From Modestobacter marinus (GTDB lineage: Bacteria; Actinomycetota; Actinomycetes; Mycobacteriales; Geodermatophilaceae), in NCBI RefSeq assembly GCF_011758655.1, contig NZ_JAAMPA010000001.1, positions 2,418,001 through 2,482,000 on the forward strand: a stretch of DNA of 64,000 nucleotides, in the 5' to 3' direction. The notes under the pieces were generated by a model. It was not told the DNA's origin. It searched no databases and saw nothing but the letters and a program-made list of their open reading frames with translations. Of the stretch, positions 1 to 64,000 are shown one piece after another. The first letter of the stretch is position 1; each line of letters opens with the position of its first letter. The position numbers were made by a program, and so were the translations under genes.

Positions 1-6
1 GGGCCG

Positions 7-12
7 TAGGCT
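7..12 (+). promoter_or_regulatory. Candidate -10 box of pdtaS
   Basis: TAGGCT lies nine bases before the ATG at 22. With the usual six to seven bases from -10 to the transcription start, the mRNA would have almost no leader. The -35 region lies outside the window. The same hexamer occurs before murA, before the cobalamin adenosyltransferase gene and before rho. Confidence 0.5.
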
Positions 13-21
13 CACCGGACG

Positions 22-1503
22 ATGAGCAGCCTGTCCGAACGTCTCACCCGCGGCTCGGCGAGCCCCTCCCAGGTCGACCACGCGCGCCGGCTCGTGGCCG
101 ACTGGCAGCTGCTGGCCGACCTCGCCTTCGCCGACCTCACGCTGTGGGTCCCGCTGCACACCGGTGCCTGGTGGTGCGTGGCCCAGGTGCGGCCGCTGAC
201 GGCGCCCACCAGCCAGCCGGAGGACCTGGTGGGCAGCGAGGCCACCGGCCTCGACGCCGAGCCGCTGCTGCGCGCGCAGCGGGAGGGGCGGCCGATCACC
301 GAGGGCGAGCCCGACTGGTCGGGCACGAGCCCCCGCCGGCGGGAGGTCATCCCCGTCCGGCACGACGGGGCGGTGGTCGCGGTGCTGGCCAAGGACACCA
401 ACCTGGCGGCCACCCGGTCGCCGTCGACCTTGGAGGTCACCTACCTCGACATCGCCGCCGACCTCTCGCTGATGGTGGCGGCCGGCACGTTCCCGCCGCG
501 GATGCTGGACGACGCGGAGATGAGCCCGCGGGTGGGCGACGGGCTGGTCCGGCTGGACGGCACCGGGCGCGCGGTCTACGCCAGCCCGAACGCCCTGTCG
601 GCCTACCGGCGGATGGGCGTGACCGGGGACGTCGTCGGCTCCGACCTCGGCGAGGTGACCCGGCAGGTGTCGGGCGACCGGGTGGCCGGTGAGGCCGTGG
701 CCGCGAGCATCGCCGCGGCGGTCGCCGGCCGGTTCCCCGAGCCGATGGACGTGGAGAACGACGCGGCCACCATGCTGGTGCGGGCGCTGCCCCTGCAGGC
801 CCCCGGCGGGGAGGAGGGCGCGCTGGTGCTGGTCCGCGACGTCACCGACGTGCGCCGCCGGGACCGCGCGCTGATGACCAAGGACGCCACCATCCGGGAG
901 ATCCACCACCGGGTGAAGAACAACCTGCAGACCGTGGCCGCGCTGCTGCGGTTGCAGGCCCGTCGGATGACCGAGCCGGCGGCCCGGGCGGCGCTGGAGG
1001 AGTCGGTCCGCCGGGTGGCCTCGATCGCGGTGGTCCACGAGACGCTGGCCGGCAGCCGGGACGACGTCGTGGAGGTCGACGACGTGCTCGACCAGGTGCT
1101 GCCGATGCTCGGTGACGTGACCTCGGTGGGGCCCGCCGCCCGGATCAACCGCGACGGCGCGATCGGGGAGCTGCCCGCGGCCTGCGCCACGCCGTTGGTG
1201 ATGGCGGTGACGGAGCTGCTGCACAACGCGGCCGAGCACGCGTTCGACGACGGCGAGCCGGGGACGATCGTGCTCGCTGCCGAGCGCACCGGTGACGACC
1301 TGGTCGTGCGGGTCCGCGACGACGGGCGCGGGCTGCCGCCGGGCTTCGACCCGGCGGCCAGCACCGGGCTGGGTCTGCAGATCGTGCGGACGCTGGTGAC
1401 CAGCGAGCTGCACGGGACGCTGGAGATGGGGCCGCCGGCGGACGGCGGCCCGGGGACCGAGGCGGTGCTCAGCCTGCCGGGCGCCGGGCGCCCCCGCCGG
1501 TGA
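22..1503 (+). CDS. pdtaS: PdtaS-type sensor histidine kinase
   Basis: This 493-residue cytosolic kinase would phosphorylate a response regulator of the PdtaR (ANTAR, RNA-binding) type. No membrane segments are visible. The N-terminal ~150 residues look like a GAF domain, residues ~165-280 like PAS, followed by a HisKA_2 dimerisation helix with the H-box EIHHRVKNNLQ (His295/His296) and a C-terminal HATPase with an N-box (LLHNAAEHAF) and glycine boxes (DDGRG, GLGLQIV). Length and architecture match PdtaS (Rv3220c of M. tuberculosis), which also lies next to whiB1, as here. No pdtaR is visible in the window. The ATG at 22 follows a -10 box closely, so translation is probably leaderless. The assignment to the family is firm; the input signal cannot be read from the sequence. 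Confidence 0.9.
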   Translation: MSSLSERLTRGSASPSQVDHARRLVADWQLLADLAFADLTLWVPLHTGAWWCVAQVRPLTAPTSQPEDLVGSEATGLDAEPLLRAQREGRPITEGEPDWSGTSPRRREVIPVRHDGAVVAVLAKDTNLAATRSPSTLEVTYLDIAADLSLMVAAGTFPPRMLDDAEMSPRVGDGLVRLDGTGRAVYASPNALSAYRRMGVTGDVVGSDLGEVTRQVSGDRVAGEAVAASIAAAVAGRFPEPMDVENDAATMLVRALPLQAPGGEEGALVLVRDVTDVRRRDRALMTKDATIREIHHRVKNNLQTVAALLRLQARRMTEPAARAALEESVRRVASIAVVHETLAGSRDDVVEVDDVLDQVLPMLGDVTSVGPAARINRDGAIGELPAACATPLVMAVTELLHNAAEHAFDDGEPGTIVLAAERTGDDLVVRVRDDGRGLPPGFDPAASTGLGLQIVRTLVTSELHGTLEMGPPADGGPGTEAVLSLPGAGRPRR

Positions 1504-1505
1504 AC

Positions 1506-1544
1506 GCAGCAGAGCCCGCCCCCGGAGGGAGCGGGCTCTGCTGC
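1506..1544 (+). terminator. Strong hairpin terminator after pdtaS
   Basis: A perfect 14-bp stem (GCAGCAGAGCCCGC pairing with GCGGGCTCTGCTGC) closes an 11-base loop two bases after the pdtaS stop. There is no T-tract, as is common in high-GC actinobacteria. It lies between convergent genes. Confidence 0.8.
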
Positions 1545-1552
1545 GCGGCCCC

Positions 1553-1572
1553 GCCCTGCGCATGCGCAGGGC
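1553..1572 (-). terminator. 20-bp palindrome after whiB1
   Basis: GCCCTGCGCATGCGCAGGGC is a perfect 20-base palindrome located 15 bases downstream of the whiB1 stop on the minus strand. It probably forms the whiB1-side terminator, back to back with the pdtaS terminator. Confidence 0.55.
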
Positions 1573-1587
1573 GAGAGGCGGCGGGTG

Positions 1588-1839
1588 CTAGGCGGTGCGG
1601 ACCCGGGTGCGCGCGGTGCGACGCTTCAGGGCACGGCGCTCGTCCTCGGACAGCCCGCCCCAGACCCCGGAGTCCTGACCGGAGCTCAGCGCCCAGTCCA
1701 GGCAGGACTCGACGACCGGGCACCGGCCGCACACAGCCTTGGCCTGCTCGATCTGGACGACTGCCGGGCCCGTCGTCCCGATCGGGAAGAAGAGCTCCGG
1801 GTCCTCGTCCCGGCAGAGCGCGCGGTGGCGCCAGTCCAT
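1588..1839 (-). CDS. whiB1: WhiB1 iron-sulfur transcription regulator
   Basis: 83 residues with the four-cysteine WhiB cluster site at Cys9, Cys37, Cys40 and Cys46 (spacing C-x27-C-x2-C-x5-C), the GVWGG turn and a basic C-terminal tail (ERRALKRR) for DNA binding. The sequence follows M. tuberculosis WhiB1 closely in length and in motifs such as DEDPELFFP and GQDSGVWGG. WhiB1 carries a [4Fe-4S] cluster that reacts with nitric oxide and binds the sigma factor SigA. GAGGAG precedes the ATG. Its position next to pdtaS supports orthology. A leader of about 125 bases separates it from the candidate promoter. Confidence 0.95.
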   Translation of the reverse strand: MDWRHRALCRDEDPELFFPIGTTGPAVVQIEQAKAVCGRCPVVESCLDWALSSGQDSGVWGGLSEDERRALKRRTARTRVRTA

Positions 1840-1938
1840 GGCGGTGTACTCCTCGATCTCGTCAGGGTGTCCGGTCGTCGGTCCGGGGACCGCCCCCGCA
1901 GGTCCGTGCGCTGGTGTCAGCGCGGGGAACGACGACCG

Positions 1939-1958
1939 CCTGCTGTGTTACCAGCAGG
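1939..1958 (-). other. Hairpin in whiB1 leader
   Basis: CCTGCTG and CAGCAGG form a 7-bp stem with a six-base loop. It would sit near the 5' end of the whiB1 transcript if the promoter at 1972-1999 is used. Its function is unknown. Confidence 0.4.
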
Positions 1959-1971
1959 TTGCTTGCTTGTG

Positions 1972-1999
1972 ATGCTTTCACGAGTCGACGCACTGTCAA
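1972..1999 (-). promoter_or_regulatory. Candidate whiB1 promoter
   Basis: Read on the minus strand, a consensus TTGACA -35 (1999-1994) is followed after 16 bases by AAGCAT (1977-1972), which keeps the A at position 2 and T at position 6 of a TANNNT box. A GTGA-N5-TCAC inverted repeat (1969-1981) overlaps the -10. Confidence 0.5.
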
Positions 2000-2152
2000 G
2001 CAGTTCGCCGGGCGTCAGCGGGGCTCGTGAGCAACCTCACCACGCCCTGCGGGGCCTCGCCACTCCTGCCTACCCCACCGGGCGCGTCCCCGCACCACCC
2101 GGAGGGGTCCGGCGCCGAGCGCTCCGTCACACGAGGACGGACGGCGCACCGG

Positions 2153-3145
2153 TCACACGACGACGCGCAGCGCGTCCGGGACCGACCGGACGCGGAGCCC
2201 GGTCGTGGTGCCCAGGTGGTCGCCGTCCAGCTGCCACCCCTGCGGGCGGGTCGACGTCAGGGTCAGTTCCCCGAGGTCGTGCCAGCGGTGCACCCCGCGG
2301 CCGCGGGCGTCCGGCCGGGCGGCCATGGTCTGGCGCACGTGGTGCAGCATCCGCACCACGCCGACCCGCCCCATCGCGAAGACGTCCAGGCCGGTGTCGA
2401 AGGACGCCTCGGGGCTCGGGTCGATGGGCCGCGCCCCCAGGTAGGTCCAGGGGCTGACGTTGGAGACCAGGGCGAGGAACAGCCCGTCGACGGGGGCCTC
2501 GCCGGACGCCTCGAGGGTGATCGGTGGACGGCGCCGGTCCCGGCCGAGCAGGAAGGCGTTGACGCCGGCACCGATGTAGAGGCTGCCGGTGGACCGCCGT
2601 CCCCGGGCGCGCTGGGCCTCGACCCGTGAGATGACGTCGGCGTCGAAGCCCATGCCCGCGGCGAAGACGAACCAGCGGGGGGTGGTCCAGCCCTCCGCCG
2701 TCCCCTGCTCGCCGGTGCGGGCCTCGTCAGTGCGGGCCTGGGCGGTGCCGAGGGAGACCAGGCGGGTGCGCCCGGCGCGCAGCGAGTCGAGGATCTCCCC
2801 GGTCGCCTCCACCGGGTCGCGCGAACGGCCGAGCGCGCGGGCGAAGACGTTGGTGGAGCCGCCCGGCACGACGGCCAGCATCGGCACGTCGGGGCCGGGG
2901 CCGGCCGTGAGCAGCCCGTTGGCCGCCTCGTTGACCGTGCCGTCGCCGCCGAGGGTCACGACGAGGTCGATGCCGTCCGCGGTGGCCTGGGCGGCGAGCT
3001 CCCGGGCATGACCGCGGTGGGCGGTCTCGGCCAGCTCGAGGTCCAGCTCGCTGGACAGCGCCCGGACCAGCACGTCGCGGACCTTGCGGGTGGTGGTCGT
3101 GGCCGCCGGGTTCGCCACCAGCAGCGCACGCATGCCGCCCAACAT
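2153..3145 (-). CDS. Diacylglycerol/lipid kinase family protein
   Basis: 330 residues. The DAGK catalytic domain is marked by an N-terminal nucleotide-binding strand (LLVANPAA), the glycine-rich LGGDGTVNEAANGL and the PGGSTNVFARALG motif. The family (COG1597, YegS/DgkB/LcbK) phosphorylates diacylglycerol or related lipids with ATP and helps recycle lipids into phospholipid synthesis, which fits the nearby psd-pssA operon. GGAGG lies nine bases before the chosen ATG; a second ATG four codons in (MRALLVANP) is possible but has a poorer ribosome site. The exact lipid substrate cannot be told from the sequence. Confidence 0.85.
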   Translation of the reverse strand: MLGGMRALLVANPAATTTTRKVRDVLVRALSSELDLELAETAHRGHARELAAQATADGIDLVVTLGGDGTVNEAANGLLTAGPGPDVPMLAVVPGGSTNVFARALGRSRDPVEATGEILDSLRAGRTRLVSLGTAQARTDEARTGEQGTAEGWTTPRWFVFAAGMGFDADVISRVEAQRARGRRSTGSLYIGAGVNAFLLGRDRRRPPITLEASGEAPVDGLFLALVSNVSPWTYLGARPIDPSPEASFDTGLDVFAMGRVGVVRMLHHVRQTMAARPDARGRGVHRWHDLGELTLTSTRPQGWQLDGDHLGTTTGLRVRSVPDALRVVV

Positions 3146-3209
3146 ATCCAGCGCCTCCGGGCCGGCCGTGCGGCACGTCCGGTGCGGCGGCTCGCGCGGG
3201 AGCCGCGGG

Positions 3210-3215
3210 TAACCT
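3210..3215 (+). promoter_or_regulatory. Candidate leaderless -10 box
   Basis: TAACCT ends seven bases before the GTG at 3223. No ribosome binding site fits in that space, so the gene is probably translated from a leaderless mRNA. Confidence 0.45.
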
Positions 3216-3222
3216 CGGCGGC

Positions 3223-3705
3223 GTGTCAGGTCAGGACGGGCAGACCCCGGACCGCCGTCGGCCGCGGGCCGAGGGCCTGCTCGGTGGGGCGGCGCAGCCG
3301 ACCGCGCCGCGCCGCGCGCGGTCGCGCCAGGAGGCGCCGACCGCCGTCCGCCGGGCCGCCCTGGTGGTGGCCGTGGAGGCGCTCGCGCTGACCGTCCTCG
3401 CCGTCGTGCTGCTGGTCCTGACGCTGACCGGCTCCCCGGACAGCGTGGGGCGCGCGCTGGCCGAGGTGGTCTACGTCGGGCTGGGCGCCGGGCTGCTCGC
3501 CGCCGCCGCGGTCGGGCTGTGGCGGGTGTCCGGCTGGGCCCGTGGCCCGGTCATCGTGCTGCAGATCCTGCTGGGCCTGCTCGCGTACAACGCCGCCTTC
3601 CCGGCGCAGCAGCCGCTGCTGGGCCTGCCGGTGCTGGCACTCGTCGCGGCCGAGCTCTACCTGCTGGCCACCCCCGAGGCGCGGCTGGCCTTCCTCGACC
3701 GTTAG
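3223..3705 (+). CDS. Small integral membrane protein, unknown function
   Basis: 160 residues. A basic, Pro/Arg-rich cytoplasmic N-terminus (residues 1-42) is followed by about four hydrophobic segments: ~44-66, ~78-96, ~103-122 and ~127-146. The short loops and small size suggest a four-helix membrane protein. The GTG at 3223 is preceded at seven bases by TAACCT, so translation may be leaderless. It converges on the HAD phosphatase gene. I do not recognise a named family; it resembles the many uncharacterised actinobacterial four-helix membrane proteins. Codon use (G/C at third positions) supports it as a real gene. Confidence 0.7.
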   Translation: MSGQDGQTPDRRRPRAEGLLGGAAQPTAPRRARSRQEAPTAVRRAALVVAVEALALTVLAVVLLVLTLTGSPDSVGRALAEVVYVGLGAGLLAAAAVGLWRVSGWARGPVIVLQILLGLLAYNAAFPAQQPLLGLPVLALVAAELYLLATPEARLAFLDR

Positions 3706-3706
3706 G

Positions 3707-3766
3707 CCCCCTCGCAGGGGCCCGCCGCGAGTGGGAGGACCCTCTCCCGGGGCGGGGGGCGAGGGG
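3707..3766 (-). terminator. Conserved-loop hairpin, copy C (after HAD gene)
   Basis: On the minus strand CCCCTCGC pairs with GCGAGGGG around a 43-base loop that begins CCCCCGCCCC and ends CGCGGCGGGCCCCT. It starts seven bases after the HAD stop, preceded by CGGAGGA. The same loop ends occur in the copies at 59431 and 61681, and the same upstream heptamer before the copy at 46851. Confidence 0.6.
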
Positions 3767-3773
3767 TCCTCCG

Positions 3774-4556
3774 TCAGATCAGCTCGATGACCTCGGCGAT
3801 CGAGGGCAGCACCCGGCTGGGCCGGAAGGGGAAGCGGCTGACGTCCTCGGCGCGGGTCGAGCCGGTCAGCACCAGGATGGTGTCCAGCCCGGCCTCGATG
3901 CCGGCGACGACGTCGGTGTCCATCCGGTCACCGATCATCGTGGTCGACTCCGAGTGCGCCTCGATCCGGTTCATCGCGCTGCGGAACATCATCGGGTTGG
4001 GCTTGCCGACGAAGTAGGGCTCGGCCCCGGTGGCCTTGGTGATCATCGCCGCGACCGAGCCGGTGGCGGGCAGCGGGCCCTCGGGGGAGGGGCCGGTGAC
4101 GTCGGGGTTGGTGGCGATGAACCGGGCGCCGGCGCCGACCAGCCGGACCGCCTGGGTGATCGCCTCGAACGAGTAGGTGCGGGTCTCCCCGAGGACGACG
4201 TAGTCCGGGTCGGTGTCGGTCATCGTGTAGCCCGCCTCGTGCAGCGCCGTGGTCAGGCCCGCCTCGCCGATGACGTAGGCCGAGCCGCCGGGCAGCTGGG
4301 AGGCCAGGAAGTCCGCCGTGGCCAGCGCCGAGGTCCAGATCGCGTGCTCGGGCACGTCCAGGCCGCTGCGGGCCAGCCGGGCGGACAGGTCGCGCGGGGT
4401 GAAGATCGAGTTGTTGGTCAGCACCAGGAAACGGCGGTCACGCTCGACCAGCCGGGCGAGGAAGTCGGCCGCGCCGGGCAGGGCCCTCCCCTCGTGCACC
4501 AGCACGCCGTCCATGTCGGTCAGCCAGCACTCGGACTCGCCGCGTTCGGTGGTCAC
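3774..4556 (-). CDS. HAD-IIA (NagD-like) phosphatase
   Basis: 260 residues. HAD motif I is DMDGVL near residue 14, motif II is the threonine of LTNN near residue 47, the lysine of motif III lies in FVGKPNPMM, and motif IV is GDRMDTDV. The long cap between motifs II and III is typical of subfamily IIA (NagD, p-nitrophenyl phosphatase). Such enzymes hydrolyse small phosphate esters or nucleotides in the cytosol. The gene lies 25 bases downstream of the end of nothing on its own strand except the GNAT gene at 4582, so it is probably the last gene of the psd-pssA-GNAT transcript or is transcribed separately. The physiological substrate is not predictable. Confidence 0.85.
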
Positions 4557-4581
4557 ACCGTTCTCCTGTCGGTCGGGTGGG

Positions 4582-5067
4582 TCAGCGGCGGTCGGCCGCG
4601 AACCGGGTCAAGGCGTCATCGGTGAGCCGGAAGACCGTCCACCCGTCCATCGGCACCGCACCGGCTGCTCTGTAGAACTCGATGGACGGGGTGTTCCAGT
4701 CGAGGACGGACCACTCCAGCCGGGCGAAGCCGCGCGTGACGCACTCGTCGGCCAGCGTCCGGAGCAGCTCGCGGCCCAGCCCGGTGCCGCGGTGGGCGGG
4801 GGAGACGTAGAGGTCCTCGAGGTACAGCCCGTGGGTGCCGCGCCAGGTCGAGAAGTTGAGGAACCACAGGGCGAAGCCGGCGATCTCGGCACCCTCCCCC
4901 TCCCCGGCGAGGGCGACGTGACCGAACAGCGCCGGGGACTCCCCGAACAGCGCGGCGTGCAGCTGCTCGGCGGTCATCCCGGCCTCGTGCTCGGACTCCT
5001 CGTAGGCGGCGAGCTCGCGGACCAGCCGCAGCACCGTCGGGACGTCGTCGGGGCGGACCCGGCGCAC
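4582..5067 (-). CDS. GNAT family N-acetyltransferase
   Basis: 161 residues. The acetyl-CoA binding loop reads [14 protein letters not shown] (the R/Q-x-x-G-x-G/A motif), preceded by the strand LYLEDLYV and followed by the C-terminal [18 protein letters not shown] that is typical of the diamine/spermidine acetyltransferase-like branch. The start chosen is the GTG at 5067, two bases after the pssA stop, because no other ATG or GTG gives a full domain; the gene is therefore translationally coupled to pssA. The acceptor is unknown; by family resemblance it may be an amine. A link with lipid synthesis is suggested only by the operon. Confidence 0.8.
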
Positions 5068-5069
5068 GC

Positions 5070-5867
5070 TCAGGACAGCACCTCCTTGATCCGTGCCGGG
5101 ACCAGCCGGCCCAGCGGGGTCAGCACCGGCATCACCAGCGGGGAGAACAGGTAGCTGTAGGCGACCACGAGGCAGGTGACGGTCGGGACGGTGAGCAGGC
5201 CGACGACGACCAGGACGACGGCGACGACCAGTCCGTAGGGCTTGCCGCTCTTCGGGCTGACCAGGGACCGGAACGAGCGGTAGCGGACGTTGCTGATCAT
5301 CAGCAGCCCGGGCACGACGACCACCAGCAGCACCCACAGCCGGTCGCGGCCCTGCATCAGGTCGGCGAACGCGAACACGCTGGCCAGCACCACCCCGGCC
5401 GCGCCGGGGCTGGGCAGGCCGGTGAAGAACCGCTTGTCCGCCGTCGGGTCGATCGTGGTGTTGAAGCGGGCGAGCCGGATGGCGGCGCAGGCCACCCAGA
5501 GGAAGCAGACCACCCAGCCGAGGGCGTCGAGGGAGTCCCGGCCGTCGGAGAACAGGGCGAAGGCCAGCAGGGCCGGGGCCAGGCCGAAGGAGACCAGGTC
5601 GGCCAGCGAGTCGAACTGCAGGCCGAAGGGTGAGACGGCGCCGACGAGCCGGGCGACCGCACCGTCGGCGATGTCGAAGACGACCGAGAGCGCGATCAGC
5701 AGGCAGGCCAGCCGGTACTCGCCGCGGAAGGCGACCAGGATGGCGCCGAAGCCGCACATCATGTTGGCCAGCGTGAACAGGCTGGGCAGCCACGAGCGAG
5801 CCCGCCGCCGGCCGCCGCGCACCGAACCACGGACGAACTCGACGGTGGTGGTGCGCCTCCCGGGCAT
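5070..5867 (-). CDS. pssA: CDP-diacylglycerol-serine O-phosphatidyltransferase
   Basis: 265 residues. It makes phosphatidylserine from CDP-diacylglycerol and serine at the membrane. The CDP-alcohol phosphotransferase motif D-G-x2-A-R-x8-G-x3-D-x3-D is present as DIADGAVARLVGAVSPFG followed by LQFDSLADLVSFG. Several hydrophobic segments follow, as expected for the family. GAGGAG stands eight bases before the ATG at 5867. It begins 11 bases after psd, so both enzymes of the phosphatidylethanolamine route are co-expressed: PssA makes the substrate that Psd decarboxylates. Confidence 0.92.
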   Translation of the reverse strand: MPGRRTTTVEFVRGSVRGGRRRARSWLPSLFTLANMMCGFGAILVAFRGEYRLACLLIALSVVFDIADGAVARLVGAVSPFGLQFDSLADLVSFGLAPALLAFALFSDGRDSLDALGWVVCFLWVACAAIRLARFNTTIDPTADKRFFTGLPSPGAAGVVLASVFAFADLMQGRDRLWVLLVVVVPGLLMISNVRYRSFRSLVSPKSGKPYGLVVAVVLVVVGLLTVPTVTCLVVAYSYLFSPLVMPVLTPLGRLVPARIKEVLS

Positions 5868-5878
5868 CCGCCGGCTCC

Positions 5879-6544
5879 TCAGCTGGGGGAGGACCAGCGG
5901 GCGATGACGGTCTCGCCGCCCCGCACCCGCTGCCCCTTCGTGACGGTGACGGTGCACTCGGGCGGCAGGAAGACGTCCATCCGGGACCCGAACTTCATCA
6001 GCCCGATCCGGTCGCCGGTGGCGACCTCCTGCCCGGGCACCACGCGGGTGACGATCCGCCGGGCGAGCACGCCGACGATCTGCCGGAAGACGACCGTGCG
6101 GTCGCCGTCGCGGACCCACAGCTCGCTGCGCTCGTTGCGGTGCGCGCTCTCCGCGCGGTAGGCGGCCAGGAAGCTGCCCGGGGTGTACGTGGAGGAGGTG
6201 ACCCGGCCGCCGTAGGGCGCGCGGTTCACGTGCACGTCGACGACGGACAGGAAGACGCTGACCTGCTGCCAGTCGCCCTCGGGCGCCACGCCCGGCTGCG
6301 CCTCACCGGCGACCATGACGACGCCGTCGGCCGGGGAGAGCACGTCGTCGGGGGAGGGCGGGACCGAGTCGCACTGCCGGTCGGGGTCACGGAAGAACAG
6401 GGCCATGTACGCCGACAGGGCGAGGAGGGGCCACGCCAGAAGGCGGGCCCCACGGAGACCGCTGCCCCGCCCCAGGGCGGTGGACACCGCCGCAGAGGCC
6501 AGGGGAACGGCGAGGAAGGGCCAGCCGGCCCGGTCGATGCGCAT
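5879..6544 (-). CDS. psd: Phosphatidylserine decarboxylase proenzyme
   Basis: 221 residues, the short class II (PSD-A) form. It converts phosphatidylserine to phosphatidylethanolamine and uses a pyruvoyl group formed by self-cleavage. The cleavage site is the Gly-Ser of LMKFGSRMDVFLP near residue 190. An N-terminal hydrophobic region (residues ~8-50) anchors it to the membrane, and FFRDPDR, SPADG and VHVNRAPYGG are family motifs. It is first in the operon psd-pssA-GNAT. A TAACCT box nine bases before the ATG suggests a nearly leaderless transcript. Confidence 0.92.
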   Translation of the reverse strand: MRIDRAGWPFLAVPLASAAVSTALGRGSGLRGARLLAWPLLALSAYMALFFRDPDRQCDSVPPSPDDVLSPADGVVMVAGEAQPGVAPEGDWQQVSVFLSVVDVHVNRAPYGGRVTSSTYTPGSFLAAYRAESAHRNERSELWVRDGDRTVVFRQIVGVLARRIVTRVVPGQEVATGDRIGLMKFGSRMDVFLPPECTVTVTKGQRVRGGETVIARWSSPS

Positions 6545-6553
6545 CGCAGACCG

Positions 6554-6559
6554 AGGTTA
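6554..6559 (-). promoter_or_regulatory. Candidate -10 box of the psd operon
   Basis: TAACCT on the minus strand, nine bases upstream of the psd ATG. It is identical to the box before the gene at 3223. Confidence 0.4.
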
Positions 6560-6609
6560 CCGGGACCGGGACCGAACGCCTGCCGACGGCGGTGTCGCGG
6601 CGGGCGGCC

Positions 6610-7842
6610 TCACCGGGAGGCGAGCCGTGGGCTGGCCCCGGTGCGGCTGTCGCGCTCGCGCGGCGGGCCGCCGTACCAGTCGAGGCAGACGACGGAGGCG
6701 TCGTCCCGCAGGACGCCACCGGTGGCGCGCAGCACCGCCTGCCCGAGCTCGTGCACGACCTCCCGGGGGTGCATCGAGGCCGTGGCGGCCAGCGCCGCTG
6801 CGACGTCGAGGGAGGCGGCGTTGCGCTCCTGCATCCCGTCGGTCACGAAGACGACGCGGTCGCCGGGCTCCAGCGGGAAGCGCTGCAGGCGGTACCCGGT
6901 GCCGGCCTCGACGCCGAACGGGAGGTCGATGGCCAGCTCGACCTCCTCCACCCGGCCGTCGCGGAGCCGCAGCGGGAAGGGGTGGCCGGCGTTCACGATC
7001 TGCGCCTCGAGGGTGTGCAGGTCCACGCGCATGACCTGGCCGGTGACGAACTCCCCGGCCGCCGAGTGCGTGGCGACGGCGTCGTTGGCGTTGCGCGTCT
7101 GGTCATCGAGGCCCAGCCCGCGGCGCCGCTCGTTGCGCAGGCTGCCCACCAGCAGCGTGGCCAGCAGGGCGGCGCCGACCTCGTGCCCGACCGCGTCGGT
7201 GATCGAGACCTGGAGCGAGTCCCGGTCCAGTGCGTAGTCGAAGGTGTCCCCGCCCACGGTCGCGGCCGGCTCCAGCCACCCGGCGAGGGTGAACTGCCCG
7301 GCCTCGCAGGTGAAGGCGCTGGGCAGCAACCGGCGCTGGATCTCCGCGGCCAGCGAGAAGGGCGTGGTGCGCTGGCCCCACTCGAAGAGGTCGGTGTGCC
7401 GCCGGTTGGCGATGATCACGTAGGCGAGGGCGTGGCCGGCCGCGGCGATGTCGGCCAGCTGCTGTTCGTCGGGCGGCTCGGGCAGCACCAGCTCCAGCAC
7501 GCCGAGGGCGTCGCCCCGGTCGGTGACCGGGACGATCACGCAGGTCCCGTCGTCGCTGCGCTGCACCACCGCCTGCTGGGTGCGCAGGACCTCTTCGTGG
7601 ACCGTGCCCTCCAGCCGGAGGGTCTCCGCGTGCTCGACGCCCTGGACGCGGGCACCGTCCGGCGCGCGGGTCGCCGTCCCGAGGCGGACCAGGGCGTGCC
7701 CGCTGAAGTCCGCGATCAGGAAGGACACCTCGGTCGCGCCGGACAGGGTGGCCAGCTCGTCGGCGACGGCGGTCACGGCGTCGATCGGCGCGGCTGCCTC
7801 CACGCGTTCGAGCAGGGCGCGCAGGTCGAAGTAGGACGTCAC
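6610..7842 (-). CDS. GAF-SpoIIE type PP2C phosphatase
   Basis: 410 residues. Residues ~10-165 look like a GAF-type sensory domain. Residues ~185-400 form a SpoIIE/RsbU phosphatase domain with the metal-binding aspartates in VGGDTFDY, ITDAVGHEVG, FVTDGMQE and RDDASVV. Such enzymes dephosphorylate anti-anti-sigma factors and so switch on alternative sigma factors. The GTG at 7842 is chosen because AGGAG lies 13 bases upstream and homology begins there; an in-frame GTG at 7914 would add 24 residues without a usable ribosome site. No anti-sigma partner is encoded nearby, so it must act on a distant pathway. The sensed ligand is unknown. Confidence 0.85.
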   Translation of the reverse strand: MTSYFDLRALLERVEAAAPIDAVTAVADELATLSGATEVSFLIADFSGHALVRLGTATRAPDGARVQGVEHAETLRLEGTVHEEVLRTQQAVVQRSDDGTCVIVPVTDRGDALGVLELVLPEPPDEQQLADIAAAGHALAYVIIANRRHTDLFEWGQRTTPFSLAAEIQRRLLPSAFTCEAGQFTLAGWLEPAATVGGDTFDYALDRDSLQVSITDAVGHEVGAALLATLLVGSLRNERRRGLGLDDQTRNANDAVATHSAAGEFVTGQVMRVDLHTLEAQIVNAGHPFPLRLRDGRVEEVELAIDLPFGVEAGTGYRLQRFPLEPGDRVVFVTDGMQERNAASLDVAAALAATASMHPREVVHELGQAVLRATGGVLRDDASVVCLDWYGGPPRERDSRTGASPRLASR

Positions 7843-7901
7843 GGGTGCGCTGGTCTCCTGGGTAGGGGGAGCTGCCACCCAGGACCGGCGGCAGGTACGA
7901 C

Positions 7902-7935
7902 ACTGCCGGGCCACCCTCGCGGATGACCCGGCAGT
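7902..7935. other. 9-bp hairpin between sodN and the phosphatase gene
   Basis: ACTGCCGGG (7902-7910) pairs with CCCGGCAGT (7927-7935) around a 16-base loop. It lies upstream of the phosphatase start and downstream of sodN. It may extend the sodN terminator or act in the phosphatase leader. Confidence 0.4.
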
Positions 7936-7939
7936 ACGG

Positions 7940-7958
7940 CCCCGTCCGCTGGACGGGG
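7940..7958 (-). terminator. sodN terminator hairpin
   Basis: CCCCGTCC and GGACGGGG form an 8-bp stem with a three-base loop, seven bases downstream of the sodN stop on the minus strand. Confidence 0.6.
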
Positions 7959-7965
7959 ACCTCGG

Positions 7966-8370
7966 TCAGGCAGCGGCCTTGGTCTCCCAGAAGATCTTGT
8001 CGATCTCGGCGATGTAGTCGAGCAGCTTCTGGCCCTCGGCGGGGTCCATGCTGCCCTTGCCGCCGGCGGCGCCGGCCTGCTTGGTCGCCTTGTTGAACAG
8101 CTCGTGCAGCTGCGGGTACTTCTCGAAGTGCGGGGGCTTGAAGTAGTCGGTCCACAGCACCCACAGGTGGTGCTTGACCAGCTCGGCCCGCTGCTCCTTG
8201 ATCAGGATGGCGCGGGTCCGGAAGACCGGGTCCTCGTTGCCCTGGTACTTCTCCTGGATGGCCTTGACCGACTCCGCCTCGATGCGGGCCTGGGCCGGGT
8301 CGTAGACGCCGCAGGGGAGGTCGCAGTGTGCGGTGGCCTCCACGGCGGAGAACATGCGGAACAGACGCAT
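7966..8370 (-). CDS. sodN: Nickel superoxide dismutase
   Basis: 134 residues. After removal of a 14-residue propeptide (MRLFRMFSAVEATA) the mature enzyme starts with the nickel hook HCDLPCGVYDP: His15 imidazole and N-terminus, Cys16 and Cys20 are the nickel ligands. The rest is the four-helix bundle of the NiSOD family. It converts superoxide to oxygen and peroxide in the cytosol as a hexamer. GGAGG lies eight bases before the ATG. The divergent gene at 8421 encodes the protease expected to expose His15. NiSOD genes are often repressed or induced by nickel-responsive regulators (Nur, SrnRQ); I see no recognisable operator in the short intergenic region. Confidence 0.97.
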   Translation of the reverse strand: MRLFRMFSAVEATAHCDLPCGVYDPAQARIEAESVKAIQEKYQGNEDPVFRTRAILIKEQRAELVKHHLWVLWTDYFKPPHFEKYPQLHELFNKATKQAGAAGGKGSMDPAEGQKLLDYIAEIDKIFWETKAAA

Positions 8371-8420
8371 GGGTGTGCCTCCGGGTTCGTGGGGATGGGT
8401 CTTCTGCGACCCTACCCGCG
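8371..8420. promoter_or_regulatory. Divergent sodN/sodX intergenic region
   Basis: Only 50 bases separate the two start codons, so the promoters must overlap each other or reach into the neighbouring coding sequence. GGAGG for sodN is at its left side. No perfect inverted repeat was found. Confidence 0.4.
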
Positions 8421-8798
8421 GTGATCACCGAGAACACGTCGAGCAGCGACGGCCCGGGCGGCGTCCCCGGGCTGCCGACCCGTTGGGTGCTGGCCCGGGT
8501 CGCCGGGCCGTCGATGTCGCCGACCGTGCGGCACGGGGACCGGCTGCTGGTCCGCCGGCTGCCGCCCGGGGCGGTGGTGCCGGCCGGCACGGTCGTGCTC
8601 GCCCGGTTCCCCGCGCGGCCGGAGCTGCTGGTGGTCAAGCGGGTCCGCCGCGCCGTGCCCGGCGGGCACTGGGTGGAGGGGGACAACCCGCTGGTCACCG
8701 ACGACTCCCGGGCCTTCGGGACGGCGGTCGTCGTCGGCCGGGTGGTGGCCCGGCTGCGGCCGCGCCCGGGGCGGCTGCCGGCTCCGCCGCCGGTCTGA
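8421..8798 (+). CDS. sodX: NiSOD maturation protease (S24/S26 signal peptidase-like)
   Basis: 125 residues. The S26 peptidase core is visible: the catalytic serine in VAGPSMSPTVRHGDRLLV near residue 30 and the lysine in ELLVVKRVRR near residue 75, with the closing motif GDNPLVTDDSRAFG. Unlike type I signal peptidases it has no membrane anchor, as in SodX, which is thought to remove the NiSOD propeptide. The GTG at 8421 is chosen because longer in-frame starts would run into the sodN coding region. In Streptomyces sodX follows sodN in the same direction; here the two are divergent. Confidence 0.85.
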   Translation: MITENTSSSDGPGGVPGLPTRWVLARVAGPSMSPTVRHGDRLLVRRLPPGAVVPAGTVVLARFPARPELLVVKRVRRAVPGGHWVEGDNPLVTDDSRAFGTAVVVGRVVARLRPRPGRLPAPPPV

Positions 8799-8819
8799 CC
8801 CGGTGGTGGGCGGGCCCGG

Positions 8820-9524
8820 TCAGCCCAGCCGGTCCAGCAGCGGGTCGACCAGGTCCCGCGCCCCGGTGTTGACGTAGAGCAGGACGACGGTCGCCACCAG
8901 GAACAGCGGCACCAGCACCGCCTTCTCCACGACCGCGCCGGTGCGCAGGTGCACCGGCGCGAGCCGGCTGCGCCGGGCCAGCCAGAAGACCGGGACCGGC
9001 ACGCCCTCCTTGGTCAGCCAGTCGCCGGCGATGTGGGTCAGGGTCCCGAGGGCGACGGCCAGCGGGAGCCACTGGGGGGCCGGGCTGTGGGCCAGCAGCA
9101 GCCACGCGCCGCCCCAGGAGAGGACGAGGTTGCCGATCACGGTGTTCTCCGCGCGGCCGGGGATGACGACGTGCAGCGCCCGCAGGGCCAGCCCGATCGC
9201 CAGCGCCAGCAGCAGCAGGCTCGACCAGCGGTGCCAGGTCGCCGCGGTGGCCAGCAGCCCGAAGGCCAGCGGGCCGAGGACGGCGTCGTGGGTGCCCCAG
9301 CGGTGGCCGCGGGCGATCGTGTTGACGACGCCGGAGGGCAGGTCGGTGAGCGGGCCCCACATCCCGGAGATGGTCGAACCGCGCTGGTCGAGGTCCGGGA
9401 GCATGGCGAAGCCGCCGACGGCGGAGACCCAGGCGACCTGGGCGACCGTGCCGTGCACCGGGACCCAGGGGAGGGTCGCGGCGCCGGCGGCCAGACCGGA
9501 CAGGGCGTGGGAGTGACCGAGCAC
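8820..9524 (-). CDS. Membrane-bound metal-dependent hydrolase (YdjM/DUF457 family)
   Basis: 234 residues. The N-terminus MLGHSHALSG and the motif LLPDLDQRGS (seen here as MLPDLDQRGS) with HRWGTHDAV give the conserved histidines and aspartates of the DUF457/YdjM family, and THIAGDWLTKEGV adds a further His/Asp pair. About five hydrophobic segments follow (~75-95, ~98-115, ~130-160, ~205-225). The family is an integral-membrane metal-dependent hydrolase whose substrate is unknown. It converges on sodX with 21 bases between the stops. Confidence 0.8.
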   Translation of the reverse strand: MLGHSHALSGLAAGAATLPWVPVHGTVAQVAWVSAVGGFAMLPDLDQRGSTISGMWGPLTDLPSGVVNTIARGHRWGTHDAVLGPLAFGLLATAATWHRWSSLLLLALAIGLALRALHVVIPGRAENTVIGNLVLSWGGAWLLLAHSPAPQWLPLAVALGTLTHIAGDWLTKEGVPVPVFWLARRSRLAPVHLRTGAVVEKAVLVPLFLVATVVLLYVNTGARDLVDPLLDRLG

Positions 9525-9647
9525 CTACTCAGCGTGCCGTCCGCCGGTCCCGGGGCGCTGGAGGCGCGCGGGACCCCCCGCCGCGGTCCGGCCGCACGGG
9601 TCCCGGGGGCCGTGCGCCGTCAGCCCAGCGGCGGGGCCGGGACGGCC

Positions 9648-9836
9648 CTACTCGTCGTCGTCGACGTCGTCCGTGCCGCCCCGGGCCAGCCAGGTGGCCA
9701 GCCGCTCGACCGGCACCTCGAAGTCGGGGTGCTGGTCGACGAAGGCCTGGAGCTGGTCGGCCAGCCAGGAGAGCGAGACCTCCTCCTCGCCCCGCCGGCC
9801 GGCCAGCTCCTCGATGCCGCGATCGGTGAAGTACAT
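9648..9836 (-). CDS. Small conserved helical protein downstream of kgd
   Basis: 62 residues, starting MYFTDRGIEELA and ending in an acidic tail (DDVDDDE). It is predicted to be helical, with no membrane segment or cysteine. It follows kgd by 23 bases on the same strand, so it is likely co-transcribed. I recognise it as an actinobacterial small-protein family (annotated DUF6104) that is often beside kgd. The function is unknown. G/C at third positions supports a real gene. Confidence 0.7.
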   Translation of the reverse strand: MYFTDRGIEELAGRRGEEEVSLSWLADQLQAFVDQHPDFEVPVERLATWLARGGTDDVDDDE

Positions 9837-9859
9837 CGTGCTGCCCCGCCCCGCCGGGC

Positions 9860-12800
9860 TCAGTCGGCGAAGGCCCGGGCGACCAGCTGGCGCTGCTCGA
9901 CCTCGTGCACCTTGGCCGAGCCCACGGCCGGGCTCGCCGAGGCCTTCCGGGACACCCGGCGCAGCGTGCGTCCGGCCGGCAGGTGTTCGGGCAGGTTGAC
10001 GGCCATGAACTGGGCGGCGCCCATGTTGGCCGGCTCCTCCTGCACCCACACGACGTCGGTCGCGTCCGGGTAGGCCGCCAGCGCCTCGGCGATCTCCTCG
10101 GCCGGCAGCGGGTAGAGCTGCTCGACCCGCAGGATCGCGGTGTCGGCGGTCCCCTCGTTCTCCCGCTGGGCGAACAGCTCGTAGCTGATCTTCCCGCTGC
10201 ACAGCAGGACGCGGCGCACCGCGGAGCCGTCCAGGGGCTCCCCGCCCACACCCGGGTCCGGCAGCACCGGACGGAAGTGCTCCTCGGTGAAGTCGCTCAC
10301 CGAGCTGACCGCGGCCTTCGCCCGCAGCAGCGACTTGGGCGTGAACACCACCAGCGGGCGGTGCACCTCCGACAGCGCCTGGCGGCGCAGCAGGTGGAAG
10401 TAGTTCGCCGGCGTCGAGCAGTTGGCGACCGTCATGTTGTTCTCGGCCGACAGCTGCAGGAAGCGCTCGATCCGGCCGCTGGAGTGGTCGGGGCCCTGGC
10501 CCTCCAGCCCGTGCGGCAGCAGCAGGACGACGCCGGAGCGCTGCCCCCACTTCGCCTCACCGGAGCTGATGAACTCGTCGATGACCATCTGGGCGCCGTC
10601 GACGAAGTCGCCGAACTGGGCCTCCCAGAGCACCAGCGCCTTGGGGTTGGCCACCGAGTAGCCGTACTCGAAGCCGAGCGCGGCGTACTCCGACAGCAGC
10701 GAGTCGTAGACGAAGAACTTCGCCTGCTCCTCGGTGAGGTGCAGCAGCGGCGTGTGCTCCTCGGCGGTCTCCCGGTCGATGAGCACCGAGTGCCGCTGGA
10801 CGAACGTGCCGCGGCGGGAGTCCTGCCCGGCCAGCCGGACGGGCACGCCCTGCATGAGCAGCGACCCGAAGGCCAGCAGCTCGCCCATCGCCCAGTCGAT
10901 GCCGCCCTCGCTGGCCATCGCCGCCCGGCGCTCCAGCATCCGCTGCAGCTTGGGGTGCACGGTGAAGTCGGTCGGCAGGGCCACGTGGGCGTCGCCGATC
11001 GCCTTGAGCACCTCGGGGGTGATCGCCGTGTCGACCGTGGCCTCCTGCGGCGAGCGCGGGTCCATGACCGGCTCCGGCGTGGAGGAGTCGCGGGCGTCGT
11101 GCGTCTCGGCGAAGGCCCGCTCGAGCTGCCCGCGGTAGTCTTTCAGCGCCTCTTCCGCGTCGGCCAGCGTGATGTCGCCGCGGCCGACGAGCGCCTCGGT
11201 GTACAGCTTCCGGACCGAGCGCTTGCGGTCGATGATGTCGTACATCAGCGGCTGGGTCATCGACGGGTCGTCGCCCTCGTTGTGCCCGCGGCGGCGGTAG
11301 CAGACCAGGTCGACGACGACGTCCTTCTTGAACTCCTGCCGGTAGTCGACGGCCAGCTTGGCCACCCGGACACACGCCTCGGGGTCGTCCCCGTTCACGT
11401 GGAAGACCGGGGCGCCGATCATCCGGGCCACGTCGGTGGAGTACAGGGTCGAGCGGGACTGGGCCGGGCTGGTGGTGAAGCCGACCTGGTTGTTGATGAC
11501 CACGTGCACGGTGCCGCCGGTGCGGTAGCCACGCAGCTGGGAGAGGTTCAGCGTCTCCTGGACGACGCCCTGACCGGCGAACGCCGCGTCGCCGTGCAGC
11601 AGCACGGGCAGCACGGTGAAGCCGCCCTCGCCCTTGTCGATCATGTCCTGCTTGGCCCGCACGATGCCCTCGAGCACCGGGTTGACCGTCTCCAGGTGGC
11701 TCGGGTTGCTGGCCAGCGACACCGCGACCTGGCGGCCCTCGTGCTCGAAGCATCCCTCGGCCCCGAGGTGGTACTTCACGTCGCCGGAGCCCTGCACGGT
11801 GCCGGGGTCGATGTTGCCCTCGAACTCACCGAAGATCTTGGCGTAGCTCTTGCCGAGCACGTTGGCCAGCACGTTCAGCCGGCCGCGGTGGGCCATGCCG
11901 ATCGCGACCTCCTCGATGCCGTGTTCGGAGGAGCTGACCAGCACCTCGTCCAGCAGCGGGATGACCGACTCGCCGCCCTCGAGGCTGAACCGCTTCTGGC
12001 CGACGTACTTCGTCTGCAGGAAGGTCTCGAACGCCTCGGCGGCGTTGAGCCGACCCAGCACGCGCTTCTGCTTGTCCCGGCTGGGCTGGTCGTGCTTGAC
12101 CTCGATCCGCTCCTGGAGCCAGCGGCGCTCCTCGGGGTCGGTGATGTGCATGTACTCCACGCCGACGGTGCGGCAGTAGGAGTTGCGCAGCACGCCGAGG
12201 ATGTCGCGGAGCAGCATCGTGCGCTCGCCGGCGAAGCCGCCCACCGGGAACTCCCGGTCGAGGTCCCACAGGGTCAGCCCGTGCTGGACGATGTCCAGGT
12301 CCGGGTGGGTGCGGACCTTGAACTCGAGCGGGTCGGTGTCGGCCATGAGGTGGCCGTTGCGCCGGTAGGCCTCGATGACCTCGATGACCCGGGCTTCCTT
12401 GTCGATCTGCCCCTCGTGGCTGACCCGCTTGTCCGGCACCCAGCGGACCGGCTCGTAGGGGATGCGCAGCGAGCGGAAGACGTCGTCGTAGAAGCCGTCC
12501 TGGCCCAGCAGCAGCTGGTGCATCCGGCGCAGGAAGTCACCGGACTCCGCGCCCTGGATGACCCGGTGGTCGTAGGTCGAGGTCAGCGTGATGATCTTCG
12601 AGACGGCCATCTCGGCCAGCGCCTCGGGGCTCATCCCCTGGAACTCGGCCGGGTAGTCCATCGCGCCGACGCCGACGATCGTGCCCTGGTTGGTGGTCAG
12701 CCGCGGCACCGAGTGGTTGGTGCCGATGGTGCCGGGGTTGGTCAGGCTGATCGTCGTGCCGGAGAAGTCCTCCATCGTCAGCTTGCCGGCCCGGGCCCGC

Positions 12801-13792
12801 CGGATGATGTCCTCGTAGGCGCCCCAGAAGGCGGCGAAGTCCATCTCCTCGGCCGCCTTGATCGAGGCGACCACCAGCGAGCGGGTGCCGTCGGGCTTCG
12901 GCAGGTCGATGGCCAGGCCGAAGTTGACGTGCTCGGGCTGGACGTGGGTCGGCTTGCCGTCCACCTCGGCGAACGCGCTGTTCATGTTCGGGAACTCGTC
13001 CAGCGCCCGGACCAGCGCGTAGCCGATCAGGTGGGTGAAGGAGATCTTCCCGCCGCGGGCACGCGCCAGGTGGTTGTTGATGACGATGCGGTTGTCGACC
13101 ATCAGCTTGGCCGGCACCGCCCGCACGCTGGTGGCCGTCGGCACGGTCAGCGAGGCGTTCATGTTCTTCACGACGCTCGCCGCGGCACCGCGCAGCGGCG
13201 TGCGCTTCGGTCCGCCGCCGTCCTGGTCGTCGGCGGCGCGGCCGGCTCCGGGCTTGGCGACCGGCTTGGCCGGTGCGGCGGGCTTCTGCTGCGAGGCGCG
13301 CTCGGCGGCCCGGGCCACGACGGTGCCCTCGGACCGGGCGTCGCCCTGGGCGGCGTTGGAGGCCGGTGCGGCGGCCTTGCCGTCAGCTCCCTTGCCGTCA
13401 GCGCCCTCGTCCGAGGAGCCCTTCTCGGCGGGGGCCTTCTCGGCGGGGGTCGTGCTGGCGGGTGCCGGCTTCGGCGCGGCGGGACCCGACTGGGACATCT
13501 GCGGTGCGACCTCTCGGCTGGGCGCGGGCGAGGCGTAGGTGGTGGCCGACGGCGCCGACCCGGCCTGGCCTGCCTCGGGCTCGGCCGGCTCGGAGGTGCG
13601 GTCCTGGCCGTCGGCGACCGGGCTCCCCGGCCGGTAGTCGGCGAAGAAGTCGTGCCAGGCCTGGTCCACGCTCCCTGGATCGGCGAGGTACTGCTGGTAC
13701 ATCTCCTCGACCAGCCACTCGTTGGTGCCGAAGCCCGCCACGGGGTTGGCGGAGTGGGCGGTGGACGGCTGGGATGAGCTCACGCTTGACAC
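9860..13792 (-). CDS. kgd: Multifunctional 2-oxoglutarate dehydrogenase/decarboxylase (Kgd, OdhA)
   Basis: 1310 residues. The actinobacterial fusion of an E2-type acyltransferase domain with a thiamine-diphosphate E1o enzyme. Residues 1-45 ([19 protein letters not shown]) are the conserved N-terminal helix; ~50-200 is an Ala/Pro-rich linker; ~200-430 is the E2 catalytic domain with the active histidine at His409 ([13 protein letters not shown]); the remainder is E1o with the ThDP site ([20 protein letters not shown]) and the [13 protein letters not shown] loop. It oxidises or decarboxylates 2-oxoglutarate in the TCA cycle together with the shared E2p and E3. In mycobacteria GarA inhibits it. 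Two in-frame GTG starts (13792 and 13783) are possible; GAAGAAGG stands upstream of the first. Length agrees with Kgd (~1230 residues) plus a longer linker. Confidence 0.95.
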
Positions 13793-13966
13793 GGGGTCGA
13801 GTGCCTTCTTCGTCGAGGGACGTCGTTGGACCGGGTGCCGACTTTACGCCCCCGGTCCCGGGGTGCAGCGCTCCGTCGTGACATGCCGCACGTGTCCCGG
13901 GTCACGGGCGGCTGTCGACCCGCGGGAAACGGCACCGCGCGGTCCGGTGCGCCGCCGGGACGGGCG

Positions 13967-14806
13967 TCATCCGGTCGCGCCCGCGGTGACCAGCATCTCG
14001 GCGAGCGAGTCGGCGTGCGGCGTGTCCCCGGTGGCCGCGGCGCGCTGCCGGGCCGCGGCCACCCGGGCGATGTCCAGGGCGGACGCGCCGTCGTGGGTGG
14101 TGGCGTCCAGGTCGGCTCCGGCGTCGATCAGCAGCCGTACCACCGCCGGGGCATCGCCGTCCGCGGCAGCACCGTCCGCGGCGGCACCGTCCGAGGCGGC
14201 GCCGGCGACGGCGGCGTGCAGGGGGGTGCGGCCGGTGGCCGGGTCCCGGACGTCGGCGTCCGCGCCGGCCGCCAGCAGCGCCTCGACGACCGCCGGCGCA
14301 CCGACGGCGGCCGCGGCGTGCAGCGCCGGGCCGGGCGCTGCGCCACGGTCCAGCAGCAGCTGCACCGTGCCCGCCCGGCCGGCCGTCGCCGCCCAGCTGA
14401 GCAGGTCGGTGCCGGTGGCCGGGTCGGTCAGCGGGACGCCGTCGTCCAGCGCCCGGGACAGCGTCTCGACCTCACCCAGGAACGCCGCGGATGCGGCGTC
14501 GACCGGGGCGCCCAGCTCGCGGAGCACCGGCACCAGGTGGGGCGTGCGGGTCAGGGCCAGCTGCAGGGGCGTGCGGCCGTCCTCGGTGCGGGCGGTCGGG
14601 TCGGCCCCGGCCTCGACCAGCACGGTCACCATCGGGGCCTGCCCGGCGAGCACGGCCAGGTGCAGCGCGGTCCAGCCGTCCGCGCCGTCCTGGTCGACCG
14701 CGGCCGACAGCAGGTGCGGCTGCTCCTGCACGGCCGCCCGGACGGCCTCCAGCTCGCCGTCGGTGACCAGCCGCCCGAGCCGGCGGGCGGTCATCCGACT
14801 CGTCAC
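13967..14806 (-). CDS. Ankyrin repeat protein
   Basis: 279 residues. About six ankyrin repeats are visible by the helix-turn-helix signature, for example GWTALHLAVLAGQAPMVTVL, GRTPLQLAL, GRTPLHAAVAG and GASALDIARVAAA, with the recurrent VLVEAGAD, LLAAGADADV and LLIDAGADLD ends. There is no signal peptide or membrane segment, so it is a cytosolic protein-binding scaffold. Between repeats there is a low-complexity insert (SDGAAADGAAADGDA). GTG at 14806 has GGGAG eight bases upstream; the ATG at 14794 is an alternative. It is 41 bases downstream of the ABC permease gene and may be co-transcribed with it. Its partner is unknown. Confidence 0.85.
   Translation of the reverse strand: MTSRMTARRLGRLVTDGELEAVRAAVQEQPHLLSAAVDQDGADGWTALHLAVLAGQAPMVTVLVEAGADPTARTEDGRTPLQLALTRTPHLVPVLRELGAPVDAASAAFLGEVETLSRALDDGVPLTDPATGTDLLSWAATAGRAGTVQLLLDRGAAPGPALHAAAAVGAPAVVEALLAAGADADVRDPATGRTPLHAAVAGAASDGAAADGAAADGDAPAVVRLLIDAGADLDATTHDGASALDIARVAAARQRAAATGDTPHADSLAEMLVTAGATG
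14158..14202. repeat. Three 15-bp tandem units in the ankyrin gene
   Basis: CGTCCGCGGCAGCAC is followed by two near copies. They encode the (A/S)DGAA-type insert and lie between two ankyrin repeats. A slippage-prone microsatellite-like tract is likely. Confidence 0.7.
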
Positions 14807-14847
14807 GCAGCCGCTCCCGGCTCCGCCCCGTCCCGGCGGGTGCGCAC

Positions 14848-15615
14848 TCAGACCACGTCCCGGCGGACGGCCAGCAGCGAGCCGAGCAGGGCGGCGGCCA
14901 GGCCGTAGCCCAGCAGCAGGAGGGCGCCCTGCCACTGCTCGAGCAGGTCCGGCCCCTCGAAGGTGGCCGTCATCGCCTCCAGCGCGCCACCGGGCAGCCA
15001 CTTGTAGGCCCCCGAGGTCGCCGGGATGCTGCGCAGCAGCGGCTCCACGACGAAGAGGTAGATCAGCGCGCCGACGATGGCGCCGACCTGGTTCTTCAGC
15101 AGCGCGCCCAGCCCGACCCCGATCACCGTGTAGATGACCAGCGCCAGGCCGGAGAAGGTGAGCACCTCGAGGTTCTCGCCGCTCAGTTCCGGTGCGCCAC
15201 CGCGGGCGTTGCCGTAGACCAGCACCACCGCCACGGTCACCGCACAGACGACGACCGCGTAGGGGACGGCCACCAGGGCGTAGGCCAGCAGCTTGGCGAC
15301 CACCACCCGGCCGCGCTGCGGGGTGGCGAGGAAGGTCGGCGTCGCGGTGCGGTGCCGGTACTCCTGGGTGATCCCGATGATGCCGAGCACCACCGAGATG
15401 ACCGTCGCGTTCGTGGCGAGGGAGAAGGCGAGCTGCCCGTACTCGGGGGAGTCCAGCGGCGGGAGCCCGCTGTCCGGGTTGCCGGCGAAGGCGGTGAACA
15501 GCGCCGCGAACGCCCCGGAGAGCAGGCAGGCGCCCAGCAGCAGGCCGATCCACACCCGGGTGGTGAACAGCTTCGTCCACTCGGCGCGGACCAGCCGGGC
15601 CACGACGGTGCCCAT
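14848..15615 (-). CDS. ABC-2 type transporter permease
   Basis: 255 residues. Six hydrophobic segments are visible (~21-43, ~75-95, ~118-140, ~160-182, ~188-205, ~226-246), preceded by the typical RAEWTKLFTTR of ABC-2 exporter permeases. The TGA of the ATPase gene and the ATG here share one base, so the pair is translationally coupled and forms one exporter. Substrates of such pairs (drugs, lipids, peptides) cannot be predicted. The YRHRTATPTFLATPQR stretch between helices is common in this subfamily. Confidence 0.88.
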   Translation of the reverse strand: MGTVVARLVRAEWTKLFTTRVWIGLLLGACLLSGAFAALFTAFAGNPDSGLPPLDSPEYGQLAFSLATNATVISVVLGIIGITQEYRHRTATPTFLATPQRGRVVVAKLLAYALVAVPYAVVVCAVTVAVVLVYGNARGGAPELSGENLEVLTFSGLALVIYTVIGVGLGALLKNQVGAIVGALIYLFVVEPLLRSIPATSGAYKWLPGGALEAMTATFEGPDLLEQWQGALLLLGYGLAAALLGSLLAVRRDVV

Positions 15616-16550
15616 CAGACGGCTCCCTGCTCGGAGGCGGCGGCGTACTGCTCCTGGCCGGCGGTCAGCCGGAAGTACACCTCTTCCAGACCGCTGGTGC
15701 GCGGCCGCAGCTCGTGCAGCTCGATCCCGCCGGCGAACGCCCGCCGGCCGATCTCGTCGGTGCTGAGCCCGGTGACCGTGAGCCCGTCGGGGGCGCCGTC
15801 GGTGCGGACGATCGTCGTCCCGCTGGTGCGCAGCAGGTCGGCCAGCGCGGTGCTCTGCGGGCTGCGCACCAGCACGCTGCCGGAGCTGCCGGACCGCAGC
15901 TCGGCCAGCGTCCCCTGGCGGACGAGCTTGCCGGCGCCGACGATCACCACCCGGTCGGCGGTCTGCTCCACCTCGGCCAGCAGGTGGCTGGAGACCAGCA
16001 CCGTGCGGCCCTGGTCGTGGGCCAGGTGGCGGAGGAACCCGCGCAGCCACTGGATGCCCTCCGGGTCCAGGCCGTTGGCCGGCTCGTCGAGGACCAGCAC
16101 GGCCGGGTCGCCCAGCAGCGCCGTGGCCAGCCCGAGGCGCTGGCGCATGCCGAGGGAGTAGCCCCCGGCCCGGCGCCGGCCGGCGGTGCCGAGCCCGACC
16201 TGCTCGAGCACCTCGTCGGCGCGGCCGACCGGCAGGCCGGTCGCGCGGCAGTACACCCGCAGGTGGTCGCGGCCGCTGCGTGCGGGGTGGAACGCCGTCT
16301 CCAGCACCGCGCCGACCTGGCGCATCGGCTCCGGCAGTCCCGCGTAGCGGACGCCGTTGAACGTGGTCGTCCCGGTGTCGGGCGTGATGAGGCCCAGGGC
16401 CATCCGCAGCGTGGTGGTCTTCCCGGCGCCGTTGGGCCCCAGGAAACCGGTCACCTGCCCCGGCTCGACGGTGAAGCTCAGGTCGTCGACCGCGCGCACC
16501 TTGCCGAACGTCTTCGTGAGGCCGTCCACCTCGACCCGGACGGGGTCCAC
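15615..16550 (-). CDS. ABC transporter ATP-binding protein
   Basis: 311 residues. Walker A is GPNGAGKTTT near residue 38, the signature is YSLGMRQRLGLA, Walker B is VLVLDEPANGLDP and the switch histidine lies in VSSHLL. This is the DrrA/CcmA-like subfamily with a C-terminal extension (~residues 215-311). No ATG or strong ribosome site is present; the GTG at 16550 is the only start that keeps the domain whole. It drives the adjacent permease. The long divergent intergenic region to the cyclase presumably holds its promoter. Confidence 0.88.
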   Translation of the reverse strand: MDPVRVEVDGLTKTFGKVRAVDDLSFTVEPGQVTGFLGPNGAGKTTTLRMALGLITPDTGTTTFNGVRYAGLPEPMRQVGAVLETAFHPARSGRDHLRVYCRATGLPVGRADEVLEQVGLGTAGRRRAGGYSLGMRQRLGLATALLGDPAVLVLDEPANGLDPEGIQWLRGFLRHLAHDQGRTVLVSSHLLAEVEQTADRVVIVGAGKLVRQGTLAELRSGSSGSVLVRSPQSTALADLLRTSGTTIVRTDGAPDGLTVTGLSTDEIGRRAFAGGIELHELRPRTSGLEEVYFRLTAGQEQYAAASEQGAV

Positions 16551-16787
16551 CGTGGCCGTTCTGCCGCTGCTGATCTCGCCCTCCTCGCTCCGCCGGCGGG
16601 TCCGGCGCCGGGGCCATCCAAGCGCACCGGCACCCCCCGGCGCGAGGACTTCACGGCCGGACCGTGACCGGTGACACCTCATGGCGCGCGAGTTCGGTAG
16701 GTTCCGCCCGGGTGAGCGGGCTCGCTCACCGACGCCAGGTCCAGCAGGCCGTGCAGGCGGCCGACCAACGCCCGCCGAGGAGGTCCG
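16551..16787. promoter_or_regulatory. Divergent region between ABC ATPase and cyclase
   Basis: 237 bases without a supported gene. GTGAGC and GCTCAC form a 6-bp inverted repeat at 16712-16729. GAGGAGG at 16777-16783 is a strong ribosome binding site for the GTG at 16788. I could not place -35/-10 boxes with confidence. Confidence 0.4.
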
Positions 16788-16844
16788 GTGAACGCCGCTG
16801 TCAGCGTCGTCGGCCCGCCGGCCGGTGGGCACCGCGCGGGCTGA
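16788..16844 (+). other. 18-codon reading frame ending in TGA, in frame with the cyclase
   Basis: A strong GAGGAGG site precedes the GTG at 16788. The frame runs 18 codons to TGA (16842-16844), then continues open without another stop into the cyclase. The downstream part translates to PRESLERLLLEGPRRYTRRQ before the next GTG at 16935, which looks like the normal start of the cyclase regulatory domain. It could be the true 5' end broken by a nonsense codon, a readthrough site, or a leader peptide. Confidence 0.6.
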
Positions 16845-16934
16845 GCGCTGCCGACGTCCGAACCGGGCCCCGACCCGCGCGAGTCCCTGGAGCGGCTGCT
16901 GCTCGAGGGGCCACGCCGGTACACCCGCCGGCAG

Positions 16935-17945
16935 GTGGCCGAGCTCGCCGGCATGCCCCCGGAGCGCACCCAGCGGCTGTGGCGGGCCCTGGGCTTCGCC
17001 GACGTCCCCGAGGGCGACCCGGCGTTCACCGACGCCGACGTCCGGGCCCTGGCCCGGCTGTCGGCGCTGATCGACTCGGGCTTCGTCGAGCCCGGCGCCG
17101 AGGCGTCCATCGCCCGCGCCATGGGCCAGTCGCTGTCCCGGCTGGCCGACTGGCAGACCGACATGCTGGGGATGCTGCTCAGCACCTCCCCGGCGGACCC
17201 GGCGACGGCCGAGGCCGCCGCCGTCCGCTCCACCGAGCGGCTGCTGCCGCTGATGCGCGAGCTGCAGGACTACGTCTGGCGCCGGCACCTGGCCGCCAAC
17301 GCCGAGCGGCTGTTCCTCGCCCCGGGCACCGGGGACCGGCGGGAGCTGGCGGTCGGTTTCGCCGACCTCGTGGGCTACACCTCGCGCAGCCGCGGCATGG
17401 GCGGGCGGGAGCTGGGCGCGATGGTCGAGGACTTCGAGGGGCTGGCCGCCGACGTCATCGCCCGGTTCCGCGGCCGGGTGGTGAAGACGGTCGGGGACGG
17501 CGTGCTGTTCACCTGTGCCGACCCGGTGGACGCCGTGGAGATCGCCCTGCTGCTCCCGGACGAGTGGACCGCCGCGGACCGCCCGCCGCTGCGGGTCGGT
17601 GCGGCGTACGGGCCGGTGCTCACCCGGCTCGGCGACGTCTACTCACCGGTGGTCAACCTGGCCAGCCGGCTGACCTCGATCGCCCGGCCCTCGACCGTCC
17701 TGGTCGACCAGCAGCTGGCGCGCGAGCTGCGCGGTGTCCGGGAGTACCGGGTGCGGCCGCTGCGCCGGGTGTCGGTGCGCGGCTACGACAACCTGCGCCC
17801 CTGGCTGGTCCGCCGGGGCAGCCCGGGCGAGGAGGCGCCGGGGGTGACCGCGTTCGAGGAGCTGCTCGACGAGATCGCCGACGACGTCCTCGCGCTGCCC
17901 GAGGACGAGGAGCCGCCCGGCGCGGCCGGCCCCTTCGCCGACTGA
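16935..17945 (+). CDS. Class III adenylate/guanylate cyclase with N-terminal regulatory domain
   Basis: 336 residues from the GTG at 16935. Residues ~1-120 correspond to the helical autoinhibitory domain of Rv1264/Rv2212-type cyclases; residues ~135-310 are the catalytic domain with metal aspartates in VGFADLVGY and KTVGDGVLF and the transition-state motif VNLASRL. It makes a cyclic nucleotide from ATP or GTP; the substrate specificity is not certain. An acidic tail (residues ~300-336) follows. The GTG used has no ribosome site, and similarity appears to extend 5' (RRYTRRQ) past an in-frame TGA at 16842, so the true start is doubtful. The gene may be translated from CTG codons at 16887-16901, by readthrough, or be decaying at its 5' end. 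Confidence 0.75.
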   Translation: MAELAGMPPERTQRLWRALGFADVPEGDPAFTDADVRALARLSALIDSGFVEPGAEASIARAMGQSLSRLADWQTDMLGMLLSTSPADPATAEAAAVRSTERLLPLMRELQDYVWRRHLAANAERLFLAPGTGDRRELAVGFADLVGYTSRSRGMGGRELGAMVEDFEGLAADVIARFRGRVVKTVGDGVLFTCADPVDAVEIALLLPDEWTAADRPPLRVGAAYGPVLTRLGDVYSPVVNLASRLTSIARPSTVLVDQQLARELRGVREYRVRPLRRVSVRGYDNLRPWLVRRGSPGEEAPGVTAFEELLDEIADDVLALPEDEEPPGAAGPFAD

Positions 17946-18001
17946 GGGGTCCACCGGGGCCGCTCACCGGGCGTCCGGTGAGCGGGCGGCACCATGTGCG
18001 G

Positions 18002-19639
<1,638 letters not shown>

Positions 19640-19657
19640 CCACCCCGGGAACGACGC

Positions 19658-19690
19658 CGCCCGCCCGGGACGCAGTGTCCTGGGCGGGCG
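19658..19690 (+). terminator. Terminator after ABC-F gene
   Basis: CGCCCGCCCGGGAC and GTCCTGGGCGGGCG form a 14-bp stem (one G-T pair) with loop GCAGT, 19 bases after the stop. It also lies just past the 3' end of the tRNA on the other strand. Confidence 0.75.
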
Positions 19691-19718
19691 GGGAGTCGCG
19701 GTGCGAGCTGGGCTGGTG

Positions 19719-19790
19719 TGCCCCCGGCAGGATTCGAACCTGCGCCCCTGCCTCCGGAGGGCAGTGCTCTATCCCCTGAGCTACGGGGGC
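19719..19790 (-). tRNA. tRNA-Arg (anticodon CCG)
   Basis: The minus strand folds into a cloverleaf of 72 bases. The acceptor is GCCCCCG/CGGGGGC, the D-arm is GCTC...GAGC, the anticodon stem is CTGCC/GGCAG with loop CTCCGGA (anticodon CCG), and the T-arm is GCAGG-TTCGAAT-CCTGC. The discriminator base is A and no CCA is encoded. It decodes CGG, a very frequent arginine codon in this genome. Confidence 0.95.
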
Positions 19791-19888
19791 TCGTCCGCGT
19801 GTCGTGCTGTCCTGCGATCGTGCTGCGCTCCGCTCCCGCTCGGCGCCCGTGGCACGTTACCAGCCCGCCGGTGCGCTCCCGACAGGGG

Positions 19889-19910
19889 CCCCGTCCCGCC
19901 GGCGACGGGG
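19889..19910 (-). terminator. Terminator of the DUF3105-DUF305 operon
   Basis: CCCCGTC and GACGGGG form a 7-bp stem with an eight-base loop directly adjoining the DUF305 stop codon on the minus strand. Confidence 0.55.
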
Positions 19911-20621
19911 TCAGGGCGCCGGCAGGGGCTCCCCGCCGCGTGCCCGGAGCATCGCCGCCATGGTGGCCGTCTCGGCGCTCTGGGTCTCCGCGATCGACCG
20001 GGCCAGCTGCTCCACGACGTCGACGTCGGAGTGCTCCTGGCCGTACTCGGCCATGGCCAGCCCGCCCTGGTGGTGCCGGATCATCAGCTGCAGGAACATC
20101 CGGTCGAACGCCGTCCCGCTCAGCGAGCGCAGCTCGGCGAGCTCGGCCTCGGTCGCCATGCCGGGCATCAGCGCGGGACTGCCCATGTCGTGGCCGGCCG
20201 CGTCGTCGCCCATGTCGTGTCCGGCCATCTCGGCGTCGGTCATCCAGGCCATGGTCTCGCCACCGTTGAACGGCAGGTCCCACAGGGCCAGCCAGCCCTG
20301 CATCCGGCCCAGCTGGTTGGTCTGGGTGGCGGAGATGTCGAAGGCCAGCTGGCGGATCTCCGGGTCGGTGGTCTCGGTGAGCGCGAGGTTGGCCATCTCC
20401 ACCGCCTGCAGGTGGTGCCGGGACATGTCCCGGGAGAACCCGGCGGCCACCGAGTCGGTGGTGGGCTGCTCGTCGCGCCCGATGCCCAGCGCGACGGCCA
20501 GCCCGCCGCCGGCCACCAGGAGCCCGAGGGCGATCACCGCCACCAGGACGCCGGTCAGCCAGCCGCGGGACCGCCCGGGGCCGGTGGTGCCGCGGTCGTC
20601 GTCGGTTCCGGGATCGGTCAT
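19911..20621 (-). CDS. DUF305 domain protein, membrane anchored
   Basis: 236 residues. A short cytoplasmic N-terminus (1-20) is followed by a single hydrophobic segment (~21-46), then an exported ferritin-like four-helix domain of the DUF305 family. The paired motifs SRHHLQAVEMANLAL and IRHHQGGLAMAEYG carry the conserved His pairs. Between them is a Met/His/Asp-rich loop (AEMAGHDMGDDAAGHDMG) that could bind copper or another metal. The family role is not established; copper-linked contexts are known. It is 37 bases downstream of the DUF3105 gene, in one operon. Confidence 0.85.
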   Translation of the reverse strand: MTDPGTDDDRGTTGPGRSRGWLTGVLVAVIALGLLVAGGGLAVALGIGRDEQPTTDSVAAGFSRDMSRHHLQAVEMANLALTETTDPEIRQLAFDISATQTNQLGRMQGWLALWDLPFNGGETMAWMTDAEMAGHDMGDDAAGHDMGSPALMPGMATEAELAELRSLSGTAFDRMFLQLMIRHHQGGLAMAEYGQEHSDVDVVEQLARSIAETQSAETATMAAMLRARGGEPLPAP

Positions 20622-20658
20622 CGGTTCCTCTCCGGGCGTGCGGCAGGCGGGCGGCGGG

Positions 20659-21456
20659 TCAGGGCGCCGAGGTGGTCTCGGCCGCCGGGGTCGACGTCGT
20701 CGGCGCGTCGGTGGCCATCGCGTCGGTGCCCCGGCTGCCGTCGCCCGCGACCAGCGGGTCCGTGATGAACAGCGGGTTCTCGCAGCTGGCCCCGACCTCG
20801 GGGTAGAACTCGGCGTTGTAGGTCATGAAGTCGGCGTACTGCTGCACCCGGATGTCGTCGGCGGAGTCGACGGTCAGCTGGTGGTTCCACGACTGCAGGC
20901 TGATCGGCGAGCCCAGCCCGGCGTAGGGCGAGAGCATGAGCCCGGACGTGCCCTCGACCAGCTCCTCCAGCGTGGCGAGGTCGCCGTCGGCGATCAGCTC
21001 GGGGTCGTAGGTGATCCAGGTGGCGCCGTGCTCCATGGAGTGGACGGCGTTCTCGTGCCGGATGTCCACGTCGTAGACGGTGCCGGTGCAGTCGGCCCAC
21101 TCGCCGTCGTGCGGGCCGCCGACCGGCGGGCTCTCGGTGTAGCTCACCGGCGTGGTGACGTGCTCCTGGCCGGCGGCGTAGTCGAAGGTCTCCAGGCCGG
21201 TGATCTGGCTGGCCTCGGTGACCTTGTCGGCGTTGGCCTCGTTCACCTGGACGACGGCGTAGCCGATGATGGCCGCGGCGAAGACGACCACCGCGACGGC
21301 CGCGGCGATCAGGCCCCACGGCTTCTGCTGGGTGACCACCGTGGTCGGCGGGCGCGTGCGCCCCCGGCCGCCCGAGCCCTTGCCGGGGACCCGTGACCCC
21401 CCACGGGAAGCGCCGCTGCTCGCGCGGCCGTTCTCGGGCTTGGGGTCCTTGGCCAC
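20659..21456 (-). CDS. DUF3105 domain protein, membrane anchored
   Basis: 265 residues. A basic Gly/Ser/Arg-rich cytoplasmic N-terminus (1-45) is followed by one membrane segment (~46-68) and an exported DUF3105 domain (~100-230) with the family features [30 protein letters not shown] and the two cysteines of ADCTG and GASCENP that probably form a disulfide. A Thr/Ala/Ser-rich tail ends the protein. GTG at 21456 has GAGGAG six bases upstream. It is the first gene of a pair with DUF305, a combination seen beside argS in related actinobacteria. The function is unknown. Confidence 0.85.
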
Positions 21457-21656
21457 TGCCGCTCCTCGCTCGCTGTGCGTCGTGGGCCGCTGTCTCGATG
21501 AGCCAGTGCGTGCCCGCGTCCGTCCCGGGCTGGTCCCGTCCGGCGCGGGCGAGTCTAGGTCGCGGACCTGTGGGCTCCCTGGACGTCGGCGACCCCGGCG
21601 GAGGTGTCCCGGCCCACAGCGCGGCGGGCACGTCGGAACGGGGATGCCCGGCTCCG

Positions 21657-21662
21657 TACGAT
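21657..21662 (+). promoter_or_regulatory. Candidate leaderless promoter of argS
   Basis: TACGAT ends six bases before the GTG at 21669, so transcription would start at or near the start codon. No good -35 hexamer is visible at 17-18 bases. Confidence 0.55.
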
Positions 21663-21668
21663 CGAACG

Positions 21669-23330
21669 GTGACACCCGAGCAGCTCAGCGACGTCGTCCG
21701 GTCCGCAGTCGCGGCGGCCGTGGAGCGCGGCGTGCTCTCCGTCGCCGTCCCCGACGAGGTCGTGATCGAGCGGCCGAAGAACCCCGAGCACGGCGACTAC
21801 GCCACCAACGTGGCGCTCCGGCTGGCCAAGGCCGCCGGTCGCCCGCCGCGGGAGGTCGCCGAGGTGCTCGCCGGCGAGCTGCGCGGCGTCGAGGGCGTCT
21901 CCGCGGTCGACGTCGCCGGGCCCGGCTTCCTCAACGTCACGCTCGCCAAGGACGCCCTGGGCCAGATCGCCGTCCGGGTGGTCGCCGCGGGGGAGGCCTA
22001 CGGGCGCACCGAGGTGCTGGCCGGGCAGCGGCTGAACCTGGAGTTCGTGTCGGCCAACCCGACCGGTCCGGTGCACATCGGCGGCACCCGGTGGGCCGCC
22101 GTCGGCGACGCCCTCGGCCGGCTGCTGACCGCCAGCGGCGCGCAGGTGACCCGGGAGTACTACTTCAACGACGCCGGCGCGCAGATCGACCGCTTCGCGC
22201 TGAGCCTGATGGCGGCGGCGCACGGCCGGCCGGTGCCCGAGGACGGCTACGCCGGGGACTACATCGGTGAGATCGCCGGCCAGGTGGTCGCCGCCGAGCC
22301 CGGGGTCCTGGAGCTGCCCGAGGCCGACCAGCAGGAACGGTTCCGGGTGCTCGGCGTCGACCTGATGTTCGCCGAGATCAAGCGCACGCTGGCCGACTTC
22401 GGCGTCGCCTTCGACGTGTACTTCAGCGAGCGCACCCTGCACGAGACCGGCGCGCTGGAGAAGGCGGTGGCCCGGCTGCGCGAGCAGGGCCACGTCTTCG
22501 AGGCCGACGGCGCGGTCTGGCTGCGGACGACGACCTTCGGCGACGACAAGGACCGGGTGCTGGTCAAGAGCGACGGCGAGACGACCTACTTCGCCGCCGA
22601 CTGCGCCTACTACCTGGACAAGCGCGAGCGCGGCTTCGACAAGGTCGTGATCATGCTGGGCGCCGACCACCACGGCTACATCGGCCGGTACAAGGCGCTG
22701 GTGGCCGCCCTCGGTGACGACCCGGACGTCAACCTGGAGATCCTGATCGGCCAGCTGGTGAACCTCGTCCGGGACGGGGAGCCGCTGCGGATGAGCAAGC
22801 GCGCTGGCACGGTGGTGCTGCTGGAGGACCTGGTCGCCGCCGTCGGGGCCGACGCCGCCCGGTACGCGCTGGCCCGGGCCTCGGTCGACCAGCAGATCGA
22901 CCTGGACCTGGACCTGTGGAGCCGGCAGACCAACGACAACCCGGTCTTCTACGTCCAGTACGCCCACGCCCGGATCTCCTCGCTGCTGCGCGGCGCCGCC
23001 GACCTCGGCCTGCCGCTCGGCGAGGCCGGCGACGTGGACACCGCGGCGCTGGCCCACCAGCGCGAGGGCGACCTGCTCCGGGCACTGGGGGAGTTCCCCC
23101 GGGTGGTGGCCTCGGCCGCGGAGCTGCGGGCCCCGCACCGGGTGGCCCGCTACCTGGAGGAGCTGGCCGGCACCTACCACCGGTTCTACGACTCCTGCCG
23201 GGTGCTGCCGCGCGGTGACGAGGAGGCCACCCCGGTGACCACGGCCCGGCTGTGGCTGTGCGCCGCGACCGCCACCGTCCTGCGCAACGGCCTGGCCGTG
23301 CTCGGCGTCTCCGCCCCGGAGCGGATGTGA
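21669..23330 (+). CDS. argS: Arginyl-tRNA synthetase
   Basis: 553 residues, the usual class I length. It charges tRNA-Arg with arginine. The HIGH signature is HIGG (His136, in [15 protein letters not shown]), the KMSKS loop is represented by MSKR (Met375), and the C-terminal DALR anticodon-binding domain (~residues 435-553) is present. The N-terminal additional domain begins at [13 protein letters not shown] at 21669 follows a TACGAT box directly. The lysA GTG overlaps its stop (GTGA), so argS and lysA are coupled. Confidence 0.96.
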
Positions 23331-24820
23331 GGGCGCACCCGGCGGGCCCGCTGCACGGGAACATCGCGCCGCCCCCGGCGGCCGGCCCGGCACCGGCGGA
23401 CCTGGGCGTGCTCGACCCGCAGGTGTGGCCGCGGTCGGCCCGGCGGGTCGACGGCGAGCTGGAGCTGGGCGGCCGCCGGGTGACCGACCTGGCCCGCGAG
23501 CACGGCACGCCGCTGTTCGTGCTGGACGAGGGCGACTTCCGCGGCCGGGCCGCCGACTTCGCCGGCGCCTTCGCCGACGCCGACGTGCACTACGCCTCCA
23601 AGGCGTTCCTCTGCGGCCAGGTGGCCCGCTGGATCGCCGACGACGGCCTGCACCTGGACGCCTGCAGCGGCAACGAGCTCGCGGTCGCGCTGGCCGCCGG
23701 CTTCCCGGCCGAGCGGATCGCGCTGCACGGCAACAACAAGTCGCTGCTCGAGCTGCATCTCGCGGTCGACGCCGGGATCGGCCACGTCGTGCTGGACTCC
23801 TTCGACGAGATCGACCGGCTGGTGCCGCTCGGGGAGGCCCGGGTGGCCGCCGGGGGTGCGCCGGTGCCGGTGCTCATCCGGTCGACGGTCGGCATCGAGG
23901 CGCACACCCACGAGTTCATCGCCACCGCCCACGAGGACCAGAAGTTCGGCTTCTCGCTGGCCACCGGTGACGCCCTCACCGCAGCGGTCCGGGTGATCCG
24001 CGAGCCGGGCCTGCACCTGGCCGGGCTGCACAGCCACATCGGCTCGCAGATCTTCGACACGGCCGGCTTCGAGGCCGCCGCGCACCGGGTCGTCGGCCTG
24101 CTCGGCCAGGTGCACCAGGCCACCGGTGAGGTGCTCGGCGAGCTCAACCTCGGCGGCGGGTTCGGCATCGCCTACCTCTCCGAGGACGACCCGGTCAGCC
24201 CCGAGGACGTCGCGGTGCGGCTGCGGGCGGTCATCGCCGCCGAGTGCGCCGCCCTGGGGCTGCCGGTGCCGCGGCTGGCCGTCGAGCCGGGCCGGGCGAT
24301 CGCCGGCCCCGGCACCGTCACGCTCTACGAGATCGGCACCATCAAGCCGGTGCGGCTCGGGGCCAGCGGCGCCCCGGGCACCCCGCTGGTGCGCAACTAC
24401 GTGTCCGTCGACGGCGGGATGAGCGACAACATCCGCACCGCCCTCTACGACGCCAGCTACACCTGCGTGCTGGCCAACCGCAGCTCCGACGCCCCGCCGG
24501 CGCTCTGCCGCGTGGTCGGCAAGCACTGCGAGAGCGGCGACGTGCTGGTCCGTGACCTGTGGCTGCCGTCGGACGTCCAGCCCGGCGACCTGCTGGCGGT
24601 CGCCGCGACCGGCGCCTACTGCTGGTCGATGGCGAGCAACTACAACTACCTGCTGAAGCCGCCGGTGGTCGCCGTGCGGGACGGGGTGGCCACCGAGATC
24701 GTCCGGCGTCAGACACTGTCCGACGTGTTCGCCCTCGACGCCGTCCTCGCCGACGTGCCCGCCCCCAGCCCGGCGATCGACCAGCCGGCGCCCGAGCACG
24801 CCGCAGGAGCCCAGTCGTGA
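23327..24820 (+). CDS. lysA: Diaminopimelate decarboxylase
   Basis: 497 residues. It removes CO2 from meso-diaminopimelate to give lysine. The PLP lysine is Lys92 in [10 protein letters not shown]; other family motifs are [19 protein letters not shown], the cross-subunit CESGD and the C-terminal [10 protein letters not shown]. The start is the GTG overlapping the argS stop. The hom gene overlaps its stop in turn (GTGA), so argS-lysA-hom are coupled. Slightly longer than the ~450-residue norm because of a 30-residue N-terminal extension and an Ala/Pro-rich tail. Confidence 0.96.
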
Positions 24821-26112
24821 GCGATTCCCTGAAGGTGGCCCTGCTGGGCTGCGGCACGGTGGGCGGCGCCGTCCTGCGGCTGCTGTCCGAGCAGTCCGAG
24901 GACCTCACCGCGCGCATCGGGCGCCGGGTGGAGGTCGCCGGGGTCGCCGTCCGCCGTCCCGACCGGCACCCCGAGGTGCCTGCCGAGCTGCTGACCACCG
25001 ACGCCGAGGAACTGGTCACCCGGCCCGACGTCGACCTGGTGGTCGAGGTGATCGGTGGCATCGAGCCGGCCCGCACGCTGCTGCTGGCCGCCATCGGCGC
25101 CGGGAAGTCGGTGGTGAGCGCCAACAAGGCGCTGCTGGCCGAGGACGGCGTGGCGCTGCACGCCGCGGCCGCCGAGGCCGGTGTCGACCTGTACTACGAG
25201 GCCGCGGTCGCCGGGGCGATCCCGCTGCTGCGCCCGCTGCGCGAGTCGCTGGCCGGTGACCAGCTCCGCCGGGTGGTCGGCATCGTCAACGGGACGACGA
25301 ACTACATCCTCTCCCGGATGGTCGAGACCGGCGCCGGGTTCGGTGAGGCCCTGGCCGAGGCGACCGACGCCGGGTTCGCCGAGGCCGACCCGACCGCCGA
25401 CGTCGACGGGTTCGACGCCGCGGCCAAGGCGGCCATCCTGGCCTCGCTGGCCTTCCACTCCCCGGTCACCGCCGCCGACGTCCACCGCGAGGGCATCTCC
25501 GCGGTGTCGGCGACCGACGTCGCCCGGGCCGCCGAGATCGGCTGCACGGTCAAGCTGCTGGCGATCTGCGAACGGGTCGCGGGCAGCGACGGCGCCGACG
25601 ACTCCGTCGCCGTCCGGGTGCACCCGGCGATGATCCCGACCACCCATCCGCTGGCCGCGGTGGGCGGGGCGTTCAACGCCGTCTTCGTCGAGGCCGAGGC
25701 GGCCGGTGAGCTGATGTTCTACGGCCAGGGCGCCGGTGGGCAGCCCACCGCCAGTGCGGTGCTGGGCGACCTGGTCGCGGTCGCCCGCAACCGGGTGGCC
25801 GGTGTCGCCGGGCCGGGGACGACGGGCTACGCCGGCCTCGCCGTGCGGCCGATGGCCGACACCCCGACCCGCTACCACGTGAGCCTCGACGTCGCCGACA
25901 AGCCCGGTGTGCTGGCGACCGTCGCGCACGAGTTCGCCGCGCAGGGCGTCAGCATCGCCACCGTCCGCCAGGACGGGCACGGCGACGCCGCCACGCTGGT
26001 GATCGTGACCCACCGGGCCCCCGACGCGGCGCTGGCCACGACGGTCGCCCGGCTGCGGGAGATGTCGGCCGTCCGCGGCGTGACCAGCGTGCTGCGGGTG
26101 GAGGGGCTGTGA
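24817..26112 (+). CDS. hom: Homoserine dehydrogenase
   Basis: 431 residues. It reduces aspartate semialdehyde to homoserine, the branch point to threonine and methionine. The NAD(P) fold is [11 protein letters not shown] near the N-terminus, the catalytic core contains [24 protein letters not shown] and [16 protein letters not shown], and residues ~350-431 form an ACT domain ([21 protein letters not shown]) for threonine feedback. GTG at 24817 overlaps the lysA stop. It is followed by thrC and thrB in pathway order. Confidence 0.96.
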
Positions 26113-26143
26113 GCGGAACGTCCCGCGGAGGCGAACGGGTGAT

Positions 26144-27253
26144 GTGGTCATGAGCGCTGGACTCCCGACGGGCCTGCGGGCCCCCGTCTCGCCGTACTGG
26201 CCGGGGCTGATCGAGGCCTACCGGGACCGGCTGCCGGTGAGCGCCGCGACCCCGGTGGTCACGCTGCAGGAGGGCGCCACGCCGCTGCTGCCCGCGCCGG
26301 AGCTGTCCCGCCGCACCGGGTGCGACGTCTGGCTGAAGGTCGAGGGCGCCAACCCCACGGGGTCGTTCAAGGACCGCGGCATGACCATGGCCATCTCCAA
26401 GGCCGTGGAGGAGGGCGCGCAGGCGGTGATCTGCGCCTCCACCGGCAACACCAGTGCGAGTGCCGCGGCCTACGCCGCGCGCGCCGGGCTGGTCTGTGCG
26501 GTGCTGGTGCCGCAGGGCAAGATCGCCACCGGCAAGCTCGCCCAGGCGCTGGTGCACGGCGCGAAGCTGCTGCAGGTCGAGGGCAACTTCGACGACTGCC
26601 TGGCGCTGGCCAGCAAGCTGGCGATCGACTACCCGGTCAGCCTGGTCAACAGCGTCAACCAGTACCGGATCGAGGGCCAGAAGACGGCGTCGTTCGAGAT
26701 CGTCGACGTGCTCGGCGACGCACCCGACGTGCATTGCCTGCCGGTCGGCAACGCGGGCAACATCACCGCCTACTGGCAGGGCTACCGCGAGTACCGCGAC
26801 ACGTCGGAGACCCCCGGCCCGGCGACCCGCACCCCGGCGATGTGGGGCTTCCAGGCGGCCGGCGCGGCACCGATCGTCACCGGCAAGGTCGTCGAGCAGC
26901 CCAGCACGATCGCCACCGCCATCCGGATCGGCAACCCGGCGTCCTGGACGAAGGCGCTGGACGCGCGGGACACCTCCGGTGGCCGGATCGACGCCGTCAC
27001 CGACCGGGCGATCCTCGCCGCCTACCGGCTGCTGGCCCGCAGCGAGGCGGTCTTCGTCGAGCCGGCGTCGGCCGCGTCGGTGGCCGGTCTGCTGCAGGTG
27101 GCCGAGGCCGGTGGGCTCGAGCCGGGGCAGCGGGTCGTCTGCACCGTGACCGGCAACGGCCTCAAGGACCCGGAGTGGGCGATCTCCGGTGCGCCCGCAC
27201 CGGTCACCATCCCGGTCGACGCGGCCGCCGCCGCGGCGCAGCTGGGGCTCTGA
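26144..27253 (+). CDS. thrC: Threonine synthase
   Basis: 369 residues, the short PLP fold-type II form. It converts O-phosphohomoserine to threonine. The PLP lysine is Lys76 in PTGSFKDRG; the phosphate-binding loop is GNAGN. The gene lies 31 bases after hom. GGAGG stands 12 bases before GTG at 26144; ATG two codons later (26150) is the other candidate. thrB starts on the base after its stop. Confidence 0.95.
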
Positions 27254-28234
27254 GTGGAGCAGGCTGCGGCCGTCCGGATCCGCGTCCCGGCGACGAGCGC
27301 GAACCTCGGTCCGGCCTACGACTGCGCCGGGCTGGCGCTGTCCTGCTGGGACTCCCTCGACGTCGCCGTCACCGACGGTGGGCTGACCGTCGAGGTGAGC
27401 GGCGCCGGCGCCGGCGAGCTGCCGACCGACGAGTCGCACCTGGTGGTGCGGGCGTTCCGCGCCGCCTCCGCCGAGCTGGGGTGGACGCCGCCCGGCCTGC
27501 GGTTGTCCGCGCGCAACACCATCCCGCAGGGGCGGGGGATGGGCTCCTCCGCCGCCGCGGTGACCGCCGGCGTGCTGGCCGCCTGGGCGCTGTGCCCCGA
27601 CGTCGCCGAGGTCGACGACGATGCGGTGCTCCGGCTCTGCTCGGAGCTGGAGGGGCACCCCGACAACGTCGCCCCCTGCCTGCTCGGTGGGGCCACGCTG
27701 TCCTGGACGACGGCCTCCGGCGCCCGCGCCGCGCGGCTGGCCGTCGACCCGCGGATCGCCCCGGTGCTGTTCGTCCCGAGCACCACGCTGGCCACGCACC
27801 TGGCCCGGGAGCTGCTGCCCGCGTCCGTGCCGCACGCCGACGCCGCGCACGCCGCCGGCCGCTCCGCGCTCCTGGTGCACGCGCTCACCCGTGACCCGGC
27901 GCTGCTCCTCGAGGGCACCGAGGACCGGCTGCACCAGGCGCAGCGAGCACCGGCCATGCCCGAGAGCGCGACCCTGCTGGCCCGGCTGCGGGCCGACGGG
28001 CACGCCGCCGTCGTCTCCGGCGCCGGCCCGTGCGTGCTGGCGCTGGCGGTGCTCGGCCCCGACGAGGACGCCGCTGCGCCGGCTGCTGCCGCGCAGGTCA
28101 GGGCCCTGCAGGAAGCCACACCGGCCGGGTGGGAGTGCCGGCCGCTGCCCGTCGACCCCACCGGCGCGGTCGTCACCCCGCTGCCCGTTGATCACGATGC
28201 GGTATCGTCTCCGGCGCTCGGAACACATCCGTGA
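27254..28234 (+). CDS. thrB: Homoserine kinase
   Basis: 326 residues, GHMP kinase fold. It phosphorylates homoserine to make the substrate of ThrC. The ATP loop is PQGRGMGSSAAAV near residue 90; the N-terminal VPATSANLGPAYDCAG and the C-terminal GAGPCVLAL are family motifs. GTG at 27254 begins immediately after the thrC TGA, so translation is coupled. The rho promoter candidate starts just past its end. Confidence 0.95.
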   Translation: MEQAAAVRIRVPATSANLGPAYDCAGLALSCWDSLDVAVTDGGLTVEVSGAGAGELPTDESHLVVRAFRAASAELGWTPPGLRLSARNTIPQGRGMGSSAAAVTAGVLAAWALCPDVAEVDDDAVLRLCSELEGHPDNVAPCLLGGATLSWTTASGARAARLAVDPRIAPVLFVPSTTLATHLARELLPASVPHADAAHAAGRSALLVHALTRDPALLLEGTEDRLHQAQRAPAMPESATLLARLRADGHAAVVSGAGPCVLALAVLGPDEDAAAPAAAAQVRALQEATPAGWECRPLPVDPTGAVVTPLPVDHDAVSSPALGTHP

Positions 28235-28243
28235 CGGACTGTG

Positions 28244-28273
28244 TTGTGAGCACTGTGAGCCTGTGTCTAGGCT
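28244..28273 (+). promoter_or_regulatory. Candidate rho promoter
   Basis: TTGTGA (28244-28249), 18 bases, then TAGGCT (28268-28273). It would give a leader of about 190 bases before the rho GTG. Confidence 0.55.
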
Positions 28274-28279
28274 GACGAC

Positions 28280-28468
28280 GTAGCCGCCTCCGGGCGAGCC
28301 TCACGCGAGGCGTTGCAGACGGTCGATCCGTCGCCGCTGAACCCCTCGCATCCACGAACCCGAGCACTCCCTGCCGATCCGACGAGTCCAGTACCGGGCT
28401 CTCGCGTCCCGGGGCCGGGTCACCTCCTGCGCTGGTAGGCGCAGGTCACCGCAGGGAAGGACCTGTAC
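28280..28468 (+). other. rho 5' leader with hairpin
   Basis: No open gene fits in this stretch. Near its 3' end CCTGCGC (28426-28432) pairs with GCGCAGG (28439-28445) around a six-base loop, and GGTCACC occurs on both sides of the stem. Rho genes are often autoregulated by termination in the leader; whether this happens here is an inference. Confidence 0.45.
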
Positions 28469-30814
28469 GTGAGCGAGAGCACCGACCTCATCGACGGCGC
28501 GCCCGACGCCGCCCCGTCCGACGAGGCAGCTGCCGGCAGCGGGACGGCTCCCCGTTCGCGCCGCCGTGGCAGCGGACTGGCCGGCATGCTGCTGCCCGAG
28601 CTGCAGCGCCTGGCCGGCGAACTGGGCATCCCCGGCACCGGCAAGATGCGCAAGAGCGACCTCGTCGCCGCCATCTCCGAGCGCCAGGTGGGCGCCGAGC
28701 CGGCCACCGCCCCGACCGTGCCCGCCCCCCGCGCCGACGAGAGCCGCACGGCTCCGGCCGCGCCCCTGGAGGCCCCGGTCAGCGGCGGTGCCAACGGCGG
28801 TCCGACGCCCGCTCCCGGCACCGACGCGACGGCCACCGACGCCGCCACCACCACGGACACCGCCGCCACCGACGCCGCCCCCAGCGAGCCGGCCCCCACG
28901 GGCCGCCGTCGCCGCGGGGCCAGCCGTCCGGCCGGCGCGCCGACCGTCGACTCCCCGGCCGGCGGTACCGCAGCCCCGGTCACCGCGGACGAGACCGCGG
29001 AGCCGGCTCCGGCCCAGGGGAGCGACCCGGCGCCGTCCGACAGCCGCACCGACGGCGACCGGCCGCAGCGCAGCCGCAACCGTGCCGACCGCGGCCCCCG
29101 GGACGGCGGCGAGCGCGACGAGCGCGGCAGCCGCGACGCCGGCAACCGCGACTCGGCCAGCCGCGACGGCGGCAACCGTGACTCGGCCAGCCGCGAGGAG
29201 CGGGGCAACCGCGACGGCGAGCGCGAGGACCGCAGCCGCGACTCCGGCTCCCGCGACGAGCGCGGCAACCGCGAGGACCGCAGCCGTGACGACCGCGGCC
29301 GCGAGGACCGGAACCGGGACTCCGCCGGCCGGGACGAGCGGGGCGGCCGCGACGGCGCCGACCGGGACGGCGAGCGCGGCGGGCGCAACCGCGGCGACGG
29401 CGACTCCGGTCGGCCGGGCCGCAACAACCGGGACGGCAACCGCAACGACGGCCCGGGCAACCGCAACGACGGCCCCGGCAACCGCAACGACGGCCCGGGC
29501 AACCGCAACGACGGCCGCAACGACACCCGGGATCCCCGGAACGACGAGGACGACGACGACTTCGAGGGCGGCCGCGGTCGCCGTGGCCGTCGGTACCGCG
29601 ACCGCAACCGGCGCGGTGGCAGCACCGGCGGGCGCGAGCGTTTCGACCAGGGCGAGCCCACCGTCAGCGAGGACGACGTCCTGCTCCCGGTGGCGGGCAT
29701 CCTGGACGTGCTGGACAGCTACGCGTTCGTCCGCACGTCGGGGTACCTGACCGGCCCGAACGACGTCTACGTCTCGCTGTCCCAGGTGCGCCGGTACGGC
29801 CTGCGCCGCGGTGACGCCATCACCGGTGCGGTCCGCCAGCCCCGTGAGGGCGAGAAGAAGGACAAGTACAACGCACTGGTCCGGCTGGACTCGGTGAACG
29901 GGCTGGACCCGGAGCAGGCGCGCAACCGCCCCGAGTTCACCAAGCTGACCCCGCTCTACCCGCAGGACCGCCTGCGGCTGGAGACCGAGTCGCACCTGAT
30001 GACGACGCGGCTCATCGACCTGGTCATGCCGATCGGCAAGGGCCAGCGGGCGCTGATCGTCAGCCCGCCGAAGGCCGGCAAGACGATGGTGCTGCAGTCG
30101 ATCGCCAACGCGATCACGACCAACAACCCCGAGGTCCACCTCATGGTGGTGCTGGTCGACGAGCGGCCCGAAGAGGTCACCGACATGCAGCGCTCGGTGA
30201 AGGGGGAGGTCATCGCCTCGACCTTCGACCGGCCGCCGGCCGACCACACCACGGTCGCCGAGCTGTCGATCGAGCGGGCCAAGCGTCTGGTCGAGATGGG
30301 TCACGACGTCGTCGTCCTGCTGGACTCGATCACCCGGCTGGGCCGCGCCTACAACCTGGCGGCCCCCGCCAGCGGGCGCATCCTCTCCGGTGGTGTCGAC
30401 TCCACGGCGCTCTACCCGCCGAAGCGCTTCCTCGGTGCCGCCCGCAACATCGAGAACGGCGGCTCGCTGACGATCATCGCCTCGGCGCTGGTCGAGACCG
30501 GTTCGACGATGGACACGGTCATCTTCGAGGAGTTCAAGGGCACCGGGAACGCCGAGATCAAGCTGGACCGCCGGCTCGCCGACAAGCGGGTCTTCCCGGC
30601 GGTCGACGTGAACGCCTCGGGCACCCGCAAGGAGGAGATCCTCCTCTCGCCCGACGAGCTGGCGATCGTGATCAAGCTCCGCCGGGTGCTGTCGGCCCTG
30701 GAGCCCCAGCAGGCCCTGGAGCTGCTGCTCGACCGGATGCGCAAGACGCGCAACAACATCGAGTTCCTGATGCAGGTCCAGAAGACCACCCTGGGCGTGA
30801 ACGAGAAGGAATGA
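28469..30814 (+). CDS. rho: Transcription termination factor Rho
   Basis: 781 residues, nearly twice E. coli Rho (419). Residues ~36-70 are the Rho_N helical domain (LLPELQRLAGELGIP); ~75-400 is a low-complexity insert, first Ala/Pro/Thr-rich and then an Arg/Asp/Asn/Gly-rich tract with tandem GNRNDGP units; residues from ~403 form the cold-shock RNA-binding fold (FVRTSGYL) and the hexameric ATPase with Walker A PPKAGKTMV (Lys538), Walker B VVLLDSITRLGRAYN and the R- and Q-loops. Actinobacterial Rho proteins are known to carry such disordered inserts, which add RNA affinity. GTG start with a GGGAAGG site. Confidence 0.96.
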   Translation: MSESTDLIDGAPDAAPSDEAAAGSGTAPRSRRRGSGLAGMLLPELQRLAGELGIPGTGKMRKSDLVAAISERQVGAEPATAPTVPAPRADESRTAPAAPLEAPVSGGANGGPTPAPGTDATATDAATTTDTAATDAAPSEPAPTGRRRRGASRPAGAPTVDSPAGGTAAPVTADETAEPAPAQGSDPAPSDSRTDGDRPQRSRNRADRGPRDGGERDERGSRDAGNRDSASRDGGNRDSASREERGNRDGEREDRSRDSGSRDERGNREDRSRDDRGREDRNRDSAGRDERGGRDGADRDGERGGRNRGDGDSGRPGRNNRDGNRNDGPGNRNDGPGNRNDGPGNRNDGRNDTRDPRNDEDDDDFEGGRGRRGRRYRDRNRRGGSTGGRERFDQGEPTVSEDDVLLPVAGILDVLDSYAFVRTSGYLTGPNDVYVSLSQVRRYGLRRGDAITGAVRQPREGEKKDKYNALVRLDSVNGLDPEQARNRPEFTKLTPLYPQDRLRLETESHLMTTRLIDLVMPIGKGQRALIVSPPKAGKTMVLQSIANAITTNNPEVHLMVVLVDERPEEVTDMQRSVKGEVIASTFDRPPADHTTVAELSIERAKRLVEMGHDVVVLLDSITRLGRAYNLAAPASGRILSGGVDSTALYPPKRFLGAARNIENGGSLTIIASALVETGSTMDTVIFEEFKGTGNAEIKLDRRLADKRVFPAVDVNASGTRKEEILLSPDELAIVIKLRRVLSALEPQQALELLLDRMRKTRNNIEFLMQVQKTTLGVNEKE
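29435..29518 (+). repeat. Four 21-bp tandem repeats in rho
   Basis: Four near-identical units of GGCAACCGCAACGACGGCCC plus one base encode four GNRNDG(P/R) heptads. Units begin at 29435, 29456, 29477 and 29498. In-frame units allow copy number to change without breaking the protein. Confidence 0.9.
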
Positions 30815-30819
30815 CGCTC

Positions 30820-30853
30820 CTCCCGCCCCCGTCGCACGCGGTGGGGGCGGGAG
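30820..30853 (+). terminator. Terminator after rho
   Basis: CTCCCGCCCCC and GGGGGCGGGAG form an 11-bp stem with a 12-base loop, five bases after the stop. Confidence 0.75.
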
Positions 30854-30972
30854 CGGCACCTCACGTCCGGGCACCTCGCCAGGGACGTACACTGGCCGAC
30901 TGAGCCTCTGCCGCCGCCCCGCGGCGGTGATCGAACCAGCAGACCCCGAGACCAGAGAGAGGGTGTACCGGC

Positions 30973-31203
30973 ATGAAGGCCGACATCCACCCGCAGTACA
31001 ACGTCACCGAGGTGACCTGTGGTTGCGGGAACACGTTCACCACCCGCAGCACCTCGCCGACCGGTCAGCTGACCGTCGAGGTCTGCTCGGCGTGCCACCC
31101 CTTCTACACCGGCAAGCAGAAGATCCTGGACACCGGTGGCCGCGTCGCCCGCTTCGAGAAGCGGTTCGGCAAGCGCGCTGCCGGCACCCCCGCCGGCCAG
31201 TAG
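30973..31203 (+). CDS. rpmE: 50S ribosomal protein L31 (zinc-binding form)
   Basis: 76 residues. The four zinc ligands are Cys16, Cys18, Cys38 and Cys41 (CGC...CSAC), so this is the C+ type that is replaced by the cysteine-free paralog under zinc starvation. The motifs HPxY (HPQY) and HPFYTGKQK match the family. A GAGAGAGGG site stands before the ATG. Its place between rho and prfA is conserved in actinobacteria. Terminators on both sides indicate a separate transcript. Confidence 0.97.
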
Positions 31204-31210
31204 CACCTCC

Positions 31211-31255
31211 GACGGCGCCCGCGCCGCCCTGCACCAGGGCGGCGCGGGCGCCGTC
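31211..31255 (+). terminator. Very strong terminator after rpmE
   Basis: A perfect 21-bp stem, GACGGCGCCCGCGCCGCCCTG against its complement, closed by the loop CAC, seven bases after the stop. It separates rpmE from prfA. Confidence 0.85.
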
Positions 31256-31309
31256 GTCATGTCCGCCCCCGTCCGCGGCCTGTCGGGACGCACAGCAGGA
31301 GGAGTGCCC

Positions 31310-32389
31310 GTGAGCAGCAGCACCGGAGCCGGCAGCGACCGGCTCGCCGGCCTGCTCGCCGAGCACCGCGAGCTGGAGGCCGAGCTCGCCGACCCGGCGG
31401 TGCACGCCGACGCCGCGCGGGCCCGCCGGCTGGGCCGGCGGTACGCGCAGCTCGCCCCGGTCGTGGAGACCGCCCGGGCCCTCGACGCCGCGACCGACGA
31501 CCTCGCCGCCGCTCGGGAGCTCGCCGGGGAGGACCCGTCCTTCGCCGCGGAGGCCGAGGAGCTGGCGGGCAGCGTCGGTGAGCTGACCGGCCGGCTCACC
31601 GAGCTGCTGCTGCCCAAGGACCCCGACGACGACAAGGACGTCATCCTCGAGATCAAGGCGGGGGAGGGCGGGGCGGAGTCGGCGCTGTTCGCCGGGGACC
31701 TGCTGCGGATGTACCTGCGCTACGCGGAGCGGCGCGGCTGGGCGACCGAGGTCCTCGACGCCGTGCCGGCCGAACTGGGCGGGTACAAGGACGTCGCGGT
31801 GGCGATCAAGTCGCGCACCGACGAGGGGATCTTCGCCCGGCTGAAGTTCGAGGCCGGCGTGCACCGCGTGCAGCGGGTCCCGGTCACCGAGTCCCAGGGC
31901 CGGATCCACACCTCGGCGGCCGGGGTGCTCGTGCTCCCCGAGGCCGAGGAGGTCGACGTCAGCGTCGACCCGAACGACCTGCGCATCGACGTCTTCCGCT
32001 CCTCCGGGCCCGGCGGGCAGAGCGTCAACACCACCGACTCCGCGGTGCGGATCACGCACCTGCCGTCCGGGATCGTGGTCAGCTCGCAGAACGAGAAGAG
32101 CCAGCTGCAGAACCGCGAGTCGGCGCTGCGGGTGCTGCGCTCCCGGCTGCTCGCCGCCGCCCGGGAGGAGGCCGCCGCCACCGCCTCGGACCAGCGGCGC
32201 AGCCAGGTGCGCACGGTCGACCGCAGCGAGCGGGTGCGCACCTACAACTTCGCGGAGAACCGCATCGCCGACCACCGGGTCGGTTTCAAGGCGCACAACC
32301 TCGACCAGGTGCTGGACGGCGACCTCGACCCGGTCCTGGACGCGCTGACCGCGGCCGCGACCGCCGAGCTGCTGGCGGCCGGCTCCTGA
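31310..32389 (+). CDS. prfA: Peptide chain release factor 1
   Basis: 359 residues. RF1 reads UAA and UAG and releases the peptide. The GGQ motif at residues 235-237 lies in [20 protein letters not shown], and the region before it carries the domain 2/4 sequence of RF1. AGGAGGAG five bases before GTG at 31310 fixes the start. Its stop overlaps the apparent CTG start of prmC, whose product methylates this GGQ glutamine. Confidence 0.96.
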
Positions 32390-33258
32390 ACGCCCGCACG
32401 CTGCTCGCCGACGCCGCCCGGCGGCTGGCCGACGCCGGCATCGAGTCGCCCCGGGTGGACGCCGAGCTGCTGCTGGCCGCCGTCCTCGGGGTGACGCGCA
32501 CGGCCCTGCTGACCCTCGGCGAGCTCCCCGCCGCGCAGGCGGCCCGGTACGCCGCGCTGCTCGACGAGCGCGCCGCGCGCGTGCCCCTGCAGCACCTCAC
32601 CGGGACCGCGCCCTTCCGCCACCTCGAGCTCTCGGTCGGTCCGGGGGTCTTCGTGCCGCGCCCGGAGACCGAGCTGGTCGCCGGCTGGGTGCTGAGCCGG
32701 ATCGCCGGGCTGGCCGCGCCCACCGTCGTCGACCTGGGGGCCGGCTCCGGTGCGATCGCGCTCGCGGTGGCCAACGAGCACCCCGGCGCCCGGGTCGTGG
32801 CCGTCGAGCGGGACGCCGCGGCGATCGAGTGGACCCGGCACAACGCCGCCACCCGTGCCGCCGCCGGTGACACCCCGGTCGAGGTGCTGGCCGGTGACAT
32901 GACCGACCGGGCGCTGCTGACCGGGCTGGACGGGCTGGTCGACGTCGTCGTCTCCAACCCGCCGTACGTGCCCGACGGTGCCCGGTTGCCCCGCGAGGTC
33001 ACCGAGCACGACCCGCCGCTGGCGCTGTGGGGCGGTCCGGACGGGCTGGACGTCGTCCGCGGGCTGCTGGGCACCGCCGCCCGGCTGCTGCGCCCGGGCG
33101 GCTGGCTGGGCATCGAGCACGCCGACCAGCAGGGGAGTGCGCTGCCGGCGCTGCTCCGGGCCCACGGCGGCTGGACCGACGTCGCCGACCACCGTGACCT
33201 GGCCGACCGGCCGCGCTACACGACGGCTCAGCTGGGCGGGCACCACGCAGCGCGGTGA
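32386..33258 (+). CDS. prmC: Release factor glutamine methyltransferase (CTG start)
   Basis: 290 residues. PrmC (HemK) uses S-adenosylmethionine to methylate the GGQ glutamine of release factors. The AdoMet motif is [16 protein letters not shown], and the substrate-binding NPPY lies at Asn191 ([11 protein letters not shown]). The N-terminal helical domain ([20 protein letters not shown]) begins only if translation starts at the CTG at 32386, which overlaps the prfA stop (CTGA). No ATG, GTG or TTG occurs in frame upstream, and the next GTG (32455) would delete half that domain. Its 3' end overlaps the convergent lipoprotein gene by 31 bases. Confidence 0.9.
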
Positions 33259-34049
33259 CCCGGGCTGCCGGCGACGGAGACGAGCAGGTCCCGGCGCTGC
33301 ACGCTGATGCCCGGCACGGCGCACGCCCGCTCGAAGCCGGCGTCGGTGTACTCGACGTCGATCACCGCACCGCCGTGGACGTCGGTGTAGGCGGCGCACT
33401 CGGCGTACTGCCCGCAGTCCTCGGTCACCGCGAAGTCGAACCCGAGGCCGGCGCCGGTCAGGTCAGGGGCGTTCTTCTGCGCGATCGTGAGCCCGGCCCG
33501 GTGGGCGCGCTGGACCAGCAGCTCGGCCATCGCGGTGGCGTCCGTGACGTCCAGCAGCCCCCCGGACCGGGTCCAGCTGTCCAGGTTGTCCGGCTCGACC
33601 GCGTCGAAGCCGTCGGCGGCGCAGCCGTCCACCCACGGACCGACGACACCGAGCACCGCCGCCCGCGACTCCGCGGTCGAGATGTCCAGCAGGAACTCGT
33701 CGGGCCAGTCCGGGTCGGCGACCCGGTGACCGGCGGCGTCGTGCAGCAGCAGCTCCTCCGGCCACGTGGCAGCACCGCCAGGCTGGGTCTGGAACGCGTT
33801 GACGTAGCACGCCGACCACAGCCCGGCCGCCGGCCGGTCGGTGCGGTCCCGGACCACCCCGTCGACCCCCTCGGCGGGTGGGTGGGCGCCGCCGAGCTGG
33901 TAGTCGACCCGGGCACCGGGCGGCAGCCCGGGCACCGACGCCGGGACGGTGCCGGGTGCGGCCGCCGTCGTCCCCGGCGTGGGGGCGCCGCAGCCGGTCA
34001 GCGTGGCCACCAGCACCGCGACCGACGCCGCCGACCCCCACCCGTCCAC
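33228..34049 (-). CDS. GH114-like (endo-alpha-1,4-polygalactosaminidase) lipoprotein
   Basis: 273 residues. The N-terminus is a lipoprotein signal ending in the lipobox LTGC (Cys near residue 20), so it is anchored outside the cell. The mature part is a TIM-barrel of the GH114/polygalactosaminidase family: YQLGG, SACYVNAFQT, the acidic motif FDAVEPDNLDSW, IAQKNAPDL and a final EYTDAGF. Family members cleave poly-galactosamine in exopolysaccharides. The GTG at 34049 is the only start before the signal. Its last 31 bases overlap prmC tail to tail. It is flanked by core genes with which it has no evident functional tie, so it looks inserted. Confidence 0.82.
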   Translation of the reverse strand: MDGWGSAASVAVLVATLTGCGAPTPGTTAAAPGTVPASVPGLPPGARVDYQLGGAHPPAEGVDGVVRDRTDRPAAGLWSACYVNAFQTQPGGAATWPEELLLHDAAGHRVADPDWPDEFLLDISTAESRAAVLGVVGPWVDGCAADGFDAVEPDNLDSWTRSGGLLDVTDATAMAELLVQRAHRAGLTIAQKNAPDLTGAGLGFDFAVTEDCGQYAECAAYTDVHGGAVIDVEYTDAGFERACAVPGISVQRRDLLVSVAGSPGHRAAWCPPS

Positions 34050-34062
34050 GGCGAGAAGGTAC

Positions 34063-34080
34063 GTGGGGGAGACTCCCCAC
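34063..34080 (+). other. Hairpin just before the sua5 start
   Basis: GTGGGG and CCCCAC form a 6-bp stem ending two bases before the GTG at 34083. It may hinder ribosome access, or be part of the divergent promoter region, which is only 33 bases long. Confidence 0.3.
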
Positions 34081-34082
34081 CC

Positions 34083-34724
34083 GTGGCTGACGTGTTCGAC
34101 TGCAGTGACCCCGACCAGCGCGAGGCGGGGCTGACCGCTGCCGCCATGGCGCTGTCCCGGGGTGAGCTCGTCCTGATCCCGACCGACACGGTCTACGGGG
34201 TGGCCGCCGACGCGTTCACCCCGGGCGCGGTCGCCCGGCTGCTGGCGGCCAAGAACCGGGGCCGCAACATGCCGGTCCCGGTGCTGGTGGGGGAGGCCTC
34301 CACGCTGGCCGGGCTGGTCGTCACCGTGCCGCAGGTGGCCCACGACCTGGCCGCCGCCTTCTGGCCCGGGGGACTGACCCTGGTGGTGGAGCACGCGCCG
34401 TCGCTGGCCTGGGACCTCGGGGACGCCGAGGGGACGGTCGCCGTCCGGCTGCCGGACGACGACGTGACCCGGGACCTGCTGCGGCGCACCGGCCCGCTGG
34501 CGGTCTCCAGCGCCAACCGCTCCGGCCGCCCGGCCGGCACGACGGCGGCGGAGGCGGCCTACCAGCTGGGCGAGCACGCCGCGGTGGTCCTGGACGGCGG
34601 GCCGCGCACCGGCTCGGCGGCCAGCACGATCGTCGACTGCACGGCCCCGACCCCCCGGGTGCTGCGGCTGGGCGCGGTTGGGCTCGAGCAGCTCCGCGAG
34701 GTCGTCCCCGACATCACGGACTGA
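34083..34724 (+). CDS. L-threonylcarbamoyladenylate synthase (Sua5/YrdC/TsaC)
   Basis: 213 residues. It makes threonylcarbamoyl-AMP from threonine, bicarbonate and ATP for the t6A37 tRNA modification. The YrdC fold is shown by LVLIPTDTVYGVAADA, the KxR-type motif in AAKNRGRNMPVPVLV, WPGGLTLVVE, and SSANRSGRPAGTTA. The C-terminal Sua5 domain is absent, so it is the short form. It corresponds in position to Rv1301 of M. tuberculosis. GTG at 34083 lacks a clear ribosome site. Confidence 0.92.
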   Translation: MADVFDCSDPDQREAGLTAAAMALSRGELVLIPTDTVYGVAADAFTPGAVARLLAAKNRGRNMPVPVLVGEASTLAGLVVTVPQVAHDLAAAFWPGGLTLVVEHAPSLAWDLGDAEGTVAVRLPDDDVTRDLLRRTGPLAVSSANRSGRPAGTTAAEAAYQLGEHAAVVLDGGPRTGSAASTIVDCTAPTPRVLRLGAVGLEQLREVVPDITD

Positions 34725-34840
34725 GCAGCCGCTCCCGGGGGCGAGGGTGCCCCGGGGCGGGCCACGGCCCGCCTCCGGCAGGCCGTCCGCCGCCGGGGCG
34801 CGGAACGGCTCGTCCCACGGGGGACGGCAGCTGCCGCGGT

Positions 34841-34857
34841 GCGATGCGCAGCATCGC
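34841..34857 (+). other. Hairpin upstream of glyA
   Basis: GCGATG and CATCGC enclose a five-base loop about 95 bases before the glyA ATG. The 226-base region between sua5 and glyA holds no gene, and I see no riboswitch core that I can name. Confidence 0.3.
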
Positions 34858-34950
34858 CGTGGCGCAGCGATACCGTGGTGCGACAGCCGCGCGCCCCTCA
34901 TCGACGAGTGCACGCGGGCGCCCGCACCGAGCAGCAGGAGTGCACCCGCG

Positions 34951-36285
34951 ATGAGCACCCCGGCCACCACCCCCTACTGGGGCCCCGACTTCGACGCCCT
35001 GGCCGACTTCGACCCGGAGATCTCCGGCGTCGTCCTCGACGAGCTCGACCGGCTGCGCGGCGGACTGCAGCTGATCGCCAGCGAGAACTTCACCAGCCCC
35101 GCCGTCCTGGCGGCGCTGGGGAGCACGCTGTCGAACAAGTACGCCGAGGGCTACCCGGGCCGCCGGTACTACGGCGGCTGCGAGGTCGTCGACCGGGCCG
35201 AGGAGATCGGCATCGCCCGGGGCAAGGAGCTGTTCGGGGCCGAGCACGTCAACCTGCAGCCGCACTCCGGTGCCAGCGCGAACCTGGCGGCCTACGGCGC
35301 CTTCCTGCAGCCCGGGGACACCCTGCTGGGCATGGCGCTGCCGCACGGCGGGCACCTCACCCACGGCACCAAGGTCTCCTTCTCCGGGAAGTGGTTCAAC
35401 GCCGTCCAGTACGGCGTCGACGAGACGACCGAGCACATCGACTACGACCAGGTCCGCGACCTCGCCCGCGAGCACCGGCCCAAGCTGATCGTGGCCGGCG
35501 GCTCGGCGATCCCGCGGCTGATCGACTTCGCCGCGTTCCGGGAGATCGCCGACGAGGTGGGCGCGATCTTCATGGTCGACGCCGCGCACTTCATCGGCCT
35601 GGTGGCCGGCAAGGCGATCCCCTCGCCGGTGCCCTACGCCGACGTCGTCACCTTCACCACGCACAAGGTGCTGCGCGGCCCGCGTGGCGGGGCCATCGTC
35701 TGCAAGGCCGAGCACGCCAAGGCCATCGACAAGTCGGCCTTCCCGATGATGCAGGGCGGCCCGCTCATGCACGCCATCGCGGCCAAGGCGGTGAACCTCA
35801 AGGAGTGCCTGCAGCCGGAGTACCAGACCTACGCCCGGCAGGTCATCACCAACGCCCAGGCGCTCACCGAGGGCCTGGCTGCCGAGGGGCTGCGGCCGGT
35901 CGCCGGTGGCACCGACACCCACCTGGCGCTGCTCGACCTGCGCCAGGTCACCGACACCGCCGGCGAGCTGGTCACCGGCAAGGTCGCCGAGGCCCGCTGC
36001 GACGCGGCCGGCATCGTGCTGAACAAGAACGCCATCCCCTTCGACCCGCAGCCGGCCTCGGTCGCCTCCGGCGTGCGCGTCGGCAGCCCCTCGGTCACCA
36101 CCCAGGGCATGGTGGAGAGCGACATGAAGTCGATCGCCTCGCTCATCGGCACCGCGATCCGGGACGCCGACGGCTCCCGCACGGCCGACGTCGCGGCCGG
36201 GGTGCGCGAGCTGGTCGGCGCCCACCCTGCTTATCCCCACCCAGCCCCGCCGAACGCGCACCCCGAACCGTCGCGCGTCGGCTGA
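34951..36285 (+). CDS. glyA: Serine hydroxymethyltransferase
   Basis: 444 residues. It interconverts serine and glycine with tetrahydrofolate. The PLP lysine is Lys239 in TFTTHKVLRGPRGG; LIASENFTSPAVL, NKYAEGYPGRRYYGG and LQPHSGASAN are family motifs. The residues MVDAAHFIGLVAG differ slightly from the common DMAHxAGLIA but keep the His and Gly. GCAGGAG lies before the ATG at 34951. The gene sits between sua5 and wecA, where mycobacteria have no glyA, so it is a local insertion or a retained ancestral order. It ends with a Pro-rich tail. Confidence 0.94.
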   Translation: MSTPATTPYWGPDFDALADFDPEISGVVLDELDRLRGGLQLIASENFTSPAVLAALGSTLSNKYAEGYPGRRYYGGCEVVDRAEEIGIARGKELFGAEHVNLQPHSGASANLAAYGAFLQPGDTLLGMALPHGGHLTHGTKVSFSGKWFNAVQYGVDETTEHIDYDQVRDLAREHRPKLIVAGGSAIPRLIDFAAFREIADEVGAIFMVDAAHFIGLVAGKAIPSPVPYADVVTFTTHKVLRGPRGGAIVCKAEHAKAIDKSAFPMMQGGPLMHAIAAKAVNLKECLQPEYQTYARQVITNAQALTEGLAAEGLRPVAGGTDTHLALLDLRQVTDTAGELVTGKVAEARCDAAGIVLNKNAIPFDPQPASVASGVRVGSPSVTTQGMVESDMKSIASLIGTAIRDADGSRTADVAAGVRELVGAHPAYPHPAPPNAHPEPSRVG

Positions 36286-36288
36286 GCC

Positions 36289-37548
36289 GTGCGCGAGTAC
36301 GCCGTCGTCCTCCTCGCCGCCGCGCTGGTCACCTTCCTGGCCACGCCGGTGGTGCGGGTGGCGGCGGTCCGGTTCCGGGTGATGGCTGCGGTCCGTGACC
36401 GGGACGTGCACGTCATCCCCACGCCCCGCGGCGGGGGAGTGGCGATGTACCTCGGCGTGGCCGCCGGCGTGCTCGTCGCCTCGCAGCTGCCCTCGCTGCA
36501 GCGCAGCTTCGAGTTCAGCACCCAGACCATCGCCGTCCTGGTGGCCGGCGGGCTGATCTGCCTGCTCGGGGTGCTCGACGACCGGTTCGGCCTGGACGCG
36601 CTCACCAAGCTCACCGGCCAGATCGCCGCGGCCGGGGTCATGGTGCTGCTCGGCGTGCAGCTGGCCTACGTGTTCCTGCCGGTCGCCGACATCGGCACGC
36701 TGTCCCTGGGCCCGGACGTCGGGGTGCCGGCGACGATCCTGCTGACCGTCCTGACCGTCAACGCGCTGAACTTCATCGACGGGCTGGACGGGCTGGCGGC
36801 CGGGGTCTCGGCGATCGCGGCGCTGGCCTTCTTCGCCTACAGCTACCACCTGGGCCTGGTCGGCTTCGACGACGTGGCCAGTGCGCCCGCGCTCATCACC
36901 GCCGTGCTCGCCGGGGCCTGCCTGGGCTTCCTGCCGCACAACTTCAGCCCGGCCCGGATCTTCATGGGCGACTCCGGCTCGATGCTGGTCGGGCTCATGC
37001 TGTCCGCCGCCGCGGTCTCGGCCACCGGGCAGACCGACTCGCAGACCCTCGGCTCGGCGGCCAACCTGCTGCCGCTGACCCTGCCGCTGCTGGTGCCGAT
37101 CGCGGTGCTGTTCATCCCGTTCATCGACCTGCTGATGGCGGTGGTCCGGCGCAGCATGCGGGGGCAGTCGCCGTTCGCGCCGGACAAGATGCACCTGCAC
37201 CACCGGCTGCTGTCGATCGGTCACTCCCACCGCCGGGCGGTCCTGATCATGTACTTCTGGGCGGCGCTGCTCAGCTTCGGCGCCGTCGCGCTGTCCATCA
37301 CCGGGGGCACCGTGGAGGTCCTCGTCATCGTGGGCGCCCTGCTCGTGGTCGGCGTCGTGGTCGTGCTGAGCCCCCGCGCCCGCCGGGCGGCGATCGCCGC
37401 CCGCGAGGCCGAGCTCGCGGCGATGAAGCAGCGCAGCCGCGCCGCGCACCCGGCCAGCCGGGCGGTCCGGGACGGCGCGGGGACGACGCGTCCCCCGTCG
37501 GCCGTGACGCCGTCCGCGCCGTCCACCCCCGCCGGGGTGCACCGGTGA
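36289..37548 (+). CDS. wecA: Decaprenyl-phosphate GlcNAc-1-phosphate transferase (WecA/Rfe)
   Basis: 419 residues with about 10-11 membrane segments. It transfers GlcNAc-1-phosphate from UDP-GlcNAc to a polyprenyl phosphate and starts cell-wall linkage-unit or polysaccharide synthesis. The motifs are RDVHVIPTPRGGG, the Asp pair LGVLDDRFG, NALNFIDGLDGLAAG, FMGDSGSMLVG and the His-rich DKMHLHHRLLSIGHSHRRA. A basic cytoplasmic tail (~370-419) ends the protein. GTG start three bases after the glyA stop region; the next gene overlaps its stop (GTGA). Position matches rfe (Rv1302) of M. tuberculosis. Confidence 0.92.
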   Translation: MREYAVVLLAAALVTFLATPVVRVAAVRFRVMAAVRDRDVHVIPTPRGGGVAMYLGVAAGVLVASQLPSLQRSFEFSTQTIAVLVAGGLICLLGVLDDRFGLDALTKLTGQIAAAGVMVLLGVQLAYVFLPVADIGTLSLGPDVGVPATILLTVLTVNALNFIDGLDGLAAGVSAIAALAFFAYSYHLGLVGFDDVASAPALITAVLAGACLGFLPHNFSPARIFMGDSGSMLVGLMLSAAAVSATGQTDSQTLGSAANLLPLTLPLLVPIAVLFIPFIDLLMAVVRRSMRGQSPFAPDKMHLHHRLLSIGHSHRRAVLIMYFWAALLSFGAVALSITGGTVEVLVIVGALLVVGVVVVLSPRARRAAIAAREAELAAMKQRSRAAHPASRAVRDGAGTTRPPSAVTPSAPSTPAGVHR

Positions 37549-38015
37549 CCGGCGCGCGGGCGACCGGGGACGCGCCCTGGGACCTGTCGTTCCTCCGGGT
37601 GGGGCTGCTGGTCACCGCGGCGGTGACCGCGGTGGCCGCGGTCGTCGTCGGTGTGGCGCTGAGCTGGGCCGACGCCCTGACCGTGGTCGTCGGCGCGGTC
37701 GTCGTCACGGCGTTCTTCTGCATCTCGGGGCTGGTCGTCGCCTGGGCCGGCAAGGTGGACGACACCTGGACGATGCCGGCGGCGCTGGGCACGTTCGGGC
37801 TCAAGGCGCTGGTGCTGTTCCCGCTGCTGACCGGCCTGCCGGCCGAGGGGTGGCCGGACCGCCGGGTGCTGGCCTGGACGGTGGTCGTGGGCGCCCTGCT
37901 GTGGAGCGGTGTGCAGCTGCGCTGGGTCTGGACCAGGCAGCTCTTCTACGTCCCGCCGCCCACCCCGCCGGGGGAGCGGGAGCGTTCCCCGGAAAACCCG
38001 GCGCCGCACGGCTGA
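37545..38015 (+). CDS. Membrane protein at the head of the ATP synthase operon (Rv1303-like)
   Basis: 156 residues, four predicted membrane segments (~18-40, ~47-65, ~80-97, ~110-130) and a short charged tail. It overlaps wecA by four bases (GTGA). The position and topology agree with the atpI-like protein Rv1303 in mycobacteria. AtpI-type proteins are thought to help assemble the c-ring or transport Mg2+; direct sequence similarity is weak, so the role is inferred from context. Confidence 0.7.
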   Translation: MTGARATGDAPWDLSFLRVGLLVTAAVTAVAAVVVGVALSWADALTVVVGAVVVTAFFCISGLVVAWAGKVDDTWTMPAALGTFGLKALVLFPLLTGLPAEGWPDRRVLAWTVVVGALLWSGVQLRWVWTRQLFYVPPPTPPGERERSPENPAPHG

Positions 38016-38029
38016 TAGTGTCCGAACCG

Positions 38030-38353
38030 ATGGCCGAGGACACCTCCGAACCTGGGGGCGCTCGACCACGACCTGCGCGCGCAGCTCGTCAGCCCAGTGG
38101 GGCCGACATGGGCTGGGCGGTCACCGGGACGCTCCTGTCCGGGATGGCGGTGTGGGGCGGGGTCGGGTGGCTGATCGACCAGTGGCTGGACACGCGAGTG
38201 TTCTTCCCGGTCGGGATCATCCTCGGCGTGACGGTGGCCATCTACGTGGTGGTCAAGACCTACGGCGAACCCGACCCGGCCCCCGGGCGGGACGCCGGAA
38301 ACCCCCCGGGCGGACGACGGAGCCGGCCCAGGACGCAGAAGGGACAACGGTGA
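38030..38353 (+). CDS. AtpZ/AtpI-family ATP synthase assembly protein
   Basis: 107 residues. Two hydrophobic segments (~31-50 and ~60-80) flank the loop GWLIDQWLDTRVFFPVGIILG, the typical pattern of the AtpZ/F0F1-ATPase subunit family (Ca2+/Mg2+ transporter annotation). The tail is Arg/Gly/Pro-rich. ATG at 38030 is used; GTG at 38018, three bases past the preceding stop, is a plausible alternative with coupling. atpB overlaps its stop (GTGA). Confidence 0.78.
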   Translation: MAEDTSEPGGARPRPARAARQPSGADMGWAVTGTLLSGMAVWGGVGWLIDQWLDTRVFFPVGIILGVTVAIYVVVKTYGEPDPAPGRDAGNPPGGRRSRPRTQKGQR

Positions 38354-39177
38354 CCTCCAGCGCCCACGCGCTCGGCGACGTGCTCGCTGTGGAGAGCGAC
38401 CCCGGCGGCGGCTTCACGCCCCCGGGCATCGGTGAGTTCTACCCCGAGGTCCTGACCAGCTTCTCGGTGCTGGGTGTGGGTTTCGAGATCACCCGCATCA
38501 CGATCATCGCCTGGGTGGCCACGCTGGCCATGATCGCCTTCCTGGTCCTCACGGTCCGCAAGGCGCAGATCGTCCCCGGCAAGATGCAGTTCATCGGCGA
38601 GACCGGCTACTCGTTCATCCGCGACGGGATCGCCCGTGACGTCGTCGGCCCCAAGGGCCTGCCGTTCGCGCCGTTCCTGGCCTCGCTGTTCTTCTTCATC
38701 CTGGCGAACAACCTGATGGCGATCATCCCGTTCGCCCAGATCTCGCCGATGTCGAAGTTCGCCTTCCCGCTGGTGCTGGCGCTGATCTGCTGGGTCGTCT
38801 ACATCGTGGTCGGCATCAAGAACCAGGGGCTGTGGCCCTACTTCCGGGACATCATGTTCCTGCCCGGCGTGCCGAAGCCGATGTACATCCTGATCACGCC
38901 GCTGGAGCTGCTGCAGAACTTCATCGTCCGGCCGTTCACGCTGGCGATCCGGCTCTTCGCGAACATGTTCGCCGGCCACATGCTGCTGGTGACCTTCGCG
39001 CTCGGCGCCACCTACCTGCTCACCGTCGGCAACCTCTCGGCCGTGTTCGGGCCCATCTCCGCGCTGATGGCGATCGTGATGACGTTCTTCGAGCTGCTGG
39101 TCATCTTCCTGCAGGCCTACGTCTTCACGATGCTGATGGGCACCTACCTCAACGGTTCCGTCGAAGCGGCCCACTGA
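38350..39177 (+). CDS. atpB: ATP synthase Fo subunit a
   Basis: 275 residues, five to six membrane helices. Subunit a provides the proton half-channels. The essential arginine is in the helix [15 protein letters not shown], close to the c-ring interface, and the preceding LLQNFIVRP belongs to the same motif. GTG at 38350 overlaps the upstream gene. First structural gene of the atp set. Confidence 0.95.
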
Positions 39178-39244
39178 CCGCACCACGGTGGTCCGCCCGT
39201 CGGGCCGCTCCCCAGAACTGCACCACCCGCAGGACCCCGCCAGC

Positions 39245-39264
39245 CGCCCGGTGACCACCGGGCG
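39245..39264 (+). other. Hairpin before the atpE ribosome site
   Basis: CGCCCGGT and ACCGGGCG form an 8-bp stem with a four-base loop, nine bases before AGGAGGA. It may protect or expose the translation start of atpE, whose product is needed in about ten copies per complex. Confidence 0.45.
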
Positions 39265-39289
39265 ACCGACACAGGAGGAACACCCCGCA

Positions 39290-39520
39290 ATGATCGAGGT
39301 ACTCGCAGAGCTCGAGGGCAGCATCGGTTCGGTCGGCTACGGCATCGCCACGATCGGCCCCGGCATCGGTGTGGGCCTCGTCTGGGCCGCCTACATCCAG
39401 GCCACCGCGCGCCAGCCCGAGTCGGCCGGCCTGACCCGTACCTACGCCTTCCTGGGCTTCGCCCTGGCCGAGGCGCTGGCGCTGATCGGCTTCGTCGCCC
39501 CCCTCGTCTACGGCACCTGA
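39290..39520 (+). CDS. atpE: ATP synthase Fo subunit c
   Basis: 76 residues, two membrane helices with a polar loop (ARQPES). The first helix has the glycine-rich [13 protein letters not shown], the second the essential proton-binding glutamate in [12 protein letters not shown] strong AGGAGGA site precedes the ATG. This is the target of bedaquiline in mycobacteria. Confidence 0.96.
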
Positions 39521-39574
39521 TCCCACTCGTCGGACGAGTTCGGTCACTGACACCCAGACGAGGACGTTGAGAGC

Positions 39575-40186
39575 ATGAGCATCTTGGCTGCGGAGAGCGC
39601 GAACCCGCTCCTCCCGCCCGTCGGCGAGATCATCGTCGGCCTGATCGCCTTCGCGGTCCTGCTCTTCGTGGTGGTCAAGTTCGTCGCCCCGCGGTTCGAG
39701 CAGGTCTTCCAGGCACGCCGTGCGGCGATCGAGGGCGGCATCGAGCGGGCCGAGGCCATGCAGGCCGAGGCCAAGGCGGCGCTGGAGCAGTACCGGGCCC
39801 AGCTCGCCGAGGCCCGCAACGAGGCCGCGCAGATCCGGGACTCCGCCCGGGCCGAGGGGCAGCAGATCATCGAGCAGCTGCGCGCCCAGGCCCAGGAGGA
39901 GTCGGCTCGCATCGTGGCCCGTGGCGAGGAGCAGCTCGCTGCCTCCCGTCAGCAGGTCGTGGCCGAGCTGCGTGGCCAGATCGGCACCCTCGCCGTCGAG
40001 CTGGCCGGCCGGGTGGTCGGCGAGTCGCTGGCCGACGACGCCCGCCGCAGCGGGACCGTCGACCGGTTCCTCGACGAGCTGGACCAGATGGCCGTGAGCA
40101 ACCCCGCCGGGGACGGCGCGGTGCAGCCGGCGGCGACCACCGGCAACACCGGCAGCTCGGTGTACGTCCCCGAGGGCAAGCGCTGA
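39575..40186 (+). CDS. atpF: ATP synthase Fo subunit b
   Basis: 203 residues. One N-terminal membrane helix (~14-36) and a long charged coiled coil (~45-150) that forms the peripheral stalk with subunit delta. A Gly/Thr/Ser tail follows. atpH starts on the last base of its stop (TGATG). Confidence 0.95.
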   Translation: MSILAAESANPLLPPVGEIIVGLIAFAVLLFVVVKFVAPRFEQVFQARRAAIEGGIERAEAMQAEAKAALEQYRAQLAEARNEAAQIRDSARAEGQQIIEQLRAQAQEESARIVARGEEQLAASRQQVVAELRGQIGTLAVELAGRVVGESLADDARRSGTVDRFLDELDQMAVSNPAGDGAVQPAATTGNTGSSVYVPEGKR

Positions 40187-41016
40187 TGCACGCCTCCAGC
40201 CGGGCCGCGATGGAGGAGTCGCGGGCGAGCCTCCAGGAGAAGTCGCAGGGGGCTCGCAGCCGCAACCACGGTGACGTGCTGCTCACCCTGTCCGACGAGC
40301 TGTTCGCCGTGGCGGACCTCCTGGACGGCCAGCCGTCGCTCCGGCGGGCGCTCTCGGACGCCTCGGTGCGGCCCGACGACCGCGCCGGCCTGGCGCGGCG
40401 ACTGCTCTCCGGCCAGCTCGGTGCCGACACCATGTCGGTCGTCGAGACGGTCGCGCGGCAGCGCTGGTCGCGGCCCCGGGACCTGGTGGAGGCCACCGAG
40501 ACCCTCGGCACCGAGGCCGCGCTGGACGCCGCCGACGCGCGCGGGGAGCTGGAGGGCGTCGAGGACGAGCTGTTCCGGTTCGGCCGCATCGTGGCCGGCG
40601 ACGCCGACCTCGCCCGCATCCTCGGCGACCGGTCCGCACCCCGGGAGGGCAAGACCGCCCTCCTGGACCGGCTGCTGGCCGGCCGGGTCAGCCCGGTGAC
40701 CGAGCGGCTGGTGCGGAACGCCCTGACGAGCTCGCACGTGCACAACCCGGAGAACGAGGTCGAGCGGCTGTCCACGATGGCCGCCCGGCGCCGGGGACGT
40801 TCGGTCGCGCACGTGACCTCCGCCGTCCCGTTGACGGCCGCGCAGGAGCAGCGGCTCATCGACGTGCTCGGCCGCCTGTACGGGCGGACGATGGGCCTGC
40901 AGGTCCAGGTCGACCCCGACGTGCTCGGTGGCCTGGTCGTCCGGGTGGACGACGAGGTCATCAACGGCAGCATCGCTGCGCGACTCGAGGCCAGCGGCCG
41001 GCGGCTCGCCGGCTGA
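40186..41016 (+). CDS. atpH: ATP synthase F1 subunit delta
   Basis: 276 residues, longer than the ~180 of E. coli delta because of an N-terminal extension (~60-90 residues), as is usual in actinobacteria. It links F1 to the peripheral stalk. The C-terminal domain ([20 protein letters not shown], and [21 protein letters not shown]) is the standard delta/OSCP signature. Translationally coupled to atpF. Confidence 0.94.
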
Positions 41017-41081
41017 CCCAGCTCGACCGGCACCGCCGCACCGCACCACCACAGACACCAGCAGGAAGAGGACGCAGAGCC

Positions 41082-42719
41082 ATGGCCGAGCTGACGATCT
41101 CCGCGGACGAGATCCGCAGTGCCATCCAGAACTACGTCACCGACTACACCCCGGACGTCTCCCGGGAAGAGGTCGGGGTCGTCACCGAGGCCGGCGACGG
41201 CATCGCCCGGGTCGAGGGCCTGCCCTCGGTCATGACCAACGAGCTGCTCGAGTTCGAGGGCGGTGTGCGTGGCCTGGCCCTGAACCTCGACGTGCGCGAG
41301 GTCGGCGTCGTCATCCTCGGTGACTTCTCCGGCATCGAGGAGGGCCAGACGGTCCGCCGGACCGGCGAGGTCCTCTCGGTGCCCGTCGGCGACGGCTTCC
41401 TCGGCCGGGTCGTCGACCCGCTGGGCAACGCCATCGACGGTGGCAGCCCGATCGAGACCACCACCCGTCGCGCCCTCGAGCTGCAGGCGCCCACCGTGGT
41501 GCAGCGGCAGTCGGTGCACGAGCCGATGCAGACCGGCATCAAGGCGATCGACGCGATGACGCCGATCGGCCGCGGCCAGCGTCAGCTGATCATCGGTGAC
41601 CGGCAGACCGGCAAGTCGGCGATCGCGCTGGACACGATCATCAACCAGAAGCAGGCCTGGGCGACCGGTGACCCGGCCCAGCAGGTGCGCTGCATCTACG
41701 TGGCGGTCGGCCAGAAGGGCTCGACGATCGCGGCGACCAAGGCCGCGCTCGAGGACGCCGGCGCGATGGAGTACACGACCATCGTCGCCGCTCCCGCCTC
41801 CGAGGCAGCCGGCTTCAAGTACATCGCCCCCTACACCGGCTCGGCCATCGGCCAGCACTGGATGTACGAGGGCAAGCACGTCCTGATCGTGTTCGACGAC
41901 CTGTCCAAGCAGGCCGAGGCCTACCGCGCCGTCTCCCTGCTGCTGCGCCGCCCGCCGGGCCGTGAGGCCTACCCCGGCGACGTCTTCTACTTGCACTCCC
42001 GTCTGCTCGAGCGTTGCGCGAAGCTCAACGACGAGCTGGGCGCGGGCTCGATGACCGGCCTGCCGCTGATCGAGACCAAGGGCAACGACGTCTCGGCCTA
42101 CATCCCGACGAACGTCATCTCGATCACCGACGGCCAGATCTTCCTGGAGACCGGGCTCTTCAACTCCGGTGTCCGCCCGGCGATCAACGTGGGCATCTCG
42201 GTGTCCCGCGTGGGTGGCTCGGCGCAGATCAAGGCGATGAAGTCGGTCGCCGGCCGCCTGCGCCTGGACCTCGCCCAGTTCCGTGAGCTGGAGGCCTTCG
42301 CCTCCTTCTCCTCGGACCTGGACGCCTCCAGCCGGGCCACGCTGGACCGTGGCCAGCGCCTGGTCGAGCTGCTCAAGCAGGGCCAGTACTCGCCGTTCCC
42401 GGTCGAGCGCGAGGTCGTCTCGCTGTGGCTCGGTACCACCGGCAAGCTGGACAAGGTGCCCGTCGCCGACGTCCGCCGCTTCGAGGCGGAGTTCCTGGAG
42501 TTCGTCGAGCGGGGCGACAACGTCGTCTTCGACTCGATCCGGAGCTCCAAGAAGCTCGAGGACGACACGGTCGCCAGCCTGGAGCGGTCGGTCGAGGCCT
42601 TCTACGGCCGGTTCACCACCTCCGACGGCGAGTCGCTGCAGGTCAACGAGCCCGAGGCCGAGGCCATGGACGCCCGCGAGCGGGGCCAGGAGACCGTCCA
42701 GGTCAAGCGGGCCGGCTGA
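41082..42719 (+). CDS. atpA: ATP synthase F1 subunit alpha
   Basis: 545 residues. Non-catalytic nucleotide-binding subunit. P-loop GDRQTGKSA (Lys178); the arginine-finger region [11 protein letters not shown]-terminal extension (~30 residues, ending QVKRAG) as in actinobacteria, where it suppresses ATP hydrolysis in mycobacteria. A GGAAGAGG-type site stands before the ATG. Confidence 0.97.
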
Positions 42720-42721
42720 CG

Positions 42722-43690
42722 ATGGCCGGTTCCCTCCGCGCGCTGCGCCGCCGGATCCGCTCCACCCAGTCGACGAAGAAGATCTTCTCGGCCCAGGAGC
42801 TGATCGCCGGTGCGCGCATCGTGCGTGCCCAGGCCCGGGTGGAGGCCTCCAAGCCCTACGCCCGGGAGATCACCCGCGTGCTGTCGGCGCTGGCCGGCTC
42901 GGCGAGCCTGGACCACCCGCTGCTGACCGAGCGCGAGAACCCCCGGCGGGTCGCCGTCCTGGTGATCACCTCCGACCGCGGGTTCGCCGGCTCCTACAAC
43001 GTCAACGTGCTGCGGCGCACCGAGGAGCTCCTCGCCCTGCTCCGCAACGAGGGCAAGGAGCCGCTCCTGTACGTCGTCGGCCGCAAGGGCGAGACGTACT
43101 ACCGGTTCCGCGACCGGGACATGGAGGAGACCTGGACCGGGTTCTCCGAGCAGCCCGGGTACGAGAACGCGCAGGACATCGGCCGCACCCTCATCGCCGC
43201 CTTCACCGCTGGTGAGGACGACGACGAGACCGGCGCCGGCGCTGACGACGTGCTCGGCGTGGACGAGCTGCACATCGTCTACACCGAGTTCCGGTCCCTG
43301 CTCTCCCAGGTGCCGGTGGCCAACCGGATGGCCCCGCTGGTCGTCGAGGAGGTCGACGAGCTGCGGGACGACCGCGACGCCCAGGTCGAGGAGGCACGCA
43401 GCTCCGACATCACCCCGGCGTACGAGTTCGAGCCGTCGGCCGAGCAGCTGCTCGACGCGTTGCTGCCCAAGTACGTGACCACCCGGATCTACGCGGCACT
43501 GCTCGAGGCGGCGGCGTCGGAGTCGGCCTCCCGCCGGCGGGCGATGAAGTCGGCCTCGGACAACGCCGAGGAGCTGGCCAAGAACCTCGCCCGGCAGGCC
43601 AACCAGGCCCGCCAGGCCGAGATCACGCAGGAGATCAGCGAGATCGTCGGTGGCGCCGACGCGCTGGTGTCGGCCAACGCCGACGACTGA
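42722..43690 (+). CDS. atpG: ATP synthase F1 subunit gamma
   Basis: 322 residues. The rotor shaft: long N- and C-terminal coiled-coil helices surround a Rossmann-like domain. [14 protein letters not shown] is diagnostic. An acidic insert ([12 protein letters not shown], ~residues 164-176) corresponds to the gamma loop specific to actinobacteria that regulates hydrolysis. The ATG is two bases after the atpA stop. Confidence 0.95.
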
Positions 43691-45226
<1,536 letters not shown>

Positions 45227-45241
45227 GCCCGGGCCTCCTCG

Positions 45242-45261
45242 CCCCGTCGCGCGCGACGGGG
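45242..45261 (+). terminator. Palindrome after atpD
   Basis: CCCCGTCGCGCGCGACGGGG is a perfect 20-base palindrome 15 bases after the stop, followed by a second one (GGAGGGGCCCCTCC, 45261-45274). Confidence 0.6.
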
Positions 45262-45283
45262 GAGGGGCCCCTCCGCGCCGCGC

Positions 45284-45324
45284 GCAACGGCCGGGCACCC
45301 CTTCGGGGGGTGCCCGGCCGTTGC
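45284..45324 (+). terminator. 18-bp hairpin after atpD
   Basis: GCAACGGCCGGGCACCCC pairs perfectly with GGGGTGCCCGGCCGTTGC around the loop TTCGG, a stable tetraloop-like turn. It should end most transcripts arriving from atpD. Confidence 0.75.
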
Positions 45325-45461
45325 CGTTCCCGGGTGGCCGGCGCGGGCCCCGGTGCCGGTGCGCGCCCGTCCGGGCGCGGGCGACCGGTGACGGTCCGCG
45401 CCTGCACGACACCGGCGTGCAAACGGCACGCCATCCGATCGGGTGGCCGGGAGCAGAGGTG

Positions 45462-45488
45462 CTCAAGTCCTGGCCATCAGGTGACGAC
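45462..45488 (+). promoter_or_regulatory. Candidate sigma-28/FliA-like promoter
   Basis: CTCA (45462-45465), 17 bases, then GACGAC (45483-45488), which resembles the FliA/WhiG class of actinobacterial promoters (CTCA or TAAA, then GCCGAA or GCCGATAA). Four of six -10 bases agree. It lies about 50 bases before the small gene. Confidence 0.3.
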
Positions 45489-45538
45489 CATGTCCACCAG
45501 CACGTCCGAGCAGCGGACGTCACGCACAGGAGTACGAC

Positions 45539-45787
45539 GTGCACACCTGGGGTCTGGCAGCGGCGCTGCGCGGTGGGACGGCGATGACGGCGACCTCGGT
45601 GGGCGACCCGGCCCGCCACGAGGCCTCGGCGGACGACGTCCTGGAGTGGAGCTGGCCGCCGTACGCGCCGCTGCCCGTGGAGGGCGAGCCGTTCGACACC
45701 GCCGAGTGGGCGCCGCCATCGGTGGTCTGGCACCCCCAGTTGCGGCTGGGGCGCTGGACGGTGGTCTACCGCCGCACCGTCTGCTGA
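45539..45787 (+). CDS. Small tryptophan-rich protein of unknown function
   Basis: 82 residues. CAGGAG is seven bases before the GTG, and third positions are almost all G or C, so it is probably expressed. The C-terminal half is rich in Trp and Pro (VLEWSWPPYAPLP, FDTAEWAPPSVVWHPQ). No cysteine cluster or membrane segment. An internal ATG at 45584 could give a 67-residue form. I do not recognise the family. It sits inside what is normally an uninterrupted atpD-atpC pair, and has its own possible promoter, so it looks like an insertion unrelated to ATP synthesis. Confidence 0.6.
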   Translation: MHTWGLAAALRGGTAMTATSVGDPARHEASADDVLEWSWPPYAPLPVEGEPFDTAEWAPPSVVWHPQLRLGRWTVVYRRTVC

Positions 45788-45905
45788 CCGGACCCGCTGC
45801 GCCCGCGGGCCCCCAGGCCATGCCGTGGCCAGCGGTGCTCCCCCCATCGGGGCGGTGGCCGGCAGGGGTCGGCAGCCTGTGGCGGGACCTGGCCCCGGCC
45901 GCCGG

Positions 45906-45911
45906 TACAGT
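45906..45911 (+). promoter_or_regulatory. Candidate -10 box for atpC
   Basis: TACAGT lies 86 bases before the atpC GTG. No strong -35 is seen. It would restore transcription of atpC after the terminators behind atpD. Confidence 0.4.
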
Positions 45912-45997
45912 GTCAGGGACCCGCTGCCGCGTCCGTCCGGACCGGCGGCCCGCATCACCGGCCTGGCACGGGCGGTCGATGACCCTGGAGGACTGAC

Positions 45998-46387
45998 GTG
46001 GCGACCCTGCAGGTCGAGCTCGTGGCCGTGGAGAAGATGCTCTGGTCCGGTGAGGCCAGCATGGTCATCGCCCGCACGACCGAGGGTGAGCTCGGGGTCA
46101 TGCCCGGCCACGCGCCGCTGCTCGGTGAGCTGGCCCCCGGTGGGGTCGTCCGCATCCGCACCGAGTCCGGCGACGACCTGGTGGTCGCCGCCCACGGTGG
46201 TTTCCTCTCGGTGACCGAGCGCGGGGTGTCGATCCTGGCCGAGACGGCGGAGATCTCCTCCGACATCGACGTCGAGCGGGCCCGCGAGGCGCTCCGTCGC
46301 GCGGAGCAGGCCGGGGACGACCCGGAGGCGCTCGCCGCCGCCCGCCGGGCCCAGTCCCGGCTCCGCGCCGCCGGCCAGGACGCCTGA
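45998..46387 (+). CDS. atpC: ATP synthase F1 subunit epsilon
   Basis: 129 residues. N-terminal beta-sandwich (VELVAVEKMLWSGEA, GELGVMPGHAPLLGEL) and C-terminal helical hairpin (residues ~90-129) that can block rotation. GGAGGA is six bases before the GTG. Separated from atpD by 771 bases, whereas the two genes normally lie side by side. Confidence 0.95.
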   Translation: MATLQVELVAVEKMLWSGEASMVIARTTEGELGVMPGHAPLLGELAPGGVVRIRTESGDDLVVAAHGGFLSVTERGVSILAETAEISSDIDVERAREALRRAEQAGDDPEALAAARRAQSRLRAAGQDA

Positions 46388-46438
46388 CCGCCGGCTGAGT
46401 CCCTCCGCGACCCGCTCTCGGCCGACGAGCCCCGCCCG

Positions 46439-46843
46439 GTGACCACCGCTGTCCTGGTCCTCGTCGGGCTGCTGCTGGTCGCGCTGGTCGCCGCCTTCCT
46501 GCTGCGCCGCCGGTTCCTGCTCTCCGGGCTGGGGGCGGTCACCATGTGGCTGCGTGCGCCGGGCACCTCCCGGTGGGCCGTGGGCGTCGCCTGGTACTCC
46601 GGCGACATGCTGCTCTGGTACCGCGCCCTGTCGCTGTCGGTCCGCCCCAACCGGCGACTGTGCCGGGCGCAGTTCCAGGTCGACGCCCGGCGCCGTCCGA
46701 CCGCGGCGGACCTGTCGCTGCCCGACGAGAGCGTGATCCTCACCGTCCGCACCGGGTCCGGGCCGCAGGAGCTGGCGATGGACTCCTCGACGGTGACCGG
46801 GTTCCTGTCCTGGATCGAGTCCGCCCCGCCGGTCGACCGCTGA
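46439..46843 (+). CDS. DUF2550 membrane protein
   Basis: 134 residues. One N-terminal membrane helix (~3-22) and a cytosolic beta-rich domain of the DUF2550 family ([30 protein letters not shown]). Matches Rv1312, found next to atpC in mycobacteria. GTG start. Function unknown. Confidence 0.85.
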
Positions 46844-46850
46844 CGGAGGA

Positions 46851-46891
46851 CCCCGCTGCCCCCACGCTCCGCGAGGACTCCCGCAGCGGGG
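46851..46891 (+). terminator. Hairpin, copy D (after DUF2550 gene)
   Basis: CCCCGCTGC pairs with GCAGCGGGG around a 23-base loop that begins CCCCACGCTC. It starts seven bases after the stop, preceded by CGGAGGA as in copy C. The loop lacks the GGCGGGCCCCT end of copies A-C. Confidence 0.6.
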
Positions 46892-46914
46892 CCGTCCGGT
46901 GGCCCAGGTGGTGT

Positions 46915-47520
46915 TCAGCCCTCCCGGGCCGCGCGCTGGGCGTGCACCCCGCTGTGGGCCCCGGGCTCCCAGAGCACGTCGCCGTCGGGGTTGGCGGCGC
47001 GGGCCAGGATGAACAGCAGGTCCGACAGCCGGTTGAGGTACCGAGCGGTCTCGGCGTTGGTGCCCTCGGCGTCGACCGCCAGCAACGCCCAGACGCTGCG
47101 CTCGGCCCGCCGGGCCACCGTCCGCGCCGTGTGCAGCAGTGCGGCGAGCGGCGTGCCCCCCGGGAGGACGAACGAGGTGAGCGCGGGCAGCTCGGCGTTG
47201 GCGGCGTCGCAGGCCGCCTCCAGCCGCTCGGTGTAGGCCGCGGTGATCCGCAGCGGCGGGTGCTCCGGCGCCTCCTGGATCGGGGTGGAGAGGTCGGCGC
47301 CCACGTCGAACAGGTCGTTCTGCACGCTGCGGAGCAGCCCGGTGACCTCGGCCGACGGCCCGCCCAGCGCCACGGCGACCCCGAGCGCGCTGTTGGTCTC
47401 GTCGACGTCGGCATAGGCGATCAGCCGCGGATCGGTCTTGGCCACCCGGGACATGTCCCCGAGGTGGGTCTGCCCGGCGTCACCGGTGCGGGTGTAGATG
47501 CGGGTCAGCCGGACGGTCAT
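46915..47520 (-). CDS. ATP:cob(I)alamin adenosyltransferase (PduO type)
   Basis: 201 residues. It adds the 5'-deoxyadenosyl group to cobalamin and delivers it to mutases. Family motifs: [14 protein letters not shown] (ATP phosphate binding), [12 protein letters not shown] and the C-terminal RRAERSVW...[14 protein letters not shown]. Located like Rv1314c, divergent from murA. It probably serves the ethylmalonyl-CoA mutase at 49368. A TAGGCT box ends six bases before the ATG, so the mRNA is leaderless. Confidence 0.93.
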
Positions 47521-47526
47521 GGGCCG

Positions 47527-47532
47527 AGCCTA
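47527..47532 (-). promoter_or_regulatory. Leaderless -10 box of the adenosyltransferase gene
   Basis: TAGGCT on the minus strand, six bases before the ATG. Confidence 0.6.
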
Positions 47533-47597
47533 GGAGATGGACCTCGCCGCCCCCACCCCTCGCGGGCGCGGCGTGCGAGCCCGCGGCGGGGCCACCT

Positions 47598-47603
47598 TAG
47601 GCT
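47598..47603 (+). promoter_or_regulatory. Leaderless -10 box of murA
   Basis: TAGGCT on the plus strand, seven bases before the GTG. It is 65 bases from the identical divergent box of the adenosyltransferase gene. Confidence 0.6.
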
Positions 47604-47610
47604 GGGCGCC

Positions 47611-48906
47611 GTGGACTGCTTCGAGGTGACCGGCGGGGCGTCCCTGCGTGGCCGCGTCCGGGTGACCGGTGCGAAGAACAGCGCGCTCAAGCTCATGGCG
47701 GCGGCCCTGCTCGCCCCGGGCCGGACGACGCTGGACGAGGTGCCCGACATCCTCGACGTCTCGATCATGAGCGAGGTGCTGCGGCGCCTGGGCTGTGGCG
47801 TGACCTTCGAGCGCTACCCGCTGGAGCCCGGTGGCAGCCCGAGCGGCGGCGGGCGGGTGCTGATCGACGTCCCGGAGCGCCCCTCCAGCGAGACCGACTA
47901 CGACCTGGTCCGCCGGATGCGTGCCTCGATCAGCGTGCTCGGCCCGCTGGTGGCCCGGCTGGGCACCGCCAAGGTCGCGCTGCCCGGGGGTGACGCCATC
48001 GGCTCCCGCGGGCTGGACATGCACGTCGCGGGCCTGGAGCGGCTCGGTGCCACCGTGGTCAACGAGCACGGCTTCCTGATCGCGACCGCCCCGAAGCTCG
48101 TCGGCACCTCGATCTGGCTGGACTTCCCCTCCGTGGGGGCGACCGAGAACCTCGTGATGGCCGCCGCGCTGGCCCAGGGGACGACGATCGTGGACAACGC
48201 CGCCCGCGAGCCGGAGATCGTCGACCTGTGCCGGATGCTGGTCGCGATGGGCGCCGAGATCGAGGGCGCCGGCACCTCCACCATCACCGTGGAGGGCGTC
48301 CGGGAGCTGCACCCGGTGGCCTACTCGACCGTCCCGGACCGCATCGTCGCGGGCACCTGGGCGATCGGCGCGGTCATGACGCGGGGCGACCTGGTGATCG
48401 AGCGGGCGGTGGCCGAGCACCTGAGCGTGCCGCTGGAGAAGCTGGTCAACGCGGGCGCGACCGTGGAGTCCCGGGACGACGGCATCCGGGTGGCGATGAC
48501 CGACCGACCGCGGGGCATGGACGTCGTCACGCTGCCCTTCCCCGGCTTCCCGACCGACCTGCAGCCGATGGCCGTGGCGCTGGCCGCGGTCTCCAGCGGC
48601 ACCGCGCTGATCACCGAGAACGTCTTCGAGGGCCGGTTCATGTTCGTCAACGAGCTGGTCCGGCTCGGGGCCGACGTGCGGATCGACGGCCACCACGCCG
48701 TGGTGCGCGGTCGGGAGCGGCTCTCCAGCGCCCCGGTGCTGGCCACCGACATCCGCGCCGGGGCCGGCCTGGTGCTCGCGGGGCTCCTCACCGACGGCGT
48801 CACCGAGGTGCAGGACGTGCACCACGTCGACCGCGGCTACCCGGACTTCACCGAGCAGCTGCGCGGCGTGGGCGTCCAGATCGAGCGGACCCAGCGCCCC
48901 AGCTGA
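47611..48906 (+). CDS. murA: UDP-GlcNAc 1-carboxyvinyltransferase, Asp-type
   Basis: 431 residues. First step of peptidoglycan synthesis: phosphoenolpyruvate is added to UDP-GlcNAc. Lys22 in [10 protein letters not shown] binds substrate. The usual catalytic cysteine is replaced by Asp128 ([16 protein letters not shown]), the natural change in M. tuberculosis that makes MurA insensitive to fosfomycin. GTG start 7 bases after TAGGCT. Position matches Rv1315. Confidence 0.95.
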
Positions 48907-48933
48907 CCCAGCCCGGAGGCGCGGGGTCCTCCC

Positions 48934-49254
48934 TCAGCGCCCGCCGAAGGAGAGGGCGAGCGCGCGGGCGCGGTCGAGGTCCTCGGGGAAGACCAGGACG
49001 TCGGCCCGGTGCGCGGCCGGCTCGCGGATCGTGGACCGGATGCCGGCGTCGCTGAGCACCGCCCGCAGGGCCAGCGCCGACTCCCGGCGGGTGAGCGTGG
49101 CCACCGGGGTGAGCAGCTCCTCGCGCCGGACCGGCTTGGCCGACGAGGAGCCCGAGGCGAAGGCCCAGCGCAGGAAGAGCGCGATCAGCACGAGCATCAG
49201 GACGGCGATGGCGGGGCCCACGGCGTAGTGCAGGCTCCCTGCGTCGATCGGCAC
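48934..49254 (-). CDS. DUF2007 family small membrane protein
   Basis: 106 residues. One membrane helix (~13-34) and a C-terminal alpha/beta domain (LTPVATLTRRESALALRAVLSDAGI, then ADVLVFPEDLDRARAL) of the DUF2007 putative signal-transducing family. GTG at 49254 has GGGAGG five bases upstream; longer in-frame starts lack one. It converges on murA. Function unknown. Confidence 0.7.
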   Translation of the reverse strand: MPIDAGSLHYAVGPAIAVLMLVLIALFLRWAFASGSSSAKPVRREELLTPVATLTRRESALALRAVLSDAGIRSTIREPAAHRADVLVFPEDLDRARALALSFGGR

Positions 49255-49353
49255 GCTGACCTCCCTGCGGCGCGGGCGGCCGGCCGGCCGCGAGCCCGGG
49301 GCCGAGTGTGCCACCGCCGGGGGACGACCGTGGCTACTCGTGAGTAACCGCCC

Positions 49354-49359
49354 TACACT
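49354..49359 (+). promoter_or_regulatory. Candidate -10 box of ecm
   Basis: TACACT, eight bases before the ATG at 49368; near-leaderless. Confidence 0.5.
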
Positions 49360-49367
49360 CCGCGGGC

Positions 49368-51389
49368 ATGCCGTTCCCTTCAGCGCCGAAGGACCGCGAC
49401 CGTCCCTGGGTCATGCGCACCTATGCCGGCCACTCCTCACCGGGGGAGTCCAACGCCCTCTACCGCCGGAACCTCGCCAAGGGGCAGACCGGGTTGTCGG
49501 TCGCCTTCGACCTCCCCACCCAGACCGGCTACGACCCCGACGACGAGCTCGCCGTCGGTGAGGTGGGCAAGGTCGGGGTGCCGGTCGCGCACCTCGGCGA
49601 CATGCGGGCGCTGTTCGACGGCATCCCGCTGGACGAGATGAACACGTCGATGACGATCAACGCGACGGCGATGTGGCAGCTGGCGCTCTACCAGGTGGTC
49701 GCGGAGGAGCAGGGCCACGACGTCGCCCAGCTGGCCGGGACGACGCAGAACGACATCATCAAGGAGTACCTGTCGCGGGGGACCTACGTCTTCCCGCCGG
49801 CGCAGAGCATGCGGCTGATCACCGACATGGTCGCCTACACGGTGACGGCGATGCCGCGGTGGAACCCGATCAACATCTGCAGCTACCACCTGCAGGAGGC
49901 CGGGGCGACGCCGGTGCAGGAGATCGCCTACGCGATGAGCACGGCGATCGCCGTGCTGGACTCGGTGCGCGACTCCGGGCAGGTGCCGCCCGAGCGCTTC
50001 GGCGACGTCGTCGCCCGGATCTCCTTCTTCGTCAACGCCGGGGTCCGCTTCGTCGAGGAGATGTGCAAGATGCGCGCCTTCGGCCAGCTCTGGGACGAGC
50101 TGACCGCCGAGCGCTACGGCGTCACCGACCCGAAGCAGCGGCGCTTCCGCTACGGGGTGCAGGTCAACTCGCTGGGGCTGACCGAGGCGCAGCCGGAGAA
50201 CAACGTCCAGCGGATCGTGCTGGAGATGCTCGCGGTCACGCTGTCCCGGGACGCCCGGGCGCGGGCGGTGCAGCTGCCGGCCTGGAACGAGGCGCTCGGC
50301 CTGCCCCGGCCGTGGGACCAGCAGTGGTCGCTGCGGCTGCAGCAGGTGCTCGCGTTCGAGACCGACCTGCTGGAGTACGAGGACCTGTTCACCGGCTCGG
50401 TGGTGGTCGAGCGGAAGGTCGCCGAGCTGGTCGAGGGTGCCCGGGCGGAGATCGCCCGGGTGCAGGAGCTGGGCGGCGCGGTCGCCGCGGTCGAGTCCGG
50501 CCACATGAAGAGCGAGCTGGTGGCCTCGCTGGCCCAGCGCCGCCGCCGGATGGAGAGCGGCGAGGACGTCGTCGTCGGCGTCAACCGGTACACCACCAGC
50601 GAGCCCAACCCGCTGCTGGCCGACCTGGAGACGGCGATCCAGACCGTCGACCCGGCGGTCGAGGCGGCGGCGCAGGCCGCGGTGCGGCGGTGGCGCGGGG
50701 AGCGGGACCCCGGGCCGGTGGCCGAGGCGCTCGCCGAGCTGCGGGCGGCCGCGGGCACCGACGCGAACCTGATGGCGGCCACGCTGCGCTGCGCCCGGGC
50801 CGGGGTGACGACGGGGGAGTGGGCCGGCGCCCTGCGCGCGGTGTTCGGGGAGTACCGGGCCCCCACCGGCGTCGGGGCGGCCGCCGCCGGAGCAGCCGAC
50901 AGCGCCCTGGCCGAGGTGCGGGAGGCGGTCCGCCGCACCGGGGCCGAGCTGGGTGGCCGGCTGCGCTTCCTGGTCGGCAAGCCGGGGCTGGACGGGCACT
51001 CCAACGGCGCCGAGCAGATCGCCGTGCGGGCCCGGGACGCCGGCTTCGAGGTGGTCTACCAGGGGATCCGGCTCACCCCGGCGCAGATCGTCTCCGCTGC
51101 CGTCGAGGAGGACGTGCACGTGGTCGGCCTGTCGGTGCTGTCGGGCTCGCACCTGCAGGTGGTGCCGGCCGTGCTGGACGGCCTGCGGGCGGCCGGCCTG
51201 GACGACGTCCCCGTGGTGGTCGGCGGGATCGTCCCGGACGGCGACGCCCGGCGGCTGCGGGAGCTGGGGGTGGCCCGGGTCTTCACGCCGAAGGACTTCG
51301 GGATCACCGACATCATGGCCGAGGTCGTCGCCGTCGTCCGCGAGGCGAACGGGCTCCCGGCTGACGTCCCGGCGCCGGTGCCCGTCTGA
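49368..51389 (+). CDS. ecm: Ethylmalonyl-CoA mutase (MeaA)
   Basis: 673 residues. Adenosylcobalamin-dependent mutase that converts (2R)-ethylmalonyl-CoA to (2S)-methylsuccinyl-CoA in the ethylmalonyl-CoA pathway. Residues ~1-515 form the TIM barrel (FDLPTQTGYDPD, MNTSMTINATAMW, TTQNDIIKEYLSRGTYVFPP); residues ~535-660 are the B12 domain with GLDGHSNGAEQIA, where His544 is the lower cobalt ligand. The DGHSNG form, the single polypeptide of ~670 residues and the N-terminal KDRDRPWVMRTYAGHS follow the MeaA/Ecm branch rather than methylmalonyl-CoA mutase (DGHDRG). No ccr gene is in the window. Confidence 0.9.
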   Translation: MPFPSAPKDRDRPWVMRTYAGHSSPGESNALYRRNLAKGQTGLSVAFDLPTQTGYDPDDELAVGEVGKVGVPVAHLGDMRALFDGIPLDEMNTSMTINATAMWQLALYQVVAEEQGHDVAQLAGTTQNDIIKEYLSRGTYVFPPAQSMRLITDMVAYTVTAMPRWNPINICSYHLQEAGATPVQEIAYAMSTAIAVLDSVRDSGQVPPERFGDVVARISFFVNAGVRFVEEMCKMRAFGQLWDELTAERYGVTDPKQRRFRYGVQVNSLGLTEAQPENNVQRIVLEMLAVTLSRDARARAVQLPAWNEALGLPRPWDQQWSLRLQQVLAFETDLLEYEDLFTGSVVVERKVAELVEGARAEIARVQELGGAVAAVESGHMKSELVASLAQRRRRMESGEDVVVGVNRYTTSEPNPLLADLETAIQTVDPAVEAAAQAAVRRWRGERDPGPVAEALAELRAAAGTDANLMAATLRCARAGVTTGEWAGALRAVFGEYRAPTGVGAAAAGAADSALAEVREAVRRTGAELGGRLRFLVGKPGLDGHSNGAEQIAVRARDAGFEVVYQGIRLTPAQIVSAAVEEDVHVVGLSVLSGSHLQVVPAVLDGLRAAGLDDVPVVVGGIVPDGDARRLRELGVARVFTPKDFGITDIMAEVVAVVREANGLPADVPAPVPV

Positions 51390-51413
51390 GGGAGGACGTC
51401 GGCCGATGAGCTG

Positions 51414-51442
51414 TTGACAGTCGATCGACAGCGAGCGAATCT
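51414..51442 (+). promoter_or_regulatory. Promoter of the DUF2975-regulator pair
   Basis: TTGACA (51414-51419), 17 bases, GAATCT (51437-51442), then six bases to the ATG: a consensus housekeeping promoter with a leaderless start. A 10-bp palindrome GTCGATCGAC (51420-51429) fills the spacer and is a candidate operator for the downstream regulator. Confidence 0.6.
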
Positions 51443-51448
51443 CGATCC

Positions 51449-51943
51449 ATGCCGCATGCTCATCCGCTGGTGCTCCCGATCCGTTTCCTGCTCGCGCTGG
51501 TGTTCGCCGCCCTCGTCGCCGCGCAGGTCTGGGCAGTGCCGGGGATGCTGCCGGAGCTGGCCGACCCGTCGCTGGAGCAGTCGCTCGTGCGTGAGGCGAT
51601 GCTCTGGGCCGCGGTGTTGGGCCTGGCGTGCGTCCAGGTCGTCGTCGTCTGCACCTGGAAGCTGCTGACCATGGTCCGCACCGACTGCATCTTCAGCGCG
51701 AGCTCGCTGCCGTGGGTCAACGCGATCCTGGCGGCGCTGGCCGTCGGCTGGCTCATGCTGCTGGGGACCTTCGTCAGCTCGTACTACTTCATCGTCGACG
51801 AGGTCAGCGACGACCCGGGGCCGCCGGTCCTCCTGCTGGTGCTGCTGCTGATCGGGGCGGTCGTGGGGCTGCTGATGGTGGTCATGCGCGCGCTGCTGCA
51901 GCAGGCCACCTCGCTGCGCACCGACATGGAAGCGGTCATCTGA
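51449..51943 (+). CDS. DUF2975 membrane protein
   Basis: 164 residues with four membrane segments (~10-30, ~50-68, ~88-110, ~125-147). DUF2975 proteins are usually encoded just before a small Cro/CI-type regulator, as here (TGATG overlap). The function is unknown; the pair may form a membrane-linked regulatory unit. Confidence 0.82.
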   Translation: MPHAHPLVLPIRFLLALVFAALVAAQVWAVPGMLPELADPSLEQSLVREAMLWAAVLGLACVQVVVVCTWKLLTMVRTDCIFSASSLPWVNAILAALAVGWLMLLGTFVSSYYFIVDEVSDDPGPPVLLLVLLLIGAVVGLLMVVMRALLQQATSLRTDMEAVI

Positions 51944-52188
51944 TGCCGATCGTCGTGCGCATCGACGTGGAGCTGGCCAAGCGGAAGATGGGCGTCGGGG
52001 AGTTCGCCGAACGGGTCGGGCTCACCCCGGCCAACGTGGCGGTGCTGAAGAACGGCCGGGCCAAGGCCGTCCGCTTCAGCACCCTGGAGGCGATGTGCCG
52101 GGTGCTGGACTGCCAGCCCGGCGACCTCCTCGAGTGGGTCGAGGACGACCACGCCGAGCCGCGCCCCGCGGAGGCGGCCCACCACTGA
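51943..52188 (+). CDS. Cro/CI (XRE)-family small regulator
   Basis: 81 residues. A single helix-turn-helix domain: MGVGEFAERVGLTPANVAVLKNG with RFSTLEAMCRVLDCQPGDLLEW, the YozG-like short form. Coupled to DUF2975 by a one-base overlap. It may act on the palindrome in the upstream promoter. Acidic His-rich tail. Confidence 0.88.
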   Translation: MPIVVRIDVELAKRKMGVGEFAERVGLTPANVAVLKNGRAKAVRFSTLEAMCRVLDCQPGDLLEWVEDDHAEPRPAEAAHH

Positions 52189-52212
52189 CCGGCCGCCGGC
52201 CCGGTGCCGCGG

Positions 52213-53244
52213 TCAGTCGAGCCGGACGACGACGCCCTCGGTGGCGCTGCGCCGGGCGGCGTCGAGCACGGTGAGCGAGGCGACGGCGTCCCGGGGGTCG
52301 ACCGGGACCAGCCCCTGACCGCGGACCGCGGCGGCGAACGCCGGGTAGAAGGTGTCCCAGGCGCCGGGCAGGGTGGGGACCCGGTCCTCGTGGTCGCCCC
52401 GCCGGACCCGCCCCCAGCGCTCCTCCGGTTCCGCACCCCAGTCCGGGCCGCGGGTGGCCGGGGTCTCGCCGGCGACGAGTGCCTCCTCCTGGCCGTCCAT
52501 CGGCCCGCCGACGACGTAGCTGCCGGCCGTGCCGGTGACCCGGAAGCGGTCGCCCGGTGCGCCCTCGCTCCAGCTGCCGGCCAGGTGCGAGCGGGCGCCG
52601 CCGGCGTGCGTGAGGGCGACGAAGACGTCGTCGTCCAGCCCGTTCGCCCGCACCCGCCACTCGGCGTAGACCGACGTCACCGGGCCGAGGAGCACCAGTG
52701 CCTGGTCGACCAGGTGGCTGCCGAAGTCCAGCAGCGTGCCCCCGCCGGACGGTGCCGGGCCGGGGTCGGGGGTGAACCGCTCGAACCGGGACTCCAGCCG
52801 GGTGATCCGGCCCAGCGTGCCCGCCTCGGCCAGGGCCTGGACGGTGCGGAAGTCGGAGTCCCAGCGGCGGTTCTGGTAGGGCGCCAGCGGCAGGCTGAGC
52901 CGCTCGGCCCGCTCGACGCTGGACCGCGCGGCCGGCGCGTCCAGGGCGAACGGCTTGTCGCAGACCACGGCGAGGCCGAGGTCGAGCGCCTGGTCGGTGA
53001 GCGCGGTGTGGGTGTCGGCGGGGGTCGAGATCGCCACCGCCTCGACGCCGGCCGCGGCCAGCTCGGCCAGCGACCCGACGGCGGTCGCACCCGGGTGCTC
53101 CCGGCTGAGCAGTGCGCGGCGCTCGGTCGAGGAGGTGGCGACGGCGATGAGGTCGCACTCCCTCGCGGCGGCCAGCAGCGGGGCGTGGAAGTACCGGCCA
53201 CCGAAGCCGTACCCCACCAGTCCGAACCGAACGGGCTCCACCAC
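52213..53244 (-). CDS. Gfo/Idh/MocA family oxidoreductase
   Basis: 343 residues. N-terminal Rossmann fold (FGLVGYGFGGRYFHAPLL), the motif EKP-like CDKPFAL with the catalytic lysine, and QNRRWDSDF, as in YdgJ-like NAD(P)-dependent sugar or inositol dehydrogenases. Substrate unknown. GGGGAG stands five bases before GTG at 53244; the upstream ATG (53280) has AGGAG directly adjacent, too close to serve. Confidence 0.85.
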   Translation of the reverse strand: MVEPVRFGLVGYGFGGRYFHAPLLAAARECDLIAVATSSTERRALLSREHPGATAVGSLAELAAAGVEAVAISTPADTHTALTDQALDLGLAVVCDKPFALDAPAARSSVERAERLSLPLAPYQNRRWDSDFRTVQALAEAGTLGRITRLESRFERFTPDPGPAPSGGGTLLDFGSHLVDQALVLLGPVTSVYAEWRVRANGLDDDVFVALTHAGGARSHLAGSWSEGAPGDRFRVTGTAGSYVVGGPMDGQEEALVAGETPATRGPDWGAEPEERWGRVRRGDHEDRVPTLPGAWDTFYPAFAAAVRGQGLVPVDPRDAVASLTVLDAARRSATEGVVVRLD

Positions 53245-53343
53245 GGTGCTCCCCACCTCGACGACGCGTGACCGGATCATCTCCTGTCCGCCGTCGGGGG
53301 CACCGGGCGGCACCGGGCGCCGCGGTGCAGGGAGGGCCGGGCC

Positions 53344-54543
53344 TCAGAGCAGGGGAGCCGGGTGGCCGAACAGGTACCCCTGTCCCCGGGCCACGCCCAG
53401 CGCCCGCAGCGTCCGGACCTCGGCGGGGTCCTCGATCCCCTCGGCCACCAGCCGGGCACCCGTCGCCCCGGCGAAGCTGACCATCGCGGTGACCATCGCC
53501 TGCTTGGCCGGGTCGGTGTGGACGCCGGCGACGAGCGCGAGGTCCAGCTTGATCACGTCCGGGCGCAGCCGCAGCACGTGCCGGAAGCTGGCGTACCCGG
53601 CACCGGCGTCGTCGACGGTCAGCCCGATGCCGGCCTCGCGGAGGGAGGTCAGGGCGGCTTCCAGGGCGTCGTAGTCGTCCACCGGGCTGTGCTCGGTGAC
53701 CTCGACCGCGACGTCCAGGTGCCGGTGGTCCAGCAGCAGGTCGGTGACCGTCCGCGACAGCAGTGCCGCCGGGGAGAGGTTGATCCCCAGTGGGCGCCCC
53801 GCGGGGAGCCGGGGGGCCACCGCCAGGGCGGCCCGCGCGGCCAGCTCCTCCAGCTGCACCCCCAGCCCCGCGGCCGCGGCGGCGCTGAAGAGCCGTTCCG
53901 GTCCGTCGGCGACGCCGGGGAACCGGGCGAGCGCCTCGTAGGCCACGACCTCCTCGGTGGCCAGGTCGACGATCGGCTGGACGTGGGTGACGACCGCCCC
54001 CTCGCTGAGCACGTCGCGCACCCGGCCGGCGGGGTCGGCCGGCGGTGCGGGCAGCGGCTCGGCCAGCCGGTCGGCGATGAGGTCGGCCAGCAGCTCCAGG
54101 GTGCGGGCGGCCGCGCCGTCCAGGTGCGCGCCGTCGTCCCGGCTCACGCAGCACAGCATCCCGACCGGGCGGCCGTCCGGTGCCCGGACCGGGGCGCCGA
54201 CGTAGGACCCGATGCCCAGGTCGGCGGTGACCGCCAGCTCGCGGGTGTCCGGGTTCCGGCGGGCGCCGGTGACCACCGGGGGGAGCTGCCCGCTGAGCAC
54301 CCGGACGCAGAACGAGCCCTCCAGGGACGGCTGCATCCCCTCCCGGACGTGCATGGCGTCCAGCGCGCCGGTGGCGGCGCGGATGTGCTGGGTGCTCTCG
54401 GTGAACGTCGACATCCAGGCGACGTCCATGCCCAGCCGGGTGCGGGCCGCGTCGAGCACCCGGTGCAGCCAGGCGGGGGACAGCGCGACGGACGGCGGGG
54501 CCGGCGACGGCGGGGGCCCGTTCACCCCGGCAGTGTCACCCAC
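53344..54543 (-). CDS. GAF-EAL protein, probable c-di-GMP phosphodiesterase
   Basis: 399 residues. Residues ~15-165 form a GAF-like sensor (SFCVRVLSGQLPPVV, LGIGSYVGAPV, GMLCCVSR) and ~175-399 an EAL domain. The catalytic set is complete: YEALAR, INLSP, the glutamate in VTEHSP, TVDDAGAGYASF, KLDLAL, AEGIED and GQGYLFG. It should therefore hydrolyse c-di-GMP in the cytosol. DDAGAG replaces the usual DDFGTG but keeps both Asp. GTG at 54543 has GGAG seven bases upstream. No GGDEF enzyme is in the window. Confidence 0.85.
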   Translation of the reverse strand: MGDTAGVNGPPPSPAPPSVALSPAWLHRVLDAARTRLGMDVAWMSTFTESTQHIRAATGALDAMHVREGMQPSLEGSFCVRVLSGQLPPVVTGARRNPDTRELAVTADLGIGSYVGAPVRAPDGRPVGMLCCVSRDDGAHLDGAAARTLELLADLIADRLAEPLPAPPADPAGRVRDVLSEGAVVTHVQPIVDLATEEVVAYEALARFPGVADGPERLFSAAAAAGLGVQLEELAARAALAVAPRLPAGRPLGINLSPAALLSRTVTDLLLDHRHLDVAVEVTEHSPVDDYDALEAALTSLREAGIGLTVDDAGAGYASFRHVLRLRPDVIKLDLALVAGVHTDPAKQAMVTAMVSFAGATGARLVAEGIEDPAEVRTLRALGVARGQGYLFGHPAPLL

Positions 54544-54605
54544 GACGGGCTCCGGCGGAACCACCTCGTCCCGATACACCGGCGGGTCGCCCGCACCACC
54601 CCGGG

Positions 54606-55337
54606 TCAGGGCACCCGGGGCCCGAACCGGACGTCGACGCCGGGGGAGAAGAGCACGCTGTCCGGGGCCCCGCCCACCGTGGGCAGACCGGCCGCCGCGA
54701 CCAGGTCGTCCTCGAGGTGGAGCAGCTCCGCGGTGTGCAGCGGCCACTCCGGGTGCTCGTTCGGCCAGTAGGCCAGCCGGCCCCGGGTCTCCTGGTGCAG
54801 CCCCCAGCGGCTGGTGAGGAACCGGGGCAGCGGCCCGGGGTCGGCCAGCCGGTCACCCACCCGGACGGCGACGGTGCCGCCGGCGCCCCGGGGGCCGGGC
54901 CAGCGGCGGGCCGCCCGGTAGGTGATCCGGTCGCCGTCGCGGGTGGTGCTCATCCGGGACCACAGGTAGGGCAGCCGGGCGACCCAGCGGGCGGCCAGCA
55001 CCGGCAGCAGCCGGTCGGCCTCCAGCGACCGGAAGACCACGCCCCGCCGTCCCTGGTCGTCGACCGAGTACAGCCGCACGTTCGTCTCGGCGAAGGAGCC
55101 GAGCCAGGGCAGCCCCGGCGCCCCGAGCAGGCCGATCCGGCGCATCCGGAAGGGGATGAGGCCGACGTGCGTCACGCCGTCCAGCTCGTCGGGCCGGGTG
55201 CCGGCCGGCAGCAGCGGGGCCACCAGGGCCGGGTCGACGGCCCAGTGCAGGAAGGTGACGTCGCGCCAGCCCTGGGTGAAGACCGTGCGGCGCACCGGCC
55301 GGGGTGACGTGGGGCTGATGCTCTCGGCGGCGCTCAC
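54606..55337 (-). CDS. DUF2071 family protein
   Basis: 243 residues, YqjF/DUF2071 fold (acetoacetate decarboxylase-like): WRDVTFLHWAVDPALVAPLLPAGTRPD, VGLIPFRMR, GSFAETNVRLY. Family function is unknown. GTG at 55337 begins four bases after the DedA stop, so the two genes form a pair. Confidence 0.83.
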   Translation of the reverse strand: MSAAESISPTSPRPVRRTVFTQGWRDVTFLHWAVDPALVAPLLPAGTRPDELDGVTHVGLIPFRMRRIGLLGAPGLPWLGSFAETNVRLYSVDDQGRRGVVFRSLEADRLLPVLAARWVARLPYLWSRMSTTRDGDRITYRAARRWPGPRGAGGTVAVRVGDRLADPGPLPRFLTSRWGLHQETRGRLAYWPNEHPEWPLHTAELLHLEDDLVAAAGLPTVGGAPDSVLFSPGVDVRFGPRVP

Positions 55338-55341
55338 CCGG

Positions 55342-55992
55342 TCAGCCTGCCCCCACCTCGGCCCGAGCGCGCTCGGCCACCGCGTCGCCGGGGGTCCGGC
55401 GCCGTCCCAGCAGGGACCGCAGGCCCTCGCCGAGCGCGGCGAGTGCCAGGGCCAGGCCGAGGCCCAGCAGCAGGCCACGGAGCGGGTCCCGCTCGAAGGC
55501 CAGCCCGCCCACGTACCCGACGCCGGCCGACCAGCCGGCCCAGGTGAGGGCGGCCAGCGCGGCGAACGGGGTGAACCGGCGCAGCGGCCAGCCCACGGCC
55601 CCGGCGGTCAGCGTGACCGCCGTCCGCAGCCCCGGCACGTACCGGGCGGTGACCAGCAGGACGCCGCCGCGTGCGGCCAGCAGCCGGCCCGCCCGGTCCA
55701 GCGCCGCCCGGCGCCGGCTGCCCGGCCGCGCCCCGGCGTGCAGCCGGGGGCCGGCCCGCTGCCCGATCAGGTAGGAGGCGTGGTCGCCGGCGAAGGCGCC
55801 CAGTGCGGCCACCGCGACCACCCCCGCCAGGTCCGGCTGCCCGGTGGCGGCGAAGACCCCGGCGGTGATCACCACGCTCTCGCCGGGCACGACGGGCAGG
55901 AAGCCGTCGAGGGCGGCCAGCGAGAACAGCACCAGGTACACCCACGGCGAGGCCATCAGCTCCTGGACCCACCCGAGGACGGCGTCGGTCAC
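55342..55992 (-). CDS. DedA family membrane protein
   Basis: 216 residues, VTT/DedA fold: LDGFLPVVPGESVVITAG, ALGAFAGDHASYLIG, RYVPGLRTAVTLTAG and about five membrane segments. Members of the family flip undecaprenyl-phosphate or phospholipids across the membrane and affect envelope homeostasis. GGGGAG lies six bases before GTG at 55992. Confidence 0.88.
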   Translation of the reverse strand: MTDAVLGWVQELMASPWVYLVLFSLAALDGFLPVVPGESVVITAGVFAATGQPDLAGVVAVAALGAFAGDHASYLIGQRAGPRLHAGARPGSRRRAALDRAGRLLAARGGVLLVTARYVPGLRTAVTLTAGAVGWPLRRFTPFAALAALTWAGWSAGVGYVGGLAFERDPLRGLLLGLGLALALAALGEGLRSLLGRRRTPGDAVAERARAEVGAG

Positions 55993-56319
55993 GGTCGGCT
56001 CCCCGGGGACGGCATGCCCCGAGCCTGCTCGGCCGGCCCGCCGGGCACATCCACCTGGAGTCGTCACCGGCGTCCACCGGGAGGATGACGGGGCGGCGTC
56101 TTCCGGCGGGCCCGCCCCGGGTCGCGGGCCCGCGATCATGATCCGGCTCACCCCGCGGAATGACCGGCGGCGGTGTGCGCCTTCGCCTGCACGTGACCGA
56201 TCTCTGGGGGCTGACGCGGCGGCGCGTCGTCGACCACGGGCGGATGACCACCTCCCGCTAGGGGCGCGCACGGTCCCCGTCCCTCCACCACCCCCGCACC
56301 GCCCAGAGAGGCACTCCCC
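55993..56319. promoter_or_regulatory. Divergent region between DedA and symporter genes
   Basis: 327 bases with no convincing gene. CCGCGATCATGATCC contains the palindrome GATCATGATC (56131-56142 region). A possible ribosome site AGAGAGG stands before the symporter GTG. I cannot place promoters reliably. Confidence 0.4.
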
Positions 56320-57693
56320 GTGCTCGCACGTCTCCGCCGCGTCCCGTTCGCGGTCCAGGTCCTGCTCGGCCTGGTCATCGGCATCGCCCTCGGCCTGGTC
56401 GCCCGCGCGATGGGCCCGGTCCCCGGCTCCTTCGTCGACGGCGTCCTGGTGCCCGGCACCGACGCCAACTGGCTGACCAGCACCCTCACCACCATCGGCA
56501 ACACCTTCGTCGGACTGCTCCGGGCGATCGTCGTCCCGCTGATCGTCACCGCGATCATCGTCAGCATCGCCAACCTCAAGCAGGTCTCCAACGCCGCGCG
56601 GCTGGCCGGCCAGACCCTGCTGTGGTTCGCCATCACCTCGCTGATCGCGGTCTCGATCGGCATCGGCCTGGGGCTGCTGACCCGGCCTGGTGACCGCAGC
56701 TCCGTCGACGCGGGCCTGGCCACCTACGAGGGGGGCTCGGGGTCGTGGTGGGACTTCCTCACCGGCCTCGTCCCGGCCAACTTCCTCGGCCTGGAGGGCG
56801 GCGCGGACGGCGTCAGCTTCAACATCCTGCAGCTGATCGTCGTCTCGGTGGCCATCGGCATCGCCGCGCTCAAGGTCGGCGCGGCCGCCGACCCGTTCCT
56901 GTCGGTCACCCGCTCGGTGCTGGCGATCGTGCAGAAGGTGCTCTGGTGGGTCATCCTGCTCGCCCCGATCGGCACCGTCGGCCTGATCGGCAAGGCCGTG
57001 GCCAGCTACGGCTGGGGGTCCCTGGGCTCGCTGGGCGTCTTCGTCGGCGCTGTCTACGCGGGCCTGGCGATCGTGCTGCTGGTCGTCTACCCGGTGCTGC
57101 TCAAGCTGCACGGCCTCTCGCCGCTGCGCTTCTACGCCGGTGCGTGGCCGGCCATCCAGCTCGCGTTCGTCTCCCGCAGCTCCATCGGCACGCTGCCGGT
57201 GACCCAGCGGGTGACCGAGGCCGACCTCGGCGTCCCGCGCAGCTACGCCTCGTTCGCCGTCCCGCTCGGCGCCACGACGAAGATGGACGGCTGCGCGGCG
57301 ATCTACCCGGCGCTGGCCGCGATCTTCGTGGCCGGGTTCTTCGACGTCGACCTCTCGATCACCGACTACCTGCTGATCGCCCTGGTGTCGGTGGTGGGCT
57401 CGGCGGCGACCGCGGGGGTGACCGGCGCGGTGGTGATGCTGACCCTCACGCTGTCCACGCTGGGGCTGCCGCTGGCCGGCGTCGGCCTGCTGCTGGCGGT
57501 CGACCCGATCCTGGACATGGGTCGCACCGCCACCAACGTCACCGGCCAGGCACTGGTGCCCACGATCGTCGCCAAGCGCGAGGGGCTGCTGGACCTCGAC
57601 CGGTTCAACTCCACCCGCACCGCCGACCCGCTCGCCCCCGTCGAGCAGCGCGACGGGGTGGACGCAGACCTGCGCTCGCCGCAGCAGGTGTGA
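56320..57693 (+). CDS. Dicarboxylate/amino acid:cation symporter (DAACS)
   Basis: 457 residues, eight membrane helices plus two re-entrant loops, as in GltP/DctA. Hallmarks are the serine-rich loop SRSSIGTLPVT, TTKMDGCAAI in helix 7 and DMGRTATNVTGQALVP in helix 8, which bind substrate and cations. It imports C4-dicarboxylates or glutamate/aspartate driven by Na+ or H+. GTG at 56320 with AGAGAGG upstream. Confidence 0.9.
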   Translation: MLARLRRVPFAVQVLLGLVIGIALGLVARAMGPVPGSFVDGVLVPGTDANWLTSTLTTIGNTFVGLLRAIVVPLIVTAIIVSIANLKQVSNAARLAGQTLLWFAITSLIAVSIGIGLGLLTRPGDRSSVDAGLATYEGGSGSWWDFLTGLVPANFLGLEGGADGVSFNILQLIVVSVAIGIAALKVGAAADPFLSVTRSVLAIVQKVLWWVILLAPIGTVGLIGKAVASYGWGSLGSLGVFVGAVYAGLAIVLLVVYPVLLKLHGLSPLRFYAGAWPAIQLAFVSRSSIGTLPVTQRVTEADLGVPRSYASFAVPLGATTKMDGCAAIYPALAAIFVAGFFDVDLSITDYLLIALVSVVGSAATAGVTGAVVMLTLTLSTLGLPLAGVGLLLAVDPILDMGRTATNVTGQALVPTIVAKREGLLDLDRFNSTRTADPLAPVEQRDGVDADLRSPQQV

Positions 57694-57700
57694 TCCGGGC

Positions 57701-57726
57701 GCTCCCCGGGCCGCGGCCCGGGGAGC
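57701..57726. terminator. 26-bp palindrome between convergent genes
   Basis: The 26 bases from GCTCCCCGGGCCG onward are a perfect palindrome (arms of 13 bases), seven bases after the symporter stop and nine bases past the lipoprotein stop. It can end transcription from both sides. Confidence 0.85.
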
Positions 57727-57735
57727 ACACCGCGG

Positions 57736-58662
57736 TCAGTCGGTCAGGTCGGCGCAGCCGGACTCGTGCGGCAGCAGCGGGCGGAAGGTGATCGACCAGC
57801 GTGCGCCGTCCGCCCCGACCCAGGGGGTCAGGGTGGTGGCGTCCCGGGCCGCGTCGGCGACGTCCTGGGCCTGGTCGCCCGTCGCCGTTACGCAGGTCAC
57901 CCCGGGGGCGACCGGCTCGCCCGGCAGCGCCGGCCCCGGCCAGGGCACCTCCGGGTGGGTCAGGTCGTCACCCGGCTCCGTCCACGGCCCGGCCAGCGCC
58001 GCGACCGCCTCCGGTCGGTAGGACTCCGGTGGCTGACCCTCGCCGTACAGGGTCTGCGAGAGGTCGGTCAGCTCGTCGAGCAGGTCTTGCAGCTGGGCCC
58101 GCGCCTCCTCCTGCTGCTCGGTGAGCCCACCGGCGCCCGGCTCCCCGGGCAGCCCACCGACGCCTGCGGTCTCCCGGAGTGCGTACACCTCCCGCTGCAC
58201 GGTCCGGTCGGCGGTGTGCAGGGTGAACCGGGTGGAGGTGGCATCGGCCAGGGGCGGGGAGCCCAGGTCGGTCGTCTCGGCGATGCCGGCGTCCAGCGCC
58301 CGCTCGGCGAGCTGCTGCACGGTGGCCTCGTCGACCTCCTGCACCTGGACGTTGGGCCAGGCCGGCCCGGGGTACATCTCCGGCACCGGCCCCTGGGTGA
58401 TCACCCGGCCGTCGGCGTAGACGCTCACGATCGGCAGCCGCCCGGCCAGCATCTCCGGCGTCGTGAAGCCGCCGACGTCGGCCACCTGGACCACCAGCGT
58501 GTCCTCGCCCGCCGGCAGCGCGACGTCGGCCGACCCCGTCGGCGTCGCGCTGGACGGACCGGGCGGCGCCGCCCCGGCCCCGCCCCGCTCGGCGCAGGCG
58601 GTCAGCAGCGAGACCGCCAGCAGCAGGCCGGCGGCGGGACGGAGGGCAGGTGGGTTCCGCAC
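57736..58662 (-). CDS. Putative lipoprotein of unknown function
   Basis: 308 residues. Signal peptide with lipobox LLTAC (Cys ~20), then a Gly/Ala/Pro linker and a ~240-residue extracytoplasmic domain ([29 protein letters not shown]). Two or three cysteines near the C-terminus. I do not recognise the domain. GTG at 58662 chosen because the signal peptide starts there; it diverges from nucS with 91 bases between starts. Confidence 0.72.
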
Positions 58663-58739
58663 GGGGAGTACACGGCCCGGCGGCCCGGCGGGTTCCGGGC
58701 GGGGTCCCCGCCGGTGCGGAGGGCGGCTCCGGCGGCCGG

Positions 58740-58745
58740 TAGCGT
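58740..58745 (+). promoter_or_regulatory. Candidate -10 box of nucS
   Basis: TAGCGT, eight bases before the GTG at 58754; near-leaderless. Confidence 0.45.
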
Positions 58746-58753
58746 CGACGTCC

Positions 58754-59425
58754 GTGCGCCTGGTCATTGCCCGCTGCTCCGTGGACTACATCGGGCGGCT
58801 CACCGCCCATCTCCCGCCCGCCACCCGGCTGCTGCTGGTCAAGGCCGACGGCTCGGTGTCCATCCACGCCGACGACCGGGCCTACAAGCCGCTGAACTGG
58901 ATGAGCCCGCCGTGCGCGCTCAAGGACGAGCTCGTCGACGGCGCCGGTACCTGGACGGTCACCAACAAGGCCGGCGAGCAGCTGGTCATCACGATCGAGT
59001 CGGTCGAGCACGACTCCCGGCACGACCTCGGGGTCGACCCCGGCCTGCAGAAGGACGGCGTGGAGGCCGACCTGCAGCGCCTGCTCGCGCTGCACGTGGA
59101 GACCTTCGGCGCCGGTTGGTCGCTGGTGCGCCGCGAGTACCCGACCGCGATCGGCCCGGTCGACCTGCTCTGCCGGGACGCCGGCGGCGCGACGGTGGCC
59201 GTCGAGATCAAGCGCCGCGGCGAGATCGACGGGGTCGAGCAGCTGACCCGCTACCTGGAGCTGCTCAACCGCGACCCGCGGCTGGCGCCGGTCAAGGGCG
59301 TCTTCGCCGCCCAGGAGATCAAGCCGCAGGCCCGGGTGCTGGCCGCCGACCGCGGCATCGACTGCCTCACCGTCGACTACGCCGTCCTCAAGGGCACCGA
59401 CGACCCCTCCCAGCGCCTGTTCTAG
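58754..59425 (+). CDS. nucS: Mismatch endonuclease NucS/EndoMS
   Basis: 223 residues. It cuts both strands at G-T, G-G and T-T mispairs and replaces MutS-MutL in most actinobacteria. The C-terminal RecB-like nuclease site is [21 protein letters not shown] followed by QLTRYLELL; the N-terminal domain binds DNA. The final residues QRLF match the sliding-clamp binding end of NucS. GTG start. The hairpin family copy A follows the stop. Confidence 0.95.
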
Positions 59426-59427
59426 GA

Positions 59428-59485
59428 GGGCCCCGTCGCCCCCCACCACCCGCTCCGCGCGCGGCGGGCCCCTGCGACGGGGCCC
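59428..59485 (+). terminator. Conserved-loop hairpin, copy A (after nucS)
   Basis: GGGCCCCGTCGC (59428-59439) pairs with GCGACGGGGCCC (59474-59485), a 12-bp stem. The 34-base loop begins CCCCCACCAC and ends CGCGGCGGGCCCCT, as in copy B. Confidence 0.75.
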
Positions 59486-59564
59486 CGGCTACCGGCCGGT
59501 AGCACCCCGGGAGGCCGGTGGTGGGAAACTGCTCGCGATCACCGGACGGCGGAGGGACGGCACC

Positions 59565-61346
59565 GTGGCCAGAGAACTGACCGAGGTCGGCGTGGTGGGG
59601 CTGGGCACGATGGGCGCCGGCATCGCCGAGGTGCTCGCCCGGGCCGGGCTGTCGGTGACGGCGGTCGAGGTGACCGACGAGGCGCTGGCGCGGGGACGGG
59701 CGCACGTCGAGCAGTCGACCGGCAAGGCCGTCGCCCGCGGGAAGCTCGAGGCCGGTGACCGCGACGCCATCCTGTCCCGGATCCGGTTCACCACCGCGAT
59801 GGAGGACCTCGCCGTCGCCGAGCTGGTCGTGGAGGCCATCCCCGAGCGGATGGAGCTCAAGGCCCAGCTGTTCTCGAAGCTGGACGCGATCTGCCCGCCG
59901 GACACCATCCTGGCGACCAACACCTCCAGCCTGTCGGTCACCGAGCTGTCGGTCACCACCGGCCGCCCCGGCAAGGTGATCGGGATGCACTTCTTCAACC
60001 CGGCGCCGGTGATGAAGCTGGTCGAGATCGTGCGCACCGTGGTCACCGAGCCCTCGGTCGTCGAGGACGTCGAGGCGCTGGCCGCGCGGCTGGGCAAGAT
60101 CGACGTGACCATCGGCGACAAGGCGGGGTTCATCGCCAACGCGCTGCTGTTCGGCTACCTCAACCACGCCGTCTCGATGTTCGAGAACCGCTACGCCAGC
60201 CGCGAGGACATCGACGCCGCGATGCGGCTGGGCTGCGGCCTGCCGATGGGCCCGCTGGCGCTGATGGACCTCATCGGGATCGACACCGCCTACGAGATCC
60301 TCGTGACGATGTACCAGCAGTCGCGCAACCGGCTGCACGCCCCCGCGCCGATCATCAAGCAGATGATGACCGCCGGGCTGCTGGGCCGGAAGAGCGGCCG
60401 CGGCTTCTACACCTACGCCGGCCGCGACTCCGCCGAGGTCGTCCCGGACGCCGCGACGCCGGCCACCGGCGGCGCCGCCGAGGGGGCGCGCCCGGTCCGC
60501 AGCGTGGGCGTCGTGGGCTCCGGGACCATGGCCGTCGGGATCGTCGAGGTGGTCGCCAAGGCCGGCTACGACGTCACCTTCGTCGCCCGCACCGTGGACA
60601 AGGTCGAGGCCGTGCAGCACGCGCTGACCCGGTCGCTGGACAAGCAGGTCGCCCGCGGCCGGCTGGAGGAGGCCGAGCGGGACGCCGCGCTCGCCCGGGT
60701 CACCGGCTCGGCCCGGCTCGACGACCTCGCCGACGCCGACCTGGTCATCGAGGCCGTGGTCGAGCACCTGGGCGTCAAGCAGGCCCTGTTCGCCGCGCTC
60801 GGGGACATCGCCAAGGCCGGCGCGGTGCTCGCCACCACCACCTCCAGCCTGCCGGTCATCGAGTGCGCGAAGGCCAGCGAGCGCCCCGGCGACGTCGTCG
60901 GCCTGCACTTCTTCAACCCCGCGCCGGTGATGAAGCTGGTCGAGGTGGTCTCGACGATCGCCACCGAACCCGACGTCGCCGCCACCGCGCACGCGCTCTG
61001 CGCGCAGCTGGGCAAGCACGCGGTGTCCTGCACCGACCGCGCCGGGTTCGTCGTCAACGCGCTGCTGTTCCCCTACCTCAACGACGCGGTCAAGATGCTG
61101 GAGGCGCACTACGCCACCGCCGACGACATCGACGCCGCGATGAAGGTCGGCTGCGGCTACCCGATGGGCCCCTTCGAGCTGCTGGACGTCGTCGGCCTGG
61201 ACGTCGCCCTGGCGATCGAGCGGGAGCTGTACACGGAGTTCCGCGAGCCCGGGTTCGCCCCCGCGCCGCTGCTCGAGCACCTGGTCACCGCCGGTTACCT
61301 GGGCCGCAAGGCCGGCCGCGGCTTCCGCGACCACGCGAACCGCTGA
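59565..61346 (+). CDS. Tandem-domain 3-hydroxybutyryl-CoA dehydrogenase
   Basis: 593 residues made of two full copies of the ~285-residue 3-hydroxyacyl-CoA dehydrogenase. Each half has an NAD loop (GLGTMGAGIA; GSGTMAVGIV), the catalytic His in HFFNPAPVMKLVE, and a C-terminal helical domain (CGLPMGPLALMDLIG; CGYPMGPFELLDVVG). The first half keeps NTSSLS, whereas the second has TTSSLP, so one active-site Asn is changed. It interconverts acetoacetyl-CoA and 3-hydroxybutyryl-CoA, feeding the ethylmalonyl-CoA pathway or fatty acid oxidation. Such double-length proteins are known in Streptomyces. Confidence 0.92.
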   Translation: MARELTEVGVVGLGTMGAGIAEVLARAGLSVTAVEVTDEALARGRAHVEQSTGKAVARGKLEAGDRDAILSRIRFTTAMEDLAVAELVVEAIPERMELKAQLFSKLDAICPPDTILATNTSSLSVTELSVTTGRPGKVIGMHFFNPAPVMKLVEIVRTVVTEPSVVEDVEALAARLGKIDVTIGDKAGFIANALLFGYLNHAVSMFENRYASREDIDAAMRLGCGLPMGPLALMDLIGIDTAYEILVTMYQQSRNRLHAPAPIIKQMMTAGLLGRKSGRGFYTYAGRDSAEVVPDAATPATGGAAEGARPVRSVGVVGSGTMAVGIVEVVAKAGYDVTFVARTVDKVEAVQHALTRSLDKQVARGRLEEAERDAALARVTGSARLDDLADADLVIEAVVEHLGVKQALFAALGDIAKAGAVLATTTSSLPVIECAKASERPGDVVGLHFFNPAPVMKLVEVVSTIATEPDVAATAHALCAQLGKHAVSCTDRAGFVVNALLFPYLNDAVKMLEAHYATADDIDAAMKVGCGYPMGPFELLDVVGLDVALAIERELYTEFREPGFAPAPLLEHLVTAGYLGRKAGRGFRDHANR

Positions 61347-61349
61347 CCG

Positions 61350-61673
61350 GTGCCGCGCCGAGGGGGCTCACGGCGTGGTCCGGGCCGCGCCCGGACCACG
61401 CAGCCGGGGCGTGGGCCGGTGGCGGCCCGGCAGCCGGTCGAGGAGGCCTCCGACGGCGACTGGGTGGTGCGGCCGCTCACCGGGGCCGGCAGCGACAAGA
61501 GCTACCGCTGCCCGGGGTGTGACCAGCTGATCCCGCCCCGGACGCCGCACGTGGTCACCTGGCCGGCCTACGCCCGGGACTCCGACCTGGACCCGTGGGA
61601 CACCGACTCGGCCGCCGACTGGCGCCGGCACTGGCACACCGTGTGCTGGCGGGCCCGCGGCCGCCGGCGCTGA
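61350..61673 (+). CDS. Small zinc-finger-like protein
   Basis: 107 residues. A basic N-terminus (1-27) is followed by a domain with YRCPGCDQLIPPRTPHVV, Asp/Trp-rich WPAYARDSDLDPWD, then HWHTVCW: two Cys plus His and Cys could hold a zinc ion. It starts three bases after the dehydrogenase stop, so the two genes form an operon. Related actinobacterial proteins are annotated as ATP/GTP-binding, without proof. Function unknown. Confidence 0.7.
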   Translation: MPRRGGSRRGPGRARTTQPGRGPVAARQPVEEASDGDWVVRPLTGAGSDKSYRCPGCDQLIPPRTPHVVTWPAYARDSDLDPWDTDSAADWRRHWHTVCWRARGRRR

Positions 61674-61680
61674 GAAAGGA

Positions 61681-61731
61681 CCCCGGTGCCCCCCACCACT
61701 CGCACGCTCGCGGCGGGCCCCTGCACCGGGG
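61681..61731 (+). terminator. Conserved-loop hairpin, copy B
   Basis: CCCCGGTGC (61681-61689) pairs with GCACCGGGG (61723-61731). The 33-base loop begins CCCCCACCAC and ends CGCGGCGGGCCCCT. Seven bases after the stop, preceded by GAAAGGA. Confidence 0.75.
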
Positions 61732-61753
61732 CCGGAGGGCGGGTGCCGCCGGC

Positions 61754-62422
61754 TCAGGTGGCGGTCGCTAGGACGACGACGTTGTCGGTGTAGCTGCGGC
61801 GCGAGCGGTCGAAGTCGCCGCCGCAGGTGACCAGCCGGAGCTCGGCCCCGGTCGTCGGGCCGTAGACCTCCTCGGTGGGGAAGTCGTCCTTGGGGTGGGC
61901 GGCCACCCGGGTCACCGTGAACGTCACCGGCCGGCCGTCGCTGCCGGTGACGACCACCTCGTCTCCCGCGGTCAGCTCCGCCAGCCGGGAGAACACCCCC
62001 GGGCCGGTGTGGTCGTCGACGTGCCCGGTGAGCACCGCCGGGCCCACCTCGCCGGGCACCGGTCCGGCGGCGAACCAGCCGGCCTGGGCGACGTCCGCCG
62101 GGGGCAGCAGGGCGCCGGCGTCGTCGACCCCGATCGGGACGAGGTCGGTGTCCACGCCGATCGCGGCGATGCGCAGCCCGGCCGGGGCCGCGACCGTGCG
62201 GCCCGCCGCCGCCACGGACCCCGCTGACCCAGGGGACTCCGCTGTGGCGCCGAGGGCCACCGGTGCGGGCGGTGAGGCGACCGCGGGGGCGCGCGCGGCG
62301 TCGGACGGCTGGTCCACGAGGGCCGCGCCGCCGGCGACGACGGCCACCACCAGCAGTGCTGCCCGCAGCACCGCCGACCCGGGCCGGGTGCGCCGGCCGG
62401 ACCGGCTCGTCGGTGTAGTCAT
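61754..62422 (-). CDS. Class F-like sortase
   Basis: 222 residues. A single N-terminal membrane anchor (~17-37), an Ala/Pro linker, then a sortase beta-barrel. The catalytic triad is the His in LTGHVDDHTGPGVF, Cys200 in LVTCGG and the Arg in FDRSRRSY. It would attach or process surface proteins. Its ATG overlaps the stop of the DUF4397 gene (ATGA), so the two are translated together. Class E/F assignment is based on size, the LVTCGGxFD motif and the N-terminal anchor. Confidence 0.9.
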   Translation of the reverse strand: MTTPTSRSGRRTRPGSAVLRAALLVVAVVAGGAALVDQPSDAARAPAVASPPAPVALGATAESPGSAGSVAAAGRTVAAPAGLRIAAIGVDTDLVPIGVDDAGALLPPADVAQAGWFAAGPVPGEVGPAVLTGHVDDHTGPGVFSRLAELTAGDEVVVTGSDGRPVTFTVTRVAAHPKDDFPTEEVYGPTTGAELRLVTCGGDFDRSRRSYTDNVVVLATAT

Positions 62423-63282
62423 CGCCGGCCGGTCCGGATCTCACGGACGCGGTACTGGCCGGCGGCCAGCAGCAGGGCGGTGAGCGAGAGGACGGCGAGC
62501 GCGGTGCGGCCGACCGGCAGCCCGTCGTCCGTCGCGGTGCCACCGCCGCCGGCCTCCACGCCACCGACCGGCACGACGCCGGGGCCGGCGGCGTCCAGCA
62601 CGGTCGTCACGCTGAGCCCACCCCCCTCGCGGTCCAGGACGAGCACGGTCTGGACGGACCCGGCGGCGAGGTCGACGGGCAGCTCGGCGGGGGCGCCGTC
62701 GTCACCGGTCACGGTGAGCGTGCCGGCGCCCGCGGGCACGTCGACGGGGTCGGTCGAGCCGGGGAAGGCCAGGTCGGTGGCGAGCACGGTGCCCCCGCCG
62801 AGCGCGACGTCCAGCGGGGAGCCGGTCGCGGCGGCGTCCAGCACCCGGACGCGGGCGGACCCGGTCGGCGGCGACGTGAGGTCGTCGGTCAGGACGGCGA
62901 GGCCCAGGTCGGCGAAGAGCCCGACGCCGGCCACCGTGGTCGCGCTCCCGGGGGCCACGGTGAGCGTGGTGGACAGCACCGGAGGACTGCCCGGGTCCGC
63001 CCCGGCCGCGCGGGCGCTCACCGTGTACCTGCCCGCCGGCACGCGCTGGTACGGGGAGACCTCGCCGTAGCCGACCGCGGGCAGCACGACCTCCGCGTCC
63101 GGCTCGGACACCGGGTCGACGGTGACGTCGACCGAGGGGGTGTCCGGGGAGAGGTGCGCCGTCCTCACCAGGCCGCTGTCCGCCGCCGGTGCGGCGGCCG
63201 CCCCCGCGGCGAGGGGCAGGCCGAGCGCGCACAGGCCGGCGCTGAGCACGGCGAGCAGCGCGCTCCGGGACAGCCGGGACAC
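62419..63282 (-). CDS. DUF4397 surface protein with C-terminal anchor
   Basis: 287 residues. Signal peptide (~1-31), a DUF4397 Ig-like domain pair (VRTAHLSPDTPSVDVTVDP, ARVRVLDAAATGSPLDVAL), a Gly-rich spacer and a C-terminal hydrophobic helix flanked by LPVGR and a basic tail (REIRTGRR). The layout is that of a wall-sorted protein, though LPVGR is not a standard sortase signal. It is translationally coupled to the sortase. GGAGAGGAG precedes GTG at 63282. Confidence 0.85.
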   Translation of the reverse strand: MSRLSRSALLAVLSAGLCALGLPLAAGAAAAPAADSGLVRTAHLSPDTPSVDVTVDPVSEPDAEVVLPAVGYGEVSPYQRVPAGRYTVSARAAGADPGSPPVLSTTLTVAPGSATTVAGVGLFADLGLAVLTDDLTSPPTGSARVRVLDAAATGSPLDVALGGGTVLATDLAFPGSTDPVDVPAGAGTLTVTGDDGAPAELPVDLAAGSVQTVLVLDREGGGLSVTTVLDAAGPGVVPVGGVEAGGGGTATDDGLPVGRTALAVLSLTALLLAAGQYRVREIRTGRR

Positions 63283-63374
63283 GGTGCTCCTCTCCGGTGG
63301 TGGTCGGTCGCCTCGACCTCCCGCAGCGCGGGCGGGGTGCGCCGGAGAGGGCCGTCGAGGAGCAGAGGCTGCGG

Positions 63375-64000
63375 TCAGCCCCGGTGGGCCGGCGGCGGAC
63401 CACCCTGACCGGCCGGCACGGCCGGGGTCGGCTGGACCCGCGTGACCGGACCGCGGGCCGGGACCGGTGGCGTCTGCCGCACGCCGGGCTGGGGCCGCTG
63501 CTGCGGCGCCTCGGCCGCGGGCTGCTCCGCCGTCGTCCGGTCCGCACCCGGTGCCTGCTGCTGGGTCGGGTGGGCCGGGGCCGGCGTCCGGACCGGCTGC
63601 TGGGCGCCGCCCGTGGGCACCGACTGGGCCGGGACCGACTGCGTCTGCGCGGCCTGGACCGGGACGGCCTGGGTCTCGGTGGGCGCGGGCTGGCTGGCCT
63701 GGGTCTGGGCGGCCGCCGGCTCCGCGGCGGGCGGCGCGGCCGGACGCTCCGGGGCGCTGGGCTGCTCCTCGGTGGCGGGGCCGGCGTCGGACGGCCGGTC
63801 CGGCGCGGAGTCGGCAGCGGACGGCGCCGCCTCGGGCTGCTGCACCGGCTCGGCCGGGGCCGCCGGCCGGGCGTCCTCGGCCTGCGGCACCTGGTCGGAG
63901 AGGTCGGGCAGCCGGCCCAGCAGGGTGCGCACGTCGGCCAGCCGGCGGGTCAGGTCGTCCCGGACCGCCCGGATCGCCGCCGCCGAGGCCTCGGCCTCGG
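63375..64000 (-). CDS. Pro/Gln/Ala-rich protein, partial (5' end outside window)
   Basis: The minus-strand frame is open from the stop at 63375 to the window edge, so the N-terminus is missing. The first visible residues (EASAAAIRAVRDDLTRRLADV, then RTLLGRLPDL) look helical, possibly coiled-coil. The rest, ~180 residues, is low-complexity Pro, Ala, Gln, Thr and Ser with repeated AQTQ and VPAQSVP-like units. A GTG at 63932 could be an internal start but the frame clearly continues upstream. Function unknown. Confidence 0.65.
   Translation of the reverse strand, partial: EAEASAAAIRAVRDDLTRRLADVRTLLGRLPDLSDQVPQAEDARPAAPAEPVQQPEAAPSAADSAPDRPSDAGPATEEQPSAPERPAAPPAAEPAAAQTQASQPAPTETQAVPVQAAQTQSVPAQSVPTGGAQQPVRTPAPAHPTQQQAPGADRTTAEQPAAEAPQQRPQPGVRQTPPVPARGPVTRVQPTPAVPAGQGGPPPAHRG

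Follow-up and report, generated by a model that had tools for sequence, protein, structure and literature searches.

A dispersed palindromic repeat at the stop codons of Geodermatophilaceae genes and its better-folding antisense strand

The closest described systems to the hairpins reported here are the REP and BIME palindromes tagged with GTAG, which go with a RAYT (TnpA-REP) transposase. In E. coli, REPs lying no more than 15 nt from a stop codon are reported to affect translation. In the REP literature, the termini of REPs are described as often providing the stop codon for a flanking ORF and CGTC-tagged REPs as palindromes without a dedicated transposase (PMC3733652), while the folded single strand is described as being recognised strand-specifically, with conserved irregularities (PMC8266576). 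Among terminators, hairpin 3′ ends which lack U are reported to be common in Streptomyces clavuligerus (PMC8269248).

We read the repeat described here as a REP-like dispersed palindrome which lacks the REP hallmarks. Like GTAG REPs and BIMEs, it is a high-copy, short, extragenic and imperfect palindrome which is found at gene ends and in tandem clusters. Unlike them, it has no Y1_Tnp gene (PF01797) in any of 108 genomes (5 of 14 control genomes were positive), its stem bases vary with pairing kept, it is 59 nt long with two stems and it mostly lies at a fixed gap to stop codons. At any single foot and orientation, GTAG was found in at most 2/103, 13/149 and 2/60 copies, the count of 13 coming from the strand on which a G followed by a TAG stop creates GTAG. 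With no Y1 transposase and no conserved GTAG, a GTAG REP with a RAYT is rejected. As for CGTC-tagged REPs, no dedicated transposase was found for the palindrome; CGTC itself is not conserved, occurring at any single foot and orientation in at most 24/103, 16/149 and 7/60 copies. The main text of PMC3733652 makes no mention of Geodermatophilus, Modestobacter, Actinobacteria, Frankia or Streptomyces, and a literature search covering few subscription-journal papers did not find the repeat described. The repeat also resembles intrinsic or U-less (I-shaped) terminators, being a GC-rich hairpin directly after a stop codon with a U-containing tail on the antisense strand, but for the anchored gene this tail is on the wrong strand, and the conserved tip, internal loop and repeat dynamics are further differences from intrinsic terminators.

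The window, by which we mean the whole 64,000 nt stretch of Modestobacter marinus DNA that was analysed, contains four copies of the repeat, A to D (Table 1). An initial annotation had placed four perfectly paired hairpins here, close to stop codons; on re-reading the window we found all four at those positions with perfectly pairing arms, and the model match begins 2, 2, 0 and 2 nt past the stops for A, B, C and D respectively. Two motifs named in that annotation were real but had been given to the wrong copies. The shared loop end CGCGGCGGGCCCCT is carried by A, C and D rather than by A, B and C, the loop of copy B being only 23 nt and without this end; the leader CGGAGGA precedes A and B, and GAAAGGA precedes D, while copy C has no leader and adjoins its TAG directly. 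The four hairpins exceed chance expectation: when the window was searched for perfectly paired arms of 8 to 10 beginning with CCCC, seven distinct hairpins emerged, and copies A to D are four of them. A covariance model trained on 22 copies, all from outside the window, recovered the four with E values of 4e-15 to 1.4e-4. Copy A occupies the entire gap separating two convergent genes. At the site of copy C, a related copy is present at the equivalent place in the relatives G102, G100, G103, G086 and G105, and no copy is present in G101; the Pfam assignment of the preceding gene to NucS was made on a longer ORF (58463-59425). A doubtful fifth match has no called same-strand gene ending upstream of it, and its site has no element in G101 or G100. 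Against Rfam, the sole match in the window at gathering score was a tRNA, with none for the hairpins, and three copy-bearing loci gave 0 matches up to E 1.

Table 1 Copies of the repeat and neighbouring genes in the window, with covariance model scores.
Feature	Position	Strand	Remarks
Copy A	3704..3771	-	Outer stem CCCCTCGC/GCGAGGGG, enlarged tip; 32.7 bits
Gene ending before copy A, HAD-like hydrolase	3774..4556	-	Stop TGA 3776-3774
Convergent gene facing copy A	3223..3705	+	Its stop codon TAG shares bases with the far end of copy A
Copy B	46846..46894	+	Collapsed copy with an intact outer stem and a shortened inner part; 33.1 bits
Gene preceding copy B, DUF2550	46439..46843	+	Stop TGA 46841-46843
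Doubtful fifth match	47537..47594	+	Divergent gene gap; 29.2 bits, E 8e-4
Copy C	59426..59485	+	Directly behind the nucS TAG; 54.3 bits
Gene preceding copy C, endonuclease NucS	58754..59425	+	Stop TAG 59423-59425
Copy D	61676..61734	+	Near family consensus; 82.6 bits
Small ORF preceding copy D	61419..61673	+	Stop TGA 61671-61673; present in 19/20 relatives examined

The family is clearly larger than these four. The covariance model search proposed in the initial annotation recovered many further copies in the host genome and in relatives within the Geodermatophilaceae, with loop conservation and a bias to stop codons. We found at least 122 matches to the 59-nt repeat model in the host genome (E ≤ 0.1, with up to 150 candidates scored) and 24 in 458 kb of sequence at E ≤ 0.01, and exact matches to the 16-mer CGCGGCGGGCCCCTGC number 17 in the host genome, vs 1 for its reversed control. 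The repeat is nearly restricted to the Geodermatophilaceae, a family of soil bacteria: it is present in 101 of 112 genomes and 9 of 12 genera of the family, and 27 of the 30 matching genomes in an order-wide sample of 200 belong to it. Within the family, G001 and G029 are among those lacking a match, and G007, G017 and G076 carry just two or three. A core pattern was found in at least 118 stretches, and the 80 listed belong to Geodermatophilus, Blastococcus, Modestobacter, Trujillonella and other or MAG relatives. Scanning IMG/VR with this pattern gave 0 matches, so no phage carrier was seen there.

Each unit is organised as G[A/G]AGGACC, a variable stem arm, CCCCCCACC, a second stem and tip, GGCGGGNCCCT, the matching arm and GGCCG. 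The "fixed loop" of the initial annotation is conserved in sequence but really consists of a second stem plus a tip; this second stem, which had been raised as a possibility, covaries like the outer stem. In both stems bases change with pairing kept, and cells in which both sides of a pair had changed numbered 183, vs 51 ± 9 in shuffles. Selection on RNA structure as such, which had been suggested to explain this, is unsupported, because the copies are dispersed repeats which are gained, lost and nested, and the covariation could equally arise from a hairpin of single-stranded DNA or from template correction between the arms. The data speak neither for nor against a loop-binding protein, which the annotation had raised as a possibility.

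Copies of the repeat turn over between closely related species. Ten of the 17 sites in G100 had no model match at the equivalent gene end in its close relative G101, and 6 of the 13 sites in G101 had none in G100. Empty sites were found opposite filled ones, several gains replaced sequence rather than inserting cleanly, and no target-site duplication of the kind left by a MITE was definable. Copies were also found nested within other copies, and some had collapsed to short perfect hairpins. At shared sites (14 hand-picked pairs), changes were seen at 18/323 positions of the outer stem, 73/513 of the inner stem and 110/572 downstream.

The bias toward stop codons is strong: in 232 of the 314 collected copies the start lies between -3 and +9 nt relative to a stop on the same strand (82/103, 108/149 and 42/62 by set). 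TGA plus two bases precedes 136 of these 232, vs 6 of 81 non-anchored copies with TGA at the equivalent place. As non-anchored copies are mostly without TGA, a simple TGA target fails to explain the anchoring, and the idea of TGA as a fixed target triplet is weakened. Some copies are located between JAB/ThiS-like, acyl carrier protein/ketoacyl synthase and DivIC/DUF501 genes, which are usual operons, and this fits a hairpin that leaves sense transcription running. No enrichment at convergent ends was found in the host's own stretch, where 13/288 tandem and 5/121 convergent ends bear an element.

The hairpins had been thought to point the same way as the gene they follow. Our data do not support this, as both inner-stem wobble and the T tail indicate that pairing is better on the strand opposite to the gene. 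We ran a loop-blind scan, in which candidates were selected by outer stem and stop codon and A.C and G.U were treated alike in the inner part. Inner-stem mismatches on the gene strand were A.C vs G.U 21:0 in 1.26 Mb (18 candidates) and 167:2 in all collected DNA (148 candidates). An A.C on the gene strand is a G.U on the opposite strand, which therefore folds better. In model-found copies, standard pairs made up 89.7/90.5/92.0% on the sense strand vs 96.4/97.5/98.7% on the antisense strand, and the antisense fold was the more stable in 101/103, 144/149 and 61/62 copies. A T-containing tail is confined to the antisense strand: at least 3 T in 8 nt were found there behind the 9-bp stem in 89/100, 128/141 and 54/59 copies (67/100, 110/141 and 45/59 when counted behind the closing GG/CC), vs 3/100, 11/141 and 3/59 behind the hairpin on the sense strand. 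The U-rich tail of an intrinsic terminator of the anchored gene is thus missing, and the stable hairpin with a U-containing tail expected of a terminator facing the opposite way is present on the antisense strand.

Our preferred reading, to which we give a probability slightly below one half (about 0.48), is that of a dispersed, turning-over palindromic repeat which spreads as the folded antisense strand, whose copies survive at stop codons and in which a settled copy acts as an antisense-facing terminator. Its working form would be a single folded strand, antisense to the anchored gene, on which the recurrent A.C positions would turn into G.U and the conserved 12-mer CGAG-CNTG-CGAG may form tandem G.A pairs capped by a tiny loop. 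Spread would most likely take place via copying or joining of this strand. Stop codons would be where copies persist, since a copy there interrupts no protein and, for want of a U tail on the sense strand, leaves the sense transcript unblocked. The short U-containing antisense tail suggests that a settled copy probably stops transcription entering the gene from downstream. A family-wide repeat without a known mover alters the 3′ ends of many genes between related species, and this opens several questions to testing: by what means a palindrome locates stop codons, whether the working strand of a repeat can be read from strand-asymmetric wobble pairs, and whether actinobacteria possess one-way terminators that act on antisense transcription.

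It is possible, though doubtful, that the 59-nt hairpin is mobile and targeted to translation stop codons as stops rather than as a TGA triplet. It would move as one folded strand, its tip made of tandem G.A pairs, by means of an enzyme that is neither a Y1 nor a Y2 HUH transposase, and would leave behind a one-way terminator shielding the gene end from antisense transcription. That no mobilising enzyme was found speaks against our preferred reading, as do the lack of a definable target-site duplication and the failure of a simple TGA target. An IS91-type Y2 HUH element (PF04986) was not found in copy-bearing genomes: the domain was present in 1 of 108 genomes, that one copy-free, and in 0 of 14 control genomes, so that the search is without a positive control and of unproved sensitivity. 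Reverse transcriptases (PF00078) were present in 47 of 108 genomes without tracking the copies, and copy-rich genomes such as G106, G089 and G107 have no PF00078 match, so that no link to a retroelement is seen. Six loci with two nearby copies (L015, L232, L248, L372, L378 and L231) were inspected for an autonomous element between the two; none of ten genes from the first four of these loci was a transposase in Pfam.

That termination of antisense transcription is the selected main function, with the hairpin and its UCCUUC tail halting antisense transcripts, convergent or pervasive, exactly where the coding region ends, is unlikely. Being one-way, such a terminator would also be usable within operons, and the 103 copies of the host genome include 55 in tandem and 32 in convergent contexts. 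The restriction of the T tail to the antisense strand, the inner-stem G.U asymmetry and the outer stem, which is the least changed part at shared sites and is retained by some collapsed copies, also agree with it. However, copies turn over between close species, the tail has no more than some 3-4 T in 8, only 9/40, 10/63 and 5/24 elements have the end of a downstream opposite-strand gene within 3 nt, and the job needs no fixed two-base gap.

We consider it quite unlikely that the repeat, having spread by copying, serves the gene strand as an ordinary U-less terminator or mRNA 3′-end protector. In favour of this reading, the gene-strand fold is also stable (mean about -33 kcal/mol), U-lacking 3′ ends are common in S. 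clavuligerus, and element-bearing tandem gaps are rarely operon-like. As the element itself lengthens the gap, gap lengths were compared after subtracting it, and in three genomes 1 of 31 element-bearing gaps (a likely miscall, at -22) was under 10 nt, vs 208 of 735 element-free gaps. This reading is opposed by the A.C rather than G.U mismatches of the gene strand, by the rarity of T behind the hairpin on that strand and by the copies within usual operons. Also against it, other perfect hairpins downstream are no rarer at element ends (9/44 vs 97/838, among tandem gaps of at least 20 nt and convergent ends); that an extra terminator is commoner there is not clearly borne out by the same counts. 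Lastly, template switching between palindrome arms can rewrite one arm from the other, and the collapse of copies into short perfect hairpins and the stems which differ among copies at several bases with matching partners agree with covariation arising in this way in a DNA palindrome with no selection on the fold, but this is improbable since it accounts neither for the strand asymmetry of the A.C positions nor for the conservation of the tip and the anchoring at stop codons.

Testing for wobble asymmetry costs little and can be applied generally. Some of the results obtained with it weigh against the preferred reading. Here the A.C asymmetry came almost wholly from two inner positions, 20-39 and 23-36, the remaining inner-stem positions giving A.C vs G.U ratios of 5:1 and 2:0. 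The wobble count in model-found copies is biased because the seed pattern fixes positions (the seed copies of the model were all found by a pattern fixing C36 and C39, and the at least 118 core-pattern loci by one additionally fixing A20), and the loop-blind scan serves as the check on this. In the outer stem the asymmetry is weak: 20:7 in model-found copies, which are related (sign test: p = 0.019), 13:5 when all DNA was scanned blind to the loop (p = 0.096) and 0:2, in the opposite direction, when the 1.26 Mb were scanned in this way. Repairing the A.C mismatches in silico leaves about half of the strands' difference in energy in place.

The four hairpins in the window, described in the initial annotation as standing just behind stop codons and pointing the same way as the gene before them, are real and lie 0–2 nt after the stop, measured to the first base matched by the model. 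They are copies of one 59-nt repeat, and a covariance model built from 22 copies, all from outside the window, recovered all four. The claimed conservation of the loop end was seen in copies A, C and D; some labels had been permuted, and copy B is a shortened copy. In the host genome (5.10 Mb, 12 contigs; the window is C1:2418001-2482000) the exact loop end occurs at 17 places vs 1 for a reversed control, and at least 122 model matches were found at E ≤ 0.1 (150 candidates scored). Direct scanning of 458 kb with the model gave 24 matches at E ≤ 0.01, which extrapolates to roughly 270 copies per genome. At E ≤ 0.001, 101 of 112 Geodermatophilaceae genomes had matches, with per-genome counts which are mostly lower bounds (at least about 49); none was found in three genera (g6, g7 and g8; nine genomes) nor in genomes G001 and G029. 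Order-wide, 30 of 200 genomes had matches: 27 Geodermatophilaceae and three from other families (G164 and G248 with two each, G173 with one), whose matches are perhaps recent transfers or contamination. At least one family genome among the 200 (G029) had no match. The literature searched held no published description of the repeat.

The unit has sharp borders, beyond which hardly anything is conserved except the stop codon, and comprises a 9-bp outer stem that is closed by GG/CC and carries a single bulged base, an internal loop whose form is fixed, an 8-bp inner stem and a conserved tip. Among the 103 distinct own-genome copies, both sides of a pair were changed in 183 cells, compared with 51 ± 9 in column shuffles (which ignore kinship among copies) and 8–27 in slid controls; this alignment had been fitted to the model, with an inner register other than the one preferred later. 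By analogy with known RNA motifs, the tip may close a CNUG loop with sheared G.A pairs in tandem, and its G.A is swapped for Watson–Crick pairs in 2 of 54 own-genome copies. We also observed tandem arrays of units or half-units, with a 66-nt period in one genome, and a second subfamily with the stem GTCC and the inner stem CTCACCCC/GGGGCGAG, which in three cases sits within another copy, replacing about 10 nt of it.

Three copy sets were used (103 from the host genome, 149 and 62, in that order throughout). Of these 314 copies, 232 lie at −3 to +9 nt from a same-strand stop codon, which is TGA in 198, TAG in 27 and TAA in 7; TGA plus two bases accounts for 136. In 15 of the 27 TAG cases there is no gap, the G of the stop doubling as the first G of the unit, and in one own-genome copy the TGA consists of a T and the unit's own GA, two relatives having TAG there. 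Using a simple codon-usage gene caller, the 103 own-genome copies were tandem (n = 55), convergent (n = 32), beside opposite-strand genes only (n = 8), divergent (n = 1), within called genes (n = 4) or at edges (n = 3). Among the tandem gaps of three genomes, those bearing an element are shorter than 10 nt in 1 of 31 cases once the element is subtracted, vs 208 of 735 for those without one. Copies also stand between JAB and ThiS-like, acyl carrier protein and ketoacyl synthase, DivIC and DUF501, and malate and isocitrate dehydrogenase genes, several of which are usually co-transcribed pairs. Some elements have a long, perfectly paired hairpin right downstream, in part with TGCGTTC behind it; these hairpins are probably ordinary terminators of the genus.

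Our primary reading is that this would be a spreading repeat, ranked ahead of an antisense-facing terminator, which would probably be a local effect of such a repeat. Among 20 relatives, the ends of the genes preceding copies B, C and D (DUF2550, nucS and a small ORF) are in some cases empty and in others carry a copy with a different stem or a collapsed hairpin. Between genomes G100 and G101, whose flanks are 91–99.7% identical (mostly 95–98%), 7 of 17 G100 sites were matched and 10 were not, and two of the seven shared sites carry a different or nested copy; this turnover is slightly overstated, as the counterpart of the G101 copy L402:19053, scored as missing in G100, is present below threshold. 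Nesting of copies in copies was seen repeatedly. In 14 pairs hand-picked as apparently vertically inherited, which share genomes and are not independent, 18 of 323 outer-stem, 73 of 513 inner and 110 of 572 downstream-flank positions differ; 7 of 21 pairs were left out (three scored different, three with the element replaced, one of truncated copies). One pair has a matched two-sided change (CTC/GAG to TTC/GAA). The nucS copy in G100 has decayed with no compensation, and selection at any single site is therefore modest.

The two strands of the unit differ in pairing. On the gene strand, A.C:G.U among non-Watson–Crick pairs was 79:10, 129:5 and 60:0 in model-found copies of exactly 59 nt (54, 93 and 49 rows; longer and shorter copies were dropped). 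Most A.C came from inner pairs 20-39 and 23-36, which elsewhere are G-C, C-G or A-T. The counts carry a bias, as the seed copies came from a pattern fixing C36 and C39, and the second set wholly and the third partly from loci fetched by a pattern also fixing A20 and much of the tip. We therefore rescanned the DNA for hairpins with GG/CC ends, at least 8 of 9 Watson–Crick pairs in the outer stem and a stop codon close by, and then applied an inner-helix filter treating A.C and G.U equally, which kept 18 of 19 and 148 of 149 candidates. Inner A.C:G.U was 21:0 in the 18 candidates from 1.26 Mb of three chromosomes and 167:2 in the 148 from all fetched DNA, almost wholly at the same two pairs (remaining inner positions 2:0 and 5:1). 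In the outer stem the asymmetry was weak and inconsistent: these rescans gave 0:2 and 13:5 (p = 0.096), the model-found sets 20:7. On the opposite strand every such A.C cell is a standard pair, and the share of paired cells there is 96.4, 97.5 and 98.7%, up from 89.7, 90.5 and 92.0% on the gene strand. The predicted fold is stabler there in 101/103, 144/149 and 61/62 copies (163/184 with DNA parameters); about half of the energy gap remains after in silico repair of A.C, so fold energy alone is weak evidence.

Almost no T follows the hairpin on the gene strand, and the opposite strand has T there. A study of Streptomyces clavuligerus 3′ ends took as its criterion three or more U within the 8 nt that follow the stem (PMC8269248). 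The antisense strand has this behind the 9-bp stem in 89/100, 128/141 and 54/59 copies and behind the closing GG/CC in 67, 110 and 45, part of the T being supplied by the stop codon itself. Because the T tail is on the opposite strand only, any efficient termination, as judged from sequence, should act on transcription arriving from downstream.

Like REP elements, the unit occurs in many copies, sits at gene ends, shares stop codons and has a strand-specific irregular hairpin; however, neither defining feature tried, the tag or the transposase, was found, and it is therefore not classed as a REP. Of the three enzyme kinds searched (Y1, Y2 and reverse transcriptase), no family tracks the repeat. 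Reverse-transcriptase matches occur in 16 of 22 genomes of the genus among those listed, many in open frames of 476–490 aa.

Table. Locations of repeat variants and neighbouring features (G, genome; C, contig; L, fetched locus)
Feature	Location
Unit or half-unit arrays	L004 ~1430-1560; L028 ~1400-1520; L031 ~1430-1520; L050 1407-1559; G011:C24:140449-140639
GTCC-stem subfamily	L256; L274; L280; L283-L285; L383:3471-3527
GTCC-stem copy nested, host genome	L381:18164
GTCC-stem copy nested, G101	L398:17002
GTCC-stem copy nested, G089	end of DUF2550
Long downstream hairpins	L378 after 7546; L380 after 13081; L420 after 14667; L417 after 6234
Reverse-transcriptase matches, host genome (two)	G000:C1:253935-254585; C3:347514-348206
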